Positions 1 to 64,000 of a stretch of 64,000 bases of DNA are shown here, one piece after another. Position numbers and translations under genes: made by a program. The notes beneath the pieces are model-generated. The model worked only from the letters and a program-made list of their open reading frames with translations. It searched no databases and was not told the DNA's origin. The stretch lies in the NCBI GenBank assembly GCA_947179485.1, contig OX359246.1, positions 6,820,001 to 6,884,000 of the forward strand, written 5' to 3'. The stretch comes from Allacma fusca. Lineage: Eukaryota > Arthropoda > Collembola > Symphypleona > Sminthuridae. Each line of letters opens with the position of its first letter. The stretch's first letter is position 1.

Positions 1-1
1 C

Positions 2-1018
2 TATAGTGAGGTTCACCAACTCCAAGTAAAATTACTGGGTCCAGAGCATTCGAACACACTTCTTACTCGAAGCAACTTAGCAGATGTTTTTCTAGATCAG
101 GTTAGATATAACGAAGCGCACAAACTTTACAACGAGGTCCTACAAATTCAAATTAAATTACTAGGTCCGGGCCATTCTGACTCACTGCGTACTAAATGTA
201 ATTTAGCAAGAGTGTTGTCGCATCAGGGGAAATACAACGATGCCCAAAAACTTTACAACGACGTCCTTCAAATGCAAATTAAATTACAGGAGCCGGACCA
301 CCCCGACATTCTTCTCACTAAACTTTGCATCGGAGATGCTTTCCAAAATCAGGGTAAATATAACGATGCGGAAATACTATTTAACGAGATTCTGCCAATG
401 CAAATTAAAGTATTAGGCCCTGAACATCCGTTTACACTTCTCACAAGACATAACCTAGCAAATGTATTTCGAAATCAAGGAAAATATAATGACGCTCAAG
501 AACTGTATAACGAGGTTTTACAAATGAAAATTCAAGTACTTGGTCCGGACCATCGGGATACAATTCTTACAAAACATAATCTAGGAACTGTCTTTAGAAA
601 ACAGGGGAAATACAATGATGCGGAAGAATGTTTTAACGAAGTTCTGCAAAGTTATATGACACTTCTGGGCCCAAACCACCCCGACACTCTCCGTACAAAA
701 TATAATTTAGCAACAGTTTTTTCAAAACAGGGGAAATTTAGCGATTCGCAAGACCTTTTCCACGAGGTTTTGCAAATGCAAATTAAAAAGCTAGGACCAG
801 ACCACCCCGAGACTCTCCGTACGAAATATAGCTTAGCAAATTTGTTCCGTAATCAGACCAGATATAATGATTCACAAGGACTTTATATCGAGATTCTGCA
901 AAAGCAAACTATTACGCTCGGTCCGGACCATCCGGACACACTTCGTACAAAACGTAATTTTGGAAAATGTTCGCAAGCAAAAATTAATCTAAAGTTGAAT
1001 AGTGAAATAAACTCTTGA
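2..1018 (+). CDS. Tetratricopeptide-repeat array, kinesin-light-chain type (5' partial)
   Basis: Open in frame from base 2 to the TGA at 1016-1018, so the start lies outside the window; the first ATG at 212 is internal. The 338 visible residues are about seven and a half copies of a 42-residue unit with the pattern YNEVLQMQIKLLGPDHPDT, then LxTKxNLAxVFxxQGKYNDAQxL. This spacing and the LGPDHPDTL signature are typical of kinesin-light-chain-like TPRs, which form a superhelix that binds peptides. Units keep good codon identity, so the array probably grew by recent tandem duplication. The last unit breaks down after LRTKRNFGK and ends in a short lysine- and asparagine-rich tail, which may be the natural C-terminus. 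An AATAAA lies at 1073-1078. No effector domain is in view; N-terminal NB-ARC or similar domains, common with such arrays, would be upstream. Function beyond protein binding cannot be stated. Confidence 0.85.
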   Translation, partial: YSEVHQLQVKLLGPEHSNTLLTRSNLADVFLDQVRYNEAHKLYNEVLQIQIKLLGPGHSDSLRTKCNLARVLSHQGKYNDAQKLYNDVLQMQIKLQEPDHPDILLTKLCIGDAFQNQGKYNDAEILFNEILPMQIKVLGPEHPFTLLTRHNLANVFRNQGKYNDAQELYNEVLQMKIQVLGPDHRDTILTKHNLGTVFRKQGKYNDAEECFNEVLQSYMTLLGPNHPDTLRTKYNLATVFSKQGKFSDSQDLFHEVLQMQIKKLGPDHPETLRTKYSLANLFRNQTRYNDSQGLYIEILQKQTITLGPDHPDTLRTKRNFGKCSQAKINLKLNSEINS

Positions 1019-2320
1019 TATGTTAATTTGTACCATTGTATGATTTAAGGTTCAATCTTTCAAATCTTGTCAAATAAATGCAGGAATTTTTCTTTCCAGC
1101 TTATTAAACTAATTTGTCACAAGAAGCTCTTTATTACCATCGGTTCTTATTGTTAGTTCAATGTACTCTCGCTATAAGGAATTCTGATATTTCTTTTACT
1201 GTAATTAAACAAACTATAATCCAAAGAACTAGGTCAGCGGTATTTGGTTTTGCCGATCCCGAAACATACGTAATCTCCTTTACGGGCATCCCTTGTTGGC
1301 TTACGTCTAATCCACGCAACTTTGTGTGTTCATAAGCAGTCCTTGTTGTTTAAAGGAGAGATGCCAAGAAACCTGTAAGTTTTACCATGAAAACCATCCC
1401 GCTGGGATGTATAACAATTTATTTCCCTGCAATACAGAGCACACGTCTTTACGCATATTGTGTAAACATGCTTTATTCCAGTGAACAAAAACTTGGCTTG
1501 CACCGGTCAAGAAAGTAAAATGAAACCTCTGAAATGGTTTCTTTTGGAAAAAGAGCAATGTGAACATTTTAGTTTGAAGAAAGACGTTATTGAATGGACA
1601 CCATCTCATATGTAAGTAAAGTGTACTGCAATTCGTGAGCATAGTTTTGTAATTAAAGTTAATTTCTGCGAAAAAAATAATGCGCCTACTGGAAACCGAA
1701 CTCTGAATAAAACACTCAATCATTTGAACCATGGAACATATTTAGCCACTGTGTTCCGTTCGCTTTCCCAGTAAATACTGGGGTATAGTAATTATAAGAT
1801 TTAAGAAATTTGCGCAGGTATAAATGTATTCTATATAGGTACAACAGTAATAGTATAGAATTTTATTTGCATGTGCTAGTTTCAACTATTTGTCTACTTT
1901 TTCAACTTTGGATTACGGTTTTAGCTCCCAAAAGAGGTTTCGAAGTTTTGTTATCCCATTGAAATACATATTGATAATTAATATGATTCTTCCATTCTGA
2001 TTGTTGGGTCGATTATAAATGCATTTTGCAATTTAGGTTCGACTGGTCTACTTCTTCCATCAGTCTTCACCAAATAGTTTTTCATCAACATTAAATCCGT
2101 TAGAGTTTTGTCGCCAACAGAGATATTATAGGAAGACTCCTATTATTTCTTAGAAGGACACCTCAAGGACCTCAAGGAAATACTTGTTTGCATTTGGTGA
2201 GGGGAGTTGCCGATTTACGAAATTCCAGTAATAATTGAAGTTCATTACAAACTTCCTGGAAGAGATTTAATTCTTCGTTTTTCTTAATTTTGAATTATTT
2301 ACTATCTATTTGTAAATCCT
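1019..2320. other. Intergenic, no gene supported
   Basis: AT-rich spacer between the convergent TPR gene and the minus-strand LRR-like gene. A polyadenylation-like AATAAA is at 1073-1078. A 116-codon open frame on the minus strand (1382-1732) has no recognisable motif, and I do not call it. Confidence 0.5.
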
Positions 2321-3410
2321 TCAAATCAGTGGCTCAGTTTTTCTATTGAAAATCTGAACCTCAGAATTCGAGTATTCAATGTCAAGAATTTTGCACTGTT
2401 TACAGATGTAGCAGCCCTGGAAAGTAACTGAGTGAAATAATTTTGAATAATTTTGCAAAAACCTAGCCAAAACTGAATATCTTTCCAGAGTCAAACTGGA
2501 ATCCTCAATTAGAAAATGCCTTATCCCAGGGAAGTTCAAGGAAAGAAAAACATTTGAACTGTTTGAAGTGCAACGCTTAAAATTGATAACTGTAAATTTT
2601 TCAACAGCCTTAAATGCTATAATTTTGCCGTGAAAATCCTGCAAGGGAGCTTTAGCTGAGCAAAATTTAGAAAAATCGATTGTCAGACTTCGTAGACCAG
2701 GGAATTTTTGCGCAAGGAAGTTAAACCATTGGGGTGATATTAATGTGGATATTTTAATGTGCTCAACATTAGCATCGTCTTGTTGGAGAAAAGTAAAGTC
2801 TTCTGAGTATTTTTCATCGATCTCCAAAATATCCATGGAAGTATGAAATGATTTCAAAAGTTTGAAATCTAAGGCCGACGTTATTCTCAATTCCATTTTT
2901 GCATTTTCAGGAACATGCCCGTCTTCTAATATTTCTTCTGTTGCAGTGTCATGGCTTCCGTTTAAAACGAGTGAGCCCACAGTAACACTTATAATTCCCA
3001 CGGTAATTATGAAAATAGCTGCTTGCAAAAATACTCGAGATTTTTGTCTTCTGGGACTGCGGAGATAAAGATGATTTTTTAAAGAATTTCGTTAACCAAA
3101 TTAAATGTACTCTAATAATTAAAGATAGTCAAACAAATAAGTGAAAATGATTTCCAAGTGTTGCTTACGATTTGGTGTCAAATTGATAAATTCCATTTTC
3201 ATTTTTTCAGTGAAGCTGTCTCTCTGCGATGTTATTTCATCATTTGGAGGCGTGATAATTCCATTTGACCTTTCGGAAAAATCTTTTTGACTGGGATATC
3301 CCACAGTGACTAAAAATAAATTAAAGTAAATATTTATGCATGCATTTACTCGAAAGATTTAATTTATAATTATTATTATTTATAATTTAATATATGCATT
3401 AGTGCTCACC
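2321..3410 (-). CDS. Membrane-anchored leucine-rich-repeat-like protein, incomplete model
   Basis: Three exon-like blocks. The 3' block (2321-3056) follows a pyrimidine-rich acceptor and reads PRRQKSR, then a hydrophobic stretch VFLQAAIFIITVGIISVTVG, then an ectodomain with LRR-like repeats such as FPGLRSLTIDF and FPGIRHFLIEDSSL, ending TEPLI. Basic residues before the hydrophobic stretch suggest a type II membrane anchor. A middle block (3169-3309) has an acceptor and a strong GTAAGC donor and reads TVGYPSQKDFSERSNG. A 5' block ends at the donor at 3410 with HDMNANKARLE. The first junction agrees in phase, but the middle block ends in phase 1 while the 3' block needs phase 2, so an exon may be missing or the copy may be damaged. 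No start codon was fixed. Identity unknown; LRR-like is my best description. Confidence 0.4.
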
Positions 3411-6400
3411 CTCCAAACGTGCCTTATTTGCGTTCATATCGTGAATAACTTCCGGAACCTTAAATGAAGGTTCTCCCAATTGATAAATCCAAAGAAAGTT
3501 TCCGGAATGTTAGGTTGATGGTTTTGAAATGCAATGCCGGATTTAATTGTGAGAAAAGGTAGCTCTCTTGTTGTCACCTGTTATCAAGGGCTTAGGAACG
3601 TTTCCTCTTCGAAAATGGCCTGATTGAGCGGCTCCTATTTCGTGTTCAGATTGGATACTGGCATAGTGTTTTCTTTCTAAGATACAATCATGAAACACTC
3701 CTGAGTATCCTTTTCATTTAATATTTTTTGTAGTAATTATATTTTGTTGAAAAGATATATTCCTGAAATGTAATTCATTACCTCAACTAGAACGCTTTTA
3801 AATTCTTCCATTCTGGCCATCCCGTTGGGTTCTGTGGTGATTATGGTAATTCGTTTCTAAGTTGAAGTAAGTTCGTTAGCTTTTTTATGGAATACTAATT
3901 TAACCAAAATTTTATGTTCTATATTTCAAGAGTAAACACGTCCATGTGACATTATTAATTTATGTCAATAATTATTATTGACACAAATTGAATATCTATA
4001 ATTATATTTTTGATTAAATTTATTTCGCAACGCTGTCAAAATTATACACATTTCGCTTGGTTTGGCAATGAGTGTTAATTACACCTCAGTATATTTAAGC
4101 GTATAATTAATTCTTTGGCCTTCTGTAGTTCTAAATGATATTCAATTTTTAGTGGAATAATAAACAGTCAATTACAAAAGTAATTAGATATATATTTACA
4201 AGTAAAAATATGTACTTACTGTACACAAAATAATCCGAAAGTGTGTTCTGTACGAATGTAACAAACAGACTGAACCTGGATTCACTGCATGTCGTTTTTA
4301 TATTCAAATTCAGCATTTATATAAATGCATATTTTCTCACGAAATATTGAATTGGGATTTCTTTTCAAATGATAAAAATGTCAACTGATTTCATTAGCAA
4401 CTGATTGCAAGTGTTAACTGCGTAATTTTGAAATATTAATCGAAGAAATTTCTCCCCAAACTATTATTTCGTAGAAAGTTTACTATAAAAAATAATTAAA
4501 TATTATCAATTCTAGTAAAACATAGGGATGCGAACACCTCAAGTGTGATAATAATACAATTATTGTTGAGAAGAAACATTCAAACGTAGCTGATTACCAA
4601 GAAATAATCAATTTGAGTACCTGCCTCGAAAATACAGATACAGCAAAGCCAAGTTATTTTAAATGATTGTACAGTATACGACCAAAATGTTTGTTTATTC
4701 GTTTTACATATTCGAAACTGTGTTTGTTCTGCAGCTCTCACTTTTGCTCATGAAGTTGAATTTCGTCAACCTTGTGCCACTTGTCATGTCCATATTTCTT
4801 AGAATTGAGAGCTGTGTTATTGCTCCCTAGAATGCCCATAAAATTTTCTATAAGCCAGCATCGCAATATTATATGAAAAGATTTTTTTGCGAGAATTCAA
4901 AAATGAAGAAATTTGCCTTCTGAAAAATAAACCCTTCACGGGCTTCACGTTTCTTGTGATTTACAAGTTATCTCTAACCCTGTGATTTCAAATATGGACC
5001 CAGGTCAAGTTTTAGAAAAAGTTTTAGCTTTCAGAAAAACAAGTTTTAAAAAAATTAGGAAGAGAATATGCTACATGCTGTGGGAATCAAATATTTCATG
5101 AGTCATGATGAGCTAGTTGAGGGAACAAATCATTACGGTGAACCATTTTTGTATGTTACATAAATGGTAATAATAATAGAACAGAATACAGTTTTCTAGC
5201 AATCGTCTGAATTGGGGGATAGAGCATTGGGGAATCATATGTATTCTTATTGAAAGCATTGATTCTTCTATGGGGCAGAGGGAGAAAAATGTTTTATCGT
5301 ATCCTGAAATATCGACTAAATCAACATCTTTCTATCAATCCTCAACACTCAAAGCTTTTATCAACCTCCAGAGTTATCAAAAACACATAAATTTAAAATG
5401 CATATTCAAAAAATAATGTGATCAGCACTACGTGCTAACAATAAGTCACTAATTGGAAGGGATGATGCAGCACTACGTAATGTAACAGCATACGCTGGTA
5501 AATTTACGTTCCCCTATAAATAATTACCCTAATATGTTTATAAATATAGCAATACAAGTCTTGATCATTAGTTAGTAAAACTCTTAAGAACACCGGTGGG
5601 CATAAGCGTCTTTTAATTTTGTGTCGTCAAACGGGTAACCCAACGTCGGCGCCTATAATTATGTTCCTTATAGAAGTTCAATAAAATAAAGTAATGCCAA
5701 TATAATTTATGAAAATTTTGATGTTAAAAAGTTTTATGATGATTGTGTTGAAGTCATTTGATGATGAATTGTGAACATTTCAATTTCTGGATGCGAATAA
5801 ACAACACAACATTAGCTTCCACTTACGAAGGGTTGACAAATCTCTATGAAATTACGGAAATCAATTTATGCGCCATCGATTTTAAATTAAATATTATATG
5901 TACGTTCCGGGACTGAAACAACCCATCTCCTTAAAAAATCATAGGCTTCTTAATTTTGATCTAAGAACTTTAGACTTTTGACTCGTAGAAAAAAATTGCA
6001 TAGCCTGTTGTATGGCGACGGACAAGCAGACCCCCGACATTCGCAGAAGGGACTTTCATCTTCGCTTCCCCCTAAAAACATTTTCGATTTTGTGGTTTTG
6101 TATTTTCTATCCGTATTTCCAACAGTTAAAAAAATATTTTGTGTTTTCAAAGTACAAATATATTTTGAATGAATTTCACATTTTATGCCCGCAATTCGGA
6201 CTGGGAACTTTTGAAAAGCTAATCAATGGCTTTTACTTACGCTAACACATTGGGATAACAAAGGTTGCTTTTCTACACGGGTTTGCACACATACTCATGT
6301 GCCTTTGTAGATGCTCGTTGCTTTTTGTTTTCTCTTGCTACTTATTGATAATGTGATTGGTCCTTCAATGCACAAGGGAATCTTTGACTAACATTTTGTT

Positions 6401-6633
6401 TTGGAGTTTAAGTCAAAATCACTCAAACTTCTTCTTTAGAGCATCATTAGCTTATTTTTTTCTGTGAATTTGAAATAGATATGAATGCAAAAAATAATAA
6501 TTATGAATATAATAAATATAGTACCGGGTTCCAAGAAAAGATTGTTCCCTCATCGGGGCAACGGTAAAGATATTCCATGGCGTCACGATTTGAGCCGGGC
6601 TATTGGATCCTGCTGTCCACCAATAGGACCGTC
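3411..6633. other. Intergenic, AT-rich, no gene supported
   Basis: No open frame with a credible domain. Around 5400-5690 there is a block with a TATAAATA motif and a GGCGCC-containing end that vaguely recalls a retroelement terminal repeat, but no partner repeat or target duplication is visible, so no element is called. Confidence 0.4.
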
Positions 6634-6647
6634 CTATCCCAAACTAT

Positions 6648-7355
6648 TTTTTTTTTTTTTATTTGGGGTTTATACTCCGATTTCTTGCCCTTAAGGCCTT
6701 ACAGAGTTTTTTTTACCTCCTTTATTCTCTTTTTAATTTATTTACAAATTGGAGCCATTCTGGCCCATTAGCTGCGTACTGTGAAGTGGGGCGGCCGCCC
6801 ATTCCACACTTACTCAACCACAGGCCTGCATGTAAACTCGTCATCATATGACTAATAACCGAAGGTAGAGGTCTAGGCCCCCGCTACGTGTGCAGTCCGC
6901 TATACATTAGCACATACAGTTTCAAAGCACATACCCGGTGTCACACACAGCATCCCCGCAGTCTTGCAAGCATGTATATCACCACACACATACGCAGACT
7001 TAGCTATAGAGAGAGAGAGTGAAATGTGAAGCTACAGGTAGAGACAGAGGATATGCAGACAAGGGAGGAGACACGGGACATGCCACGGACACAATCTTAT
7101 CCGAGATATCAGCAGTCGAAGTATATACAAATACACCAATTCATCTTACGAATCATTATCAGTGTACGGCACACACTACTCCTGCTGATACTCTTCCAAG
7201 AATGCGCAACATGCCTCCAGACCTCATTTGCATATCGATAGTGTATAGAGAAAGATAGAAATGACCTGAAATTATTTTGGGGTGAGCTAGAGTCGAAAGC
7301 CGACTCTTCTGCAACCTTACAGATTCACTACACCACCAGACCGCAGGCCTGGTCT
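6648..7355 (-). mobile_element. tRNA-related SINE-like retroposon with 14-bp target duplication
   Basis: The 14-bp sequence ctatcccaaactat occurs at 6634-6647 and again at 7356-7369, exactly bracketing this segment. Directly inside the left copy is a run of about 14 T, which on the minus strand is a poly-A tail, as expected of target-primed reverse transcription. Near the other end, on the minus strand, TGGTGTAGTGA (7325-7335) resembles a pol III A box and GGCTTTCGACTC (7290-7301) a B box, 34 nt apart, suggesting a tRNA-derived head. At about 708 bp it is long for a SINE, and the body contains simple-sequence stretches and no coding capacity. A processed copy of some other pol III transcript is the alternative. 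Confidence 0.65.
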
Positions 7356-7731
7356 CTATCCCAAACTATGTATGTTCATATCTGCTCCGTCCTTAAATTT
7401 GGTAATGTAATCGTATTTTGGGCTCAGCAAATACGCGGGAAAAATCACCCTTACTACTATTTAAATGTGATCACGCTTGAGTCCAGAATTTGGCTCACAA
7501 TGAAATTACGTTACTCTTCCCCCCTCCAATTCATCTCAATTGCCTTATCAATGGGACGAGCAGTTTGGTTGGAAATATGCCCAATGGCTGGAGCTACTAC
7601 TATCCTCAAGCATACTTATTGATACGGACTCATCAAAGTATTTACTACAAAAATGTCATGATCGGAAATCAATTTCCGAAACTTCCTCACTTTGATCCTA
7701 AAGATGATTTTCCTCAACATTCCTCTCATTA

Positions 7732-7916
7732 GAGAGTATGCGCTTCTTTGAACCCGAACGTAAGCGCTAACGTTAAATCACACACTTTAGCGTTTGATTT
7801 AGCGGTACGCTAACGTAAGGAAACGCAAGGAGAAAGTCGCATCACGTGGTTGATTTCTGGTCGTGACGTCAAATTTAGCGTTCTACGTATACGGAACGCC
7901 AATTGCGCAAACTCTC
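7732..7916. mobile_element. TA-flanked MITE, about 185 bp
   Basis: Terminal inverted repeats GAGAGTATGCGC and GCGCAAACTCTC (11 of 12 paired) are flanked by TA at 7730-7731 and 7917-7918, the target duplication of Tc1/mariner-type elements. The interior carries several subterminal variants of agcgctaacg and tttagcg in both orientations. No coding capacity. Confidence 0.55.
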
Positions 7917-8400
7917 TATTATTTACGGATCATGGTCACTGTTGTGAATGTATGAACCTGCGGAGTAGCTCTCTGAAAAGCCAAGAAAATTTCTTGGACA
8001 TAAGGTTAAAAAGATGTTTTTTTAATACTTGAATAAAATTACAAGAAATGTTCAAAATTCTCCTGTTTTTTAGAAAAATTCAATCGTGACAAGTATTTAC
8101 AGCTCATTAAATCCTTCGATCGTGATATTTCCGGTTGTAGCGTGGTCAAAAGGATTTCCATTTCATTTGACCCTGGCGAAGTACTTGTATGTTTAAACTG
8201 AAAAAAATAATTCCTCCGGTTCCGTTGTACCTTTAAGATGTTATCAATCCCCCTGGAATAAATTATATCATGTTTGTATTAAAAAATTCCATTTACAGCG
8301 TAGTATTTGTTTGAAAGTGAAATAACTTGGTTTTACAATCACTCAAAGGCTGACAAACATTCCACTGAAAACTATCCACTTTTACAAAATAGAGTTTTAA

Positions 8401-8623
8401 GGGTGTACTCACATAAAGCATGTTTTATCCGTACACGTAAAATTTTTCTCCGTTACGGAGAGACCTCTCACATAAGTTCAGACCGTATGTAATTACTTAC
8501 GAAGTGTGAATGTGAGATGTTTGTTCGTAAGCGGTTGGAATGTTGTTTCCGTTTAGTTCCTTCCCCAATGCCGACAAAAATATTTACGGTTACGGAAGGA
8601 ACATGTTTTATGTGAGTACACCC
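8401..8623. mobile_element. PIF/Harbinger-like MITE, 223 bp, TAA target duplication
   Basis: Starts GGGTGTACTCACATAAAGCA and ends with the inverted complement, nearly perfect over about 24 bp. TAA flanks it at 8398-8400 and 8624-8626. A 3-bp TAA/TTA duplication and G-rich ends are typical of PIF/Harbinger (Tourist-like) MITEs. The interior repeats ttacggaagg-like motifs in both orientations. Non-coding. The element at 42631-43320 has the same kind of ends and target site. Confidence 0.75.
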
Positions 8624-8626
8624 TAA

Positions 8627-9757
8627 TATGAATATGACGTTCTCTTTTGCTCTTTCATGGGAGTATTAAAGATCGTATGTGTAATTATTATATAGTAGTT
8701 CCTGCGTAAGGAAATTTACCAATAGCCGATTAATTAGACATTTCGAAAAGATTAATAAAGAATTTAATTTCAGCTGAAAATGCAAAAGTAAAAGTTGGGA
8801 CCGGACGGGAAAGTAACTAGGAATCATTTCAAATGATTTGAGGTCCTGATTTCAAGAACGGGAAGCGAAATTGGATTTAAAAAAAAATATTTCTTTATTT
8901 TTAAAGTGAATTTTACGAGCTTTCGTGGAAGCCATTTGATATTATGGGTTGTATTATATCAAAAATCCAATTTATAATAATTTAATCAAGTACTTTTTTT
9001 CTGTCACGTACATACATAAATATTTTTGCGGAATTATGTTCTCACATGCAATTTGATGTACATACTATTGAATGGTACTGTTGCATTTTAAAATTTATTA
9101 CTATACATCTTAGCTAATATAATTAAACTAAGGTAATAATAAATGCCTTAATTGAACAAGGTGGATTATATCGTTCTTAAAAATGTAAAATAAATTGTTA
9201 CCAAAGGAAAATATTTTTTTTTTAAATTAGATAAAATTCTTGCTTTTTGAAGCTAAGCTTTGCGCCCCTCCCACTTTGGCGGACCTTGTTTTACTTTGAA
9301 TGCGAATCTCTAGAAAAACACTCGTAAAGACAAAAACTCATCGCGACTATTTAATTTAAAACAACATTGGTCGATTGTAAAAGTACACCCTGGAAATTCC
9401 GACGGTCAATAATAAATGCGTAAGTGAATGTATCTATTCGACATATTTCAAAATCTCTACTCTATATAATAAGTAATACATTATATATTACAATACAATT
9501 TTGGGCTCAATTAAAAATTAGTTAAAATATGGACATTTAATATAATCATATTCCATATCCTAATTTCCATGCTGACTCATATTTTTAACAGTAAGCTAAT
9601 TACAATAGGTATAGCAAGTATAAGATAATATATAATGTAAACTAGCCTTTATATGGCGGTCTGACTGTACAAAAAAAAATATATAATTGTGAAATGTTGA
9701 ATAGATCCATTGACTATATTGAAATAAAATAGTAAGGAAAAAAGTTCAAAAATTTTG
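8627..9757. other. Intergenic, very AT-rich, nothing seen
   Basis: Between the TAA-flanked MITE and the tRNA gene. Long A and T runs; no open frame, repeat end or RNA signature that I can support. Confidence 0.5.
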
Positions 9758-9829
9758 TGGAGATGCCGGGGATTGAACCCGGGGCCTCTCACATGCGAAG
9801 CGAGCGCTCTACCACTGAGCTACATCCCC
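9758..9829 (-). tRNA. tRNA-Ala (anticodon CGC)
   Basis: The minus strand reads GGGGATGTAGCTCAGTGGTA at the 5' end, forms a 7-bp acceptor stem with CATCTCC, a D arm, an anticodon stem CTCGC/GTGAG with loop TTCGCAT (anticodon CGC, at 9795-9797 on the plus strand), and a T arm containing GGTTCAATCC. The internal A box and B box are intact and a TTTTT run follows a few bases downstream as the pol III terminator. No intron. It decodes GCG alanine codons. It stands alone, with no second tRNA gene in the window. Confidence 0.95.
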
Positions 9830-10139
9830 ATTCTTATGTGGATCATTGATTTTCCTCTAGTTTCCTCTCCAGCGCCTAAGCTCTGGCCCGTGCTAGGAAT
9901 ATTCCCACATGCTTCCTCAAGGCCGTGGGATATGGAAAGACATAAACGCATCCACTGTATCATTTTACATGACTCGTTTACATTGCAAAGTGTGATGAGT
10001 AAATTTAAATGTGGCAGTCCCTGTAATATTATTTTTTACAGTACTCATATGCTGATCACGACTCATGCCTTTAAGCCAATGCATATTATTTGCTCTGTTG
10101 AGAAATTATGCGCGTGGCTATAAAAACAAATCAGTGTCA

Positions 10140-10405
10140 TATAGAGCTACTTTTGGGATCGGGATACACCCGGGAATTGGGTTCGGGATCGGGAACGGGT
10201 TCGAGTTCGGGTGTCTAATTATTGTTCCCAAATACTTTGGGACCAGGTTCAGGAACATGCTCAGCAGACCCGGGATTTCGGGATCGGGACCGGGTTTGGG
10301 AACGGGTTCAAGCTTGATGAAGGTATTTGTGTTCCCGTCGGGAACCGGGAACATCTTCGTTCCCACACCCGTTACACGCTTCACGTTCCCGGGAACTACG
10401 CAACC
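10140..10405. repeat. Foldback-like word-repeat block, ends not identified
   Basis: Dense variants of gggatcggga, gggaacgggttc and their complements (gttcccgggaac) occur in both orientations, with a switch from one orientation towards the other inside the block. This is the same architecture as the hAT-like foldback elements at 18238, 45035 and 54661, but I could not find matching terminal inverted repeats or an 8-bp target duplication here, so the copy may be truncated. The glycine-rich open frames it creates are an effect of the repeat. Confidence 0.5.
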
Positions 10406-11536
10406 ATCTAGCGGAGAAAAAAATACAAAGCATGCACGGCTTCCCTCGTTAAAATGTTGAGATAATAATTTTACGTAAGCGACTTGAGCCGTTTCGCATA
10501 TTGTCAGTTGGGATCGCTAGTAGTGAAAATATGGAATACACTACTTAAAAGTATGGAAGTCAAATATTTACCCCCCTTTTTTTGGGCTGATGGGCGAAAT
10601 ATTTTATGGCCCCAGTCCATATGTACATGCATTTTTGTACATAGAGATAACTAACGTGCAGTTGGCTTGGGACTTGGCGACTCCATTTTTCACTTCTTGA
10701 TTCAATCGACTTTTTCCACTAATTTTCTCATCTTAGTAGCTCTGTTTGCATGTAAATCATTAATATCTTGTTGCAAATATCCACCTTCTACAAACTAGCA
10801 ATAGCACAAAATAACTTGCAATCCGAATCATTACAACTCTAATTTTTAAATTGTATTTAATGAAGTATCATGTATGTATCACAAACTCTTTATATAATTA
10901 ATGACAAATTCCAACATTATGAAGACTTTTTGTTAAAAATATCGTTAAATCCTAGTCTCCACTTCTATTTTGTTATTATACTCCTTGTCTGTGTTTATTC
11001 ATTGATTCATCTTAAAACATGTTTCACTAAAAGCATATATTTTAGCTACAGTCTTAAATGCATTTACTGTGTGTTGTAAGGTTAAAAGGGTTTTTATTAA
11101 CAATAAGTAATATGTATTCAGAAATACAAAAAAATACCGACACATGTTTCCAACGTACGGGCATGATAGCAAAAAAATCATCAAAATGGCTCAAATCTCA
11201 ACGCATCCAAATACTCGGTTCAATGGTTGCAGGTTCTGAAAATTTATCTGACGTTATATATAAAAAGTGTTGCAATAAGTACTTTCAATTCAATTTGCTT
11301 TTTCCTAATAAGAATCCCACGCTTAACTGTATAAAGTTCAGTCATTAAAATTCTCCTCTCCTCAAATTCGTCCGTGCTGTAACCGAACGTATTTTTTCTC
11401 ACTACCAGACTTAATTTAATCCAAATTTGATGATTTATGTCTAATGTTTATAATAATTATGATTAGCGTTTTTAAGTGATATTCTAAAATTGCTATTGCG
11501 AGCTTCCGATATGATGCAAGCAGTTGGTAAGTATAT

Positions 11537-11614
11537 GCCGAGAAGCACAGCGAGCTGAGCGAGCTGAAAAAGCTCTCCTCTGCGACAACGTTTCCGCCCG
11601 CTGTGCTTCTCGGC
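11537..11614. repeat. Perfect 16-bp inverted repeat with 46-nt loop
   Basis: gccgagaagcacagcg at 11537-11552 is the exact reverse complement of 11599-11614. The loop itself contains a smaller stem, gagctgaaaaagctc. Flanks on both sides carry tatat motifs and the phrase ctatatagtgaaat twice. It could be the core of a foldback or MITE, or a transcribed hairpin; there is no evidence to choose. Confidence 0.55.
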
Positions 11615-12299
11615 TTGCTGTATATACCACCGACTTGTTTGGCTATATAGTGAAATAATATAGTAAATAGCGGCTTGCTATATAGTGAAATGAGCCGCAA
11701 AGATTTGAATTGTAAAGTTAAAGCCGCGAAAGTTTAAATCAACAGACAGGTCGAGGTCGAGACCAATAATAAGAAAGGATTTTAAGCTTCCCGCGAAAAC
11801 ACAATATAAACTATTGGTAGTGATAGGTTAGAGGGCAGCATAAATGGCCAAGAATGGGAAAGATAACACGAACAGGAGGGAGTGGGATGAACAGCAGGGA
11901 CCTGTTCGATGTATGTATGTGTTTTATAAATAATTACATCGGAATTTATTAAAGCCTCGATACGCGCGTAGACATATGTATATGTATGTAGATACTCTAA
12001 TAGTATTGTGCTCAATGACATGATGTAAAAATAACAACTTTTGAATCATTTGGGTGTTTCAAAATTTATTTACTGTTTACAGTGTGCAACTTTCATATAA
12101 GTCCCTGAACTTATCGAAATCTGACAATACTCTTTCTCTCAGGGATAAACACGTGACAATTGGGTATGTAAATCATTCATTTGTATATAATTTCCAAATA
12201 CTTGTTCATCTGTATAGAGAAAATGAACATATGTATATAAGGCTTGTATTTACGTGAGAGGACATTGGAAGTTTTTAGAGACCGAAGTAATTGAGGGAA

Positions 12300-14210
12300 T
12301 CACTTCCGGCTCTTTGCGTGGACCAAGTCATAAAGATACGACATGGTCCTGTAAATTATTCCCTTAACAGTCTTCACATCGGTGCAAGTTTTCCGATCCG
12401 AAATGTCATATCGGTTGACGTCACAGCTACAAGTCGGAAATCCGCTGGAAACGCTCTCCCACATGCACTCCGCGTTTTTTACACAGGCATAGTCCACGTC
12501 CTGCCCACATCGAGTCCCAATCAACAGTTCACATTTCCTGGACGTAAAATTGAACGTAGTCTCTTCTGGGATCCCTTGGCAACGACACCGTCCCTCCGTG
12601 CAGGTCAAGTTGAAGTCGCATTGCTTCTTGCGCGCGCACAGGCCCCAATATGGCTTCCGACACTCGCCATTACTCTTCCGCTCAAAGCTTTGCTTACATT
12701 TGCACTTACTAACTCCACTAGCGTTCCTGTAAGAGCAAAATGCATTCTCCACGCACACCGTACTTTCATTGCATTCCTCTTCTGCCCTAATTAGACGCTT
12801 GCATGTTTTCTGACCCGTAAGTCTAAACCGACCACTTGCGGCGTCGCAGATACAAGTTTTGTACTCATCCGACCAATGTTTCCATGCGCAGTCGGCATTG
12901 TTTACACAAGCGTAGTCCGTTGGCTCGCCGCACTTGGACCCGACCAGAAGTAAGCATTTGCGGGACTTTCGATTATAAATCCCTGCATAATCCCTTGAAA
13001 ATTCGCACTGGCATTTATCATCGATGCAGTGCAAACCACGGTCACATTCCCGGGTGTCATTGCAGTTACCCAAATAAGGCACGCGACATTCTTCGAAATG
13101 GTTTATTTCGTAACCCTCCTCGCAGGCGCATTTTCCAACGAAACCATTGATCAAATTGTATTTATTCTTGGCGTGCACATTGTTGTGAGAACATTTGGAA
13201 TGCTCTGGACATTCTGCCTCTCCGTCGCAGTCCCCTTCAGCAATGCTTTGACAAACGTTCTTCTCCACAGAGTATACCTGGAATTCGTATGGGCAGGCGC
13301 AAGCAATTTTTCGACAGTTACGCCCATGTTCAGGGATACAATTTGTGACGTTTTCTTGAATGCGTGTCCCAATTTGAGGTTTTTTGCATAAGCAGAGACC
13401 GATTGAACTGCAAGTGGCGTTTTCGATGCAGTCCTCGACCGCATCGCAGGGTTCCCCAACGAAACTCAGACACCGGAGCTGTTCGTTAGAAAAAGTTTGG
13501 AAGGAATGGAGACAAGAGCACTTTTGGTCCCGGCAGAGAAGTCCAGGGTAGCATTCGTGATGCCCACTGCAGAAAACACCAGGCCGCTTAAGACATGCTC
13601 CAAAGTCCGATGCCAAGTATGAATCAGCGCCGCACTCACATACTAATTTACCATCATCCCCAGCCAACCAGCCAGTGTAGTCAAGGCGCTTGTGCCGGCA
13701 GGACGCTCCTGAGACGCAGTAGGAATCAATACATGGGAAACCAGGTCGTCCGGCGCATTTCCCTTCCTCGTAGAACGACTCATTCGGATAAGTTTCCGGC
13801 ACTTCGTGTTTTGACACTTTCGGGTCACAGACACAATTCCCATCCATGCAAATCAGGTGATGGTTGTTGAAGTTGCAGTGGTCATCGTGGGAGCATGGGG
13901 CGTTAATTAACGAGGTGCAAGTACGCTCTTCCGTAGCGTTGTAACCTGGACTGCAGCTACAACGGCCCCAGATACACTGCGCATTTTGCGTGCAATTCTT
14001 CGAGAAGTCACAGAGCTGCCCATCCAATGACAAGCAGTGGTTATCCATCTGGGAATAGATACTTGTGGTGAGGTTACATTGGCACATGCCCTCAATGCAG
14101 GTCAAGTAGGAGCAGGGCTCGATATCACTGCAGGGTTCCCCAAAATCCTCCGCGCGGGAAACCCAACAGAAGTAAAACAGGAAAACGGCGGTATAAATAC
14201 AACGGAGCAT
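12300..14210 (-). CDS. Secreted EB-module cysteine-rich protein, 636 aa, intronless
   Basis: One open frame from the ATG at 14210 (context CCAAAAATG) to the TGA at 12300. Residues 1-20 (MLRCIYTAVFLFYFCWVSRA) are a clear signal peptide. The rest is a run of about ten cysteine-rich modules, each roughly 45-60 residues, of the form C-x(4-6)-C-x(5-9)-C-x(4-6)-C-x-C, for example CDFSKNCTQNAQCIWGRCSC and CNDTRECDRGLHCIDDKCQC, matching the EB module known from nematode and arthropod extracellular proteins. Several NxS/NxT sites suggest glycosylation. No transmembrane segment or GPI-like tail is visible, so it is probably secreted. EGF-like is the main alternative label. The function of such proteins is mostly unknown. 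Absence of introns across 1.9 kb contrasts with every other complete gene here. The many plus-strand open frames over this interval are shadows of it. Confidence 0.85.
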   Translation of the reverse strand: MLRCIYTAVFLFYFCWVSRAEDFGEPCSDIEPCSYLTCIEGMCQCNLTTSIYSQMDNHCLSLDGQLCDFSKNCTQNAQCIWGRCSCSPGYNATEERTCTSLINAPCSHDDHCNFNNHHLICMDGNCVCDPKVSKHEVPETYPNESFYEEGKCAGRPGFPCIDSYCVSGASCRHKRLDYTGWLAGDDGKLVCECGADSYLASDFGACLKRPGVFCSGHHECYPGLLCRDQKCSCLHSFQTFSNEQLRCLSFVGEPCDAVEDCIENATCSSIGLCLCKKPQIGTRIQENVTNCIPEHGRNCRKIACACPYEFQVYSVEKNVCQSIAEGDCDGEAECPEHSKCSHNNVHAKNKYNLINGFVGKCACEEGYEINHFEECRVPYLGNCNDTRECDRGLHCIDDKCQCEFSRDYAGIYNRKSRKCLLLVGSKCGEPTDYACVNNADCAWKHWSDEYKTCICDAASGRFRLTGQKTCKRLIRAEEECNESTVCVENAFCSYRNASGVSKCKCKQSFERKSNGECRKPYWGLCARKKQCDFNLTCTEGRCRCQGIPEETTFNFTSRKCELLIGTRCGQDVDYACVKNAECMWESVSSGFPTCSCDVNRYDISDRKTCTDVKTVKGIIYRTMSYLYDLVHAKSRK

Positions 14211-15529
14211 TTTTGGCAGTGAGTTCTATTGCTCTTCATGCACTCTGAATGGGAGAGAATGCAGTTCGGTGTTTATTAAGCCTATCATTGGGTCTTCCTT
14301 ATACGAGATTAAGAGTGGAATCTCCTTGAAACAAGCCTCACATTCCATACAGTGAGATCTCATTGTGAAAATATCCCCTAACAAATTCTATTGCAAAAAT
14401 ATGCTTTGGTGACATTGTAGTCTACAGCTAGGGATTTTGTTCCAACAATATTTAAATGGTCTCTTTTACAAAGGCAACAGTGAAAACCCCAATACTGAAG
14501 CCCTCTAAAGGAGCAACGTTGTAATAATTCGCCATTAAAGAGTCCTCAACGAATTCTTTGAAGAAAGTTGTATGATCACCCGAGAACCTCTTTATAACAA
14601 ACGCCCTCCACTCACTTGCTTATAATACCCGTACAAAAGTCATATTTGAGACTTTTTAGTACTATTTGGGCTCGCATGGGTAAAGAGAGAATTTCGTTTG
14701 GTTACCATACATCATACAATATAAGCTTAATTTTTTGTATGTAGGAAAATTTTTAGAAATCCATTATTATCAAGTTGACCCTTAAATACGTTCGATTATA
14801 AAAATTGGGTTCATTGCTGCATACATTTTCAGCTTGACCCTTTCTCAAGTTCATTTTGATTTTATTTCATTAAATATATCACATCATTCATTAAGAAGTT
14901 TTGCATGCAGTAACGCATATGTACATACATTGAGCTCGAGAGATTCTTCATAAATGGGGTCGACTGTATAGGAAATTTTCCAAGGTTGACGGAACATGTG
15001 CTCGCATCTCGAAAATGCTGCATGTGTCAAACCTTGACCAATTTATTGGTCTTAATTGCGCATACTTGGACTTGAGGAGGAAGTTGGAATTAGCACTGAA
15101 TTGCTTCTGTTTATGCCCTCGTATATTGCTAAATATGTGCTGTAGACACTTGCAACAAGTGATCTGTATTTACGAGCGTCGTTTCTAAAGGAAAAACGCT
15201 TGAGCAATATTTTAATTATTCAATTTTATTATAAAGCACTTATTTACACGATTCAAATTTGTTTTTGTTTGTAATGATGCTCTTGTAGAGGCAGTGTACT
15301 TTTCATTAGAATGACTTTGTACCGTGTCGCGATTCCCATTAGCAAGACGGTCCCTGTCTCTGCCATTTGCATAAAGAGCACTGTTTTCCCTAGCAATTAT
15401 TGTACACGACGGGTGTAAAGGAAAGCTCACATGACTGCACGTGGTGCTGGAAATAAAAGTGGAGCTTGTGGAGTTTAAAAATATAGACACATCGTGCCAC
15501 GCTGTTTAAGTGGTAATTAGTCGCTGAAG
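14211..15529. other. Intergenic upstream of the EB-module gene
   Basis: On the minus strand a TTAATAAA-like box lies about 65 nt upstream of the EB gene start, a weak TATA candidate. Nothing else is recognised; the 92-codon frame at 15212-15490 has no motif. Confidence 0.4.
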
Positions 15530-16303
15530 ATGCTTCTAAAAATGTCAAATCCTTTTCGGATATTCTCGTTAAGTTATAGCTCGCTTTCAGTTAAAAAAGT
15601 CTCATTGATTAGGACGATTGTTGAGGCATACCCTGTTTTAAAACAATAATTTCCGCATATTTGCATTGGACAATTATTCTAACGATAAATCTGATTGTCT
15701 TAATCTGCATTCTGCAAGAAACGAAATTTTAAATGAAATTTTAAAATAGAATAGCAAAATATTCCGTCATAATCAACCGTAGTGAAAACAAATCTTTTGC
15801 CGTTATGATAATAACGGAGCAAATGAGACTTGGAATTTCGATTTTGAAATTTAGCATGCTATACTGTATTAACACTCACCAGGAATAGAAGTACATTCTA
15901 TTGTGCTATCATGTTCTCATGTGCAAACAAAATTACCAACACTACAGGATTCTTGCAAACGCTTGAGAGTATCTCTTCATAGTAAAAATTACTATAAATT
16001 TTGTGAAGAAAATTGAAATCAGGGTCATAAATATAAGTATTAAAATCACGCCGCCATGAGGTAGGCAAACAACAAGGAGTTCCGTCAGGGAATACATCTT
16101 CAATGGTTTTGTTCCTTCTCACCTCCTGGAAACTTTCGCCTAAAACATCAAAATTGAATAATTATATTAAACTTTAACGTAAAAATATAAATTAACGACA
16201 ATCGGAGAATTTTTGTACTTACCTCTGTATCATGGCAATGACTGGGGTTTGATTGTCAGATAAAATAAAAAATCATCGTTACGCGAAAACTTGAGGCTTC
16301 GCG

Positions 16304-16711
16304 CAGGGTGGCGTCAGCTACTGCAGTCAAAGTATGATTTTTTGAATTCGAATGAATTTTAAGATTTTTTCGTAATTTACGACTTTTTTTTTGAGAAAAT
16401 TATCGGGCCAATGTCAACCACACAAGCAATAATCATTACGATTTACGTAAGCAATATATCCAGAAAATATTTAATTAAAATCGATTCAGTAGTTTTGGAG
16501 ATAACTGTTATTTGACTTGAAGTTTGAAATTTCAAGAATTGTTTTCTCAAAAACTATCCATTTGATTCCAACCAGACTCATTATCAGGCTTACGGTTGAC
16601 ACAAGTAATGTTCATAAAAAATTTCATTAAAATCGGTTCAGTAGATTTTGAGCTATCGTGCGGAAGGACGTACGGACAAGGCTATTTTACTAGGGGACTG
16701 ACGCCACCTTG
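16304..16711. mobile_element. Short TIR element, about 408 bp, inside the receptor pseudogene
   Basis: Ends CAGGGTGGCGTCAG and CTGACGCCACCTTG are inverted complements with one mismatch. The interior contains two diverged copies of the phrase aaaatcg(a/g)ttcagtag, the second followed by gtgcggaaggacgtacggac, wording common in interspersed repeats of many arthropods. No convincing target duplication, so exact limits are tentative. Non-coding. Confidence 0.5.
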
Positions 16712-16846
16712 AAAACAGCGTTCGTGATTTCCTGATTTCTGATTACAGATCACTATAGCTATGACTCCTAACGTCAACACCATTATGTGCAACAGATGGA
16801 GGGCCAATTCGTAAAGTTGGATGTTTTGGTAGTGTATGATTCTATA

Positions 16847-17717
16847 CAGTGAATTTCCTATATAGTGGTTTCCAAGGGAGTGACAAATTCCTGCCACTGT
16901 ATAGGGATGCCACTATATGTTACTAATGGTTAACTATATACTATTAATGTTTATAGACAATAACTGTAACTAAATACATTTACAAATTTATTTATTTTTA
17001 CAGAATACTCAAAATTATGAGGTATGCTAAGCTTCATTGAGTTTATAATGTTCAGTAACTTTAGGTTTCCTCATACTATTAATAATATTAGTCGTAACAA
17101 ACTTTTCGACTGCATTCCAGAAACCAAAATCCTGGAATTATGGCAATGGGAATTACTTCCACTGAGTACTCTGTGGTTTTTTCACAATGATGTTTTGCTT
17201 GACTGTCTGTTTAATGTCATTTTGAATCTTCAATATAATAATTCAATTTATTTCAAAAAACCAGCACGAATTGAAACTTAATAGAAGTGAGCCAAAGCAA
17301 AAATGGCAATGATTTGTGTTATAACTTTTCTTATTAACTTAAGTCACGGATCATATGCCGTAAATCCTGCTAATCATACCAGAGCGACAGTAAACCACAA
17401 AAATAATCAAACTGTACTAACATTTGAAATTAAAATTAAACCAACCCACATAATCATTATTAACCGCCCGCACGTTTATAACATCATGTTATACTTTTGT
17501 AGCCATTATCTAACTAATTTTATGCCAACTGCCATTATAATTTCGCATTGTCTGAGCCACCATAACAGATAATAGTGACATTATAGAGGGAATACCATTA
17601 TAGTGGGTGCCACTATATTGTATACCTTTAACATTGCAAACCTCTAGGGAGGGTTTTTTAATGCCATTAAAGAGGGAATGCCATCTAAGAGGAAACCACT
17701 ATATGGGAAATTCACTG
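16847..17717. mobile_element. pogo/Tc1-like TA-flanked element, 871 bp (copy 1)
   Basis: Ends CAGTGAATTTCCTATATAGT and its complement (about 27 of 28 positions paired) are flanked by TA at 16845-16846 and 17718-17719. Subterminal regions repeat the motif (g)ccactatat. Two short open frames inside have no transposase motif. The same family occurs at 50110-50596 as a 487-bp version lacking part of the interior. It interrupts the receptor pseudogene. Confidence 0.75.
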
Positions 17718-18237
17718 TAGGAGGTATACATAGTGTACACGCTCAATCAATTCTAGAAACTGAAAATGTAAAACAGTTTCCAGATAAATACACGTTTTCG
17801 ATATGTATTCTGGTACGTTCCATCTATCCCTGGCTCCCGTTGTTCAACATCATTTTGAGCAGAAGTATAAATTCCATCTTGCAAATGCTAAAAAAATGCT
17901 ATGTAATGGGAGTAGAACTTGACCTAAACTGGAGATGCCTTTGAGGTCCAGTCTGTACAAAAATCTGGAAAATTATTTATTCTAAAGTTCCTGAACCAGA
18001 GGTAACTTTCAATTTGAGGTGGAACTAAATTGATTTAAGTTTTAATACAGACCTGCAGCTTGTTAAAATTAAACTGTTGTCGTCAGTGGAGCAAATCAAA
18101 CCCAGTCTTTATTTCAAAATATTATGAAGTTAATTCTCCCTCACAATATTATTTGTTTATTGACTGTAACAAGCCTATCCTAACTAACAGGAAGAGTTAA
18201 TTTATCTAATTAAAATCAAATCCATCGTTTCACGGAT

Positions 18238-18943
18238 TAGTGCATCGCATGGGTTCAGGTCGCACCCGGGTATTTGGGTTCAGGTCCAGGTTCAGGTTCA
18301 GTATGGGTACATGTTTTTTGGACCCAATAATTTTGGGTCCTTTCTGGGTACAATATTTTATACCCGTTAAATTGGGTACAGGTTCAGGTTCAGGACCAGG
18401 TACAGAGAAAAACCTGTTCTGATTTTACCTGTCAGGACCAGGTGTAACACATGAAAGACCTGAACCTGATCACGAAAGACCTGAAATGTTTGGGTTCATT
18501 GAGTTAAAGTTAAAGGCCGGAGAATTCAAGCTTCCAAAATGATTTCCACCGCAAAAGCAATGGCAGGGTGTCCCAGGAACCAGTGACCTTGCATTCTTAT
18601 CCATTTTAAATATATTTTGTACTACAAATACCCAATTGTATTTTTAATACAAGATAAAATTAAAAAAAGATCGGATTCCCCTGAGATCCGGAAGTACCCA
18701 AGCATATTCAGGTCCGTTCCAAAAATACCCGGGTTCAGGTCGTCTTTTGGGTACTTTTTCGGGTTCAGGTACTAATCAGGTGCGGGTACTACAAAAACGC
18801 AATTGGGTCAGGTTCAGGATCGAAAAATTTGAACCTGTTAAATGGGTACATTTTCAGGTACAGGTTCACGCTTTTGAGGTACCCAAAGTTTGGGTCCAGG
18901 TTCAGGTCCAGGTTCGACTGTTTTGAACCCATGCGATGCACTA
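18238..18943. mobile_element. hAT-like foldback element, 706 bp, word ggttcagg
   Basis: Perfect terminal inverted repeat TAGTGCATCGCATGGG / CCCATGCGATGCACTA, bracketed by the 8-bp direct repeat tcacggat (18230-18237 and 18944-18951). Inside each end is an array of the words gggttcagg, ggtccagg and gggtac, in direct orientation on the left and again near the right end. The interior is non-coding; the short open frames over it are repeat effects. The 8-bp duplication and the (T/C)AGTG end point to the hAT superfamily. It shares its outer 15 bp with the element at 45035, although the arm words differ. Confidence 0.85.
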
Positions 18944-18951
18944 TCACGGAT

Positions 18952-19525
18952 AAACTGTTGTGGTGAGTACGAAATTGTATCTAATTATTCAAGAGCATTG
19001 ATATTTTCCCTCCAATTGTTAACTATAAGGCAGTTATCCAAAGTGACTTGAAATACTATTTCCTCATTGCATCAAATATAAGTTAAATAATATTTGTTAG
19101 GATACTATAGCCATTCAGCCTTTATTAGTATTTATAATTTTAATAGATACAATAAAGTCATTAATGTTTCCAATTTTCTAAAATCTATATTCTGCATTGT
19201 TTTGTTGTGGTGTGTGCATTAATGGGGAAAATAGTGATGGGGCAAAACGTGAACCTCAAACGAATTCGAAATATGATCTTTGAAAAATTTACCTTCATAC
19301 CTTGAAGCTTGTAAATGAAATTTCCAATAATATTAATAATGATCTTAAGTGAGATAACTGAATTCAATGTTCAGGTACCGGAACGAGGAATCTTACAATT
19401 AGTGGTGCTAGATTGCTAAGGTAATTGTTGTGACACCCAGTAATTACTCCTAACAGGAGTACCAATCCATATACAAAGTGGGGATCAGTAATCAGTCTCA
19501 GAGTCAGGTCAATCATCCCTCTTAA
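18952..19525. other. Spacer downstream of the intact receptor gene
   Basis: AT-rich. No gene or repeat end supported between the foldback element and the stop codon of the minus-strand receptor. Confidence 0.4.
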
Positions 19526-20964
19526 CTAAGGAGAGCTAATGAGAAGCGATACGACTGCTCGGAGAACAAAATCGATAAAAATTGGTGTGGACGTTCGCTC
19601 CATCGTACAGAATTCCCCAACTTTGATCCCAATATTCGAAATGGATCGGACTTGCTTCTCTAGGAATTTTGAATCCTTCCCGCTCATTTGTCTCACCTTA
19701 AAACACCGGATTAACTCATTCTTCAAGGACTTGATACTTTCAGGAATACTAAATGCATTACCGAAAAACGCGGCAAACATGAATGAAACATAGTTGGCTA
19801 AGACGATGAAGAAGATCGACAAGCTTGGCTCATCCGAGCTGGAAGTAATTGCAATAAACCAGCTAGCTATTGATAGCCCCAGATAAGCTTCCTTGATTAG
19901 GAAGATTGTCGAGGCATATCCGATGTTAAACAGCCCAACAAAAAGTTCCACATGTCTGCATCGGATGGCCGTCCTTACAATAAAATCTGCCGGTTGAGCC
20001 TGTTTTCTGCAAAAAATGAAATTTTAAATTCAAAAACTCCCTCAACTTCTAACTTCCCTCAAAAAAACAGTTCTCGGCAGCTAATCGTCTACATTTAGAA
20101 CTGATACACGAAATTCAATATATGTCTGCAGGACGTAAGACATACCTTAACGCTTCGATTTTGGAATTCAGCATCCTATTAACATTCTCCAAAAACAAAA
20201 GGATATTCTCGAACGCTAGGACATATCCAGCTCCAGTGGATTGTGCAATGATATTCTCGTGTATGAAAAATATCCCAAAGACGACAGGATTCTTGAGGGT
20301 GCGTGGAAGCAAATCATACAAGTGCAACTTGGTGCAGAAAATTGAAACCAGTGTCATAAATACAAACATTAAAATCACGCTGGCATGAGGTAAGAAAACA
20401 GCAAAGAGTTCCGTCAGGGAATATTTCTTCAACAAGTTTATTTTTTTTCGCTTCGTTCTTTCGATTCCCTAAATGTTATCAAATTTTGTTTTAAAATCTT
20501 AATTAAGAATTACAAATTTTAACTCAAAATTTATACAATACTGGCTATCAGATCGCACCCAAATTTTCCTTACTTACACTTGCAGTCGAACAGTGATTGT
20601 CTTCAGACTGTAAAGTAAAATTGAAAATGGCTATTGTGACATCCTCGCCTTTGATAATCACTAGAGCATCAATTGTGACTCCCAGTGCCAACACGAATGT
20701 GTACAAGAGGTGCAGGGCCATTTCGTAAAGTGGGATGTTGGTGTAGGGTGGTGAGATGAAAAGGGTAACGCAGTAGGCGCTCAAAGGTATTCTCAGGACT
20801 CTGTAAAGGTAAAACATAAACCAGATAAATCTTCGATTTCCACTGGTACGTTCCAGATAACCTTGGCCCCCCTTTTTCAAAATCATTTTGAACGGGAGTA
20901 AATTCCATCTTGCAAAAAATGCTATATATTGGCCGTAGAACGTCAACTCAGCGGGAGATACCAT
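19526..20964 (-). CDS. Seven-transmembrane chemoreceptor-like protein, 396 aa, three exons
   Basis: Exons 20964-20578, 20468-20146 and 20006-19526, with borders GTAAGT..TTTAG and GTATGT..TTGCAG in phases 0 and 2; the total of 1191 nt closes exactly to 396 codons plus stop. The start is MVSPAELTFYGQY. The protein has about seven hydrophobic segments: two or three in exon 1 (FIWFMFYLYRVLRIPLSAYC, LLYTFVLALGVTIDALVII), two in exon 2 (ASVILMFVFMTLVSIF, AGYVLAFENILLFLENV) and two or three in exon 3 (IFFIVLANYVSFMFAAFFGN), ending TPIFIDFVLRAVVSLLISSP. Length, intron layout and tandem copies fit arthropod gustatory-receptor-like ligand-gated channels, although the insect C-terminal TYhhhhhQF motif is not present. 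Conserved points in all copies here are FFGNAF, a glutamate-rich turn, and (S/T)TP.F..F near the end. It would sit in the sensory neuron membrane. Family assignment is by architecture only. Confidence 0.7.
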
Positions 20965-22054
20965 TGAGCAGAGTAGCCTTGTAAAGGTCGGTTAGAAATT
21001 TTGTTAGATCATTTAATCCGACTGCACTGATTGAAAGCTAGTTTAGATTTGAGGTGAGTAACAGAACCTTCAAGCTTGCAAGAATCACCGTAAAATCTTA
21101 TTTTTAAATCTTATTGGATAATGGGCGGAATGCTGGGATAATAACTATAATTTGGAAATAACTAATTGTTTGTAATATCCCATCATTAATTCTACAATGG
21201 CATAAATTGGAACAAACGGTATCAAAAGGAAGTGGTTTGCCGAATTGACATCCGTACATTGGAAATTAACCCAATTATATCCGTACGTATAGAAAACAAT
21301 AAATAAAGTGAAACGCTATCGTTGAAATAACATGTCAGTATTTTTTTTGTCATTATTGGGAGACAAATATTTTTTACAGCTAGATCTAACAATAAGCTGT
21401 AATTGGATATTAGCTCCTTTAGATTAATAAGTGCGACCTTCAATTTTAACAGTAAAATGGAATGACTGTTTTTATCACATTTTCCTTGTTGACCTGAAGG
21501 AAATAAATCGTTTTTGAACTTCGTCCACTTGTCAAGATTAGTCATAAATCACTATTTTTCTTTTTTAACTACAGTAAACCATTATCTTTGATTGTGCAAT
21601 TTCGGCTACAATCCTTATGTGAATAAAGGTAATGACGCAAAACCAGGAAGTAGATTCTTTACAGATTTTTGTCAATACAGATAACAATTGTCTTACTCTT
21701 TTCCCACCATTCGTTAAGACTGGATTTTCAAAGGTATTTTGAAGGAAGTTATGGGCATTTATACTTTTACAGTAATTTGAATTCAATTTTTTTGTGAGCA
21801 TGTAAACATGTAACAAGGGAATCGATGCTTAGTTTTAAGGTTGTGTGTTGTCGAGCAACAATTTTACAAACTATTTTTGCATTTTTTTGTTAACTGGGCT
21901 AAAGTGTTTCCTTTTCCAAACATTTCGTCTCAGTGTAGATTTAAATGGTTGTTTGTAGTTGCATAAATGATGGATTTGTTTAAATTTTAAAAATCCCTGG
22001 ACACACTGCCTATTAAGGAGCGCAGGAATTTACATCAGAAAATTACATTTATAC
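20965..22054. other. Intergenic, upstream of the receptor gene
   Basis: AT-rich; open frames at 21222-21816 have no recognisable motif and are not called. Confidence 0.4.
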
Positions 22055-22062
22055 ATTTATAC

Positions 22063-22280
22063 CAGGGGTCGGATTTTTGTAGGAAGACGGGAAGATTCTT
22101 CCCAGGGAAAAAATAATATTTCTGGCAGGGAAAATCTCCGAACAGGGATTTTTAAAATCGTTGACCTTTTTTTTGGCAGGGATTTTTGAAATCGTTGAGG
22201 ACCTACCAGCAGGGAGTTAATAGTCAGCAGGGAAATTGGGAAATGATCTTCCAGGGAGATTTACAAAACTCCGACCCCTG
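22063..22280. mobile_element. Small hAT-like foldback element, 218 bp
   Basis: Ends CAGGGGTCGGATTTTTGT and ACAAAACTCCGACCCCTG pair at 17 of 18 positions. Flanking 8-mers are atttatac (22055-22062) and ctttatac (22281-22288), seven of eight identical. The body is built from repeats of cagggatttt and aaaatc. Non-coding. Confidence 0.65.
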
Positions 22281-22574
22281 CTTTATACGTCCAATTTCAG
22301 GGAGGAGGAATTTGGGTTTAAGGGATCGCATATGGATACCATTCGAGCTATAATTGATCTGATTTCTGAAATAAACATGGTCTAACTGGGAAAAATCTCC
22401 GGAATATTCATAAACTTTATGAAATTTGACTCCGTGAAATTGATCCTCACTTGACATGATCATCTATCAAAATGAATCTAAATATGATGTACATACCTAT
22501 ATGAAAACTAAACTTAAGATTGGCACAGCTGTTACATTACTTCTTACCAGTAAACTGGTGATGTAAGAATAACT

Positions 22575-22790
22575 TATTTTGGGGCAAATTGACACTATTT
22601 TGAGGCAAATTGCCTATTTTGTGGGGCATATTGACACTATTTGGGGACAAGTTGACACTTTTTTGGGGCAAGTTGACACTATTTTGGGGCAAGTTGACAC
22701 TATTTTGGGGCACATTGACACTATTTTGGGGCACATCCACACTATTTTGGGGCATATTAACACTATATTGGGGCATATTGACACTATTTT
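22575..22790. repeat. 21-bp minisatellite, about ten copies
   Basis: Tandem unit attttggggcaagttgacact with variants caaatt, cacatt, catatt. The unit length is a multiple of three, so all frames without a stop stay open: the minus strand reads a repeating NSVNLPQ peptide for over 100 codons and the plus strand reads TILGQVD. With no start context, splice signal or flanking homology I treat it as a repeat and not a gene. Confidence 0.85.
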
Positions 22791-22863
22791 GTTGCCAAGA
22801 AACCTCCAGTAGATTCCTAATAAATTCAAATTGGTAGAAAACTAATGTATGAATAGGATTCAA

Positions 22864-23663
22864 AATTGAGAAAATGTTTTCCTAACTTTAACCATGCCCC
22901 CCTATAGCTTGGCGTTAAAGAAATAGTTTTAATCAAAAGTCAGTCCTCACATGATGTGTGTTCCCGTTAAAATTGAACTTACGCTATAATCTAACTAAAT
23001 TTGAACAGTATATTGCTAATTTATATTTAAACCAATGATGGATAAGATTTTAATGAATTAGGGATAGATTTTTTTAGCTCATCTACGGTTCATTCATTTC
23101 CATGATATACAGAGAACCGGTATGTTTCAGCCTATTCCTTTTACTTTATGAAAGCAATTGAGTCCACTCATGCTCACCCCCATCCCATTACTTTAAGCAA
23201 GCACTGAGTCATAAGCATCTCTGTAAAAAATTATCGCGAAGAAAAATATCCTGCAAAAATTTATATTTACATCTTACGTATATGCCTCGCTGCGTCTTCT
23301 CTCCTTAAAATTCATTGTAGCTTTACAAGGCATGTCTAGCCTTCCTCATGGATGTAGTATCAAAGGATTAGCAGTTATACGTGAGTCATGCCCTGTTTAT
23401 TGTTGATGTGCGTATTTTAAACGTTGTGAAGCACATCAACCCTTCACACAAACTTTCATGCAACCTTCATTCAACCTTGTTAGTGTCCTTTCAAATCCTT
23501 TTTCTGACTTGACTCTCACTCTCATTGTCAGACAGTATTCCTCGTGGCCTGAGCTCACAGTCAGTTTTTTTTGCAAATAAATGAATTTGATATATTTTCC
23601 TATTTTTGCTCAAATTTTTATAAACTGAACTATTTCAAGTGTAAGTGTTAATTTAAAGTGAAG
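22864..23663. other. Spacer and probable promoter region of the MATH-BTB gene
   Basis: No repeat end or other gene supported. The last 100 bases before the ATG at 23664 include a tcagtttttt initiator-like site near 23561; no clear TATA box. Confidence 0.35.
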
Positions 23664-25500
23664 ATGTCTTGTTCCCACGTTGGACCTCCTGCTCACTTCA
23701 ATCTGTCGGTACTTTAATTTCAGTTGTAACATTTACATTATAATTATACTTGTACTCTCGACGCATTCATAATGCTTCCTCTCATTAAAAGACCATTACC
23801 TGTTCTGTCAAGGCAACAGGTTTTTCTCATGTTGTTTTTTTACCACAATGTTATTTTCTTTCCTTGTTGTATGTTATCATTCCGGGTGTAAATTTTTTTT
23901 AAATCTCATATTTTGACTAGCTTATTTCCTGGACCGGGGTTGTGGTCGTGGACATTGAAAATTCTGATGACTTTTTCTACGAGAATAGGGAGCTTCCTCC
24001 GATTCCTCTAATTGTTAACGTGGGCGCTAATGAGGAATATTTAACCTGGTAAGTTTTTAAGAAATTAAAATAAGATAGATTAATAGGATTTTAATTGGAT
24101 ATTTTGTACAAAAAAATTCACGTAACGTATACAAAATTTTGAATGGATTTTTGACAACTCTAAAAATTATTTGCTAATGAGCGGGTTTTATTTTCCAGGA
24201 ATGTCAGAATAAAGCCGTCACATGGGGACAAATTGAGCTTTTTATTTGAGTTTGTGGATGGACCATTGGAAATTGAGAACTGTAGAGCTTCTATTGAAGT
24301 ATCCAAGCCTGGAGGAGTTGTTCTGGCTAAAATGCTTTGTAGTAAATTACCAGTTTTTGTTTTAGCAAAATACGCCCATACGTTACATACTTTCTGAATA
24401 AATAAAAATTATTTCCCCGTATTTTTACAACAGAATCCACGGAGATCAAGCGTAAAAATGTGTATAAATTTGGGACTATTTCGGAGGCGGACTGGCGCAA
24501 ATATAAAAATGATATTTCCGAGGGTGCTCATCGAATCACTATTGAACTGACAATTTTGAGGGAGTCTCGATTGGAGAAAGGATCCTCTTGGGCATTCCAA
24601 GGAAGTAAATTACTGGGGAGGGAGGAAAAATCCGAGACTGACCGCTGGCTTTCAAATTTGTACGACAACCCAATTTATTCAGATGTTATTATTAAATGCG
24701 GGGGGAAAATATTTCGTGCTCATAAAATAGTTTTAGGTAAGTATTTCAAACAATTGAAAGCAAATTATGCACGACAGTAATTTTATCCAGGATTTTTGAT
24801 TATGGACAAAATATTCTTTAAAAATTCTTTATGCGCAAAAATTTTGAGGTTTTCAATTTTTAATATCCACATTCTACAAATCTTGGGGCACTGTGAAAAT
24901 CATTTCCTGGATAATGCTATTCTAAAGAAAGAGTATAAAAATAGCGGGTAAATTAACATTCAATTGGAAATTATTGGGACATCTTGAACAAATATTTCAC
25001 TTTCAGCCAGATATCCGGTATTTGCCCAATTGCTGGAAGCCCAGACCGTTGACCCCGAAACGGAAATCCTAATAGAAGACATGACGCCCAATAGTCTGAA
25101 TCGCCTTCTGAAATGCATTTACAAAGTTGGGTCCCCCGTCCCAAACGAGGAAAACCAAATACTGGAGCTGCTAGAGTGCTCGGCCAAGTACAAAATCCCA
25201 GAACTGGAAACGCTGTGTATTCAGAAATTAGTTACCATAACCACGGATGAGAACATTGCGGAAATAAATATCGCCGTTCAAAAATGCTGCACCAATCCAA
25301 AAGCACTGGCGATTTTCAAAAACTATTGCCGCCAGTAATTTTTTCCAAACCATATGATTTTCCAGAATGTCCTTATAAATAATAGCAAGTATGATTTATA
25401 ATATTATAATTCATTTTCTTGTTTGTCCAGGAACCATGCCAGACTCTCGCAAAATGAGGATTACCAGAAGTTGTACTTGGAGAATCTAAAACTTTTTTAG
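23664..25500 (+). CDS. MATH-BTB domain protein, 338 aa, six exons
   Basis: Exons 23664-23708, 23921-24048, 24199-24341, 24434-24736, 25007-25334 and 25431-25500; phases 0, 2, 1, 1, 2 match at every junction and the 1017 nt close to 338 codons plus TAG. It starts MSCSHVGPPAHFNLS. Residues about 10-150 look like a MATH domain (LTWNVRIKPSHGDKLSFLF, later HRITIELTIL). Residues about 175-275 are a BTB/POZ domain with the signature YSDVIIKCGGKIFRAHKIVL then ARYPVFAQLLEA, followed by a BACK-like helical tail with AKYKIPELETLCIQKL. Such proteins are adaptors that present substrates to Cullin-3 ubiquitin ligase: MATH binds the substrate, BTB binds Cul3. The family is often expanded in arthropods; only one copy is here. 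An AATAAA is at 25654-25659. No defect seen. Confidence 0.9.
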
Positions 25501-26805
25501 TTTTGTACGTCCGTGCTCTCATTATATAGTTTAGTTATAGTTACGAATCTCGAATGAATTCCTTGCAAATTAGATTATCACAGATAAAAAATTTATTCTA
25601 CCAGAAGATCCCCAGCATCAAGTGTTTATGTGCAATTACACTTGTTATTTTTAAATAAATACTAACAATAAATATAATAACCAAAGATTAGCACAATGTG
25701 GATCTTTTTCCCAGTAAAATCATTCAATAGTAGTTATTTGGAAATAATCCCGGGTTTTGTAATTCAAACAAATTCTCAGTAGTCAGTATTCCTAAAATAA
25801 AAATTGAGGAATGATACAGAAAATAATCGAGTGTAATCTTTAAACCTGATTCTCCCATTCCGTCGAACTGTGTTGTATTTTTTACAAAATCCTTCAAGTA
25901 AATAAGAAAACCAAACGGAATAAAAGTAATTCCTAAAACATTCCTGAATCCACACTACTAGTAGGCTGCAGTGCTGCGATCCGGTCAAGTAATTTTAAAA
26001 CTTGACCATGAACTTGACTTGACCACGAAACTTCAAGTAATTTTCAAGACACAACTTGAACTTGATAACTCGCGTTCGTGCAATTACTTGACTTGTCAAG
26101 TTCAAGTAATCAAGTAACTCATGTAAGACCCGAACTTGATCAAGTAGTGAATGTGGAAGGATGTGTCGTGAATGAGATGAAGGGAAGTTAATATCAAAAT
26201 CAATGACTCCTGGTCTGAGTGAATAAAAATGATGAAATGTAGAGGAAATAAAAATGTCTGTATTTGACTAGTTTCTACTTTGAAAACAAAACAAGGACGT
26301 AGACTTTATTTAAGAGGTGAGTTGGGCAGAGTAACTGCCTGAAAAGTGGAGGAGAAAAAGCTCTCCTAGTACAGTAATCATTTTCCTTTTATAGGATTAG
26401 TTTTGTAGCGTCCTGCTAAAATTAGAATAAATTACAACTAAATATAGGCTCCTTTGCATTATTGGGACAGGAAAAAGGTACCTCCATGAGGCCATTAAAC
26501 CTGTCCTTCTTTTGAGGTTTCTCATACATTCATATAACTCCATCCAAATACATATACATACATAGATACATACATTTGTCGGTCATGACCTCAGGTCATG
26601 TTAACATGAATGCACCAATTTGGCCTAAGCACCAAGAGACAAAATAATCTATTACATTAAACAATAATACAAGTAGGGTGATGTTGTGAATGTAAAATCA
26701 TAGGTGAGGTACTGTGGCAGTTGGCTGGGGCCATTCACAAGTTACAATGGTGCGTGGTCGGTTCAATACATACACAAATGGCATCATTTCAATTTAGCAT
26801 AACTT

Positions 26806-27085
26806 TTAAGCTATTTGGGCGAATTGGTCAATTTTACATCCTAACAGCATCTACTCATTACCGGCTACACGCTGGTAATGAGAAATCTCAACGATATTAT
26901 ATTGGTTCAAAAGTTATAAACAATTGATACAAAATGACTATTTCACCTTCCTTCCATAACTTCGGATTAGCCTAGCTTTTGAATTATTCGGGCAAATTCA
27001 TCATTTTTACATGCCAACAGCATCTACTCATTACCGGCTACACGCTGGTAATGAGAAACCTCTACGATAACATATTGGTTCAAAG
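26806..27085. repeat. Direct repeat with a conserved hairpin
   Basis: Two copies, about 26806-26913 and 26974-27085, share the phrase gcatctactcattaccggc continuing through acgctggtaatgagaaa, then ctc(a/t)acgata and atattggttcaaa. Each copy contains the perfect 9-bp stem ctcattacc/ggtaatgag with an 11-nt loop. It lies inside the foldback element. Confidence 0.7.
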
Positions 27086-27457
27086 TTGTGTCTAGAAATT
27101 ACCATAAGCTGGGATGAAAAAACATAAAATTCCTGAAAACTGAATATGAGTTACAACTTGTACATTTTCATAAGTAATACATTATTTTGCTTAAAAACAA
27201 GTACTCCTAAAGCAGCGTGAACAAGTAGTTAAAGTTCCAAACTTGACTTGAACTTGACTTGACCATGACTTGAACGCGACTTGAACTTGATAATTCAAGT
27301 TAAGTATCGCAAAAAATTAAACATGGCCACAATAAGTCGAACTTACATCAGCAAATTATTTCCTTCCGACTGAAAACCAAAACGCATTCAGAAAAGAATT
27401 TTACTACTACTTTTTATTTAAAACCATTCGAGGACAACTTTGAGCGTCTACTGAATA

Positions 27458-27607
27458 CAGTAAACGTTCGATATAAGGGACTATACATTTTATAAAGGAA
27501 TTTCCCTTATACAAAACGTCTAAAGCATTGCGTAAAAGAAAGTTGGGGTCAAACAAATGATATCAATATTTTCTTATAAGCTGAGCCCTTATAACGGACT
27601 TTCACTG
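27458..27607. mobile_element. pogo-like MITE, 150 bp, TA-flanked
   Basis: Ends CAGTAAACGTTCGATATAAG and CTTATAACGGACTTTCACTG are inverted complements with a few mismatches, flanked by TA at 27456-27457 and 27608-27609. Related in style to the 871- and 487-bp elements at 16847 and 50110 but not the same family. It is inserted within the foldback element at 25969-28313. Confidence 0.65.
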
Positions 27608-28405
27608 TAATTACGTCTGACGAGTTTTACATAGTGTCAAGTTTTATTTAATGTTCATATACGCATATATTCATATACCTATTTGAGCATTACGAATACT
27701 CTTTATTTAAAATTTAATAAACTAATATTTAATTATTTATTAAACGCTTTTTGTAAAGTCATCCAAGCTCATTTTATACTGGAATTTATTTACACAAGTT
27801 GAAACTAATAATTCTAAGCAACAATATGAATTATCAAGATAATTCTTTCATTTCATGGAGAGGCCGCTGCAACAACTAACAACGAACAACATTTGATAAA
27901 CAAGACCTTCATAAAACTGACTCTGATTTTGAATTTTGTCCTTTGATTTATGACATGTGCAAACAAAATACCCTAAACATACATGACATGAAATTGGATT
28001 GTAATTTTGAAATTGCTTCCGTCCTTTATGGCATGCGCAATCTAAAATTACTTGAACTTGACCATGAAATCTCAAGTTCATGGTCAAGTTTTTTCTTTCC
28101 ATTACTTGACCCTGAACTTGACTTGAGTTGCAAGTAAAACTTCCTTACTTGTACTTGAACCTGACTTGTCTTAGGATGTCATGGTCAAGCCGAGTACGTA
28201 CTTGAACTTGACCCAAAAGATTCAAGTAAAAAAATTGGCCTATACTTGAACTTGACCCGAACTTGAACTTGACTTGAAAACTCAAGTATTACTTGAACTT
28301 GTCCGCAGCACTGGACAGTAGGCTGGTCTCGAAAAGCACGCTCTATAATTAATAGGAGGGAAAACTATCGATCATGTTTTACAATTGTCACCAGGAAAAT
28401 TTGAA

Positions 28406-30631
28406 ATGAGGAAAACCGCAAGAGTAAACAACAGATGGAAATTAAAAATATATGACTTGACTCACCTTGCCACAGTTGCGATAGCATTTCCGTTGTGCAC
28501 AATACTTGTCAATAAAATTGACTCGATCATGCATTGCAGCAATTATTTGATCCTGTTTTATTTCCATGCCACTACAATTTTTGAAGTCTGTTGGAAAGTC
28601 CTGGCTGTTGATATTATCGCCTCTGATGTGGGGCCAAAGAAAGGAAAGGATCTTCGAATTAACAGTACTTACGGTAAAAAATCATAGAGCATTAATATTA
28701 CGCATATATAAGGGAGCAGAGAAATACTATTTTTGTTTTTGGTTTCACAAAATTCCTATAATTTAATTTACCTGTGATTTTATTTCAGTTTTAAAAGGAT
28801 GTATAAATCCGCCCATAATTGGTTTGAGGGAGCTATTGGGAACTTACACTACTGTCTATCCTCAGCATGGCAGGAATTCAACAAGGTTGCTCAACCTCAA
28901 TAGAGAAGATAAGGATGTCACAAGACGGTGTCCGAAAGGGACGACATGGACATTGACACAATTGTGCAGGATGGAGGGGAAGTTTGGCCCCGGATATGTC
29001 TTCAATTATACAACACAAGGTAATTTCAAATCCAATAATAATTAACCTTTTCAGGCATCTACAGCGGAAATAATATCATGATAATATTTCCAGAAATGAT
29101 TAAATACCCCAAGGCCCGACTTTACTGGAGCGAGAATTACACGGGTGAGTAACCGCAGCTGATGTTACCATGTTCTCGTCGGAGTTACCATGTTTTGGGA
29201 ACCTGATATCTGTATTTCCTGAAATGATGTATAGGATCCTCTGAGGATTTTTCAAGGGATAAACAGAATGGGACGTGTCAAATTTTGGGGAAACTTTTGA
29301 AAAGAGTAAATTCAGTGGAAACATTTGGAACCTGCCTCCGATTATTTTATGACTATAACTGCAGGGGCTGGTCATTGGCCGTGTATCCCGGAAGTGGTCA
29401 CTCTCACAGCGTCCTCAATAAACTTTTAAAGAAAGTGGAGTCCGTTGGACCTTGCATCCCTGGAGAGTTTTTACATGCCTCCTTCGATGACCCAATAAAA
29501 GGAACAATTACGAAGAATCCCGAATTCTCAAACTACAACCCCGACTTGGTTTATTTTTTCAGTACAGAAAACTCTGTCAAATCAAAATTGGACATTCCTA
29601 CACGTGTCTATTACATTTTGGGACCCAATCGGACGGAGTCTCTCCGAATAAGGGTTGACCAATCGAAAATAAATGTGACGATTGAAGGGACCAAGTTTAA
29701 TGAAGCGGATGTCAAGAAATTTCTGGATAACCAGGACGGGGATATTTGGGCCTATGGTATCCCGTTGTTTTTGGGAGGACCTCCGGACAAAAAGTACAAC
29801 ATTTTTTTAGCAAGCCCAACTTGTGTGGATGAATGGAATTCGATTATTTCAAATATCACTACTCGGCCAGACCTCTTTAAAGATATTATGATAGAAATTA
29901 ATTTTGTTTACGGGAAGAGAAATGCTACGAGACCAGACTACTTCTATTACTACATTACTTATGCAAGACATGATGGTACGTTCCCTGCCTGGTATGGACG
30001 TGTTTTGAATGGAGATCGGGTCCGCGTGGACCTTGGGAAAAAACAACGGAGACCTGGAAAAATACCGAAAAATACAAGTAAGTCAGCAAGTATTTGAGGA
30101 AGTTCTGCAATTAAGCTCACCAGCAATCTAACTTGTTTTTAGGTCTTTTTTGTAATTACCAATAATCTAAAAACTTTTAAATCAAACAGAAAGAATGAGA
30201 CTCTCCGTTGAGTATCTTTTCAAACGTTACAAAATCTGGAGTAATGACAGCACTGACGCCTACTCGAACTCAAGCATACACAATTTCGAAGATCATAAAC
30301 TTCAAGAAAGATATTCCTGTAATTTGACTTGCCTTAATTTTTTGTCACTTGAGGACATTCAAGAAACTCCCGTTGATCTTGAAAATGACTACGTGCCGGC
30401 AGGTTACATGAAAGGTGTGTCCCTGATTACAATTTATTTGAATGACAATATTGATGCATGTGTTTTTATGGCCATTTGCTTGTAGTTTCAAAACAGACAG
30501 CTTCTGATTTTTCCATGGGTGTCCAAATTATTTCTATAACGTCCACCTTGAATAGAATAAACGAGCTGCGTGTTTTTTTTGGCCGGATAGATGAGTCGTT
30601 GCATTTGGACTCTGAAGAAGTCCTAATTTGA
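28406..30631 (+). CDS. Secreted or anchored glycoprotein with a beta-gamma-crystallin-like module, 600 aa
   Basis: Exons 28406-28673, 28789-29019, 29055-29144, 29235-30077, 30190-30414 and 30486-30631; every intron is phase 1 and the 1803 nt close to 600 codons plus TGA. Exon 1 is the weakest part and supplies a hydrophobic stretch (LATVAIAFPLCTILV) that could be a signal anchor. Exons 3 and 4 together encode two motifs recalling Greek-key strands of beta-gamma-crystallins: RLYWSENYTGSSEDF, then TCLRLFYDYNCRGWSLAVYP with VESVGPC after it. A long beta-rich region with four or more N-glycosylation sites (NVT, NIT, NAT, NRT) follows. Paired cysteines fit an extracellular protein. Function unknown; in other animals such modules bind calcium or act as structural or lectin-like units. 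A partial second copy of the module lies just downstream. Confidence 0.55.
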
Positions 30632-30897
30632 CTTAAATATAATATAATAATTGATTATTATTATTATTGATAATATGATAATTGCCCCCTTAATGTGCTT
30701 AAAGTGCTCCGTGCGGGACAAATTTCGAAATATCTGAAAAAAAATACCTAAAATTTGGGGAAACAGAATTTTGAACACAACAGTCCACTTAAGGGCTACA
30801 TGGGATATAAAATTGTCCTGGGCACGCTGCATGTCATATAGAAATAAATTTCTTCAGACAGATTTAATCCAAGCAACATAACCCTTTTGTTTACAGA

Positions 30898-31346
30898 TCT
30901 CGTGGGTACTCATCCTTTTGCACTTTTATTCAGTGGGGAAAATTATACTGGTAAAAATATGAATTACACGTAACGTTTTTCATACCCTGTGCTAACAATT
31001 AAGTTAAATTTTTACTATACATAAACATATTTTAGGAGTTTCTGCAAAGCGTTTATACGATGATGGTGAATATTGCCGCCTGCTGAATTTTGAAAATGGT
31101 GTGCAATCTTTGGAAACATTTGGAAAGTGCGTCCGTATATATCAAGATAGAACTTGCTATGGAACATCAATATCTGTTTATCCCGGGAGTGAAAATTCAC
31201 ATGCAATTTTAAAATTGGGATTGAGTCGTGCCGTGTCAATCCGACCTTGTGATTATTTCGCGTTCTCTAAACCTATTTTTATATATGCCAGGACTCGGTA
31301 CATTTTGAAAAACGGGAAACCCAAGAATAGAACAAAAACCCTTTAA
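30898..31346 (+). CDS. Partial second beta-gamma-crystallin-like module or alternative 3' exons
   Basis: An exon at about 30898-30950 ends ALLFSGENYTG at a GTAAAA donor, and a second exon (31036-31346) begins after ATTTTAG and reads GVSAKRLYDDGEYCRLLNF, then TFGKCVRIYQDRTCYGTSIS and VSIRPC, closely matching exons 3-4 of the gene just upstream (YWSENYTG, FGTCLRLFYDYNCRG, VGPC). It stops at 31344-31346, long before the homologous sequence would end. All borders are phase 1, so the upstream gene could splice from its exon ending at 30414 straight into this pair, giving a longer isoform with two modules. Alternatively it is a truncated tandem duplicate with no start of its own. Confidence 0.5.
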
Positions 31347-32103
31347 AACATGCAATAATCTTTACTTATCGGGATTTAAAAGCATTTGGGATTAGAAATT
31401 ATTGTCGCTATCAATAAATCAATTATGGGCCAAGCGACGAACTGGTGTGTTACATATCGGGTGAAGTAGAGTTGTGATGCGTGTGATTGTACGTATAGTT
31501 GCGGAGAAAAGTATTCGTGACATTGAATAAATAAATTTTGTATAAAACAAAAAGTAATGAACCTGTTCTACAGCTTCAATTTGCATTCTTATTTTCCTAG
31601 TGGCTGTTTCTTGGCCATACGACATTGCTGTCATATCATTTCGGGTAAATCCGGGTAAATCCGGGTAAAGTGTTGCCCAAACAATCTGCTTCTTCTTTCT
31701 TTCCCCCAAAACCCAACTCGAAACCAAAGAACCAATCTTTCTTACGTGCCCAATAACATATTTTTATAATAATAATATATAATATTATTATATAGGGAAA
31801 ACCGAAATAAGCTTGGGATTGTATTTTAGCGACATTCATCCAAATGTCGGTCAAAATATCCAGACGTCGTCTATAATACTAAAGGTGAGTAAATAATATT
31901 CGGATTAATTTGTAAAAGTTTAGTTAAAGATGAAATGCGAAACAGTTCTTCAGTCTTTATTTAAAAAAAACATTTTAATTATATTACAAATGATGGAAAT
32001 TAATGATATTTATTAGCTAATTAGTATACATGATTAAATTATCTGATCTTGGTAAGATATTAACTATAGATATATTTGAGAAGATTACGCAATGGACGTG
32101 AAC
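31347..32103. other. Intergenic between convergent genes
   Basis: Contains a short taaatccggg triple repeat near 31646-31668 and a ta/at microsatellite near 31768-31792. No gene supported. Confidence 0.4.
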
Positions 32104-33855
32104 TCAGAACGACGTTGTGTTTGTGGCACACAAGAATTTATCTGCGGAAAATATAATTGTATTAATAATTTGTAATATAATTTAAAACATTTTTTTATGA
32201 AATACCCAGAAAAAAAAATTGTTTCGTATTCTTTAACTCACTCTCTACTTTCAGGTTTTCCTCACAAGAATTAAGTTGGGGGTGGTCACATCCACAAAAC
32301 GTCGATTTTACATTGAAAACTAAATCATCCGGACATGATTGAACTGTTGGGATCCTATTTACTCCACAGTTCCAAAATTTTGAGCAAGTCTTTTGATGTG
32401 GAATTACGCCAATATGGTAAATTCCGTTTTCGTCCCGACAACTTTCCTCATCTTCGATCGCAATTGGGGTGGCGCATCTCTTGTGATCTGTGTGAGACAA
32501 ACATATTATTTAGATTTTTAAACCTGTGTTCCAGCAGTATTTAAACTATTTTTGGGAACCATGCTCACGTTCAGGATTAAAGTTTTCAGATGGGTCAAAG
32601 CCGTCTGCATCGGTGCAGTTGCAAGTGAGTATATCGAAAAGCTGATCGGGGTCGCAATAATTCTCGATTGGGGTTGACGTCCCATAAATATTATCATCTT
32701 CAATACATTCAAGGAAAAGACTTTGGTCCAAGCCCCGGTTAGCTACTTTGCCCAGATAGAACCGACCAGTATCATCTTTGCAAACATCGGTGGAAACCCC
32801 GCCGTGCTGATGGGCACACTTAAACCTATCTGGGAATTACAAAAAACCATTTTTCATATTAAAGAAAAATTGCGTCAGTATATTCCTTTTAAATTTGTAT
32901 AAATACATAGTTATTCCATGATTTAAAGCTAACGAATGAAACTAACTTGCAGGATGGGAGTTGAGTTTTATCGTGGCGTTTCGCAATGCTTCATCTTTAA
33001 TGTTTTCACATTGACAGGAATTTTGATCCCAAATGATCCGATCGTTGTTGTTATCCGAGCAGTTGAAAGATTCTGCAGTGGTGTGAGTCATGTTCAGTGG
33101 CTTGCACTGCCAAAACTTCTTCGGGTCACGGAGGTTTGGGAAATGGTCGATATAGTAAGTTTTAGAATTGGGTTCGAAATTCTGGCAGGACTCTTCATTG
33201 TCTGTCTGGTTATATTTTGTGATGCAATTTTCTACAATAGTCCAAACAACATTAAAAATATGGAAATATATTACGGATATTATAGTAGAAGAATATTATA
33301 TAAATATGTGAGGGTTCAATTTTTTAACACTTACTATTGTTTGCAGGGATATCATTGTCCGCGCAAAAATCATCCTCCTCAAAGCACTCGCAAGTGTGTA
33401 TATTAAAAAATGGTTTGGTGGAGTTTGCATCGGGACAGTAGTGCAAGACCCCTGTGGTTTTATTTTTTTCTGGGTCTATTTTACAATGGACTAAATAATT
33501 GCAAGCTACTCCTTCCATACTCTCATTGTGTTCCTGGCGTGGCAAGGGAAGCAGACCCTTGTACCAGTCAATTCCAATAGTACAATCCACAGCAACTATA
33601 ATTGGGGTCACTGCAAATCCAAAACCTTGTTATCATCGCTTGTTACAACTATACAGCCTATTTTGAAGAATGATCCCCAGTGATTTATCAGACTCAAATT
33701 TTTTTGAGATACTCCCTTGATTAAAAATACCTCCTCCTTGACAAAACACACGAAAAATAAATGTTCCAGTAATTTGCAATCATACCTATGACCGGCACCC
33801 CATAAATAACCTCAGCAAGGTACAGAATAGTGGGCAGAAGGAGAATCCTCTGCAT
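32104..33855 (-). CDS. Secreted peritrophin-A-type chitin-binding protein, 391 aa, six exons (tandem copy 1)
   Basis: Exons 33855-33786, 33610-33335, 33231-32947, 32829-32569, 32487-32242 and 32141-32104; all five introns are phase 1 and the 1176 nt close to 391 codons plus TGA. The donor of exon 3 (GTTAGT) is the weakest border. Exon 1 is a signal peptide, MQRILLLPTILYLAEVIYGV. Each of exons 2-5 encodes one six-cysteine domain with the peritrophin-A (CBM14) layout, such as CNYLVHC..C..CECF in exon 2, FPNLRDPKKFWQCKP in exon 3 and TCSKFWNCG in exon 5. The aromatic residue before the third cysteine, which packs on the sugar, is kept. The last exon is a 12-residue tail. Such proteins bind chitin in the cuticle or the peritrophic matrix. 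Two paralogues follow in tandem on the same strand. Confidence 0.85.
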
Positions 33856-35924
33856 TTTTTAGTTTTAGATTCTGCGTTATTGACTGGAAATTTAATGTCA
33901 TTCAAGTCACATGCAGTTAAAAATCCGAACTTTCTCCACAACAAGCGTTTTCAATTAGGATATTCTAAATTGCCCTGAACCTGCTACCCAGGCCTTGACT
34001 ATATACTTCATCAACTTCGACAAAGACCAAAATATATGAAATGAACCGTACAAGGAGCGCAGAAGGGGTTCTTTAAACTCACAATCAGTGGGAATGCCAG
34101 AAACTCTCCGATAAAATATCCACCTGGCTAGGCTCTCATTTTAATTACCCCTTTTAATCTCTGACATGAAGAAGCAATTAAATACCTCATTGAGAGGGGA
34201 ATTGACTTATATATAGTCACGCCTCAGTATGCATGCTAAGAGCATGGGGACGGATCTGACACAACTTATCGTTTAATTGAATCAGTTTGGAGTGATAAGC
34301 GATTATTGCGAGTACAATTCATTCGAATCGGAGGTGGTTTCCAAGAACAGTATTTACTTTGCATCATTCCAATTCTCCTGTGTTTGCAAAAACTTTCAAC
34401 TGCTCTTGTGTGTGTGACGGTTGCACTTTAAGCTATAGTAGTAGATAATGCAAATGGGTGCAGTACACTTGATTTACAATGTCACCTTTCTAAAGGAATA
34501 CAATTTGTGTCTTAAAATGAAACTCCGTTGTAAGGCACAAACTTTTGAGAAAAATATTTTCTCCAGGTCAAAGACTATACATGAATATATGATTGAATTA
34601 TTTCCAGAATTTTTTGGGGAAAAAATAAACATTTGTTGAGCAACTTTAATAGTTAGAGATGAGTCTAAGAATGACAAGAGTTCAGCCTACATAGGATTGA
34701 CTGTATGCACGTGTATACATTATAAAACTTTATTTCCTTGATTAGTACAGTCCTCTTGAGTGGTGTTCAAAAGTTTATATAAAATTATGTACATATGTAT
34801 GTGCGTATTCATTAACTAAATTGATAATTTTCCTCTGACATTTTTAGCGTCGATCAACATATTCAGCCTGTCAAAGTCCGTAATTTTAAACTAAACTAGA
34901 TACTTAAAACTAGAGGAAAAACAAGCCTTGATTTTCGGAAATAAATCTCAAATGTACTTCATAGCCAGTGCTGATACTATATGCTTGTACAGGTTGGCAA
35001 AAAGTGCGGAAGCCAGTGCCTATATCAATTATGATAACAATATTTACACACTTGACAGACTTCCATTGCTGCACTTGACCTATTCCTTTTCCCAGAACGG
35101 AACGTGATAAATGCATGGATGCACTCTGTCAAGTCCGTTTAAACTCATGCATATGATGTATATTTAAAATTATTAAAAATAAGTCATCTTTACGTAATTA
35201 TACATACATATGTTGGAGAATGCATTGTGTATGTGTTTGATTTTAGAATAATTACTAAGCACGGTATTATTCGTAAGCGCTTGGAAGGCTTCTCGGGTAA
35301 CACTAGTCATCAAAGGGTTTGGTATTCCATGCAAACTTCAATTTCTTGGGAAGTGTATATATTTCCATGAACTACAATACGTAATAATTATTGTAATCGC
35401 AACTATATAGGAAAATATCATATTTCCCAGTAGACTTGCTTTTTAGAGTAATAGCGGTTGAGTTTTGGTTTGTGAAGCGTCCTTGCGCATGAAGATACAC
35501 TTATTGCAATTCTGTTTGTGAGAACAAAAATCACACCTGTCAATTTCAGTGAAGCACTCCAGATTAGACCAAAAGAGAATAATATCCACAGATGATTGGA
35601 TTTGTTGTCAAAAATTAGCACGTCAAAAACTTTCGTTCCTATGTGAAGACAAACAAATGTAAACAATGACACGGAACATGAGATACATAGTTCCTGGGAA
35701 GTACTTATCCCTCATCAATGACTTTATTTGTTCATTACACGGGACAAGTGTGGTTTTATTTTCAAAAACATAAATATGATACACAATTGACTTGACTACA
35801 CAGCTGTCAGAATAAATTTGGCTTAATTTATTCCAAAGGTCTGTAGAAAATTTTGCAAAATGTCTGGTTTTTGAACCCTGGATCTACTTCGTGTCGATAA
35901 TTTCGGAGGCACATCTGTATTTAT
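33856..35924. other. Spacer between peritrophin genes 1 and 2
   Basis: Holds the 5' flank of gene 1. No TATA box close to its start was clear; a tatatatag run is at 34206-34216. Open frames at 34448-35672 have no motif and are not called. No repeat ends recognised. Confidence 0.4.
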
Positions 35925-37841
35925 CTAGAAATCAAGAGTTATTACAGAAGCTTTGAAAATGGGAACCAATTTCTTATGCAAGATTCCTTGGAACAAAAAA
36001 TAACACTTGTAATTATAAGCATCCATTACTGTGTGGGAAAAGGGTCTGGATTTGTTAAAATTTGCCACATAAACAAAGTTTGAAAATTTCCTCAAGGTTT
36101 GCATTTCACATTTAAGTTTACATTTACTAATAGTTCAAAGCTTACTTTCGGGCTTCCAATTTTCCTCACAAATATTTGGTTTGGGCTGACTGCAGGCGCA
36201 ACCACTTTCGGTTGCGTGAAGCACATCGAATACTGTAATTCCTGGACAGTTGGTCAGATATGGGATCAGATTTGACCCACAATTCCAAAATTTGTTACAA
36301 TACAGCTCATGGGGTATTTGCCCCTTCCGAAACAACCCATTTTCATCTATGCAGGGATTTGATCCAACAACTGTCGCACAAATTTTCTCGTCTTCAGTAA
36401 AAAAAATAATTCAATGTTTAAGGGCAATTTTAGTAAATACGTGAAAATCCTTATGTATGTATCTTATACGTATTGCATTTACTTGACGGATTATAGTTAG
36501 CACAAGGTTTGAAATTTTCAGGGTCAACGCAGAAACAGCTGTCAATGTCAAATAATTGGTTTTCTGGACACTTTTGCTTCACAGGGATTGCAGCCGGCCA
36601 GAAACCTTCATTTTTGACGCATTGATAGTATATGCTTTTATCGTAGCCAGGATTAGCAAAATTCCCGACGTAAAACATTCCATCACGGTCTTCGCAATTA
36701 TCCACAGAAATATTTGGATTGTAGGGCTCGGAACATTTGAACCTATCTATGGGACAAATTTTGGATGTGGTTACCATATAATAAGGATTTGGTACAAATT
36801 TCAAGAGCAAGATTCCTTACTCAGAGGATGATTGTTAAAGGCCAATATTTCCCCTCTTATTATTTCCGTATCATTATTATTCTCTAATTCAATGTGGCTG
36901 CAGTCCCGCTGGTTCCAAATCACATCAGGGTTGTAGCTGTTCGTCCAAGGGCAGTTATCCGCAATTGTATGAGTAGCGTTCTGAGGCCGACAGTACCAAA
37001 ACCTCTGGGGGTCATTGAGATTTGGGAAACGCTCAATGTAGGATACAGGTTCGGGCCCAAATTTTTGACAGGTCTCTTCAGGTTCATCTCCTACCTTAAA
37101 AGTTCTGCCGCAGTTGTCTAAATACGAAGGACCACGTGTCACAGACTATTAACCAAAACGCACATTTACCTACTGCGCATGTCGTGGGGACAAAAACATA
37201 CAAATGTTTTGTATACAAATCCATTTCCCTAAATTGGGAATACTGGCTGACCCTTAATTAAAAATTTCTAATGATCAAAATATTTTATGACGGTAAAATC
37301 TTCCAATCGAAATATTTGAATCAGGTTAAAATACCTACATGGTTTTATCTCATTATCCTCACAGTCTGCCTCATGGTCAGTCTCAACACAACTGCAAGTA
37401 TTGACGCTGAAGTAAGGCTTGGCGGGGTCGGAGTCCCTGCAATCGTACATTTTTTTAACGGAATCACCAGGTACATATGGGCAACTCCAAAAATAATTGC
37501 AAGCCCTGCTATTTGTATCATTCCCAGTGTATTCTTGTTTCCGCAAGGGCATGAGTCCCCGAAAATACTGAATCCCGACTTGGCAAGAGGAAACTGAAAT
37601 ATTTGTATCAAATTTAATATACAAGTTTTGTCACCCAACAATTTTGAAAAATGTTCCGAACACACATGTTGAAATAAATCCTGCTCCAAAGTTTTTTAGT
37701 AAGCATTTTTTAAAGATTGCCAGTTTATTTCTCATATTTTTTAAAAATAAAAACACGTTCAAATTAAAACAGAAAAAAATTACCTTCTGAGAGATTTCCC
37801 AATCCCCACAAAAATATAGCGCCAAGAGTCCAGAGTTTCAT
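35925..37841 (-). CDS. Secreted peritrophin-A-type chitin-binding protein, 407 aa, six exons (tandem copy 2)
   Basis: Exons 37841-37784, 37593-37339, 37117-36821, 36746-36483, 36391-36146 and 36028-35925; all introns are phase 1 and the 1224 nt close to 407 codons plus TAG. Exon 1 is a signal peptide, MKLWTLGAIFLWGLGNLSEG. Exons 2-5 each encode a six-cysteine peritrophin-A-like domain, in the same order and nearly the same exon lengths as copy 1 (exon 5 is 246 nt in both). Shared wording includes C.VGI.YFRGLMPL against CTIGIDWYKGLLPL and FPNLNDPQRFWYC against FPNLRDPKKFWQC. The final exon, a 33-residue tail, is less certain because nothing in copy 1 supports it. Likely role as for copy 1: extracellular chitin binding. 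Confidence 0.8.
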
Positions 37842-39400
37842 TTTAAAGTGTTGCTGAAGATTTTGCATTCGGATTTTGTAAATGCTTCAACTGCCCTCAA
37901 TGCATTAATAAATTAAGTTCAGGCTATAATTTGTTGTCATTTAGTATGTGCTGCATATTCGGATCCCACTTCTGGTTTGTTTTTCAGATGCCCTTATCTG
38001 TTGCCTTTGTCAATAAGATGAGGTCTATTTTCGATACAAGTGTTCCATAATTTGTATTGAATTATTTGCTCTCTCAAAGTATTATTAACATTATTGCCTG
38101 GGTATATCACTGTACGAAGGCATGTCTTTAGTATAATATAATCCTTACTGAATTAAAATTTCAAGTATTTATTGACAATAGCATTCTACAGTGGGAAAAA
38201 TTGCATGGGAAATAAATCCTTTATTGAAAAGAGAAGGGAATCCCACGCTCAGTCAGATTTATATGCAAAACAATTCTAAATTGACAAACACCTTCACTGT
38301 CAAAAGTTATTGTTCAAGCAGATTGTACTAATTTTTAATATAATTTTTAACATTGTAGACGATTGTAATTTAAATTTTAGGCGTTCCTCTCTCATTTTAA
38401 CAGCAAGTCATTTTTACAAGCGTTTCATTTGAAACCTAAAACATGACCTTCTGCTTTTTATCTAAACAGGAAGACACCAATCAGGGATCTCGTAGACATT
38501 GGATTTTAAAGTAAATTTATTGTTGCGAGTTTGAAATTGAGAACTGTATTTTAAATGCTTGAGCCAAAATTGAAAAATTACTCCGGTCACAATATCCTAT
38601 GATGCTGCAAACGTCTTCTTTTAACGATACGTTGTCTACTCTCCGTAGAAATATGTTATGCGTAAATATAATTATTATGTATATTCGTCCTTGAACTTGA
38701 GAGAAAAGAAAGTTTCCATGGATTGATAAGCATCTCCCATGCAAAATCTGTGGAGGTTACCGTACACAGATTAGTCAGGAAATTTCAAAGTGGATAATCT
38801 TTTGCAAGCCGAGTATTAAGCTCCTACAATAAAATCGGGCTGCCGCAAATTTTGTCTGTCGCAATAAATTTCAGCTGAAATCCCGATAAAGTATAAAAGA
38901 GGTTCCAGGGAAGAGATTAATTTATCCAAAATATGAATCACAATTTTATTACACCATCTTCTGCAAAAGGTAACTTATCCATGACATTCATTATGTATGT
39001 ACATAAAATGCCTCATCAATGAACACATCTGGCAAATTGTTTGCAAACATTCGCGTGTTAATTCTCATGGGCTCAAAAAATATTTTATCTTCATGTGTAT
39101 TTACATTTCTCCATTCCTATATTTACACAGTATATGTATGTATGTGTAAGAACCAGGTTCTTATCCCTTTGCAATGTTATCTTGTTGTTTTATTGGCGTT
39201 ATAATAGGCTGTCTGTCCATCCTTTTGGAACATCTGAATCTGTCTGGAAAAGAAACATCAATACATACATTAGTTTTAGATTGCACTACCCTTATCAGGG
39301 ATTTTTGATATGAGGATTCTCAATCCGTGCTCCAAAAACATTTGTGCTCAACAAGAATATTTTTTTCTGCTCAAAAATAGGAAATAGTAAAGATCCTTAC
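37842..39400. other. Spacer between peritrophin copies 2 and 3
   Basis: Contains a TATA-box candidate and orphan first exon on the plus strand (38892-38969, listed separately). Otherwise no gene or repeat end is supported. Confidence 0.4.
38892..38969 (+). promoter_or_regulatory. TATA box with orphan first-exon candidate
   Basis: TATAAAAG at 38892-38899 is a strong core-promoter match. An ATG at 38933 opens MNHNFITPSSAK and runs into a GTAACT donor after 38969 in phase 1. No partner exon was found downstream on the plus strand, so either the gene is short and unrecognised or the match is chance. Confidence 0.3.
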
Positions 39401-40290
39401 TCATGGGATGGTTGTTAAACTTGCGAATCACCTCGACATTGGTCGGATCGTAGTAATTACAGTAGCAGGATCTCGAATCAAAAATTAAATCATCATTGCA
39501 AGGCATTAGAACTGGCTCTGGGGGTTGGGAAATTCTGGGCCTGCAGCTCCAGTACTTGCGAAGTTCATCAAGGTTGGGGAATAATTCCAGGAAGTACTCA
39601 TTCGCCCCGCCTGACCCGTAACCACGGCAGGATTCCGCTGGTTCATTCTCATCAAAACGTCGGACGCATTTGTCTATTATCACAAGAAAACACAATAAAA
39701 ATGTTTTTATATAAATCCTTAAATAATTACACTTATGTTGAAATGCACCCCAGTATGTTCTTTAAAGTCTTCAAGGATTTGAGTATACAATTTCAAAGGC
39801 TGTAAAAAATGGGCATTTGCTTCATTTGCAAAATTGGTAAGAAGCAAAACAAGGATGAAAGAAATTTATAGACAATTTACTGTGCCAAATTTTCGGATTC
39901 AAATTCTTACCAGGAGATTTATATTTCACATCCTCAGGATCAATTTCAATAATTACCTAATTTAAATAAATATGTGATATGTGAACTTACATTGGTTAGC
40001 AAAATCATCATTCCAAGCGCAGTGGTCCTGCGTGGCCACGCATCGACATTGCCTTGCATCATAATAGGGCTTCGAAGAGTCTGCATCGGAACAGTCGAAT
40101 TGAAGTGCCTCAACTCGCTCACCACCCGAACCCACTGGCTTCACCCTGCAATCCCAAAAGAGCTCACAAGGCTTGCGAGGAGTGACGGGCGTTGACGAAT
40201 GGACTGGTCGAAGACCAGTGTAGAAGCTCCCATTTGCGTACAAACAGTTCTCAAAAGCGTCCTTAGACAATTCGGTGGTGGTTGGGAAAC
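39401..40290 (-). pseudogene. Partial third peritrophin-type copy (two domain exons only)
   Basis: Two exons, 40290-39991 and 39673-39401, both bounded by good GT/AG sites in phase 1. They match exons 2 and 3 of the two complete copies: CELFWDCRVKPVG with DADSSKPYYDARQCRC against DANSTKPFFNIHTCEC, and LFPNLDELRKYWSCRP against FPNLRDPKKFWQC, ending NNHPMS at the same donor. I find no signal-peptide exon upstream with a phase-1 donor and no exons 4-5 below 39400. Both visible exons are open and conserved, so this is either a recently truncated copy or a short gene whose first and last exons I cannot see. The frame at 40409-40615 ends in phase 2 and does not fit as exon 1. Confidence 0.55.
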
Positions 40291-42432
40291 CTACATGTGT
40301 CAAAATTTTTATTTCGGCATAAAATTCGGACCTTACAGTTATAATAACAGGTGTTGTAAAAGCTGCTACAATTTTTAATGCTGCAAATATTTCCCCATGA
40401 CGCTTGCGTTATTTTTTGTTAAAATAATATTTAAAGTAAGAACAAACTGACCTTGACCGGTAACCACAAGTTGGAGACAAATCGTTAAAATTGATGCTCG
40501 CCACGACATCGTAGGTTTGATATTGACAGGTGTAGGTTATTTGGTTAAATGAAAGGTGATCTAGAACGGGAGGCAATGCTCCGACTCTAATTCCCAATCT
40601 TATAGCTGATATCATCAGAACTAATTTATTATTTTTGTGGCATTTATAGCCTGTTATCTGGACCCTTGATCTGACAGCTTTAGCTTGACTTGAGTAGGGA
40701 TTATATTTGAACTAACGTAATTAAGCAAATGGTTGTTTTTGAAGTGCATTCCAATGGGGTTCATATTTATCAGTCTTGCATCTCAAATATATGAATTGCA
40801 TACATACTGCAGAGTACGGACACCTGCACTTTTCGAAGCTAACTTGCGTCACTCCACACTCTGACAGAATAGCAGAGCACGGATTAGCACAATGACAAGA
40901 GTGGTTAGGATAAAACGAAATAAAAGAAGACTAATTACATATTCGGAAGGTATTGGCCATAAAAGCTCCTCCACAATTAATTCGAGAACAAGCTAAAATG
41001 TTCTATTAAAGGACTGGGCGCCAAACGTGGATATATCATTTATGTACTTTCACGTCAACTTCTCGGAGTATTTTTAATTAGAATTTTTGTATTTAAATAG
41101 TCCAGGACTCATACTCACAATCAGACGCGTTAAGTAGGCAAGCAATAAACTCTTGTAATGAACCGCCCTGGTTATTACCTGTGCTAAGTAATAAAGGCAG
41201 GATCAAATACAAAAATACTGGGAATAAACTCTTTATATTTATTCAATATAACCCAGAATAGAATTAATTATAGTTCCAGATACAATTTTACCGTGAGGTA
41301 GAACACAAATCTTAATAGATTAGACGACGGACGTCTCCCCTAGACTACTATATCGTTCCAATTACGTAACTAATGCTCAATTAAATTAACTATAGAGATC
41401 AATAACAACTTGAGATCACTCTAGGTGGTAGCCTTACAATATTAACAATAATCCATAAGTATATGGCGCTACAATGCGTTACGGACTCATATAATTTCAT
41501 ATAACATACGTATATACAATGGTGGGGGTATTTGGGGTGATGGTCTGTTTTACCCCTGGAAGTAATTTCCCTGGAAGAAAGTGTCCTGGCTTATTGCCTA
41601 ATTATCCCTACAGTACAGCTCTGCTCTGCGCCTCTAAACGAGAGCGTAGAGCCTCTCCAGAGCTATAATACCCTACCCTTATAGCACGGGAACGATGGAG
41701 CTATAAGCTAATATATGCCTTGGAAGCGGGCTAGGACTTATACGCCACACAACCGTGAAAATAGTGGCATATACGTAAAGTATAGAATTTATTTATTTAA
41801 TTTAAGATAGAGCAAAACACAAGGAAATGCATATATAGCATAAATATAGCATAGGCTAATATTTAATGCAACAATATGAAAGAAGAAATAAGGTAGGTAG
41901 TCATATATGCCCAAGTATGTACCCATATAATTTACCTCAATGAGAGTAAGCTATATAGGACTAGGCTGCTGGAAGTACCGTGTCTTTAAGGGGAAAAAAC
42001 GCAACGGGTCTATACCTTTTCCATAGGCTTTGCAAACGGCGCCTAGAGTAGGATTAATTTCAATAAAGTTACAGAGAAAATATTACCCAAGGATTAAATA
42101 TAGTAGGCCTGGTAGTTGTAATGTAGAAGGGTTGGGGCACGTAAGTTGACACAACTTGCGAAAGAGTCATAGGTGGCTCGTATGGGAACATATAATAGTA
42201 GGGTTATGTGGAGAGACTGGGAGGAAGAGAATAGTGTGAGTAGAGTGGGCTGGGGTAGCTCCGCCTCCGCGGGAATCAAAGTATAGCCTGGCTAAGAATG
42301 TGTGTAAGAGTGAGTGTGTGTGTTGTGGAGAGTAGGAATTCACATACAGGTAAGTTTTAAGTTATTTAGTATTTATAATTAAGATCATAATTATTACACT
42401 CTAAACAACCAGGAATGAGCAACAACTGGTAG
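40291..42432. other. Intergenic, no gene supported
   Basis: Rich in ctata and aatata strings, with gtgtgt-rich sequence near 42299-42330. It has the patchy look of old transposon sequence, but no inverted or direct terminal repeats were found. Confidence 0.35.
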
Positions 42433-42440
42433 GTTCGACC

Positions 42441-43721
42441 CAGGGACGGGAATTCGAATTCAAATCGGAATTAGAATCGGAATTATATTCAAAAAATTCG
42501 GGTATCCGAATCGATATTGGAATCGGAAAAAAATTCCTTAAGGTATTTGTATCCAAAATCGGATTCGAATAAAAACAAGAGTATTCCAATCGGTATTCGA
42601 ATATTTTTTTATGAATTCCGATTCCAATAAGGGATATGCCACAAATGACGTCACACATTTAGTCAGTCAGTCATATTGTCCGTGCATGATTTAACATGAC
42701 GTACACAGTCAGTCCCTTCTTCATAATGTGACGTCATTTTTCTACACCTATTTAACCCAGACCCTTTGTTACTGTTACACAAAATCCCGTGCGAATTCGT
42801 AAGTTTAAATAACAACTTCAGCTTCCAAAATCATTAGTACTATCCCTAAATCACAAAGCCACAAAGAGTTATATTTTTTTCGAATGTAAATTGTATCTGT
42901 TACATTATTATAAAATTATTGACCGAACGAGCGACCCACTTCAAATTAACTTTGATCTATAGGATTTTACCCATGAATTAGTACAAGTACCTGATGATTT
43001 TTGTTTTCCGCTTGTTCACAGTAGAAGTCATTGTTAATCTTCCACTTTTATTATGATTATTACCCATGACTAATAACGAAATCTCTACGATAAAAACGAG
43101 GTAAACAAAATAGGTTAATTGTTGCTAATTAATCATTTTTTCGCAAACGAGTGCAGTTTTGCATAATATAGCACCCTGTGGCATTACACTATACCCATGT
43201 ATACATACAAATATGACGTCATACACAGTCAGTCAGCTTTCGTTGTGACAACGAATGATCATCCAGTCAGTCAGTCGTAATTTGACAGATTTTTGGATGA
43301 CGTCATTTGTGGCACATCCCTAAAGTGTCGATTTCATTGGGTTTTATACTGCCACGTGCGAGAAAATGTTCATAGGAAGCATTTTTTAAAAGCCGCACAC
43401 ACAATATTATAAAATCCAAAGACAAAGTAACGAACGTTTGGCAAAGGAAAAGTATATATTTAACTTAGAAACGCTTAATGCGTTATGTATCGCTTATGTT
43501 TTTGCGATTAAATTGTTCCGTTGAATAAATTCCCATTTTTTATAAAAATATCCGAAAAGTATTTGAATCGGAATCCAAATTCCGGAAGTATTCAAATATA
43601 TTGGAATCCGTATCGGGATTCAAATTTTTAAGTATTAAAATAAGTAATTAAAATCGAAATCGAAATTAGAAAGTATTCGAATCCGAATTTAAATCCGTAT
43701 GTTTCCGATATCCCGTCCCTG
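42441..43721. mobile_element. hAT-like foldback element, 1281 bp, word ggaattcgaat
   Basis: Ends CAGGGACGGGAATTCG and CGATATCCCGTCCCTG are inverted complements except for two central bases, bracketed by the perfect 8-bp direct repeat gttcgacc (42433-42440 and 43722-43729). Arms consist of tcggaat, attcgaat, aatcggaatt and complements, in the left 190 bp and the right 170 bp. A 690-bp TAA-flanked MITE is inserted at 42631-43320. Without it the element is about 590 bp. Non-coding. Confidence 0.85.
42631..43320. mobile_element. PIF/Harbinger-like MITE, 690 bp, nested in a foldback element
   Basis: Ends GGGATATGCCACAAATGACG and its complement (one mismatch over about 23 bp) are flanked by TAA at 42628-42630 and 43321-43323. 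Subterminal agtcagtcagtca repeats occur near both ends in opposite orientation. The ends resemble the 223-bp element at 8401 in type and target site. It sits inside the left half of the foldback element, so it is the younger of the two. Confidence 0.8.
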
Positions 43722-43729
43722 GTTCGACC

Positions 43730-44841
43730 CCAAATGACGTCCCGGAATAAAGGGACGGAGTGCGACCCAGGGCATGTCGTGAATTTGACTTGTAAAACCT
43801 AATTGTAAGATACAACTCCAACATGTCAGATAGGGTACGATCAGCTTAAAGATGTTTTTGAACCAACAGGGGTAGAAGGGTACCCGAATTAGTGCACAAA
43901 TTGAATCCCAACATATTTATTGGCCGAATTGGACCAAATAAAATCATAGTTTCGCAGAACTCACCCCCGAATTTGTATTTTGATTCTGATGTAGAGTTTT
44001 AATTCGCGAGCCGTGACCGGATAATAGGAACCACGGATTCCGAATTTTAAGTAACAGTAAAAAAAGCTGTTATCATTTTATTTTACATGATGTTTTGGAA
44101 ATTTTGTTTTTTTTTTCGAGTACATATTATATTATCTGGCCTTGTGCCTACATATTTGAATTAGTGCATTCGGAAGGACAATGAACTTTTTAATACAAAT
44201 ATGAAATGTTTTGCCAAGTTTGATTGAAAATTAAGAATTTGGGTAGCATATTATTGGGCTAAAAACTGTTATATCGGAAATAATATTAGAGGACAGTTTC
44301 ATACAAGCATAATTTTATTTGGTCCAAATGGGCTGAAAAATAGACCGGAAATAAGCTTTTATACTAACCCGAGTAGATGGATAGATAATTTTATTGGTCG
44401 ATTTATCGTCGAAGTCGTGAGTGATTATGTATTTTACACGCTGCAGTCGGTCAACAACCCCAACCTTACTACAGTCCCAACTATTTGCATGGTACACTTC
44501 CGTGAAGGTGGTACTGTATGTCGGAGGCTATTGATGGGCTGCTAGTTGCTCACTTCCTTTCAGCTTACATTTTATCGTGTACCAACTTCATGGGTGGGTG
44601 CAACATTTTCTTTATTACTTTGCTTACGAAGTTTTCATCATTGATATTACTACCATTGCAGTTTGCTAGGTCTTTTATGTGTTTCGTTCTTTACTAGTCC
44701 GATCCTGCTACCCGGGATCGAAAAGAATTTTCGAAATACCCCAGCGGTTCCCCTCCGCTTCATGTCGAGAAGTCAATAGGGGTCTGACCTGCCAGTAGTT
44801 TCGCATGCCAGGTATCAACTGTCTGGACATGTCAGCATAAC
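43730..44841. other. Intergenic, left of the segmental duplication
   Basis: No gene or repeat end recognised. The block homologous to 53512 onward begins near 44842. Confidence 0.4.
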
Positions 44842-45034
44842 AGAGTGAGCGGGAGATATATTAAAGGTTTTAATAATTAACAGGTGATTTTGAGAATGTT
44901 CTTGGGGTTTGCTCATAATCCGTATTATCCAACCCCTTCGATTACAGGAACCTGGATTACTGGATTTAATTTCATGGAAAAACTTTTGCAACGGTTGAAT
45001 GTCAGATGGAGTACATTATGATAAGTGTTCATCC

Positions 45035-45988
45035 CAGTGCATCGCATGGGTACAAAAATGCTGTACCTGGACCTGGACCCAAATAGTGGGTACCGGCAAA
45101 ACTCGTACCCAAACCCGTACCTGATTAAAAGTACCCATTAAACAAATGTTGGTACCTGGACATGATTATTTTGCAAATAGTGCGTACCTGTACCTGAATT
45201 TTACCCGTACCCAAAATTTACCCAATGTATGGACCTGTACCTGAAAATTTTTCCTACTTACCTGTACCCAATCAGGTACTTTATAAAGAATTACTGTAAA
45301 CGATTCCACGTGATGATTTAACATGATGACATTCAATGATTTACATCACAGCAATTACAAGCTGGAAAAAATTCTGCCTCGTCATAGTTTTTGCAATACT
45401 AGACATCTTAATGGAACTATAACTTCTATACCATTTGAGGTATTGCATCTTCAATTAAATCTTCCACTTCTAGGTCATCCTCCATAACCACAATATCATT
45501 TAACGTCATTTTTACTGAATCACAAGTGGAATTTGTAATTACACGTACTTATTGCTGGCGCGTTGTGATAAGTTGGTCAACCATCTCTATTGCATGTATG
45601 TTTCTTCAAAAATTACGATGCACTCCTGAAAACGCACTGAATATCAAAATAAACCTGTAGGTCGAAGAGAGAGCCACATACTACACTAGATGCGTCGTAA
45701 GATGAATTTCTGTTCGTAAAAGTACCCACATTATCAGGTATTAATTTGTCAGGTCCAGGTATATTGGAAGCTTGTACCTGTTCCTGTCAGGTACAAGCCA
45801 CAAAATCCCAAGTTTGTACCTGTACCCAACACCTGGCTTTGTACCCAAAATTTGGGTATTTATAGATAGTACCCATAAAGTTCCCATTCAGTTTGGGTAC
45901 TTAAACAGAGTACCCATTTCGGATCTGGACCTGTACCTGTACCTGTACCCAAATACTCAGGTACTACCCGTACCCATGCGATGCACTG
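45035..45988. mobile_element. hAT-like foldback element, 954 bp, word gtacctgtaccc
   Basis: Perfect terminal inverted repeat CAGTGCATCGCATGGGTAC / GTACCCATGCGATGCACTG, flanked by the perfect 8-bp direct repeat gttcatcc (45027-45034 and 45989-45996). Arms are arrays of gtacctg, cctgtaccc and gggtac. The homologous place in duplication unit 2 (53693-53700) has a single gttcatcc and no element, an empty site that proves the insertion and its exact limits. The outer 15 bp are shared with the element at 18238. Non-coding. Confidence 0.92.
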
Positions 45989-46748
45989 GTTCATCCAAGT
46001 AACCGTTACGACCCGTGTGTGGGTAATTTATAGGTTTAGGTAGAGGTTTACCAAATTTCTTGAACATTCTGACAAACGTTGTATGGAGTGCGTATAACTG
46101 GCCAATTTCGTGTAGTACTGAATATCGGAATAATATGGGAATTTAGATCAATAAAGGTAAATATTTGGTAACGGTAACACCTCTGCTCAATAATGGTCCA
46201 ACTTAAACCAAGGAAGCAATTCTGACCATAACGGGTACTCCCTGAGGGGGTCAAATTCTTTAATTTTAAATCCTATTTAAAATTTCAATGACTATGGTTT
46301 CGGATTGAAATTCCAAAATTTCGCCCCAACAATTAATGGGTCAGCCCAAGTTTGGAGCTGAACTAGAGTAACAGAGTTGGAACACAAAACTTTCGTAAAT
46401 CCCTCAAGGGACAGTTCAAGTGAACTGCTTGTTAATATTTTGTGTACACGTGAGGATCACTCCTCGTTATAATAAATGTACACATACATACATATATAAT
46501 TAATCATACGTATAATTACAAAATCTTCTAGAACATTTACTTCGAAACTTTAAAAGCTGACATCGTTTTTCATCAATCAAGCCTGTTTTCCTGGAACAGT
46601 TGACAGGGACGGCTTATTTAGGTCAATTAATAAAAACAATCACGTAAAACCGTATAGAATTAAGACAACGTTGCCTCCGTTCGAATTCAATTCCGCGTCG
46701 AATTACATTCCCACTGAATATATTACACTATGATGTTACCCAGTTACT

Positions 46749-47903
46749 ATGTTGACTCCTAACGATCTATACTTATATCTTCACTTTGTCAAAATAGCCT
46801 TAAAATTGTACTTGATACCATTTGAAATTCGTGTCAAAGGAGGAAAATGCTTTGAATTACGTCAAGGATGTAAATTACGTCGAACGATTTACACTTTTAT
46901 TTTCTCGTACGGAATTTTTCGAGTGGTTCTTAGCTTGTACTATTTGGTTTTAAAAATATTTAGCAATGAAAAATCGTATATTCTGGATGTGATTCTTCAT
47001 TCTGTGGTTACAATTTCGTTTTCATGCGCGGCACTGGTTCAAATTCAATCATTCTTTCTAAGGACGGATGCCACAGTTACAATATTTAATTTTATTTTCT
47101 CCGGGGAAAACTGGTCCTCCAAGTGGGACGGTAATAATATAATAATGGTAGGAATGTAGTTTAAGGATATTAGCCGATTTAAAAAAAACAACCAGTATAC
47201 AGGAAGTGTACATTGAGTTCTTGTACATTATCACAGTCTTCATATTTTTTATGAACTGACTTTTATTCTTTGAAAATACCCAAAATTCTCTTCGTCGACT
47301 TGTTCATTTAATAAGGTACATTATATTTGCCGAATATTAATTTTGCACTATTTTAAGATACGATTTCCTGGTACTAGAGACTCAATGTGTCTGCTATAAT
47401 CCACACAATTTCCGTATAGGGATCCCACAGCAGGCCCAGTCAACAGCGTGAAATACATCTCACTTTGTGTGATCACTCGGCTCATTACTCAGTTATTTAA
47501 TCAAGGGCACTTTTCAGAGATATACATATGTCTTCAAATTTGCTATGTTGTTCATATCCATCATGGGGGGCTATGCTGGGATTCGCACATTCTTTAAAAA
47601 TCCTGCTTCAGGTGTATTGCTCGTCACAGTGTCCATGTTTTCTAATGGGATTTTTGCTGCGGGTTTTGGGAACGCCTTTGCGATACCCGAATACATCGTA
47701 ATGATGAAAACGGAATTGGGACGACATTCAAAGTTGAGTTAAATTAACAGCAAGAAGGTAACTTGGTGTGAAAGGAGGATTGGATCCATTGACTCAGTTG
47801 GGACTAGAGCGGGTCCCTTCAGCACAATTGAAAGGATGTCAACCGCTGTGTTGTTTAATTTTTCAATTAATGGAATCTCCAGTCTTTTAATTGGTTCGTA
47901 CTG
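46749..47903 (+). pseudogene. Chemoreceptor-like pseudogene (unit 1, copy A)
   Basis: Exon 1 (46749-47130) is open and starts MLTPNDLYLYLHFVKIALKL, with hydrophobic segments RVVLSLYYLVLKIF and SVVTISFSCAALVQIQSFFL, ending at a phase-1 GTAATA donor. Compared with the copy at 54630-60429, about 380 bp are missing across intron 1 and the first two thirds of exon 2, what remains of exon 2 has an in-frame TGA, and exon 3 has an early TAA although it is otherwise well kept up to LLIGSY near 47903. So the gene cannot make a complete seven-pass receptor. Its exon 1 preserves the sequence into which the nested transposon went in the other copy. Confidence 0.8.
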
Positions 47904-49665
47904 AAAAACTGTATTCTCTTCATATTTGAAAGCCACTGATGGTTTTAATTATACGGCTAATGTTAATTTTTTATTGAAATATTTCTTGCCATCAACATAT
48001 ACATACACGCATTTGGCTATATACATGTATTGTATATAACAAGACTATATATTAAAATGTTAACATTTTCATGCGTAACCCAATTCTACGACATACATTG
48101 TTACATCATATCCATACATCTTAACCAAGTGAACAATAATTACTATTTCTACTCAGCTCCCCTTAATACACCATGTGTTATCTTCATCTGTTAACAATTG
48201 AATTTTCACGAAACATTTGTACTTTGCTTCAATTCCTTGACGATTTTACTGAACGTTTCATAGTTATAGCGTCCCTGCAAAAGGTTTGAAAAAGAAATTT
48301 GCTAAATCGTAGCTGAATGGACCTAACCTCATTATAGGGGAAACGGGGGTGGAAAACGCTAGTAATTCTAGGGGGCTGTTATAAAAGGATTGTCTTTACC
48401 TATTTATAAATTCATCTTTGCTCAATTGTTTTAAGTCAACACACATCTTTCCATGTCTCATGGAATTAGCTCACAGAAATTCATCGGCACTCTGTTTTGT
48501 ATGAAGGTGGTTCCACACTTTATGACCCACTTAAATTTATTTATTACTCAAGTAACCACTCATTGTAAAGTAGCAGAGTATTTCCTCGGAGCATTTTGGA
48601 ATTCGATTCCTATACCTGCGTTCAAGGTACGGATTTTTGTAAACTTGCCTATAATTTTCGAGTTTTCCCGCTGAGTCTGATCTCCTTTTTGGGAATTCCA
48701 AAACAAATTCCATTCTCTTTTTTCAATAAATATTTCTGCTTAAAAGGTCAATATTTTTGAAAATGCCTGTTGTCAAAACAAATTCCCCGAAAAGAATTTG
48801 AATCTTATGACACTATATAGGATACATGCTTTTTTAACAATTTTACTACACCAATTCTTATTCTGTATTTGTAATCATTACACTTGTACTTTGGTATAAG
48901 TACGGGAATCTTACGGGGGTTTTGTAAAAAGTAAAATCCACTAGATGTTCATCGATACAACAAATAGTAATGGGCAATACGTAATAAGGGCTGAAACACT
49001 GCCGTATTTATTAACATCTTTAATAAAAATTCCACTTAGAGCATAGACAGGCGTAGATATAATTACTTGATTGGGTTTATTTTGTCAATAATCTTTCAAT
49101 TTAGAATTTGTGGGCAGGGAACGCTCACGAACCTTACATTGCTAGAAAAAAATTATATTGGGAAGTAACAATATTCTCCCGTTAGGAATTTAGGATGTAT
49201 TTAGGTTATGTGTTTGTGGTAATGGAAAATGCTTTGATAGACAAGGGTCAAGGATTATAGGGTTAGATATTTGCCTATGGATGAAGTTTATAAAGAATTG
49301 AATGAATGCATAATTAAATTAAGGACTTGATTGGAATTTAGAAGTGGTATTAGGTAAGGCAAAGCAATTGGAATAAAGCTGCCGTGTTGGAAGTAGAATA
49401 TGAAATTAGATAACACTGAAACTTGAGTTGAGAGGTGAAATCTGTGCGTAAATCTAGCTTAGGGAACTATTTTGAAATTTGGATCATGATACCACAATTC
49501 TTTTTATTGGTCATATTATAAACATGAACAAAAAAGCAATCCATACGTCACAGGAAAAATTTTCAGCATCTACGATTAGAGCAACCACAAACCAGATCTA
49601 AAATAAATAATTGCCTTAACCTCAACCCCTGTTGAATGGACAGATAGTTGTATCAATACTTGAGA
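47904..49665. other. Spacer between receptor copies A and B
   Basis: Parts around 48890-49040 match 61940-62110 in unit 2. No gene called; the frame at 48453-48674 has no motif. Confidence 0.45.
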
Positions 49666-51500
49666 ATGTTGAGCTCCGTGGATCTCAAAATTTATCTCCA
49701 CTTGCTCCAAATTGCTTCAAAACTGTATTCAATACCATTTGACCTCTGTTTGAAAGATGGAGAGCGGGTTCAACTGCGGAGGGGAGAATTAAAAAGGAAA
49801 ATTATTTTTATTGGGATTTTTTTGTGCGCAACTCTCCGAATTGGTATTAGCTTGTATCTCCTGCTTCTGAAAATGCCCGTTTACAATAACACATCAGCTT
49901 ACGATATTGCAGTTCATATTGTTTACTCAGTAGGGAATGCGTCCGCCATTATGATTCAATTTCTGTCGAATTTTTCCACGGCTGATGTTACTGTAACAAT
50001 TTTTAACCTTCCCTTCGTCGGGGAAGAGTGGAGCCCGAAGTTACCAGGTAATTTGGAGTTTACTCCAAAGAAATTACAATTTGCAAATAACTGGCATGTC
50101 TGTTTATTACAGTGAATTTCCTATATAGTGGTTTCCAAGGGAGTGGCAAATTCCTGCCACTATATAGAGATGCCACTATATGGTATTAATGGCTAACTAT
50201 ATACTATTAATGTTTATAACTAATAACAGGCTAAATATATTTATAAAATAATTTATTTGTACAGAATGCGTAAAACTATGAGGTATGCAAAGGTCAGTAA
50301 GTTTAAAATATTCATTAAATAATTATATATACCCTCACACTGGTAATACTGTAAGTAGTAGCAAACTTTTCAACTGCAACCTTACTTACCTAGCTAATTT
50401 TATGCCAACTGCCATTATAATTTTGCATGGCCGAGCCACCGTAACACATAATGGTGCCATTATAGAGGGAATACCATTATAGCGGGTGCCACTATATAGT
50501 ATACCTTTAACATTGCAAACCTCTAGGGAGGGTTTTTTGATGCCACTAAAGAGGAAATGCCATCTAAGAGGAAACCACTATATGGGAAATTCACTGTATA
50601 GTTCAATTGTTTGTATTAACAGGATTTGGACGCCTGTTTCAACCCAGTAAGAAGTACACGGTTCGAGAAAAATGTATAGTTGTATTACCAGGCCTCATTG
50701 TTTTTGCTTGTATATTTGTGGGCATTCTCATGACTACGTTCTGCAAAGACGGGCATCTGTTTCAGTTACTTCCGAATTCCTGGCAAAATCCAGGCACATT
50801 TACGCTTCTGTCGCTTGTAGAACTGTATGTTGTCTGGTTGAATGGGATCGCGTCTGTGCTGTTTCTCCTGAACTGCATTTTATTTTTTGAAAATGCTCAG
50901 AAGACTTTGAAGAAGGAAATTGATTCCTTAAGGTAAGATTTATGATCGAATCCATTACAGATAATTGTAGTTATGTGGGTTTTAAAGGTTTTTATTTCTT
51001 GAAAAACGATACGTCCCTTAATTAGGAACCTAGACTCAAGGAATTTGGATGTGGAGCAATGTATTTCACAATGCGTGAGGCATCAGCTACTTATTCAAGT
51101 ATTTAACGAGGGGTACAGTAGATTGACGTATGTGCTCAAAGTTGCCTTATTGTGCATATCAGTGACGCTGAGCTTTGCGGGCGTGAGAACAATTCCGGAT
51201 AATCCAGGATTTGGTGCGGCCCTGATTTTGTTGTCGTTGGTAACGCATTCCTCATATATTCTGTTCTTTGGGAACGCCTTTTGCTTACCGGAATATATGA
51301 TGACGATAAAGAGGGAATTGCTTCGACTGCTCAAGCCTGGTAAAATGTATGGACGGGAAATTCTCTGGCTGGAAAAACGAGTGGTTGGCATTGCCCCAAT
51401 CGGAATCGAAATTGGACAATTCCACAAAGCTGAAAGGGAATCCACGCCTTTATTTTTAGATTTTTCAGTGAGAGCCACCACATCTCTGTTAATTGTCTGA
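49666..51500 (+). CDS. Seven-transmembrane chemoreceptor-like protein, 388 aa, three exons (copy B, intact)
   Basis: Exons 49666-50047, 50623-50932 and 51026-51500, in phases 1 and 2; the 1167 nt close to 388 codons plus TGA. I chose the ATG at 49666 (MLSSVDLKIYLHLLQIASKL) because it aligns with the starts of the sister copies; the longer frame upstream opens only with TTG. Hydrophobic segments: FIGIFLCATLRIGISLYLLL and VHIVYSVGNASAIMIQFL in exon 1; VLPGLIVFACIFVGILMTTF and LNGIASVLFLLNCILFF in exon 2; LKVALLCISVTLSFAGV and LILLSLVTHSSYILFFGN in exon 3, ending TPLFLDFSVRATTSLLIV. Most likely a gustatory-receptor-like channel of sensory neurons. Intron 1 consists almost wholly of a 487-bp pogo-like element. 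It is the only complete receptor in the plus-strand cluster. Confidence 0.75.
50110..50596. mobile_element. pogo/Tc1-like TA-flanked element, 487 bp (copy 2), in receptor intron 1
   Basis: Ends CAGTGAATTTCCTATATAGT and complement, flanked by TA at 50108-50109 and 50597-50598. It matches the outer parts of the 871-bp copy at 16847-17717 closely but lacks about 380 bp of the interior. It occupies 487 of the 575 bases of intron 1 of the intact receptor, leaving the donor and acceptor untouched. Confidence 0.8.
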
Positions 51501-51860
51501 TAATTACAAAGTTATTGGTACTTTCTGTCTTAGTAATTACGTATGTGTTAAATGAGACATACATTTGCTGAAATACAAGTATCTGTTATATAGACATCCA
51601 TGATGTGGCAAAACTTGACTGCATTCATTGTGACAAATAAGTGTCGAGGGGATTTATGGTATCATGTAGCATTATTAATATACACTTCCGTGTAGCGCAA
51701 GAAGTTTTTACATACTTGTGTCTACAATTAAATTAATCTTAATGTAAACTGTAACATTTATTTACCTACCTTGTTTTACTTTGTAGTCCACTTTTTGAAA
51801 CCATCTTCATCTTGCTTGTTTTAAAAGACCAGTTTCACATCAATACAGCTAGTAAACATA

Positions 51861-52265
51861 CCGTAAAAACCCCAAAGATGGCCCCCGCCAACTTCCAAAC
51901 ATTAACCTAAACCCAGGCTATCTTTAGAGGCCCGGCTACCTTTAGGGGCCGGCCATCTCTACTAAATATAAAAGAGTAAATTACAAAATATGATTTGTTT
52001 TATGAAAAAATGTTTTTTAATATTTAGTTCTATTCCAGAATACTGATTGTAGCATAATGCGGATTCAGATGAATAGTCCAGATTGTCCGTAGAGTAAATA
52101 ACAACTTCAAAATTTAAACTGCATATATAGAAAAAAAACTATTGCATAAAAAACCAGGCCATCTTTGGGGGCCCTGCTATCTTTAGAGGCCGGCTATCTC
52201 TATATAAGTATGGGGTAAAACCCAGGCCATCTTTAGGGTCCCGGCCATGTTTAGGGTTTTTACGG
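51861..52265. mobile_element. TA-flanked MITE, 405 bp, word ggccatctttagg
   Basis: Ends CCGTAAAAACCCCAAAGATG and CATGTTTAGGGTTTTTACGG are inverted complements at 18 of 20 positions, flanked by TA at 51859-51860 and 52266-52267. Subterminal arrays of ccaggccatctttag and ggccggctatctc. The homologous spot in unit 2 (about 62334-62345) reads straight across acatgtgattgagacagcc with no element, an empty site. Confidence 0.75.
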
Positions 52266-52545
52266 TATGATTGTGACAGCCGAGCATCCTCAGGTAAGCA
52301 TTTACAACAACCCGCTCACAAAACTTGTATGGTTGTGCTACAACATGGATCCGTTGGAGTCGTGCAAAGACCACTTCACCCCTGGGTGACTTACTACAAC
52401 TGTTGTGCTGTATCCAGGGATGATTTTGAATTCAGTTTTTAATGCTTCTTTCAAACTCTTTAATGAGCAAAAATACAGGTCTACTAACTGGTCGATCTTA
52501 TAAGGAGAGCTCATGTCTCTGGATTAAGACAATACAATCATGAGG

Positions 52546-53511
52546 TAGTGCTGTAATATTCAACTCGTTTAGTTTGTACTTTTGTGTTGTTTTTTTCTGT
52601 AGTACAAAACAATATCCGTTTTCGAGGTACAAAACTAAAACAAAAACAATATGGGAATTTAAAAAAACAATGCAATTCCAATTGTATTGTTCCAAGGTTC
52701 TAGAAGACGCTAGAAATTCACTAAAGTGATTGTTGTCATAGAGTTCTAGAGTACACAGGGTTGGATCTGTGTAGTTAGAATCGTGAAAAAGTCGCAATAA
52801 ATGGGCATTGACTAATTATTGCTAAATTTACCTAACATCGCCGGTATAAAACATGCACCTACATTGGGCCGGTTAACGGTCATTACGGTGTCATGCGACT
52901 ATGAATACGCCAATAAAGTCAACCACAGGTGATTTACTACTAGTGACTCAGGCCAATTTGCAGGCCTGTAACATAATTTCCTAGCCGTTCAGGAACGCAT
53001 TATACTTACCAGTAATAAGTTAACTATTTCCCGTGTACACTTTTGTCACTCAATGATGTATATAAATGGGCTTGTGCTAGCAAAGCTTAATACTTCCAAG
53101 CTGCGTTCTGCAAGCTGTATTACACTTTATCATCCCCTTGCTAAGCTCCGTATTACACAAAAAATATTATGTATTCCTGTGTTAAGATCTGGAATGACCT
53201 ACCATCTGAACTCAGACTGTAAATTAAATTGTACTTTTCTTTTTATTCTAACCAAACGTCTTCTTGCAAATCGTAACTCAGATAATACACTTACGTATCT
53301 AATTTTGTCTATTATTCCTACATTTGGTAAACTGACAGCCTACTCTTGATAGTATATGTGAAATTTTTTGACTCTGTAGTGTCTGGAATGATAACCAATA
53401 CATGTATTGATCTCTTTGACAATGAAATAAATACCATAATAACAATAATTTAATTCAATTGAACCATGCATGTAGTTGATTATTCCTGGTATCATCTGTC
53501 ATTTCATCAGA
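52546..53511. other. Unique spacer between the two duplication units
   Basis: No gene, repeat end or RNA recognised. A 98-codon open frame at 53053-53349 has no motif. Confidence 0.4.
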
Positions 53512-56178
53512 GTGAGCGGGAGATATATTAAAAGTTTTAATAAATAACAGATAACATAGATAATGTTGTTATGGTTTGCTCAATATCTGAAAGTGCAACC
53601 CCTTTGATTACAGGAACCTGGACTTCTGGATTTAATTTAATGAAGCAACTTTTGTAACGACTGGATGTCGGATGGCGTACGTTATGAGTATGGTTCATCC
53701 AAGTAACGGTTACTACCCGTGTGTGCGTAGTTGTGCAATTGTAACACCAGGAAACGGTAGGATATGACGACTTGGTTTGATGTGGTATACTAGCATTTCA
53801 CCTGAACTATGCCTAGGGATTTACCAAAGTGCAACAACTCGTCGGCTTCATGGGTTTTGCATCTCTGCTATTACAGTTCGCTTGTACACTCGGAATGACA
53901 CCTTTACTTTTGTGCGTCATGCCATATTTGAAAAGTATAAATGGCATTTAACATTTAAAACTGGATTTCCATAAATGAATGGATATACTAAAGTTCTTAA
54001 CATCTGCATTAGGTGTAATGATAATTAGTCAGGAATGAATAATGTCCAATTCCAATACGGTCTGGAGTGGGGTATCTTGATAGGTACCCCTACGGAGGTC
54101 AAATTCTGTAATGTTAAATCCTTAAATCCCATTTAAAATTTGAATAATTCTTATAGATTGGGAATAAAAATTCAAAATTCCACCCAATAAATTAAGACGT
54201 CTACCCAAGTTTGAAGCGGAACTGGAGTAACAGAGTTGGTCAAAATCACGAAGACCACGAGTGGGAACATAAGTTCAGTAAATCCGTAGGGGACAGTTCA
54301 AGTGAAATGCTTGTTAGTGTTTTGTGTACCTGTGAGGATCACTGCTCGTTGTAATAAATGTACACAGGTATAACATATACGTATAATTACCAAATGCTCT
54401 ACTACGCTTACGTCGAAAATTACAAAGCTGACACTACTTTTCATTAATCAAACCTGTTTTCCTAGAGAAGTTGACAGGGATGGCTTATTTAGGTCAATTA
54501 AGAAAAGCAATCTAGAAAAACCGTACAGAATTAAGTAAACGTTGTAAACTATCTCTTCAGTTCGAATTCAACTCGGCGTCGAATTTCATTCCTACTGAAT
54601 AGATTGCACTCCACTGTTACCAAATTACTATGTTGACTGCTACAGAACTGCACTTATACCTAAAGGTCTTCACGGATCGGATTCTGGTCTCATCCGTATC
54701 CGATCCTATCCGATCCGGTAAATTCCGGATTTCAAAAACACCCATCCTATCCGATCCGAAAGAGTCGGATACCATTTTATAAGTATCCGTATCCGATCCG
54801 GAATGTTCGGATCGGATAAAATTTTCGGTCCGGTCCGTCGGATACATTTACGGATGCATCCGATTCGATCCGCGGATATCCGAACGTTACTTCAAGAAAC
54901 CGTAAAAAAGATATATCTTATATATTGAGCATGTTTCTAATTTTATCACATTCAAATCAATATGAAAATTTTTAAATCCCGGTGTATCGATAATTACCTC
55001 GTTAGATGCAAAACCAATTTTGCTTCCAAAAAACTGAAAACAAATAGATTATGCATTCAATATAATTGACACGGCTTTCCTTGATTCTTTTGTCTTGAAT
55101 ATTTTTCCACCAACTCTTTAAGTTCATGTTGGAAATAAGTACTAAAAAAATAATTAAAAATGTAACAACAAATTCACGAAGAATTTGAACAGTTGATGCC
55201 GGGTACGTTGCATGCGTGTATGGAGGACGAGAATTCTCATGAATGCATTAAAGTTTCAAATTAGAGGTGGGATTCGGGCTTGACTTCAGGCCCGAACCCG
55301 GAAGAAACCCGAACAAATACTCAATTAGCCCGACCCCGCCGGCCAACGGGCTAAATATTCGATATTCAACGTTTTATGCACTTCACATTTTGTAAAACTC
55401 GAACCCGTTAAAAACCCGGTCTCCAAAATATTTTACAACCCGAACCCGCTAAAAACCTGATCTTTAAATAGTTTTAAAACCCGATGAAAATCCGGCTTTT
55501 TAATAACAATTGAATGCGCTGTGAAACCTTTATTTACATATTCTATTTTATTTGCATATACTGTCCATCCCAGTGCTCGGACTGGGTACAGAAACCGTGT
55601 ACCCGTACCCATACTCGTACCCGAATATCGGGTACTACAAAATGCTGTACCTATACCCGTACCCATACCCGAGTACCCGGGTAAATAATTTCGGTACCCG
55701 TACCCGTACCTGAAAATACAATGTAGTACCTGTACCCACAATTTACCCGTACCCGTAATGTACCCAAAACCTGTACCCGTACCCGAGTATCTATTGTGTG
55801 TACCCGGGTATTACTCGGGTACTGGAAGTTTGGCCGATTTAAAATCCCCGAAGACATTATACTGCCCAGCTGAAAAATTTTAATTTGTCAATTTTTTGAC
55901 CTCCACGTGCCCGGGATTTTGGGAATTTTCCCTAGGCGTTAAAGACATCCTATTTGAATTTTTTGAAAAAATTATTTAAGGCATTTTGTGTTTTTTTAAT
56001 AAACACTGACGAAATTCAAATCCTACTACCCCAAAATAATAACTTGCTGAATGAAATGAAATGTGTTCTCGCTAATTGGAATTGGGACGGATTCTTTAAT
56101 ACTAAACTCTCCATAACTTGCTTTTCAACTTGGAGAACAAGAAACCATTTTTTTTTCGGATAATCGAACTCTGTGTAT

Positions 56179-57054
56179 TAGGGTTGGTCATACCGATATA
56201 ACGATACGATATTATCGTTAATATCGTCCAATTTGGAGGAACGATATGCTACGATAATTCTCGTATATTTCACACGATATATCGGGCTATCTTAATATCG
56301 TTCTAAGAAGGTAGGATCGTCAAAAATTGCATACTGTGGTCATCTGACGTATTTCGTGCCCTAGAAAGTGTCATCTGAACCGGAAGGAGTGGTCAAAACC
56401 GTTCAATTCAGTTCAGTAAAAATTAATTCATTTCATTTCATTTCAGTCAAATTTTTGAATTTAACTGAATCGAAAACAACGGTTTCCGCATGTTAACTTA
56501 AAGAATACGCTTTCTAGACACGAAAGCAGTATTTTCCAAGCGCACAACAGAAGGAAGTTAAACTAAGGGTACAGATCGTTACTTTTAGGATCTGGACAGC
56601 TTGTAAACGATAAATCTGTTGCTGAAATTTTTGGGGCAGAATGAATCGTTTGAACTTTCAAGGAAAACGATTCAATTTAATTCAATGTTATGAACTGAAT
56701 CAATCGATTCAGTTTCATCTTGAATTAAATCGAAAAATTAGTGAATTGAATTGAACTGAACCGAAAATTTCCAATTCAGAATTGGATTAGTCCGAGCACT
56801 AGAAGGAATGGTTAAACAGATATTTGGAAAAATGAATAAGTGAAATTGAAGCATTATTTCGGCTTATTTATATTGCTTATGTAACTTTTAATAAATTAAA
56901 TACTTATTGAATACTTTTACTGCTTAATTTCATTATTATTTCAATTTATATTGTATATCGTTTTTATCGTTCTACCATATCGTTATCGGGATTATTTTTG
57001 TGAACGATAACGATATTAACGATATTTCGAAAGGTAACGATATGACCAACCCTA
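56179..57054. mobile_element. Nest layer 4: hAT-like foldback element, word aacgatat
   Basis: Ends TAGGGTTGGTCATA and TATGACCAACCCTA are perfect inverted complements, flanked by ctgtgtat (56171-56178) and ctgtttat (57055-57062), seven of eight identical. Arms repeat aacgatat, atatcgtt and gttatcg. Inserted into layer 3. One mismatch in the target copies suggests that it is not very recent. Confidence 0.82.
56391..56801. mobile_element. Nest layer 5 (candidate): word gaattgaattgaa
   Basis: Inside layer 4 there is a block rich in gaattgaa, attcaattc and tgaatcgatt. Its right end, gtccgagcacta, resembles the hAT terminus of layer 3, and is followed by gaaggaat (56802-56809) against gaaggagt (56383-56390) on the left. 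The left end does not show the matching terminal repeat, so this layer is only probable. Confidence 0.4.
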
Positions 57055-60000
57055 CTGTTTATAGAAAATGTTATACGGAAAAATTGAGTTGATCATAATT
57101 TTTCCAAGTCAAATATTGCGGTTTCAGGAAATAAATGTGGGAGGCAATATTGGATATTCATTTTATATTACAGCTTTATAAAACAAACATTCGTAAACTG
57201 TCTTTCACATTTATGAAGCCCGAGACGGAGATTTTCAAAAAATGCAGGCAAAATAGGACTAAAATGCAACCCCATGGAAGTTTTGAACGCCAAGTTCAGA
57301 TGTCTGTCAAGTTCTTTTAACATCAAAATTATCAAGATTAATCAAAGGGACTGAAATATAAATATTGCGTGCAAGGAACGATATTTTTCATTCTAAAATG
57401 CTATAAGTATTCACCTCAATAAATACTCAAAGTGTCATAAATACCCAGAATTGAAAATGCTCAAATTACCTGCATAAAATGCCTTGGCGTTTTCAAATGG
57501 GCAACCCTGGGTACTTGTAACGTTAAGAAATGGATCTGCTAATACATGTATATTTATTCCGATCTTATCTCGTAATACGTCTTCAAATAATTGTAATGTT
57601 ACGCTCCCAATGAAGCTAATTAAATTGAATCCCAAGAACCTCCCTCTTGAAATTCTTCGTTGATGTGCTTCACTATTTAAGTCGATAAACAGATGATTTC
57701 ACTGACTCTACGCTCTATTTCTTTATTAGATTCCTTGGATAAGTTATTAGAAGCGTTAGATTGCAACTACCACGTAATCATAAATGAGACGAAGCCACTT
57801 GGCTCTGTCACTAACGCAAGTATCTGTATACTACGAAATAAGCAACTCCACGGTTGGTAGGTCTTATTGCTAGCCATAGCCAACCATTCCATCAGCAATC
57901 CTTGAAGTACCCAAAAATACTCGGGTACAGCACCCACGGGTACAGGCATTTTACACAGTGATACCCGTACCCATTGGGTACTACCCGATTGCCACTGAGT
58001 GAGTACCCATACCCATACCCTTACCTGTACCCACTTTATTGCCTAAAATCAAGAGTACCCGGGTAGTACCCGCGTACTTGCGAGTACGCAACTTCTGTAC
58101 CCGGTAGTACCCACACCTGTACCCGTACCCATTTACCCGAGTATTACCCGTACCCAGTCCGAGCACTGGTCCATCCCAATAAACGTGCACACACGGAGCA
58201 AAACTTAGCTCTGAAATTTTTTGAAGATAAACTATCAAACTTAAGGGATCGTTTCAAAATGTTTAAGCATGTGTACGTAGTAAATACAGTGAACCATTAT
58301 TTAGCTTTGGCATGAATATCCATGAAAGCAATGCTTGAACTCTGCGCAACGTCAAATATGCATGCCACCTATCCGTCCTAAATCATATTCTAGTAGAATT
58401 TGTAATTTGTGACCCGCCCGAAACCCGAACTGAAAAATAAATGCAGGCCCAAGCCCGATCTTAACCCGGCTTCATTGTTTTAGTGCAGCCCGAACCCGGT
58501 CGGAGCCCGACGTAAGTTCGTATTTGCAGCCCGAACCCGGCTAAAAACCCGGCCGGGTCGGGTTCGGGCCGGCCCGAATCTAATAGCCCGCTTCCTGGCC
58601 TCACCTCTATTTCAAATCCAAGAATCTCTCTACTATAAAATGCGTGACAATATGATAGCATTATTCCTCACGAGAGGGCTCGTCTAAAAGACGGATATCC
58701 GCCGGATCATCCGAAAACACAGAACATGCTCATCCTATCCGGTCGGATGCATTCATTACTGCATCAAATCCTATCCGAAATAAATACACGGATTCAAATG
58801 ATGCATCCGGTCCGCCATATGTTTGACGGATAGGATTAATTGTGTTTTCAATCCTATCCGAATCCGATCCGATCCGAATCCGCCCGGATCAATCCGATCC
58901 GATGAAGACCTTTACTTATACCTTCACTTGGTCAAAATAGCATCAAAATTGTACTTGATACCATTTAAACTTCATTTGAAAAATGAAGTTGAATTACGCG
59001 AAGGATCTAAAATACGTCGAACGATTTACACTAGGGTTTTCTCGTACGGATTTTTTCGAGTGGTTCTTAGCTTATACTATTTGGTTTTAAAAATATTTAG
59101 CAATGAAAAACCGTATATTCTGGATGTGGCTCTTCATTCCGTCGCAACAATTGCGTTTTCGTGCGTGGTACTGGTTCAAATTCAATCCTTCTCTTTAAGG
59201 ACGGATGTTACAGTTACAATATTTAACTTTGTTTTCTCCGGGGAAAATTGGTCCTCCAAGTGGGATGATAATAATGGTAGGAACGTAGTTTCTGATTTTA
59301 GCTAATTTAACAACAAGTGTGTGGGAAGTTTATCGGGGTTCACTAAAACATTCGTTGTGACGGCTCTCCTCAATAATAGTAAAACTCAAAGCTAGCGAGT
59401 AGGAAAGCGATCCGGGTTATCCTAATCAGTTATTTGTTGGTGTAGTTCTTTAGCATATTATAGCAAGTTATTATACAGAGATTTATGTATATCTTAATGG
59501 AAATACGCTCTGTATGATTAACAAAGCAAGGCCCGATTTCCCAGGCAAACAAGAAGTACTCAATGCGAGAAAGGTTCACCATTCTGTTACCATACGCAGT
59601 TGTCATCGTTTCTCCTCCGTTGGAGTTACTCCTGGCAATATTTTGTACACAGTTTCACTTGTACCAGTTGCTCAACAAATCCTTGCAAAACCCCATCACA
59701 TTTACTATACTTTTTGTACAGGAAGTCTACGTCGAATTCTTCTATATGATCACGAGCTTCATATTTTTTATGAACTGCCTTTTATTCTTTAAAAATATTC
59801 AAAGATCCCTTCGTCAAGGGGTTGGTTTAATAAGGTAAATTTATATACATATGCTGAATATTAATAATTATACCGTTTTAAGAAAGGAGTTCCTGATACT
59901 AGAGATTCGAGTTTTCTGTTATAATGTATTCATAGGATTTCCGTATAGAGCACCCACACCAGGTCCAGTCACCAGCGTGGAATGCATCTCACTTTGTGTG

Positions 60001-60429
60001 AGAACTCAGCTCATTACTCAGCTTTTTAATCAAGGACACTCTTCAGAGATATACGTCTTGAAAATTGTTATGTTGTTCATATCCATCATGGGGGGCTATG
60101 CTGGGATTCACACATTCTTTGAAAATCCTGCTTCAGGTGCATTGCTCATCACAGTATCCGTGTTTGCTCATGGAATTGTTGCCGCGGGTTTCGGGAACGC
60201 CTTTGCGTTGCCCGAATACCTCCTGATGATGAAAAGGGAATTGGGACGACATTCAAGATTGAGTAAAATGGACAGGATGGAGTTAGCATGGTGTGAAAGG
60301 AGGATTGGAGCCGTTGACCCAGTGGGAATCAGAGCGGGCCCTTTCAGTACAATTGAAAGGGAGTCAACCCCTGCGTTTTTTAATTTTTCAATTAATGGAA
60401 TTACCACTCTTTTAATTGGTTCACATTAG

Positions 60430-61495
60430 AACTGCATTCTTTTGATATTTGAAAGCAACTGATGGATCTAAATTATATATCTAACGTTAATTTTTAATTT
60501 TTGCATTGTGACATCACACTATTTGTTTCGAGTAAAAAAACAAGTTTCTTAAGATAATTACGTATTATTAATTAAGGAGAATTGCTTAGAAATAATAGTC
60601 ATCATAGCCTTCGATTTATTTTAGCATTTAGATTAAAAATTATTAATGAACTCAAAATATTTAGAAGGATTTTATTGTACAGACATTAACGGTACAATTC
60701 GAAAGGTGGATAGTCTGGCATGCAACTAGTGCTCCAGGAAAGATCTTTAAAACGTATTCTGAGTCCTATCTTCAGGAACATAAACTAAATTACTTTCAAA
60801 AATGAACATTAAATTTACATTTTATAATCGTAACTGATGCAGTAAAAATGATAAGTTTGGCTTGGAGTAACTCACAAAATTGTAAATAAATTAAAAACTT
60901 GAATGAAATAGATGAAATAGTGTTTTTAATGGATGTTACACATACATAATTATTGATTGAATAAATTCGATATCAGAACAATAATCCGATGGCTAGTTAT
61001 TTATTCTGGGAAATGAGAAAGGAAAGATGCAATCTGAAGACGAACGACTTAAAATAAGTACAAGTAGAAGAAATAACAAGACTGAGAGTCTCACAATTTA
61101 AACTCAAATTTTTGCATCTAAACTTATGTAACTATACATCAAAAAGGTACGGAATAACTTCACACAGTTCTCATCCACTGTTGCTCTGCATTTACAACTG
61201 AAGAATGGTGAGACATTTGTAGCGAAGTTCAGGACGTCTGCTGGCAGAATGGATCAGTCGATTCTTCATTCATAATTTGCTTAAAATTATTTAATAGCAA
61301 AATTGTTATAACTATAATTTATGGAATTATACCTGATAATTTTGCTTACACCTTCATTGTAAAGTACAAGTGTCTTATTCTATTGGACATGCATAAATAC
61401 ATATGCATACGAGAAGTTCGTGTTTTATGCCGGAGTTTATATTCTTATGCCCGCAAGAATTTATGTGTAAATAATTACATTTTGTTCGATTACAG
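60430..61495. other. Spacer downstream of receptor copy C
   Basis: AT-rich with no gene or repeat end recognised. Confidence 0.4.
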
Positions 61496-61693
61496 ATGAC
61501 AAAGTTCATTGTGTTTGTCATATTTTTGGTGCACGTAATAGTATTGTTGAGGTTTATAATATTCAAGATTTGCTACAGAAAAGAATATTATTTTAAAATA
61601 TTGTACAAGGGAAGTGTCCCAAATACTTTGCTATTTAGATCAGTGAAGAGCTCGAAGAGAGGAAATGTGTTGACTTGGCTGGAACGCTTCTGA
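61496..61693 (+). CDS. Possible last exon of a small membrane protein, 65 aa
   Basis: ATG directly after a pyrimidine-rich ATTACAG, so it may be either a start or the first codon of an exon. It reads MTKFIVFVIFLVHVIVLLRF, one membrane segment, followed by a basic tail ending LTWLERF. AATAAA at 61797-61802 fits a 3' end. No family recognised and no upstream exon found. It could also be a chance frame. Confidence 0.3.
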   Translation: MTKFIVFVIFLVHVIVLLRFIIFKICYRKEYYFKILYKGSVPNTLLFRSVKSSKRGNVLTWLERF

Positions 61694-62767
61694 AATGTAA
61701 TATGATAGGTTAAAGTGAAGGAATCAACAGGTGCGAAGATTCTGCTGTTGCTGATTGTAACGTGACGAATGATCTGTAATGAGATTTTATGATCCCAATA
61801 AAACTTTCAAGGAGTTGAACCATAACTATCCGTCTCCTTCTTTTTATTCTATGCAAATCTTATGGCACCATGACAAATATATACTTCTAAAAACTTAACT
61901 TCATTGTGTCTTCTTTCACATTTGTAATCTTTACACTTGCACTTTGTCATACATACAGGACTCTTACTTGAACAGCCTATGATTGAAATTCTAGAATAGA
62001 ATTAATTCGTAAAATGTAATCCAATAGAGGTTCATCAATATAACGAATAGTAATGGGGAAAATACAATAAGGGCTGAAACACTACCGTATTTATTAAAAT
62101 CTTTATTGAAAATCCCGTGATGTAGTGAAATTGACCTCGGTTCATAATGCCAAATAAATGTCGAAGAGCTTTGACATGACGTAGTATTATTACTCTTGTC
62201 TACAATTTAAATTAAGTCTAATGAAAACCATTATTTATTAATTTTTTTAATTTATTTTTTATTCTACTTTTTAAGATAATCTTCGTATTTGTTCTTTTAA
62301 AAAACCAGTTTTACATCAATACACGTAGTTATAATTACATGTGATTGAGACAGCCGATCTATCCGAGGTAAGTACAACGATCCGCTCACAGAACTTTTAT
62401 GGATGTGTTGCAACATCCAACCGCGTAGGTAGAAGTCGTACAAATATCACTTTACCCCTGGTTGACTTAACACAACTGTAGTGCTATATCTACAGTCTGA
62501 GATGATTTTTAATTCAATTTTTAATGCTTCTTCCAAATACTTAAATGAGCAAAATTACGGCTCTCCTAACTGCTTGTTCTTATAAGGAGATCTTATTTCT
62601 CTGGATTAAGACAATCCGACAAGGCAATGTGTCAATAATGAGTAAATGTAGGTTTTCAATTACGGGATTAAAGTGACACAATTGAATTCCGAAAATGAAT
62701 AGGATTTATTTAGAGAAAACATTTGAATTTACAAAACGTTGTAGTGCATAAACAAATGTATAGGAAC
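61694..62767. other. Right part of duplication unit 2, then spacer
   Basis: 61940-62112 matches 48890-49040, and 62113-62622 matches 51600-52545 without the MITE. No gene supported. Confidence 0.5.
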
Positions 62768-63446
62768 TCAAGTGCAGAAGCAATGGTACTCAGAAGTCTG
62801 AGTCCTACAATGTCTCAGTACACATTGTTGGAGCTGCCGTTTGGCACAATGGTACGATTTAGAGAAGTTTTTTTTCTTGCAAATATCTGCGCATCTGGAG
62901 GTATCCTCGGCCTCAACACATGTCTGCTTCAATGAAGCATCGCTCTGCCAAATAATCAAATATTGCATACTCAAAATCAATCCCGCCTATATATGTACTT
63001 TCATACAGAATCCTAATCTGGCCATATTTTAAAGAATTACAATAATTTGCATTTAAAATAAATTGCATGCACACATTGTAATGGTCAAATTTGATTGACA
63101 TAACCCATACCTGGCATTCACAATAAAAATCCCTGCACTCCCCTTCCTCACAATAATCCTTGCAGACCAGGTCCTTCAAAGGGGGGATTTCTTGCGAGCC
63201 GCAATATTTTAGTCCAGACTTCCCCGATTTCCTTAACTAAAAAGTAACCTTATTTAAAAATTTACTGGAAAAAATTATAAAAAGTAGTAGATTTTTGGAA
63301 CTTACTTTTGATGACAGCATTCTGCTTTTGATAGCTTTCGAGCCCAGTTTCAGTTCCGAACCTTCAATAGCTTTTTTCCCATGGGATTCTTGGAAGACAG
63401 CCAAAAGACACAAAGTAAAAAACGTGAACATCGGATGGATCAACAT
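62768..63446 (-). CDS. Secreted two-module CS-alpha-beta (defensin-like) peptide precursor, 147 aa
   Basis: Exons 63446-63306, 63236-63111 and 62944-62768, both introns phase 0; the 444 nt close to 147 codons plus TGA. Exon 1 holds a signal peptide (MFTFFTLCLLAVFQESHG, second Met) and a basic linker rich in Lys and Ser. Exon 2 carries six cysteines spaced C-x12-C-xxx-C-x4-C-x4-C-x-C (CKDYCEEGECRDFYCEC), the CxxxC plus CxC pattern of the cysteine-stabilised alpha-beta fold. Exon 3 carries eight, C-x8-C-xxx-C-x9-C-x7-C-x4-C-x7-C-x-C, ending HCFCT. Each exon is thus one candidate knot domain. The fold is used by antimicrobial defensins and by channel-binding peptides; which applies cannot be told. 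A TATA box lies upstream. No defect seen. Confidence 0.7.
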
Positions 63447-63561
63447 TCTTGCTGAGGACGGTTCAAACTCCGAAAAGTAAGAAAAAATTATTTACAGTTG
63501 AAAGGAAATTTTACCACTGTATTTGGAAATGGCCAAAAGCAGACTGACAATAAGTGACAAG

Positions 63562-63601
63562 TGATAAGCCGTTCATAAGAAAGGGAGAATATTTTTATAT
63601 A
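63562..63601 (-). promoter_or_regulatory. TATA box and initiator candidate of the defensin-like gene
   Basis: On the minus strand TATATAAAAAT lies at 63591-63601, followed about 35 nt later by TCACTT, an initiator-like site near 63562. This would leave a 5' untranslated region of roughly 115 nt before the ATG at 63446. Confidence 0.45.
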
Positions 63602-64000
63602 TGGCTTGGCACAAGACACTAATAAGCATTAATGCATTTAAATACGCTCACCCTAGCCTATGTAGAATTTATACGGCTATATACCCAAAGTTACAATCAA
63701 TTCGCCGTATTTTTTCCCTCCTGTCCCCCATGAACTTTTTTGCGACAATCCTTGAGTCTACTATATGTGAGTAATGGGATGAGGATTTTTTATGCTCAAA
63801 ATTGAAAGTGAATTGTAACGTTGTTGCCATCGGGGTATTTACATATGGAAAAGTGAAGTAGAGTTATATAACTCACACACACAGCTGCCCTCCTGCTTTT
63901 GCTGCCTGTGATCTTCACCCACATTTTATGCAAGAGATGATTGAAGCACGCACTTATGTATTTACATTTTCGCCCTCATATCCCAATAGTGAATGTCTTT
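63602..64000. other. Intergenic to window end
   Basis: No gene, repeat end or RNA recognised. Confidence 0.4.

What the first reader, a model, noticed from the sequence alone, without database searches (positions are those of the whole stretch)
10140..58914. A class of hAT-like foldback elements whose arms are arrays of family-specific near-palindromic words
At least eight elements (18238, 22063, 25969, 42441, 45035, 54661, 55262, 55571, 56179) share short inverted ends of hAT type, 8-bp duplications in most cases, and arms made of one short word repeated with variation: ggttcagg; cagggatttt; aacttgac; ggaattcgaat; gtacctgtaccc; tccgatccg; cccgaacccg; ccgtacccg; aacgatat. The words differ between families but are always short, partly self-complementary and occur in both orientations. 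hAT transposases are known to bind repeated subterminal motifs (for example in Ac/Ds), so each word could be the binding site of a different transposase, expanded into an array. I do not know of a description of this combination.
Basis: partly seen in the sequence, partly recalled or inferred. Interest (0 to 1): 0.88.

Follow-up and report, generated by a model that had tools for sequence, protein, structure and literature searches.

The report
hAT transposons with hexamer-array ends
This stretch of an animal genome carries at least eight gene-less jumping elements of the hAT type, four of them nested inside one another, whose ends are dense arrays of a short word that differs between families and most likely serves as the landing site of the enzyme that moves them, as in the classic maize Ac/Ds system.

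Summary
The elements are real. A scan blind to the tip finds six with perfect duplications, all YARNG. The ninth, 25969, has inverted ends but a displaced duplication. Two insertions have empty sites in duplicated flanking DNA. Four elements are nested: 54661 > 55262 > 55571 > 56179.

Two descriptions fail. The arms are not fold-back: beyond the terminal repeats both arms mostly carry the word in the same orientation. The words are not generally near-palindromic. Most are 5-6-bp units, 143 of 158 within 250 bp of an end. Two elements of one TIR family share both arms, but not interiors.

This is the published architecture of Ac/Ds and Kat1 ends, so the binding-site reading is likely but the kind is known. 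New, and moderately supported: words of eight of ten arrays link by one-base steps, suggesting a drifting recognition code. None of 58 element ORFs matched a transposase. No genome or eukaryote collection was available.

The parts
18238..18943 (-). non-autonomous hAT element, TIR TAGTGCATCGCATGGGTTCA, TSD TCACGGAT, hexamer class AACCTG (reverse orientation relative to 45035)
22063..22280 (.). 218-bp hAT MITE, TIR CAGGGGTCGGA, TSD ATTTATAC/CTTTATAC; seven CAGGGA all in one orientation, no 5-6-bp period
25969..28313 (+). hAT-like element, TIR CAGTGCTGCG, hexamer class AACTTG at both ends plus a central cluster; right GTAGGCTG copy displaced 4 bp
42441..43721 (+). hAT element, TIR CAGGGACGGGA, TSD GTTCGACC, hexamer class AATCGG; holds an inner inverted pair 42630-43321
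45035..45988 (+). hAT element, TIR CAGTGCATCGCATGGGTAC, TSD GTTCATCC, hexamer class TACCTG; empty site in the duplicated copy within 53580-53830
54661..58914 (+). outermost nested hAT element, own DNA 54661-55261 and 58610-58914, TIR TAAAGGTCTTCA, TSD CTTATACC, hexamer class AATCCG; empty site in the duplicated copy within 46670-46870
55262..58609 (+). second nested hAT element, own DNA 55262-55570 and 58169-58609, TIR TAGAGGTG, TSD TTTCAAAT, hexamer class AACCCG
55571..58168 (+). third nested hAT element, own DNA 55571-56178 and 57055-58168, TIR CAGTGCTCGGACTGGGTAC, TSD GTCCATCC, hexamer class TACCCG
56179..57054 (.). innermost nested hAT element, TIR TAGGGTTGGTCATA, TSD CTGTGTAT/CTGTTTAT, hexamer class AACGAT, no polarity
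10140..10420 (.). word array GGGAAC/GGGATC/GGGTTC with 6-bp period, no element ends found

Best explanation
These are several families of non-autonomous (Ds-like or MITE-like) hAT transposons. Shown: hAT-type tips, 8-bp target duplications, two empty sites, no recognisable transposase coding in the elements, and a family-specific word, mostly a 5-6-bp unit, packed mainly within about 250 bp of both ends and mostly in one polarity. Inferred: each word is the binding site of the BED/N-terminal DNA-binding domain of the hAT transposase that mobilises the family in trans. Multimeric transposase would load on many weak sites at the ends, synapse the TIRs and cut and paste the element; interiors are replaceable filler. 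Repeated insertion of such elements into one another built the four-layer nest at 54661-58914.
For: Eight elements scoring 27-32 against a shuffle maximum of 26; six perfect-TSD hits, all YARNG, in a scan blind to the tip, against 4 in 20 shuffles together. T at TSD position 2 in 7 of 8, compared with nTnnnnAn in PMC10368747. Empty sites for 2 of 8 elements. Words within 250 bp of an end in 143 of 158, about 71 if spread evenly by the fractions printed, against required ends of about 100-200 bp for Tol2, Tag1 and Ac (PMC10368747, Introduction). First hexamer of the dominant class 12-32 bp from the tip at 16 of 16 ends of eight elements. 18238 and 45035 share each arm beyond the TIR: scores 68 and 70, against maxima of 48 and 49 when 12-bp blocks are shuffled so that words stay intact. 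Left against right arm stays within those nulls. The interiors score 18 v a shuffled mean of 19.6. Precedents: Ac AAACGG, Kat1 AATTCA, Herves motif, hAT binding domains.
Against: No autonomous partner or binding data. A at TSD position 7 in only 4 of 8. 22063 has no 5-6-bp period; 25969 has a central word cluster, only 29 of 40 words near ends, and no adjacent TSD. The test of arm sharing rests on one pair of elements. Kat1's repeats differ in polarity between ends (PMC4763223), whereas here polarity is mostly the same. In Hermes, mutating putative inner BED sites of the left end did not much reduce activity and the right end binds no BED domain (PMC10368747), so long arrays need not be required. 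The scan favours hAT by design, though one search did not.
Confidence: 0.75

Rival explanations
1. The elements are hAT MITEs, but the arrays are passenger minisatellites born by slippage, with no role in transposition.
For: Short near-tandem units, variation between copies, central cluster in 25969, an array without ends at 10140, and mostly the same polarity in both arms, as expected if one array seeded both.
Against: Words lie near both ends with mostly free interiors in seven of eight elements tested, 25969 being mixed; arms but not interiors are shared in the one testable pair; of 14 strong segments only 10051-10500 lies outside elements, and the 22575-22791 minisatellite accounts for another.
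Confidence: 0.17
2. True foldback elements: long inverted arms that pair with each other and drive rearrangement.
For: Words occur in both orientations; the inverted alignment of inner arms exceeds the shuffle maximum in 5 of 9 elements.
Against: Direct alignment beats inverted in 9 of 9; perfect TIRs are only 8-20 bp; word coverage has the same majority strand in both arms in 7 of 8 elements, 56179 being balanced.
Confidence: 0.03
3. A non-hAT superfamily that also makes 8-bp duplications moves them (P, Merlin or Zisupton; their duplication length is recalled, from no call).
For: TSD length alone does not separate them; no transposase was recognised in 58 element ORFs and 10 other window ORFs.
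Against: All nine tips fit YARNG, and six came with perfect TSDs from a scan that did not ask for it (that YARNG is the hAT tip motif is recalled); TSD position-2 T in 7 of 8.
Confidence: 0.05

Closest known systems
maize Ac/Ds (hAT), especially Ds2 and Ds-l4
   Same: short TIR, 8-bp TSD, hexamer repeats within the terminal 200 bp bound cooperatively by the transposase, filler interiors (PMC3260210, passages read)
   Different: here arrays have a pooled register of about 6 bp, each family has its own word, and polarity is mostly the same at both ends; no autonomous element known. Whether Ac repeats share one polarity was not checked
Kat1 element of the MATa locus of Kluyveromyces (hAT)
   Same: a hexamer (AATTCA/TGAATT) repeated between the TIRs, BED-type transposase (PMC4763223, passages read)
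   Different: its repeats differ in polarity between the two ends; six exact copies, 12 with one mismatch
Hermes and Herves (insect hAT)
   Same: 8-bp target pattern nTnnnnAn (Hermes), subterminal motifs close to the TIR bound by the transposase (PMC10368747, Introduction and Discussion part 1; PMC3143072, passages)
   Different: Hermes uses few left-end sites in fixed phase and has unlike ends; no dense array was described in the parts read
hAT-derived CGG-binding proteins (zf-BED plus Hermes DNA-binding domain)
   Same: most have their own short motif, often with CGG, and the four hAT-encoded ones match the subterminal regions of their own hAT (PMC8097297, passages); 5 of 16 arms (54661 both, 55262 both, 55571 left) exceed dinucleotide shuffles in CGG/CCG by more than 2 sd
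   Different: they are proteins; no protein matching these words is known here; the other 11 of 16 arms are not CGG-rich by that measure

Membership tests
hAT superfamily, non-autonomous | 8-bp target site duplication | tested here: met
   six perfect and two with one mismatch of nine elements; 25969 has none directly adjacent
hAT superfamily, non-autonomous | short TIR beginning YARNG (motif recalled) | tested here: met
   nine of nine; six of them perfect-TSD hits of a scan blind to the motif
hAT superfamily, non-autonomous | target pattern nTnnnnAn | tested here: inconclusive
   T at position 2 in 7 of 8, A at position 7 in 4 of 8
hAT superfamily, non-autonomous | mobilised by a hAT transposase sharing the ends | not testable with these tools
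   no genome held; no hAT or BED family among 58 element ORFs of 55 aa or more and 10 other window ORFs
Ac/Ds-type end organisation | many copies of one short motif within about 200 bp of both ends | tested here: met
   143 of 158 words within 250 bp in eight elements; 22063 too short to test; 25969 only 29 of 40
Ac/Ds-type end organisation | motif bound by the transposase | not testable with these tools
   needs the protein
Foldback (FB/Galileo-like) elements | long inverted arms able to pair | tested here: not met
   perfect TIRs 8-20 bp; inner arms more alike in direct than inverted orientation in 9 of 9

The most novel reading that the evidence does not exclude
The words form one drifting recognition code. 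Read as cyclic hexamer classes, AACTTG, AACCTG, TACCTG, TACCCG, AACCCG, AATCCG, AATCGG and AACGGG (8 of 10 arrays) are connected by single-base steps, and two elements with the same 16-bp TIR core and collinear arms differ in their dominant class, AACCTG against TACCTG. This would mean whole arrays are converted in concert as the transposase DNA-binding domain changes specificity, so that one genome preserves a ladder of BED-domain specificities readable from element ends.
Probability: 0.28. Interest if true: 0.7.

Novelty: new member of a known kind. Interest (0 to 1): 0.42.

Why it matters
If the arrays are binding sites, the ends of non-autonomous hAT elements let one read the DNA specificity of their transposases from sequence alone, and the range of words within one genome would show how a BED-type recognition domain changes specificity while its sites change in concert. 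It also gives a rule for annotating such elements: short YARNG ends, an 8-bp duplication, and a 5-6-bp word array confined mainly to the outer 250 bp, which repeat finders may split into unrelated simple repeats.

Tried and rejected
Foldback pairing of arms and near-palindromic words were tested and rejected. Generic satellite: mostly rejected, but 10140 and the 21-bp minisatellite at 22575-22791 remain arrays without matching ends. Viral-contig scans for two TIR patterns gave 11 and 1 exact hits; none of the 12 had an opposite end in its locus or more words nearby than expected, so I take them as chance. Pfam on all 58 ORFs of 55 aa or more lying within 150 bp of the six outer elements (listed) gave no match at its curated cut-off; eight weak ones, the best Emr1 at E 0.0003, are read as chance (E limit 1, 0.1 in the others). 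Ten of the larger ORFs elsewhere gave TPR, EB and BTB matches and two weak ones outside the TPR protein, no hAT. Ends for the array at 10140 and for the stretch left of the solitary tip at 56789-56801 were looked for and not found.

Polarity by single 6-mers is significant at 0.05 in only 4 of 9 elements (22063, 25969, 55262, 55571); the alignment and coverage tests carry the claim. The one-base network was noticed after seeing the words. Its null (letters shuffled within each word) gives, for component size, P 0.0035 with all ten arrays, 0.015 without 18238 and 0.024 with only the eight TIR-bearing arrays, one per TIR family; for the number of links P is 0.012, 0.080 and 0.091. The mean distance test gives 0.003, and 0.028 without 18238. 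Nesting of depth four or more is rare if all DNA is open to insertion (0.00085 of 20,000 runs), but not if only a tenth is (0.09), so no strong claim is made. The TSD-length control gave 2, 6, 0 and 3 hits at 7, 8, 9 and 10 bp; the three at 10 were not examined. The genome-contig scan was not used.

Full report
What the window is. No whole genome is held for it. It is AT-rich (36% GC from the base counts) and holds a TPR coding stretch, an EB-module protein and repeated exon-like ORFs, with duplicated blocks at about 45-52 kb and 53-63 kb. I take it for an arthropod, perhaps a springtail; this is recall-based and untested. Folsomia candida has 37.5% GC (PMC5490193, passages).

The elements. 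A scan for exact 8-bp inverted ends next to exact 8-bp direct repeats gave six hits, against 4 in 20 dinucleotide shuffles together. Allowing one TSD mismatch gave 18 hits in all, against 2-11 per shuffle, so most of the 12 additional ones are noise. A second scan with YARNG tips, 16-bp ends and TSD scoring gave exactly eight elements with scores 27-32; the best score in 30 shuffles was 26: 18238, 22063, 42441, 45035, 54661, 55262, 55571, 56179. The ninth, 25969-28313, has CAGTGCTGCG ends; its flanking GTAGGCTG repeat lies directly left and 4 bp away on the right. T stands at TSD position 2 in 7 of 8 and A at position 7 in 4 of 8.

Insertion is shown directly for two. The joined flanks of 54661 match the duplicated copy within 46670-46870 (single octamer CTTATATC there, one base from the TSD CTTATACC), and those of 45035 match 53580-53830 (single GTTCATCC), without the element. 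Four elements are nested, each with its own TSD: 54661 holds 55262, which holds 55571, which holds 56179. Insertion order follows, outermost first. In a simulation of nine random insertions, depth four or more came up in 0.00085, 0.018 and 0.091 of runs when all, a quarter or a tenth of the other DNA was open to insertion.

The words. Enrichment is strong in all nine elements. Using the most enriched non-palindromic 6-mer of each, 143 of 158 occurrences in eight elements (all but 22063, which is too short) lie within 250 bp of an end of the element's own DNA, against about 71 for an even spread; the 15 misses are 11 in 25969, 2 in 55571 and one each in 45035 and 56179. At 16 of 16 ends of the same eight, the first hexamer of the dominant class starts 12-32 bp from the tip. 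In autocorrelation, the 16 arms pooled peak at lag 6 (8.0 sd above background), with lesser peaks at 5, 11-12 and 17. Singly, 54661 has a 5-bp register, 55262 mainly 5 and 11, 56179 no clear one, and 22063 none at 5-6. Six-base palindromes are not enriched in any of nine elements.

Polarity. With tips removed, arms align better directly than inverted in 9 of 9; the direct score exceeds all 200 shuffles in 8 of 9, the inverted one in 5 of 9. Bases covered by the word class have the same majority strand in both arms in 7 of 8 elements, weakly in the left arms of 18238, 25969 and 54661, and are balanced in 56179. By single 6-mers the strand bias reaches 0.05 in 4 of 9. So these are not foldback elements, though the words are found in both orientations.

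Shared ends, unlike interiors. 18238 and the reverse complement of 45035 match left arm to left arm (68) and right arm to right arm (70) beyond the TIR. With 12-bp blocks of one arm shuffled, which keeps words intact, the maxima of 300 are 48 and 49; with 20-bp blocks, 0 and 1 of 300 reach the observed score. Left against right arm on the same strand scores 40 and 35, reached by 14 and 25 of 300 at 12 bp, and against the reverse complement 22 and 29, also within the nulls. The interiors score 18 against a shuffled mean of 19.6. Two distinct ends with replaceable filler is how Ds-like elements look. This rests on one pair.

No transposase. All 58 ORFs of 55 aa or more within 150 bp of the six outer elements, up to 125 aa long, were scanned with Pfam; none reached a curated cut-off and none resembled hAT or BED.

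Comparison. Ac has an 11-bp TIR, an 8-bp TSD and hexamers within the terminal 200 bp that bind its transposase (PMC3260210, passages). Kat1's element repeats AATTCA, with polarity differing between ends (PMC4763223, passages). Hermes uses BED domains on subterminal sites of its left end, and Tol2, Tag1 and Ac need about 100-200 bp of their ends (PMC10368747, Introduction and part 1 of the Discussion). Herves binds CG/AATTCAT (PMC3143072, passages). hAT-derived DNA-binding domains show diverse motifs, often with CGG, and those of four hAT proteins match the subterminal regions of their own hAT (PMC8097297, passages). In CGG/CCG, 5 of 16 arms exceed dinucleotide shuffles by more than 2 sd (both of 54661 and 55262, and the left of 55571). 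Tol2's repetitive subterminal sequence is known to me here from a title in reference lists and a mention in PMC10368747. Nine literature searches (listings only, apart from the papers named and PMC2872659, passages) showed no title or abstract about this set of families. That is weak evidence of absence, since most subscription papers are not held.

The bolder reading. Taking hexamers as cyclic classes, the dominant words of ten arrays (the nine elements and 10140) give eight one-base links and a connected group of eight; with letters shuffled within words the means are 3.1 and 3.0, with P 0.012 and 0.0035. Without 18238, or with only the eight TIR-bearing arrays, one per TIR family, component size stays at P 0.015 and 0.024, but the number of links does not stay below 0.05 (0.080, 0.091). 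The test was devised after seeing the words. Still, 18238 and 45035 share a 16-bp TIR core after the first base and collinear arms, yet their arrays are dominated by AACCTG (73 against 24 for the TACCTG class) and TACCTG (64 against 9), counted as 6-mers in the outer 250 bp at each end. That is what concerted change of a recognition word would look like.

Verdict. Real, well supported, mostly explained by an established architecture, with a testable but unproven idea about how recognition words diverge.

Noticed in passing
42630-43321: Inner inverted pair AGGGAT[A/G]TGCCACAAATGACGTCA (23 of 24) inside element 42441 with TGACGTCA and CAGTCAGT words, but no flanking 8-bp duplication seen.
   Followed up: partly
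56360-56810: Solitary tip TAGTGCTCGGACT (minus strand, 56789-56801), the same as the tip of 55571 apart from its first base, next to a stretch with eight AATTCA or its complement, inside element 56179; no left end found.
   Followed up: partly
45027-45034 and 55563-55570: The targets of 45035 and 55571 are alike over the TSD and 18 bp to the right (17 of 26; random mean 7, sd 2.3; best of 28 pairs), which may mean a longer target preference.
   Followed up: partly
22575-22791: 21-bp minisatellite (about ten copies, TATTTTGGGGCAAATTGACAC) near but outside element 22063.
   Followed up: no
26782-27084: Two copies of a 130-bp repeat at 173-bp spacing inside element 25969, each with the inverted motif CTCATTACC...GGTAATGAG.
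   Followed up: no
44830-62615: Duplicated blocks (pieces 71-91% alike) that supply the two empty sites; some ORFs look like chemoreceptor genes by recall only.
   Followed up: partly
25961-25968 and 28314-28325: GTAGGCTG flanks element 25969, directly on the left but after an extra GACA on the right, perhaps a footprint or a later insertion.
   Followed up: no
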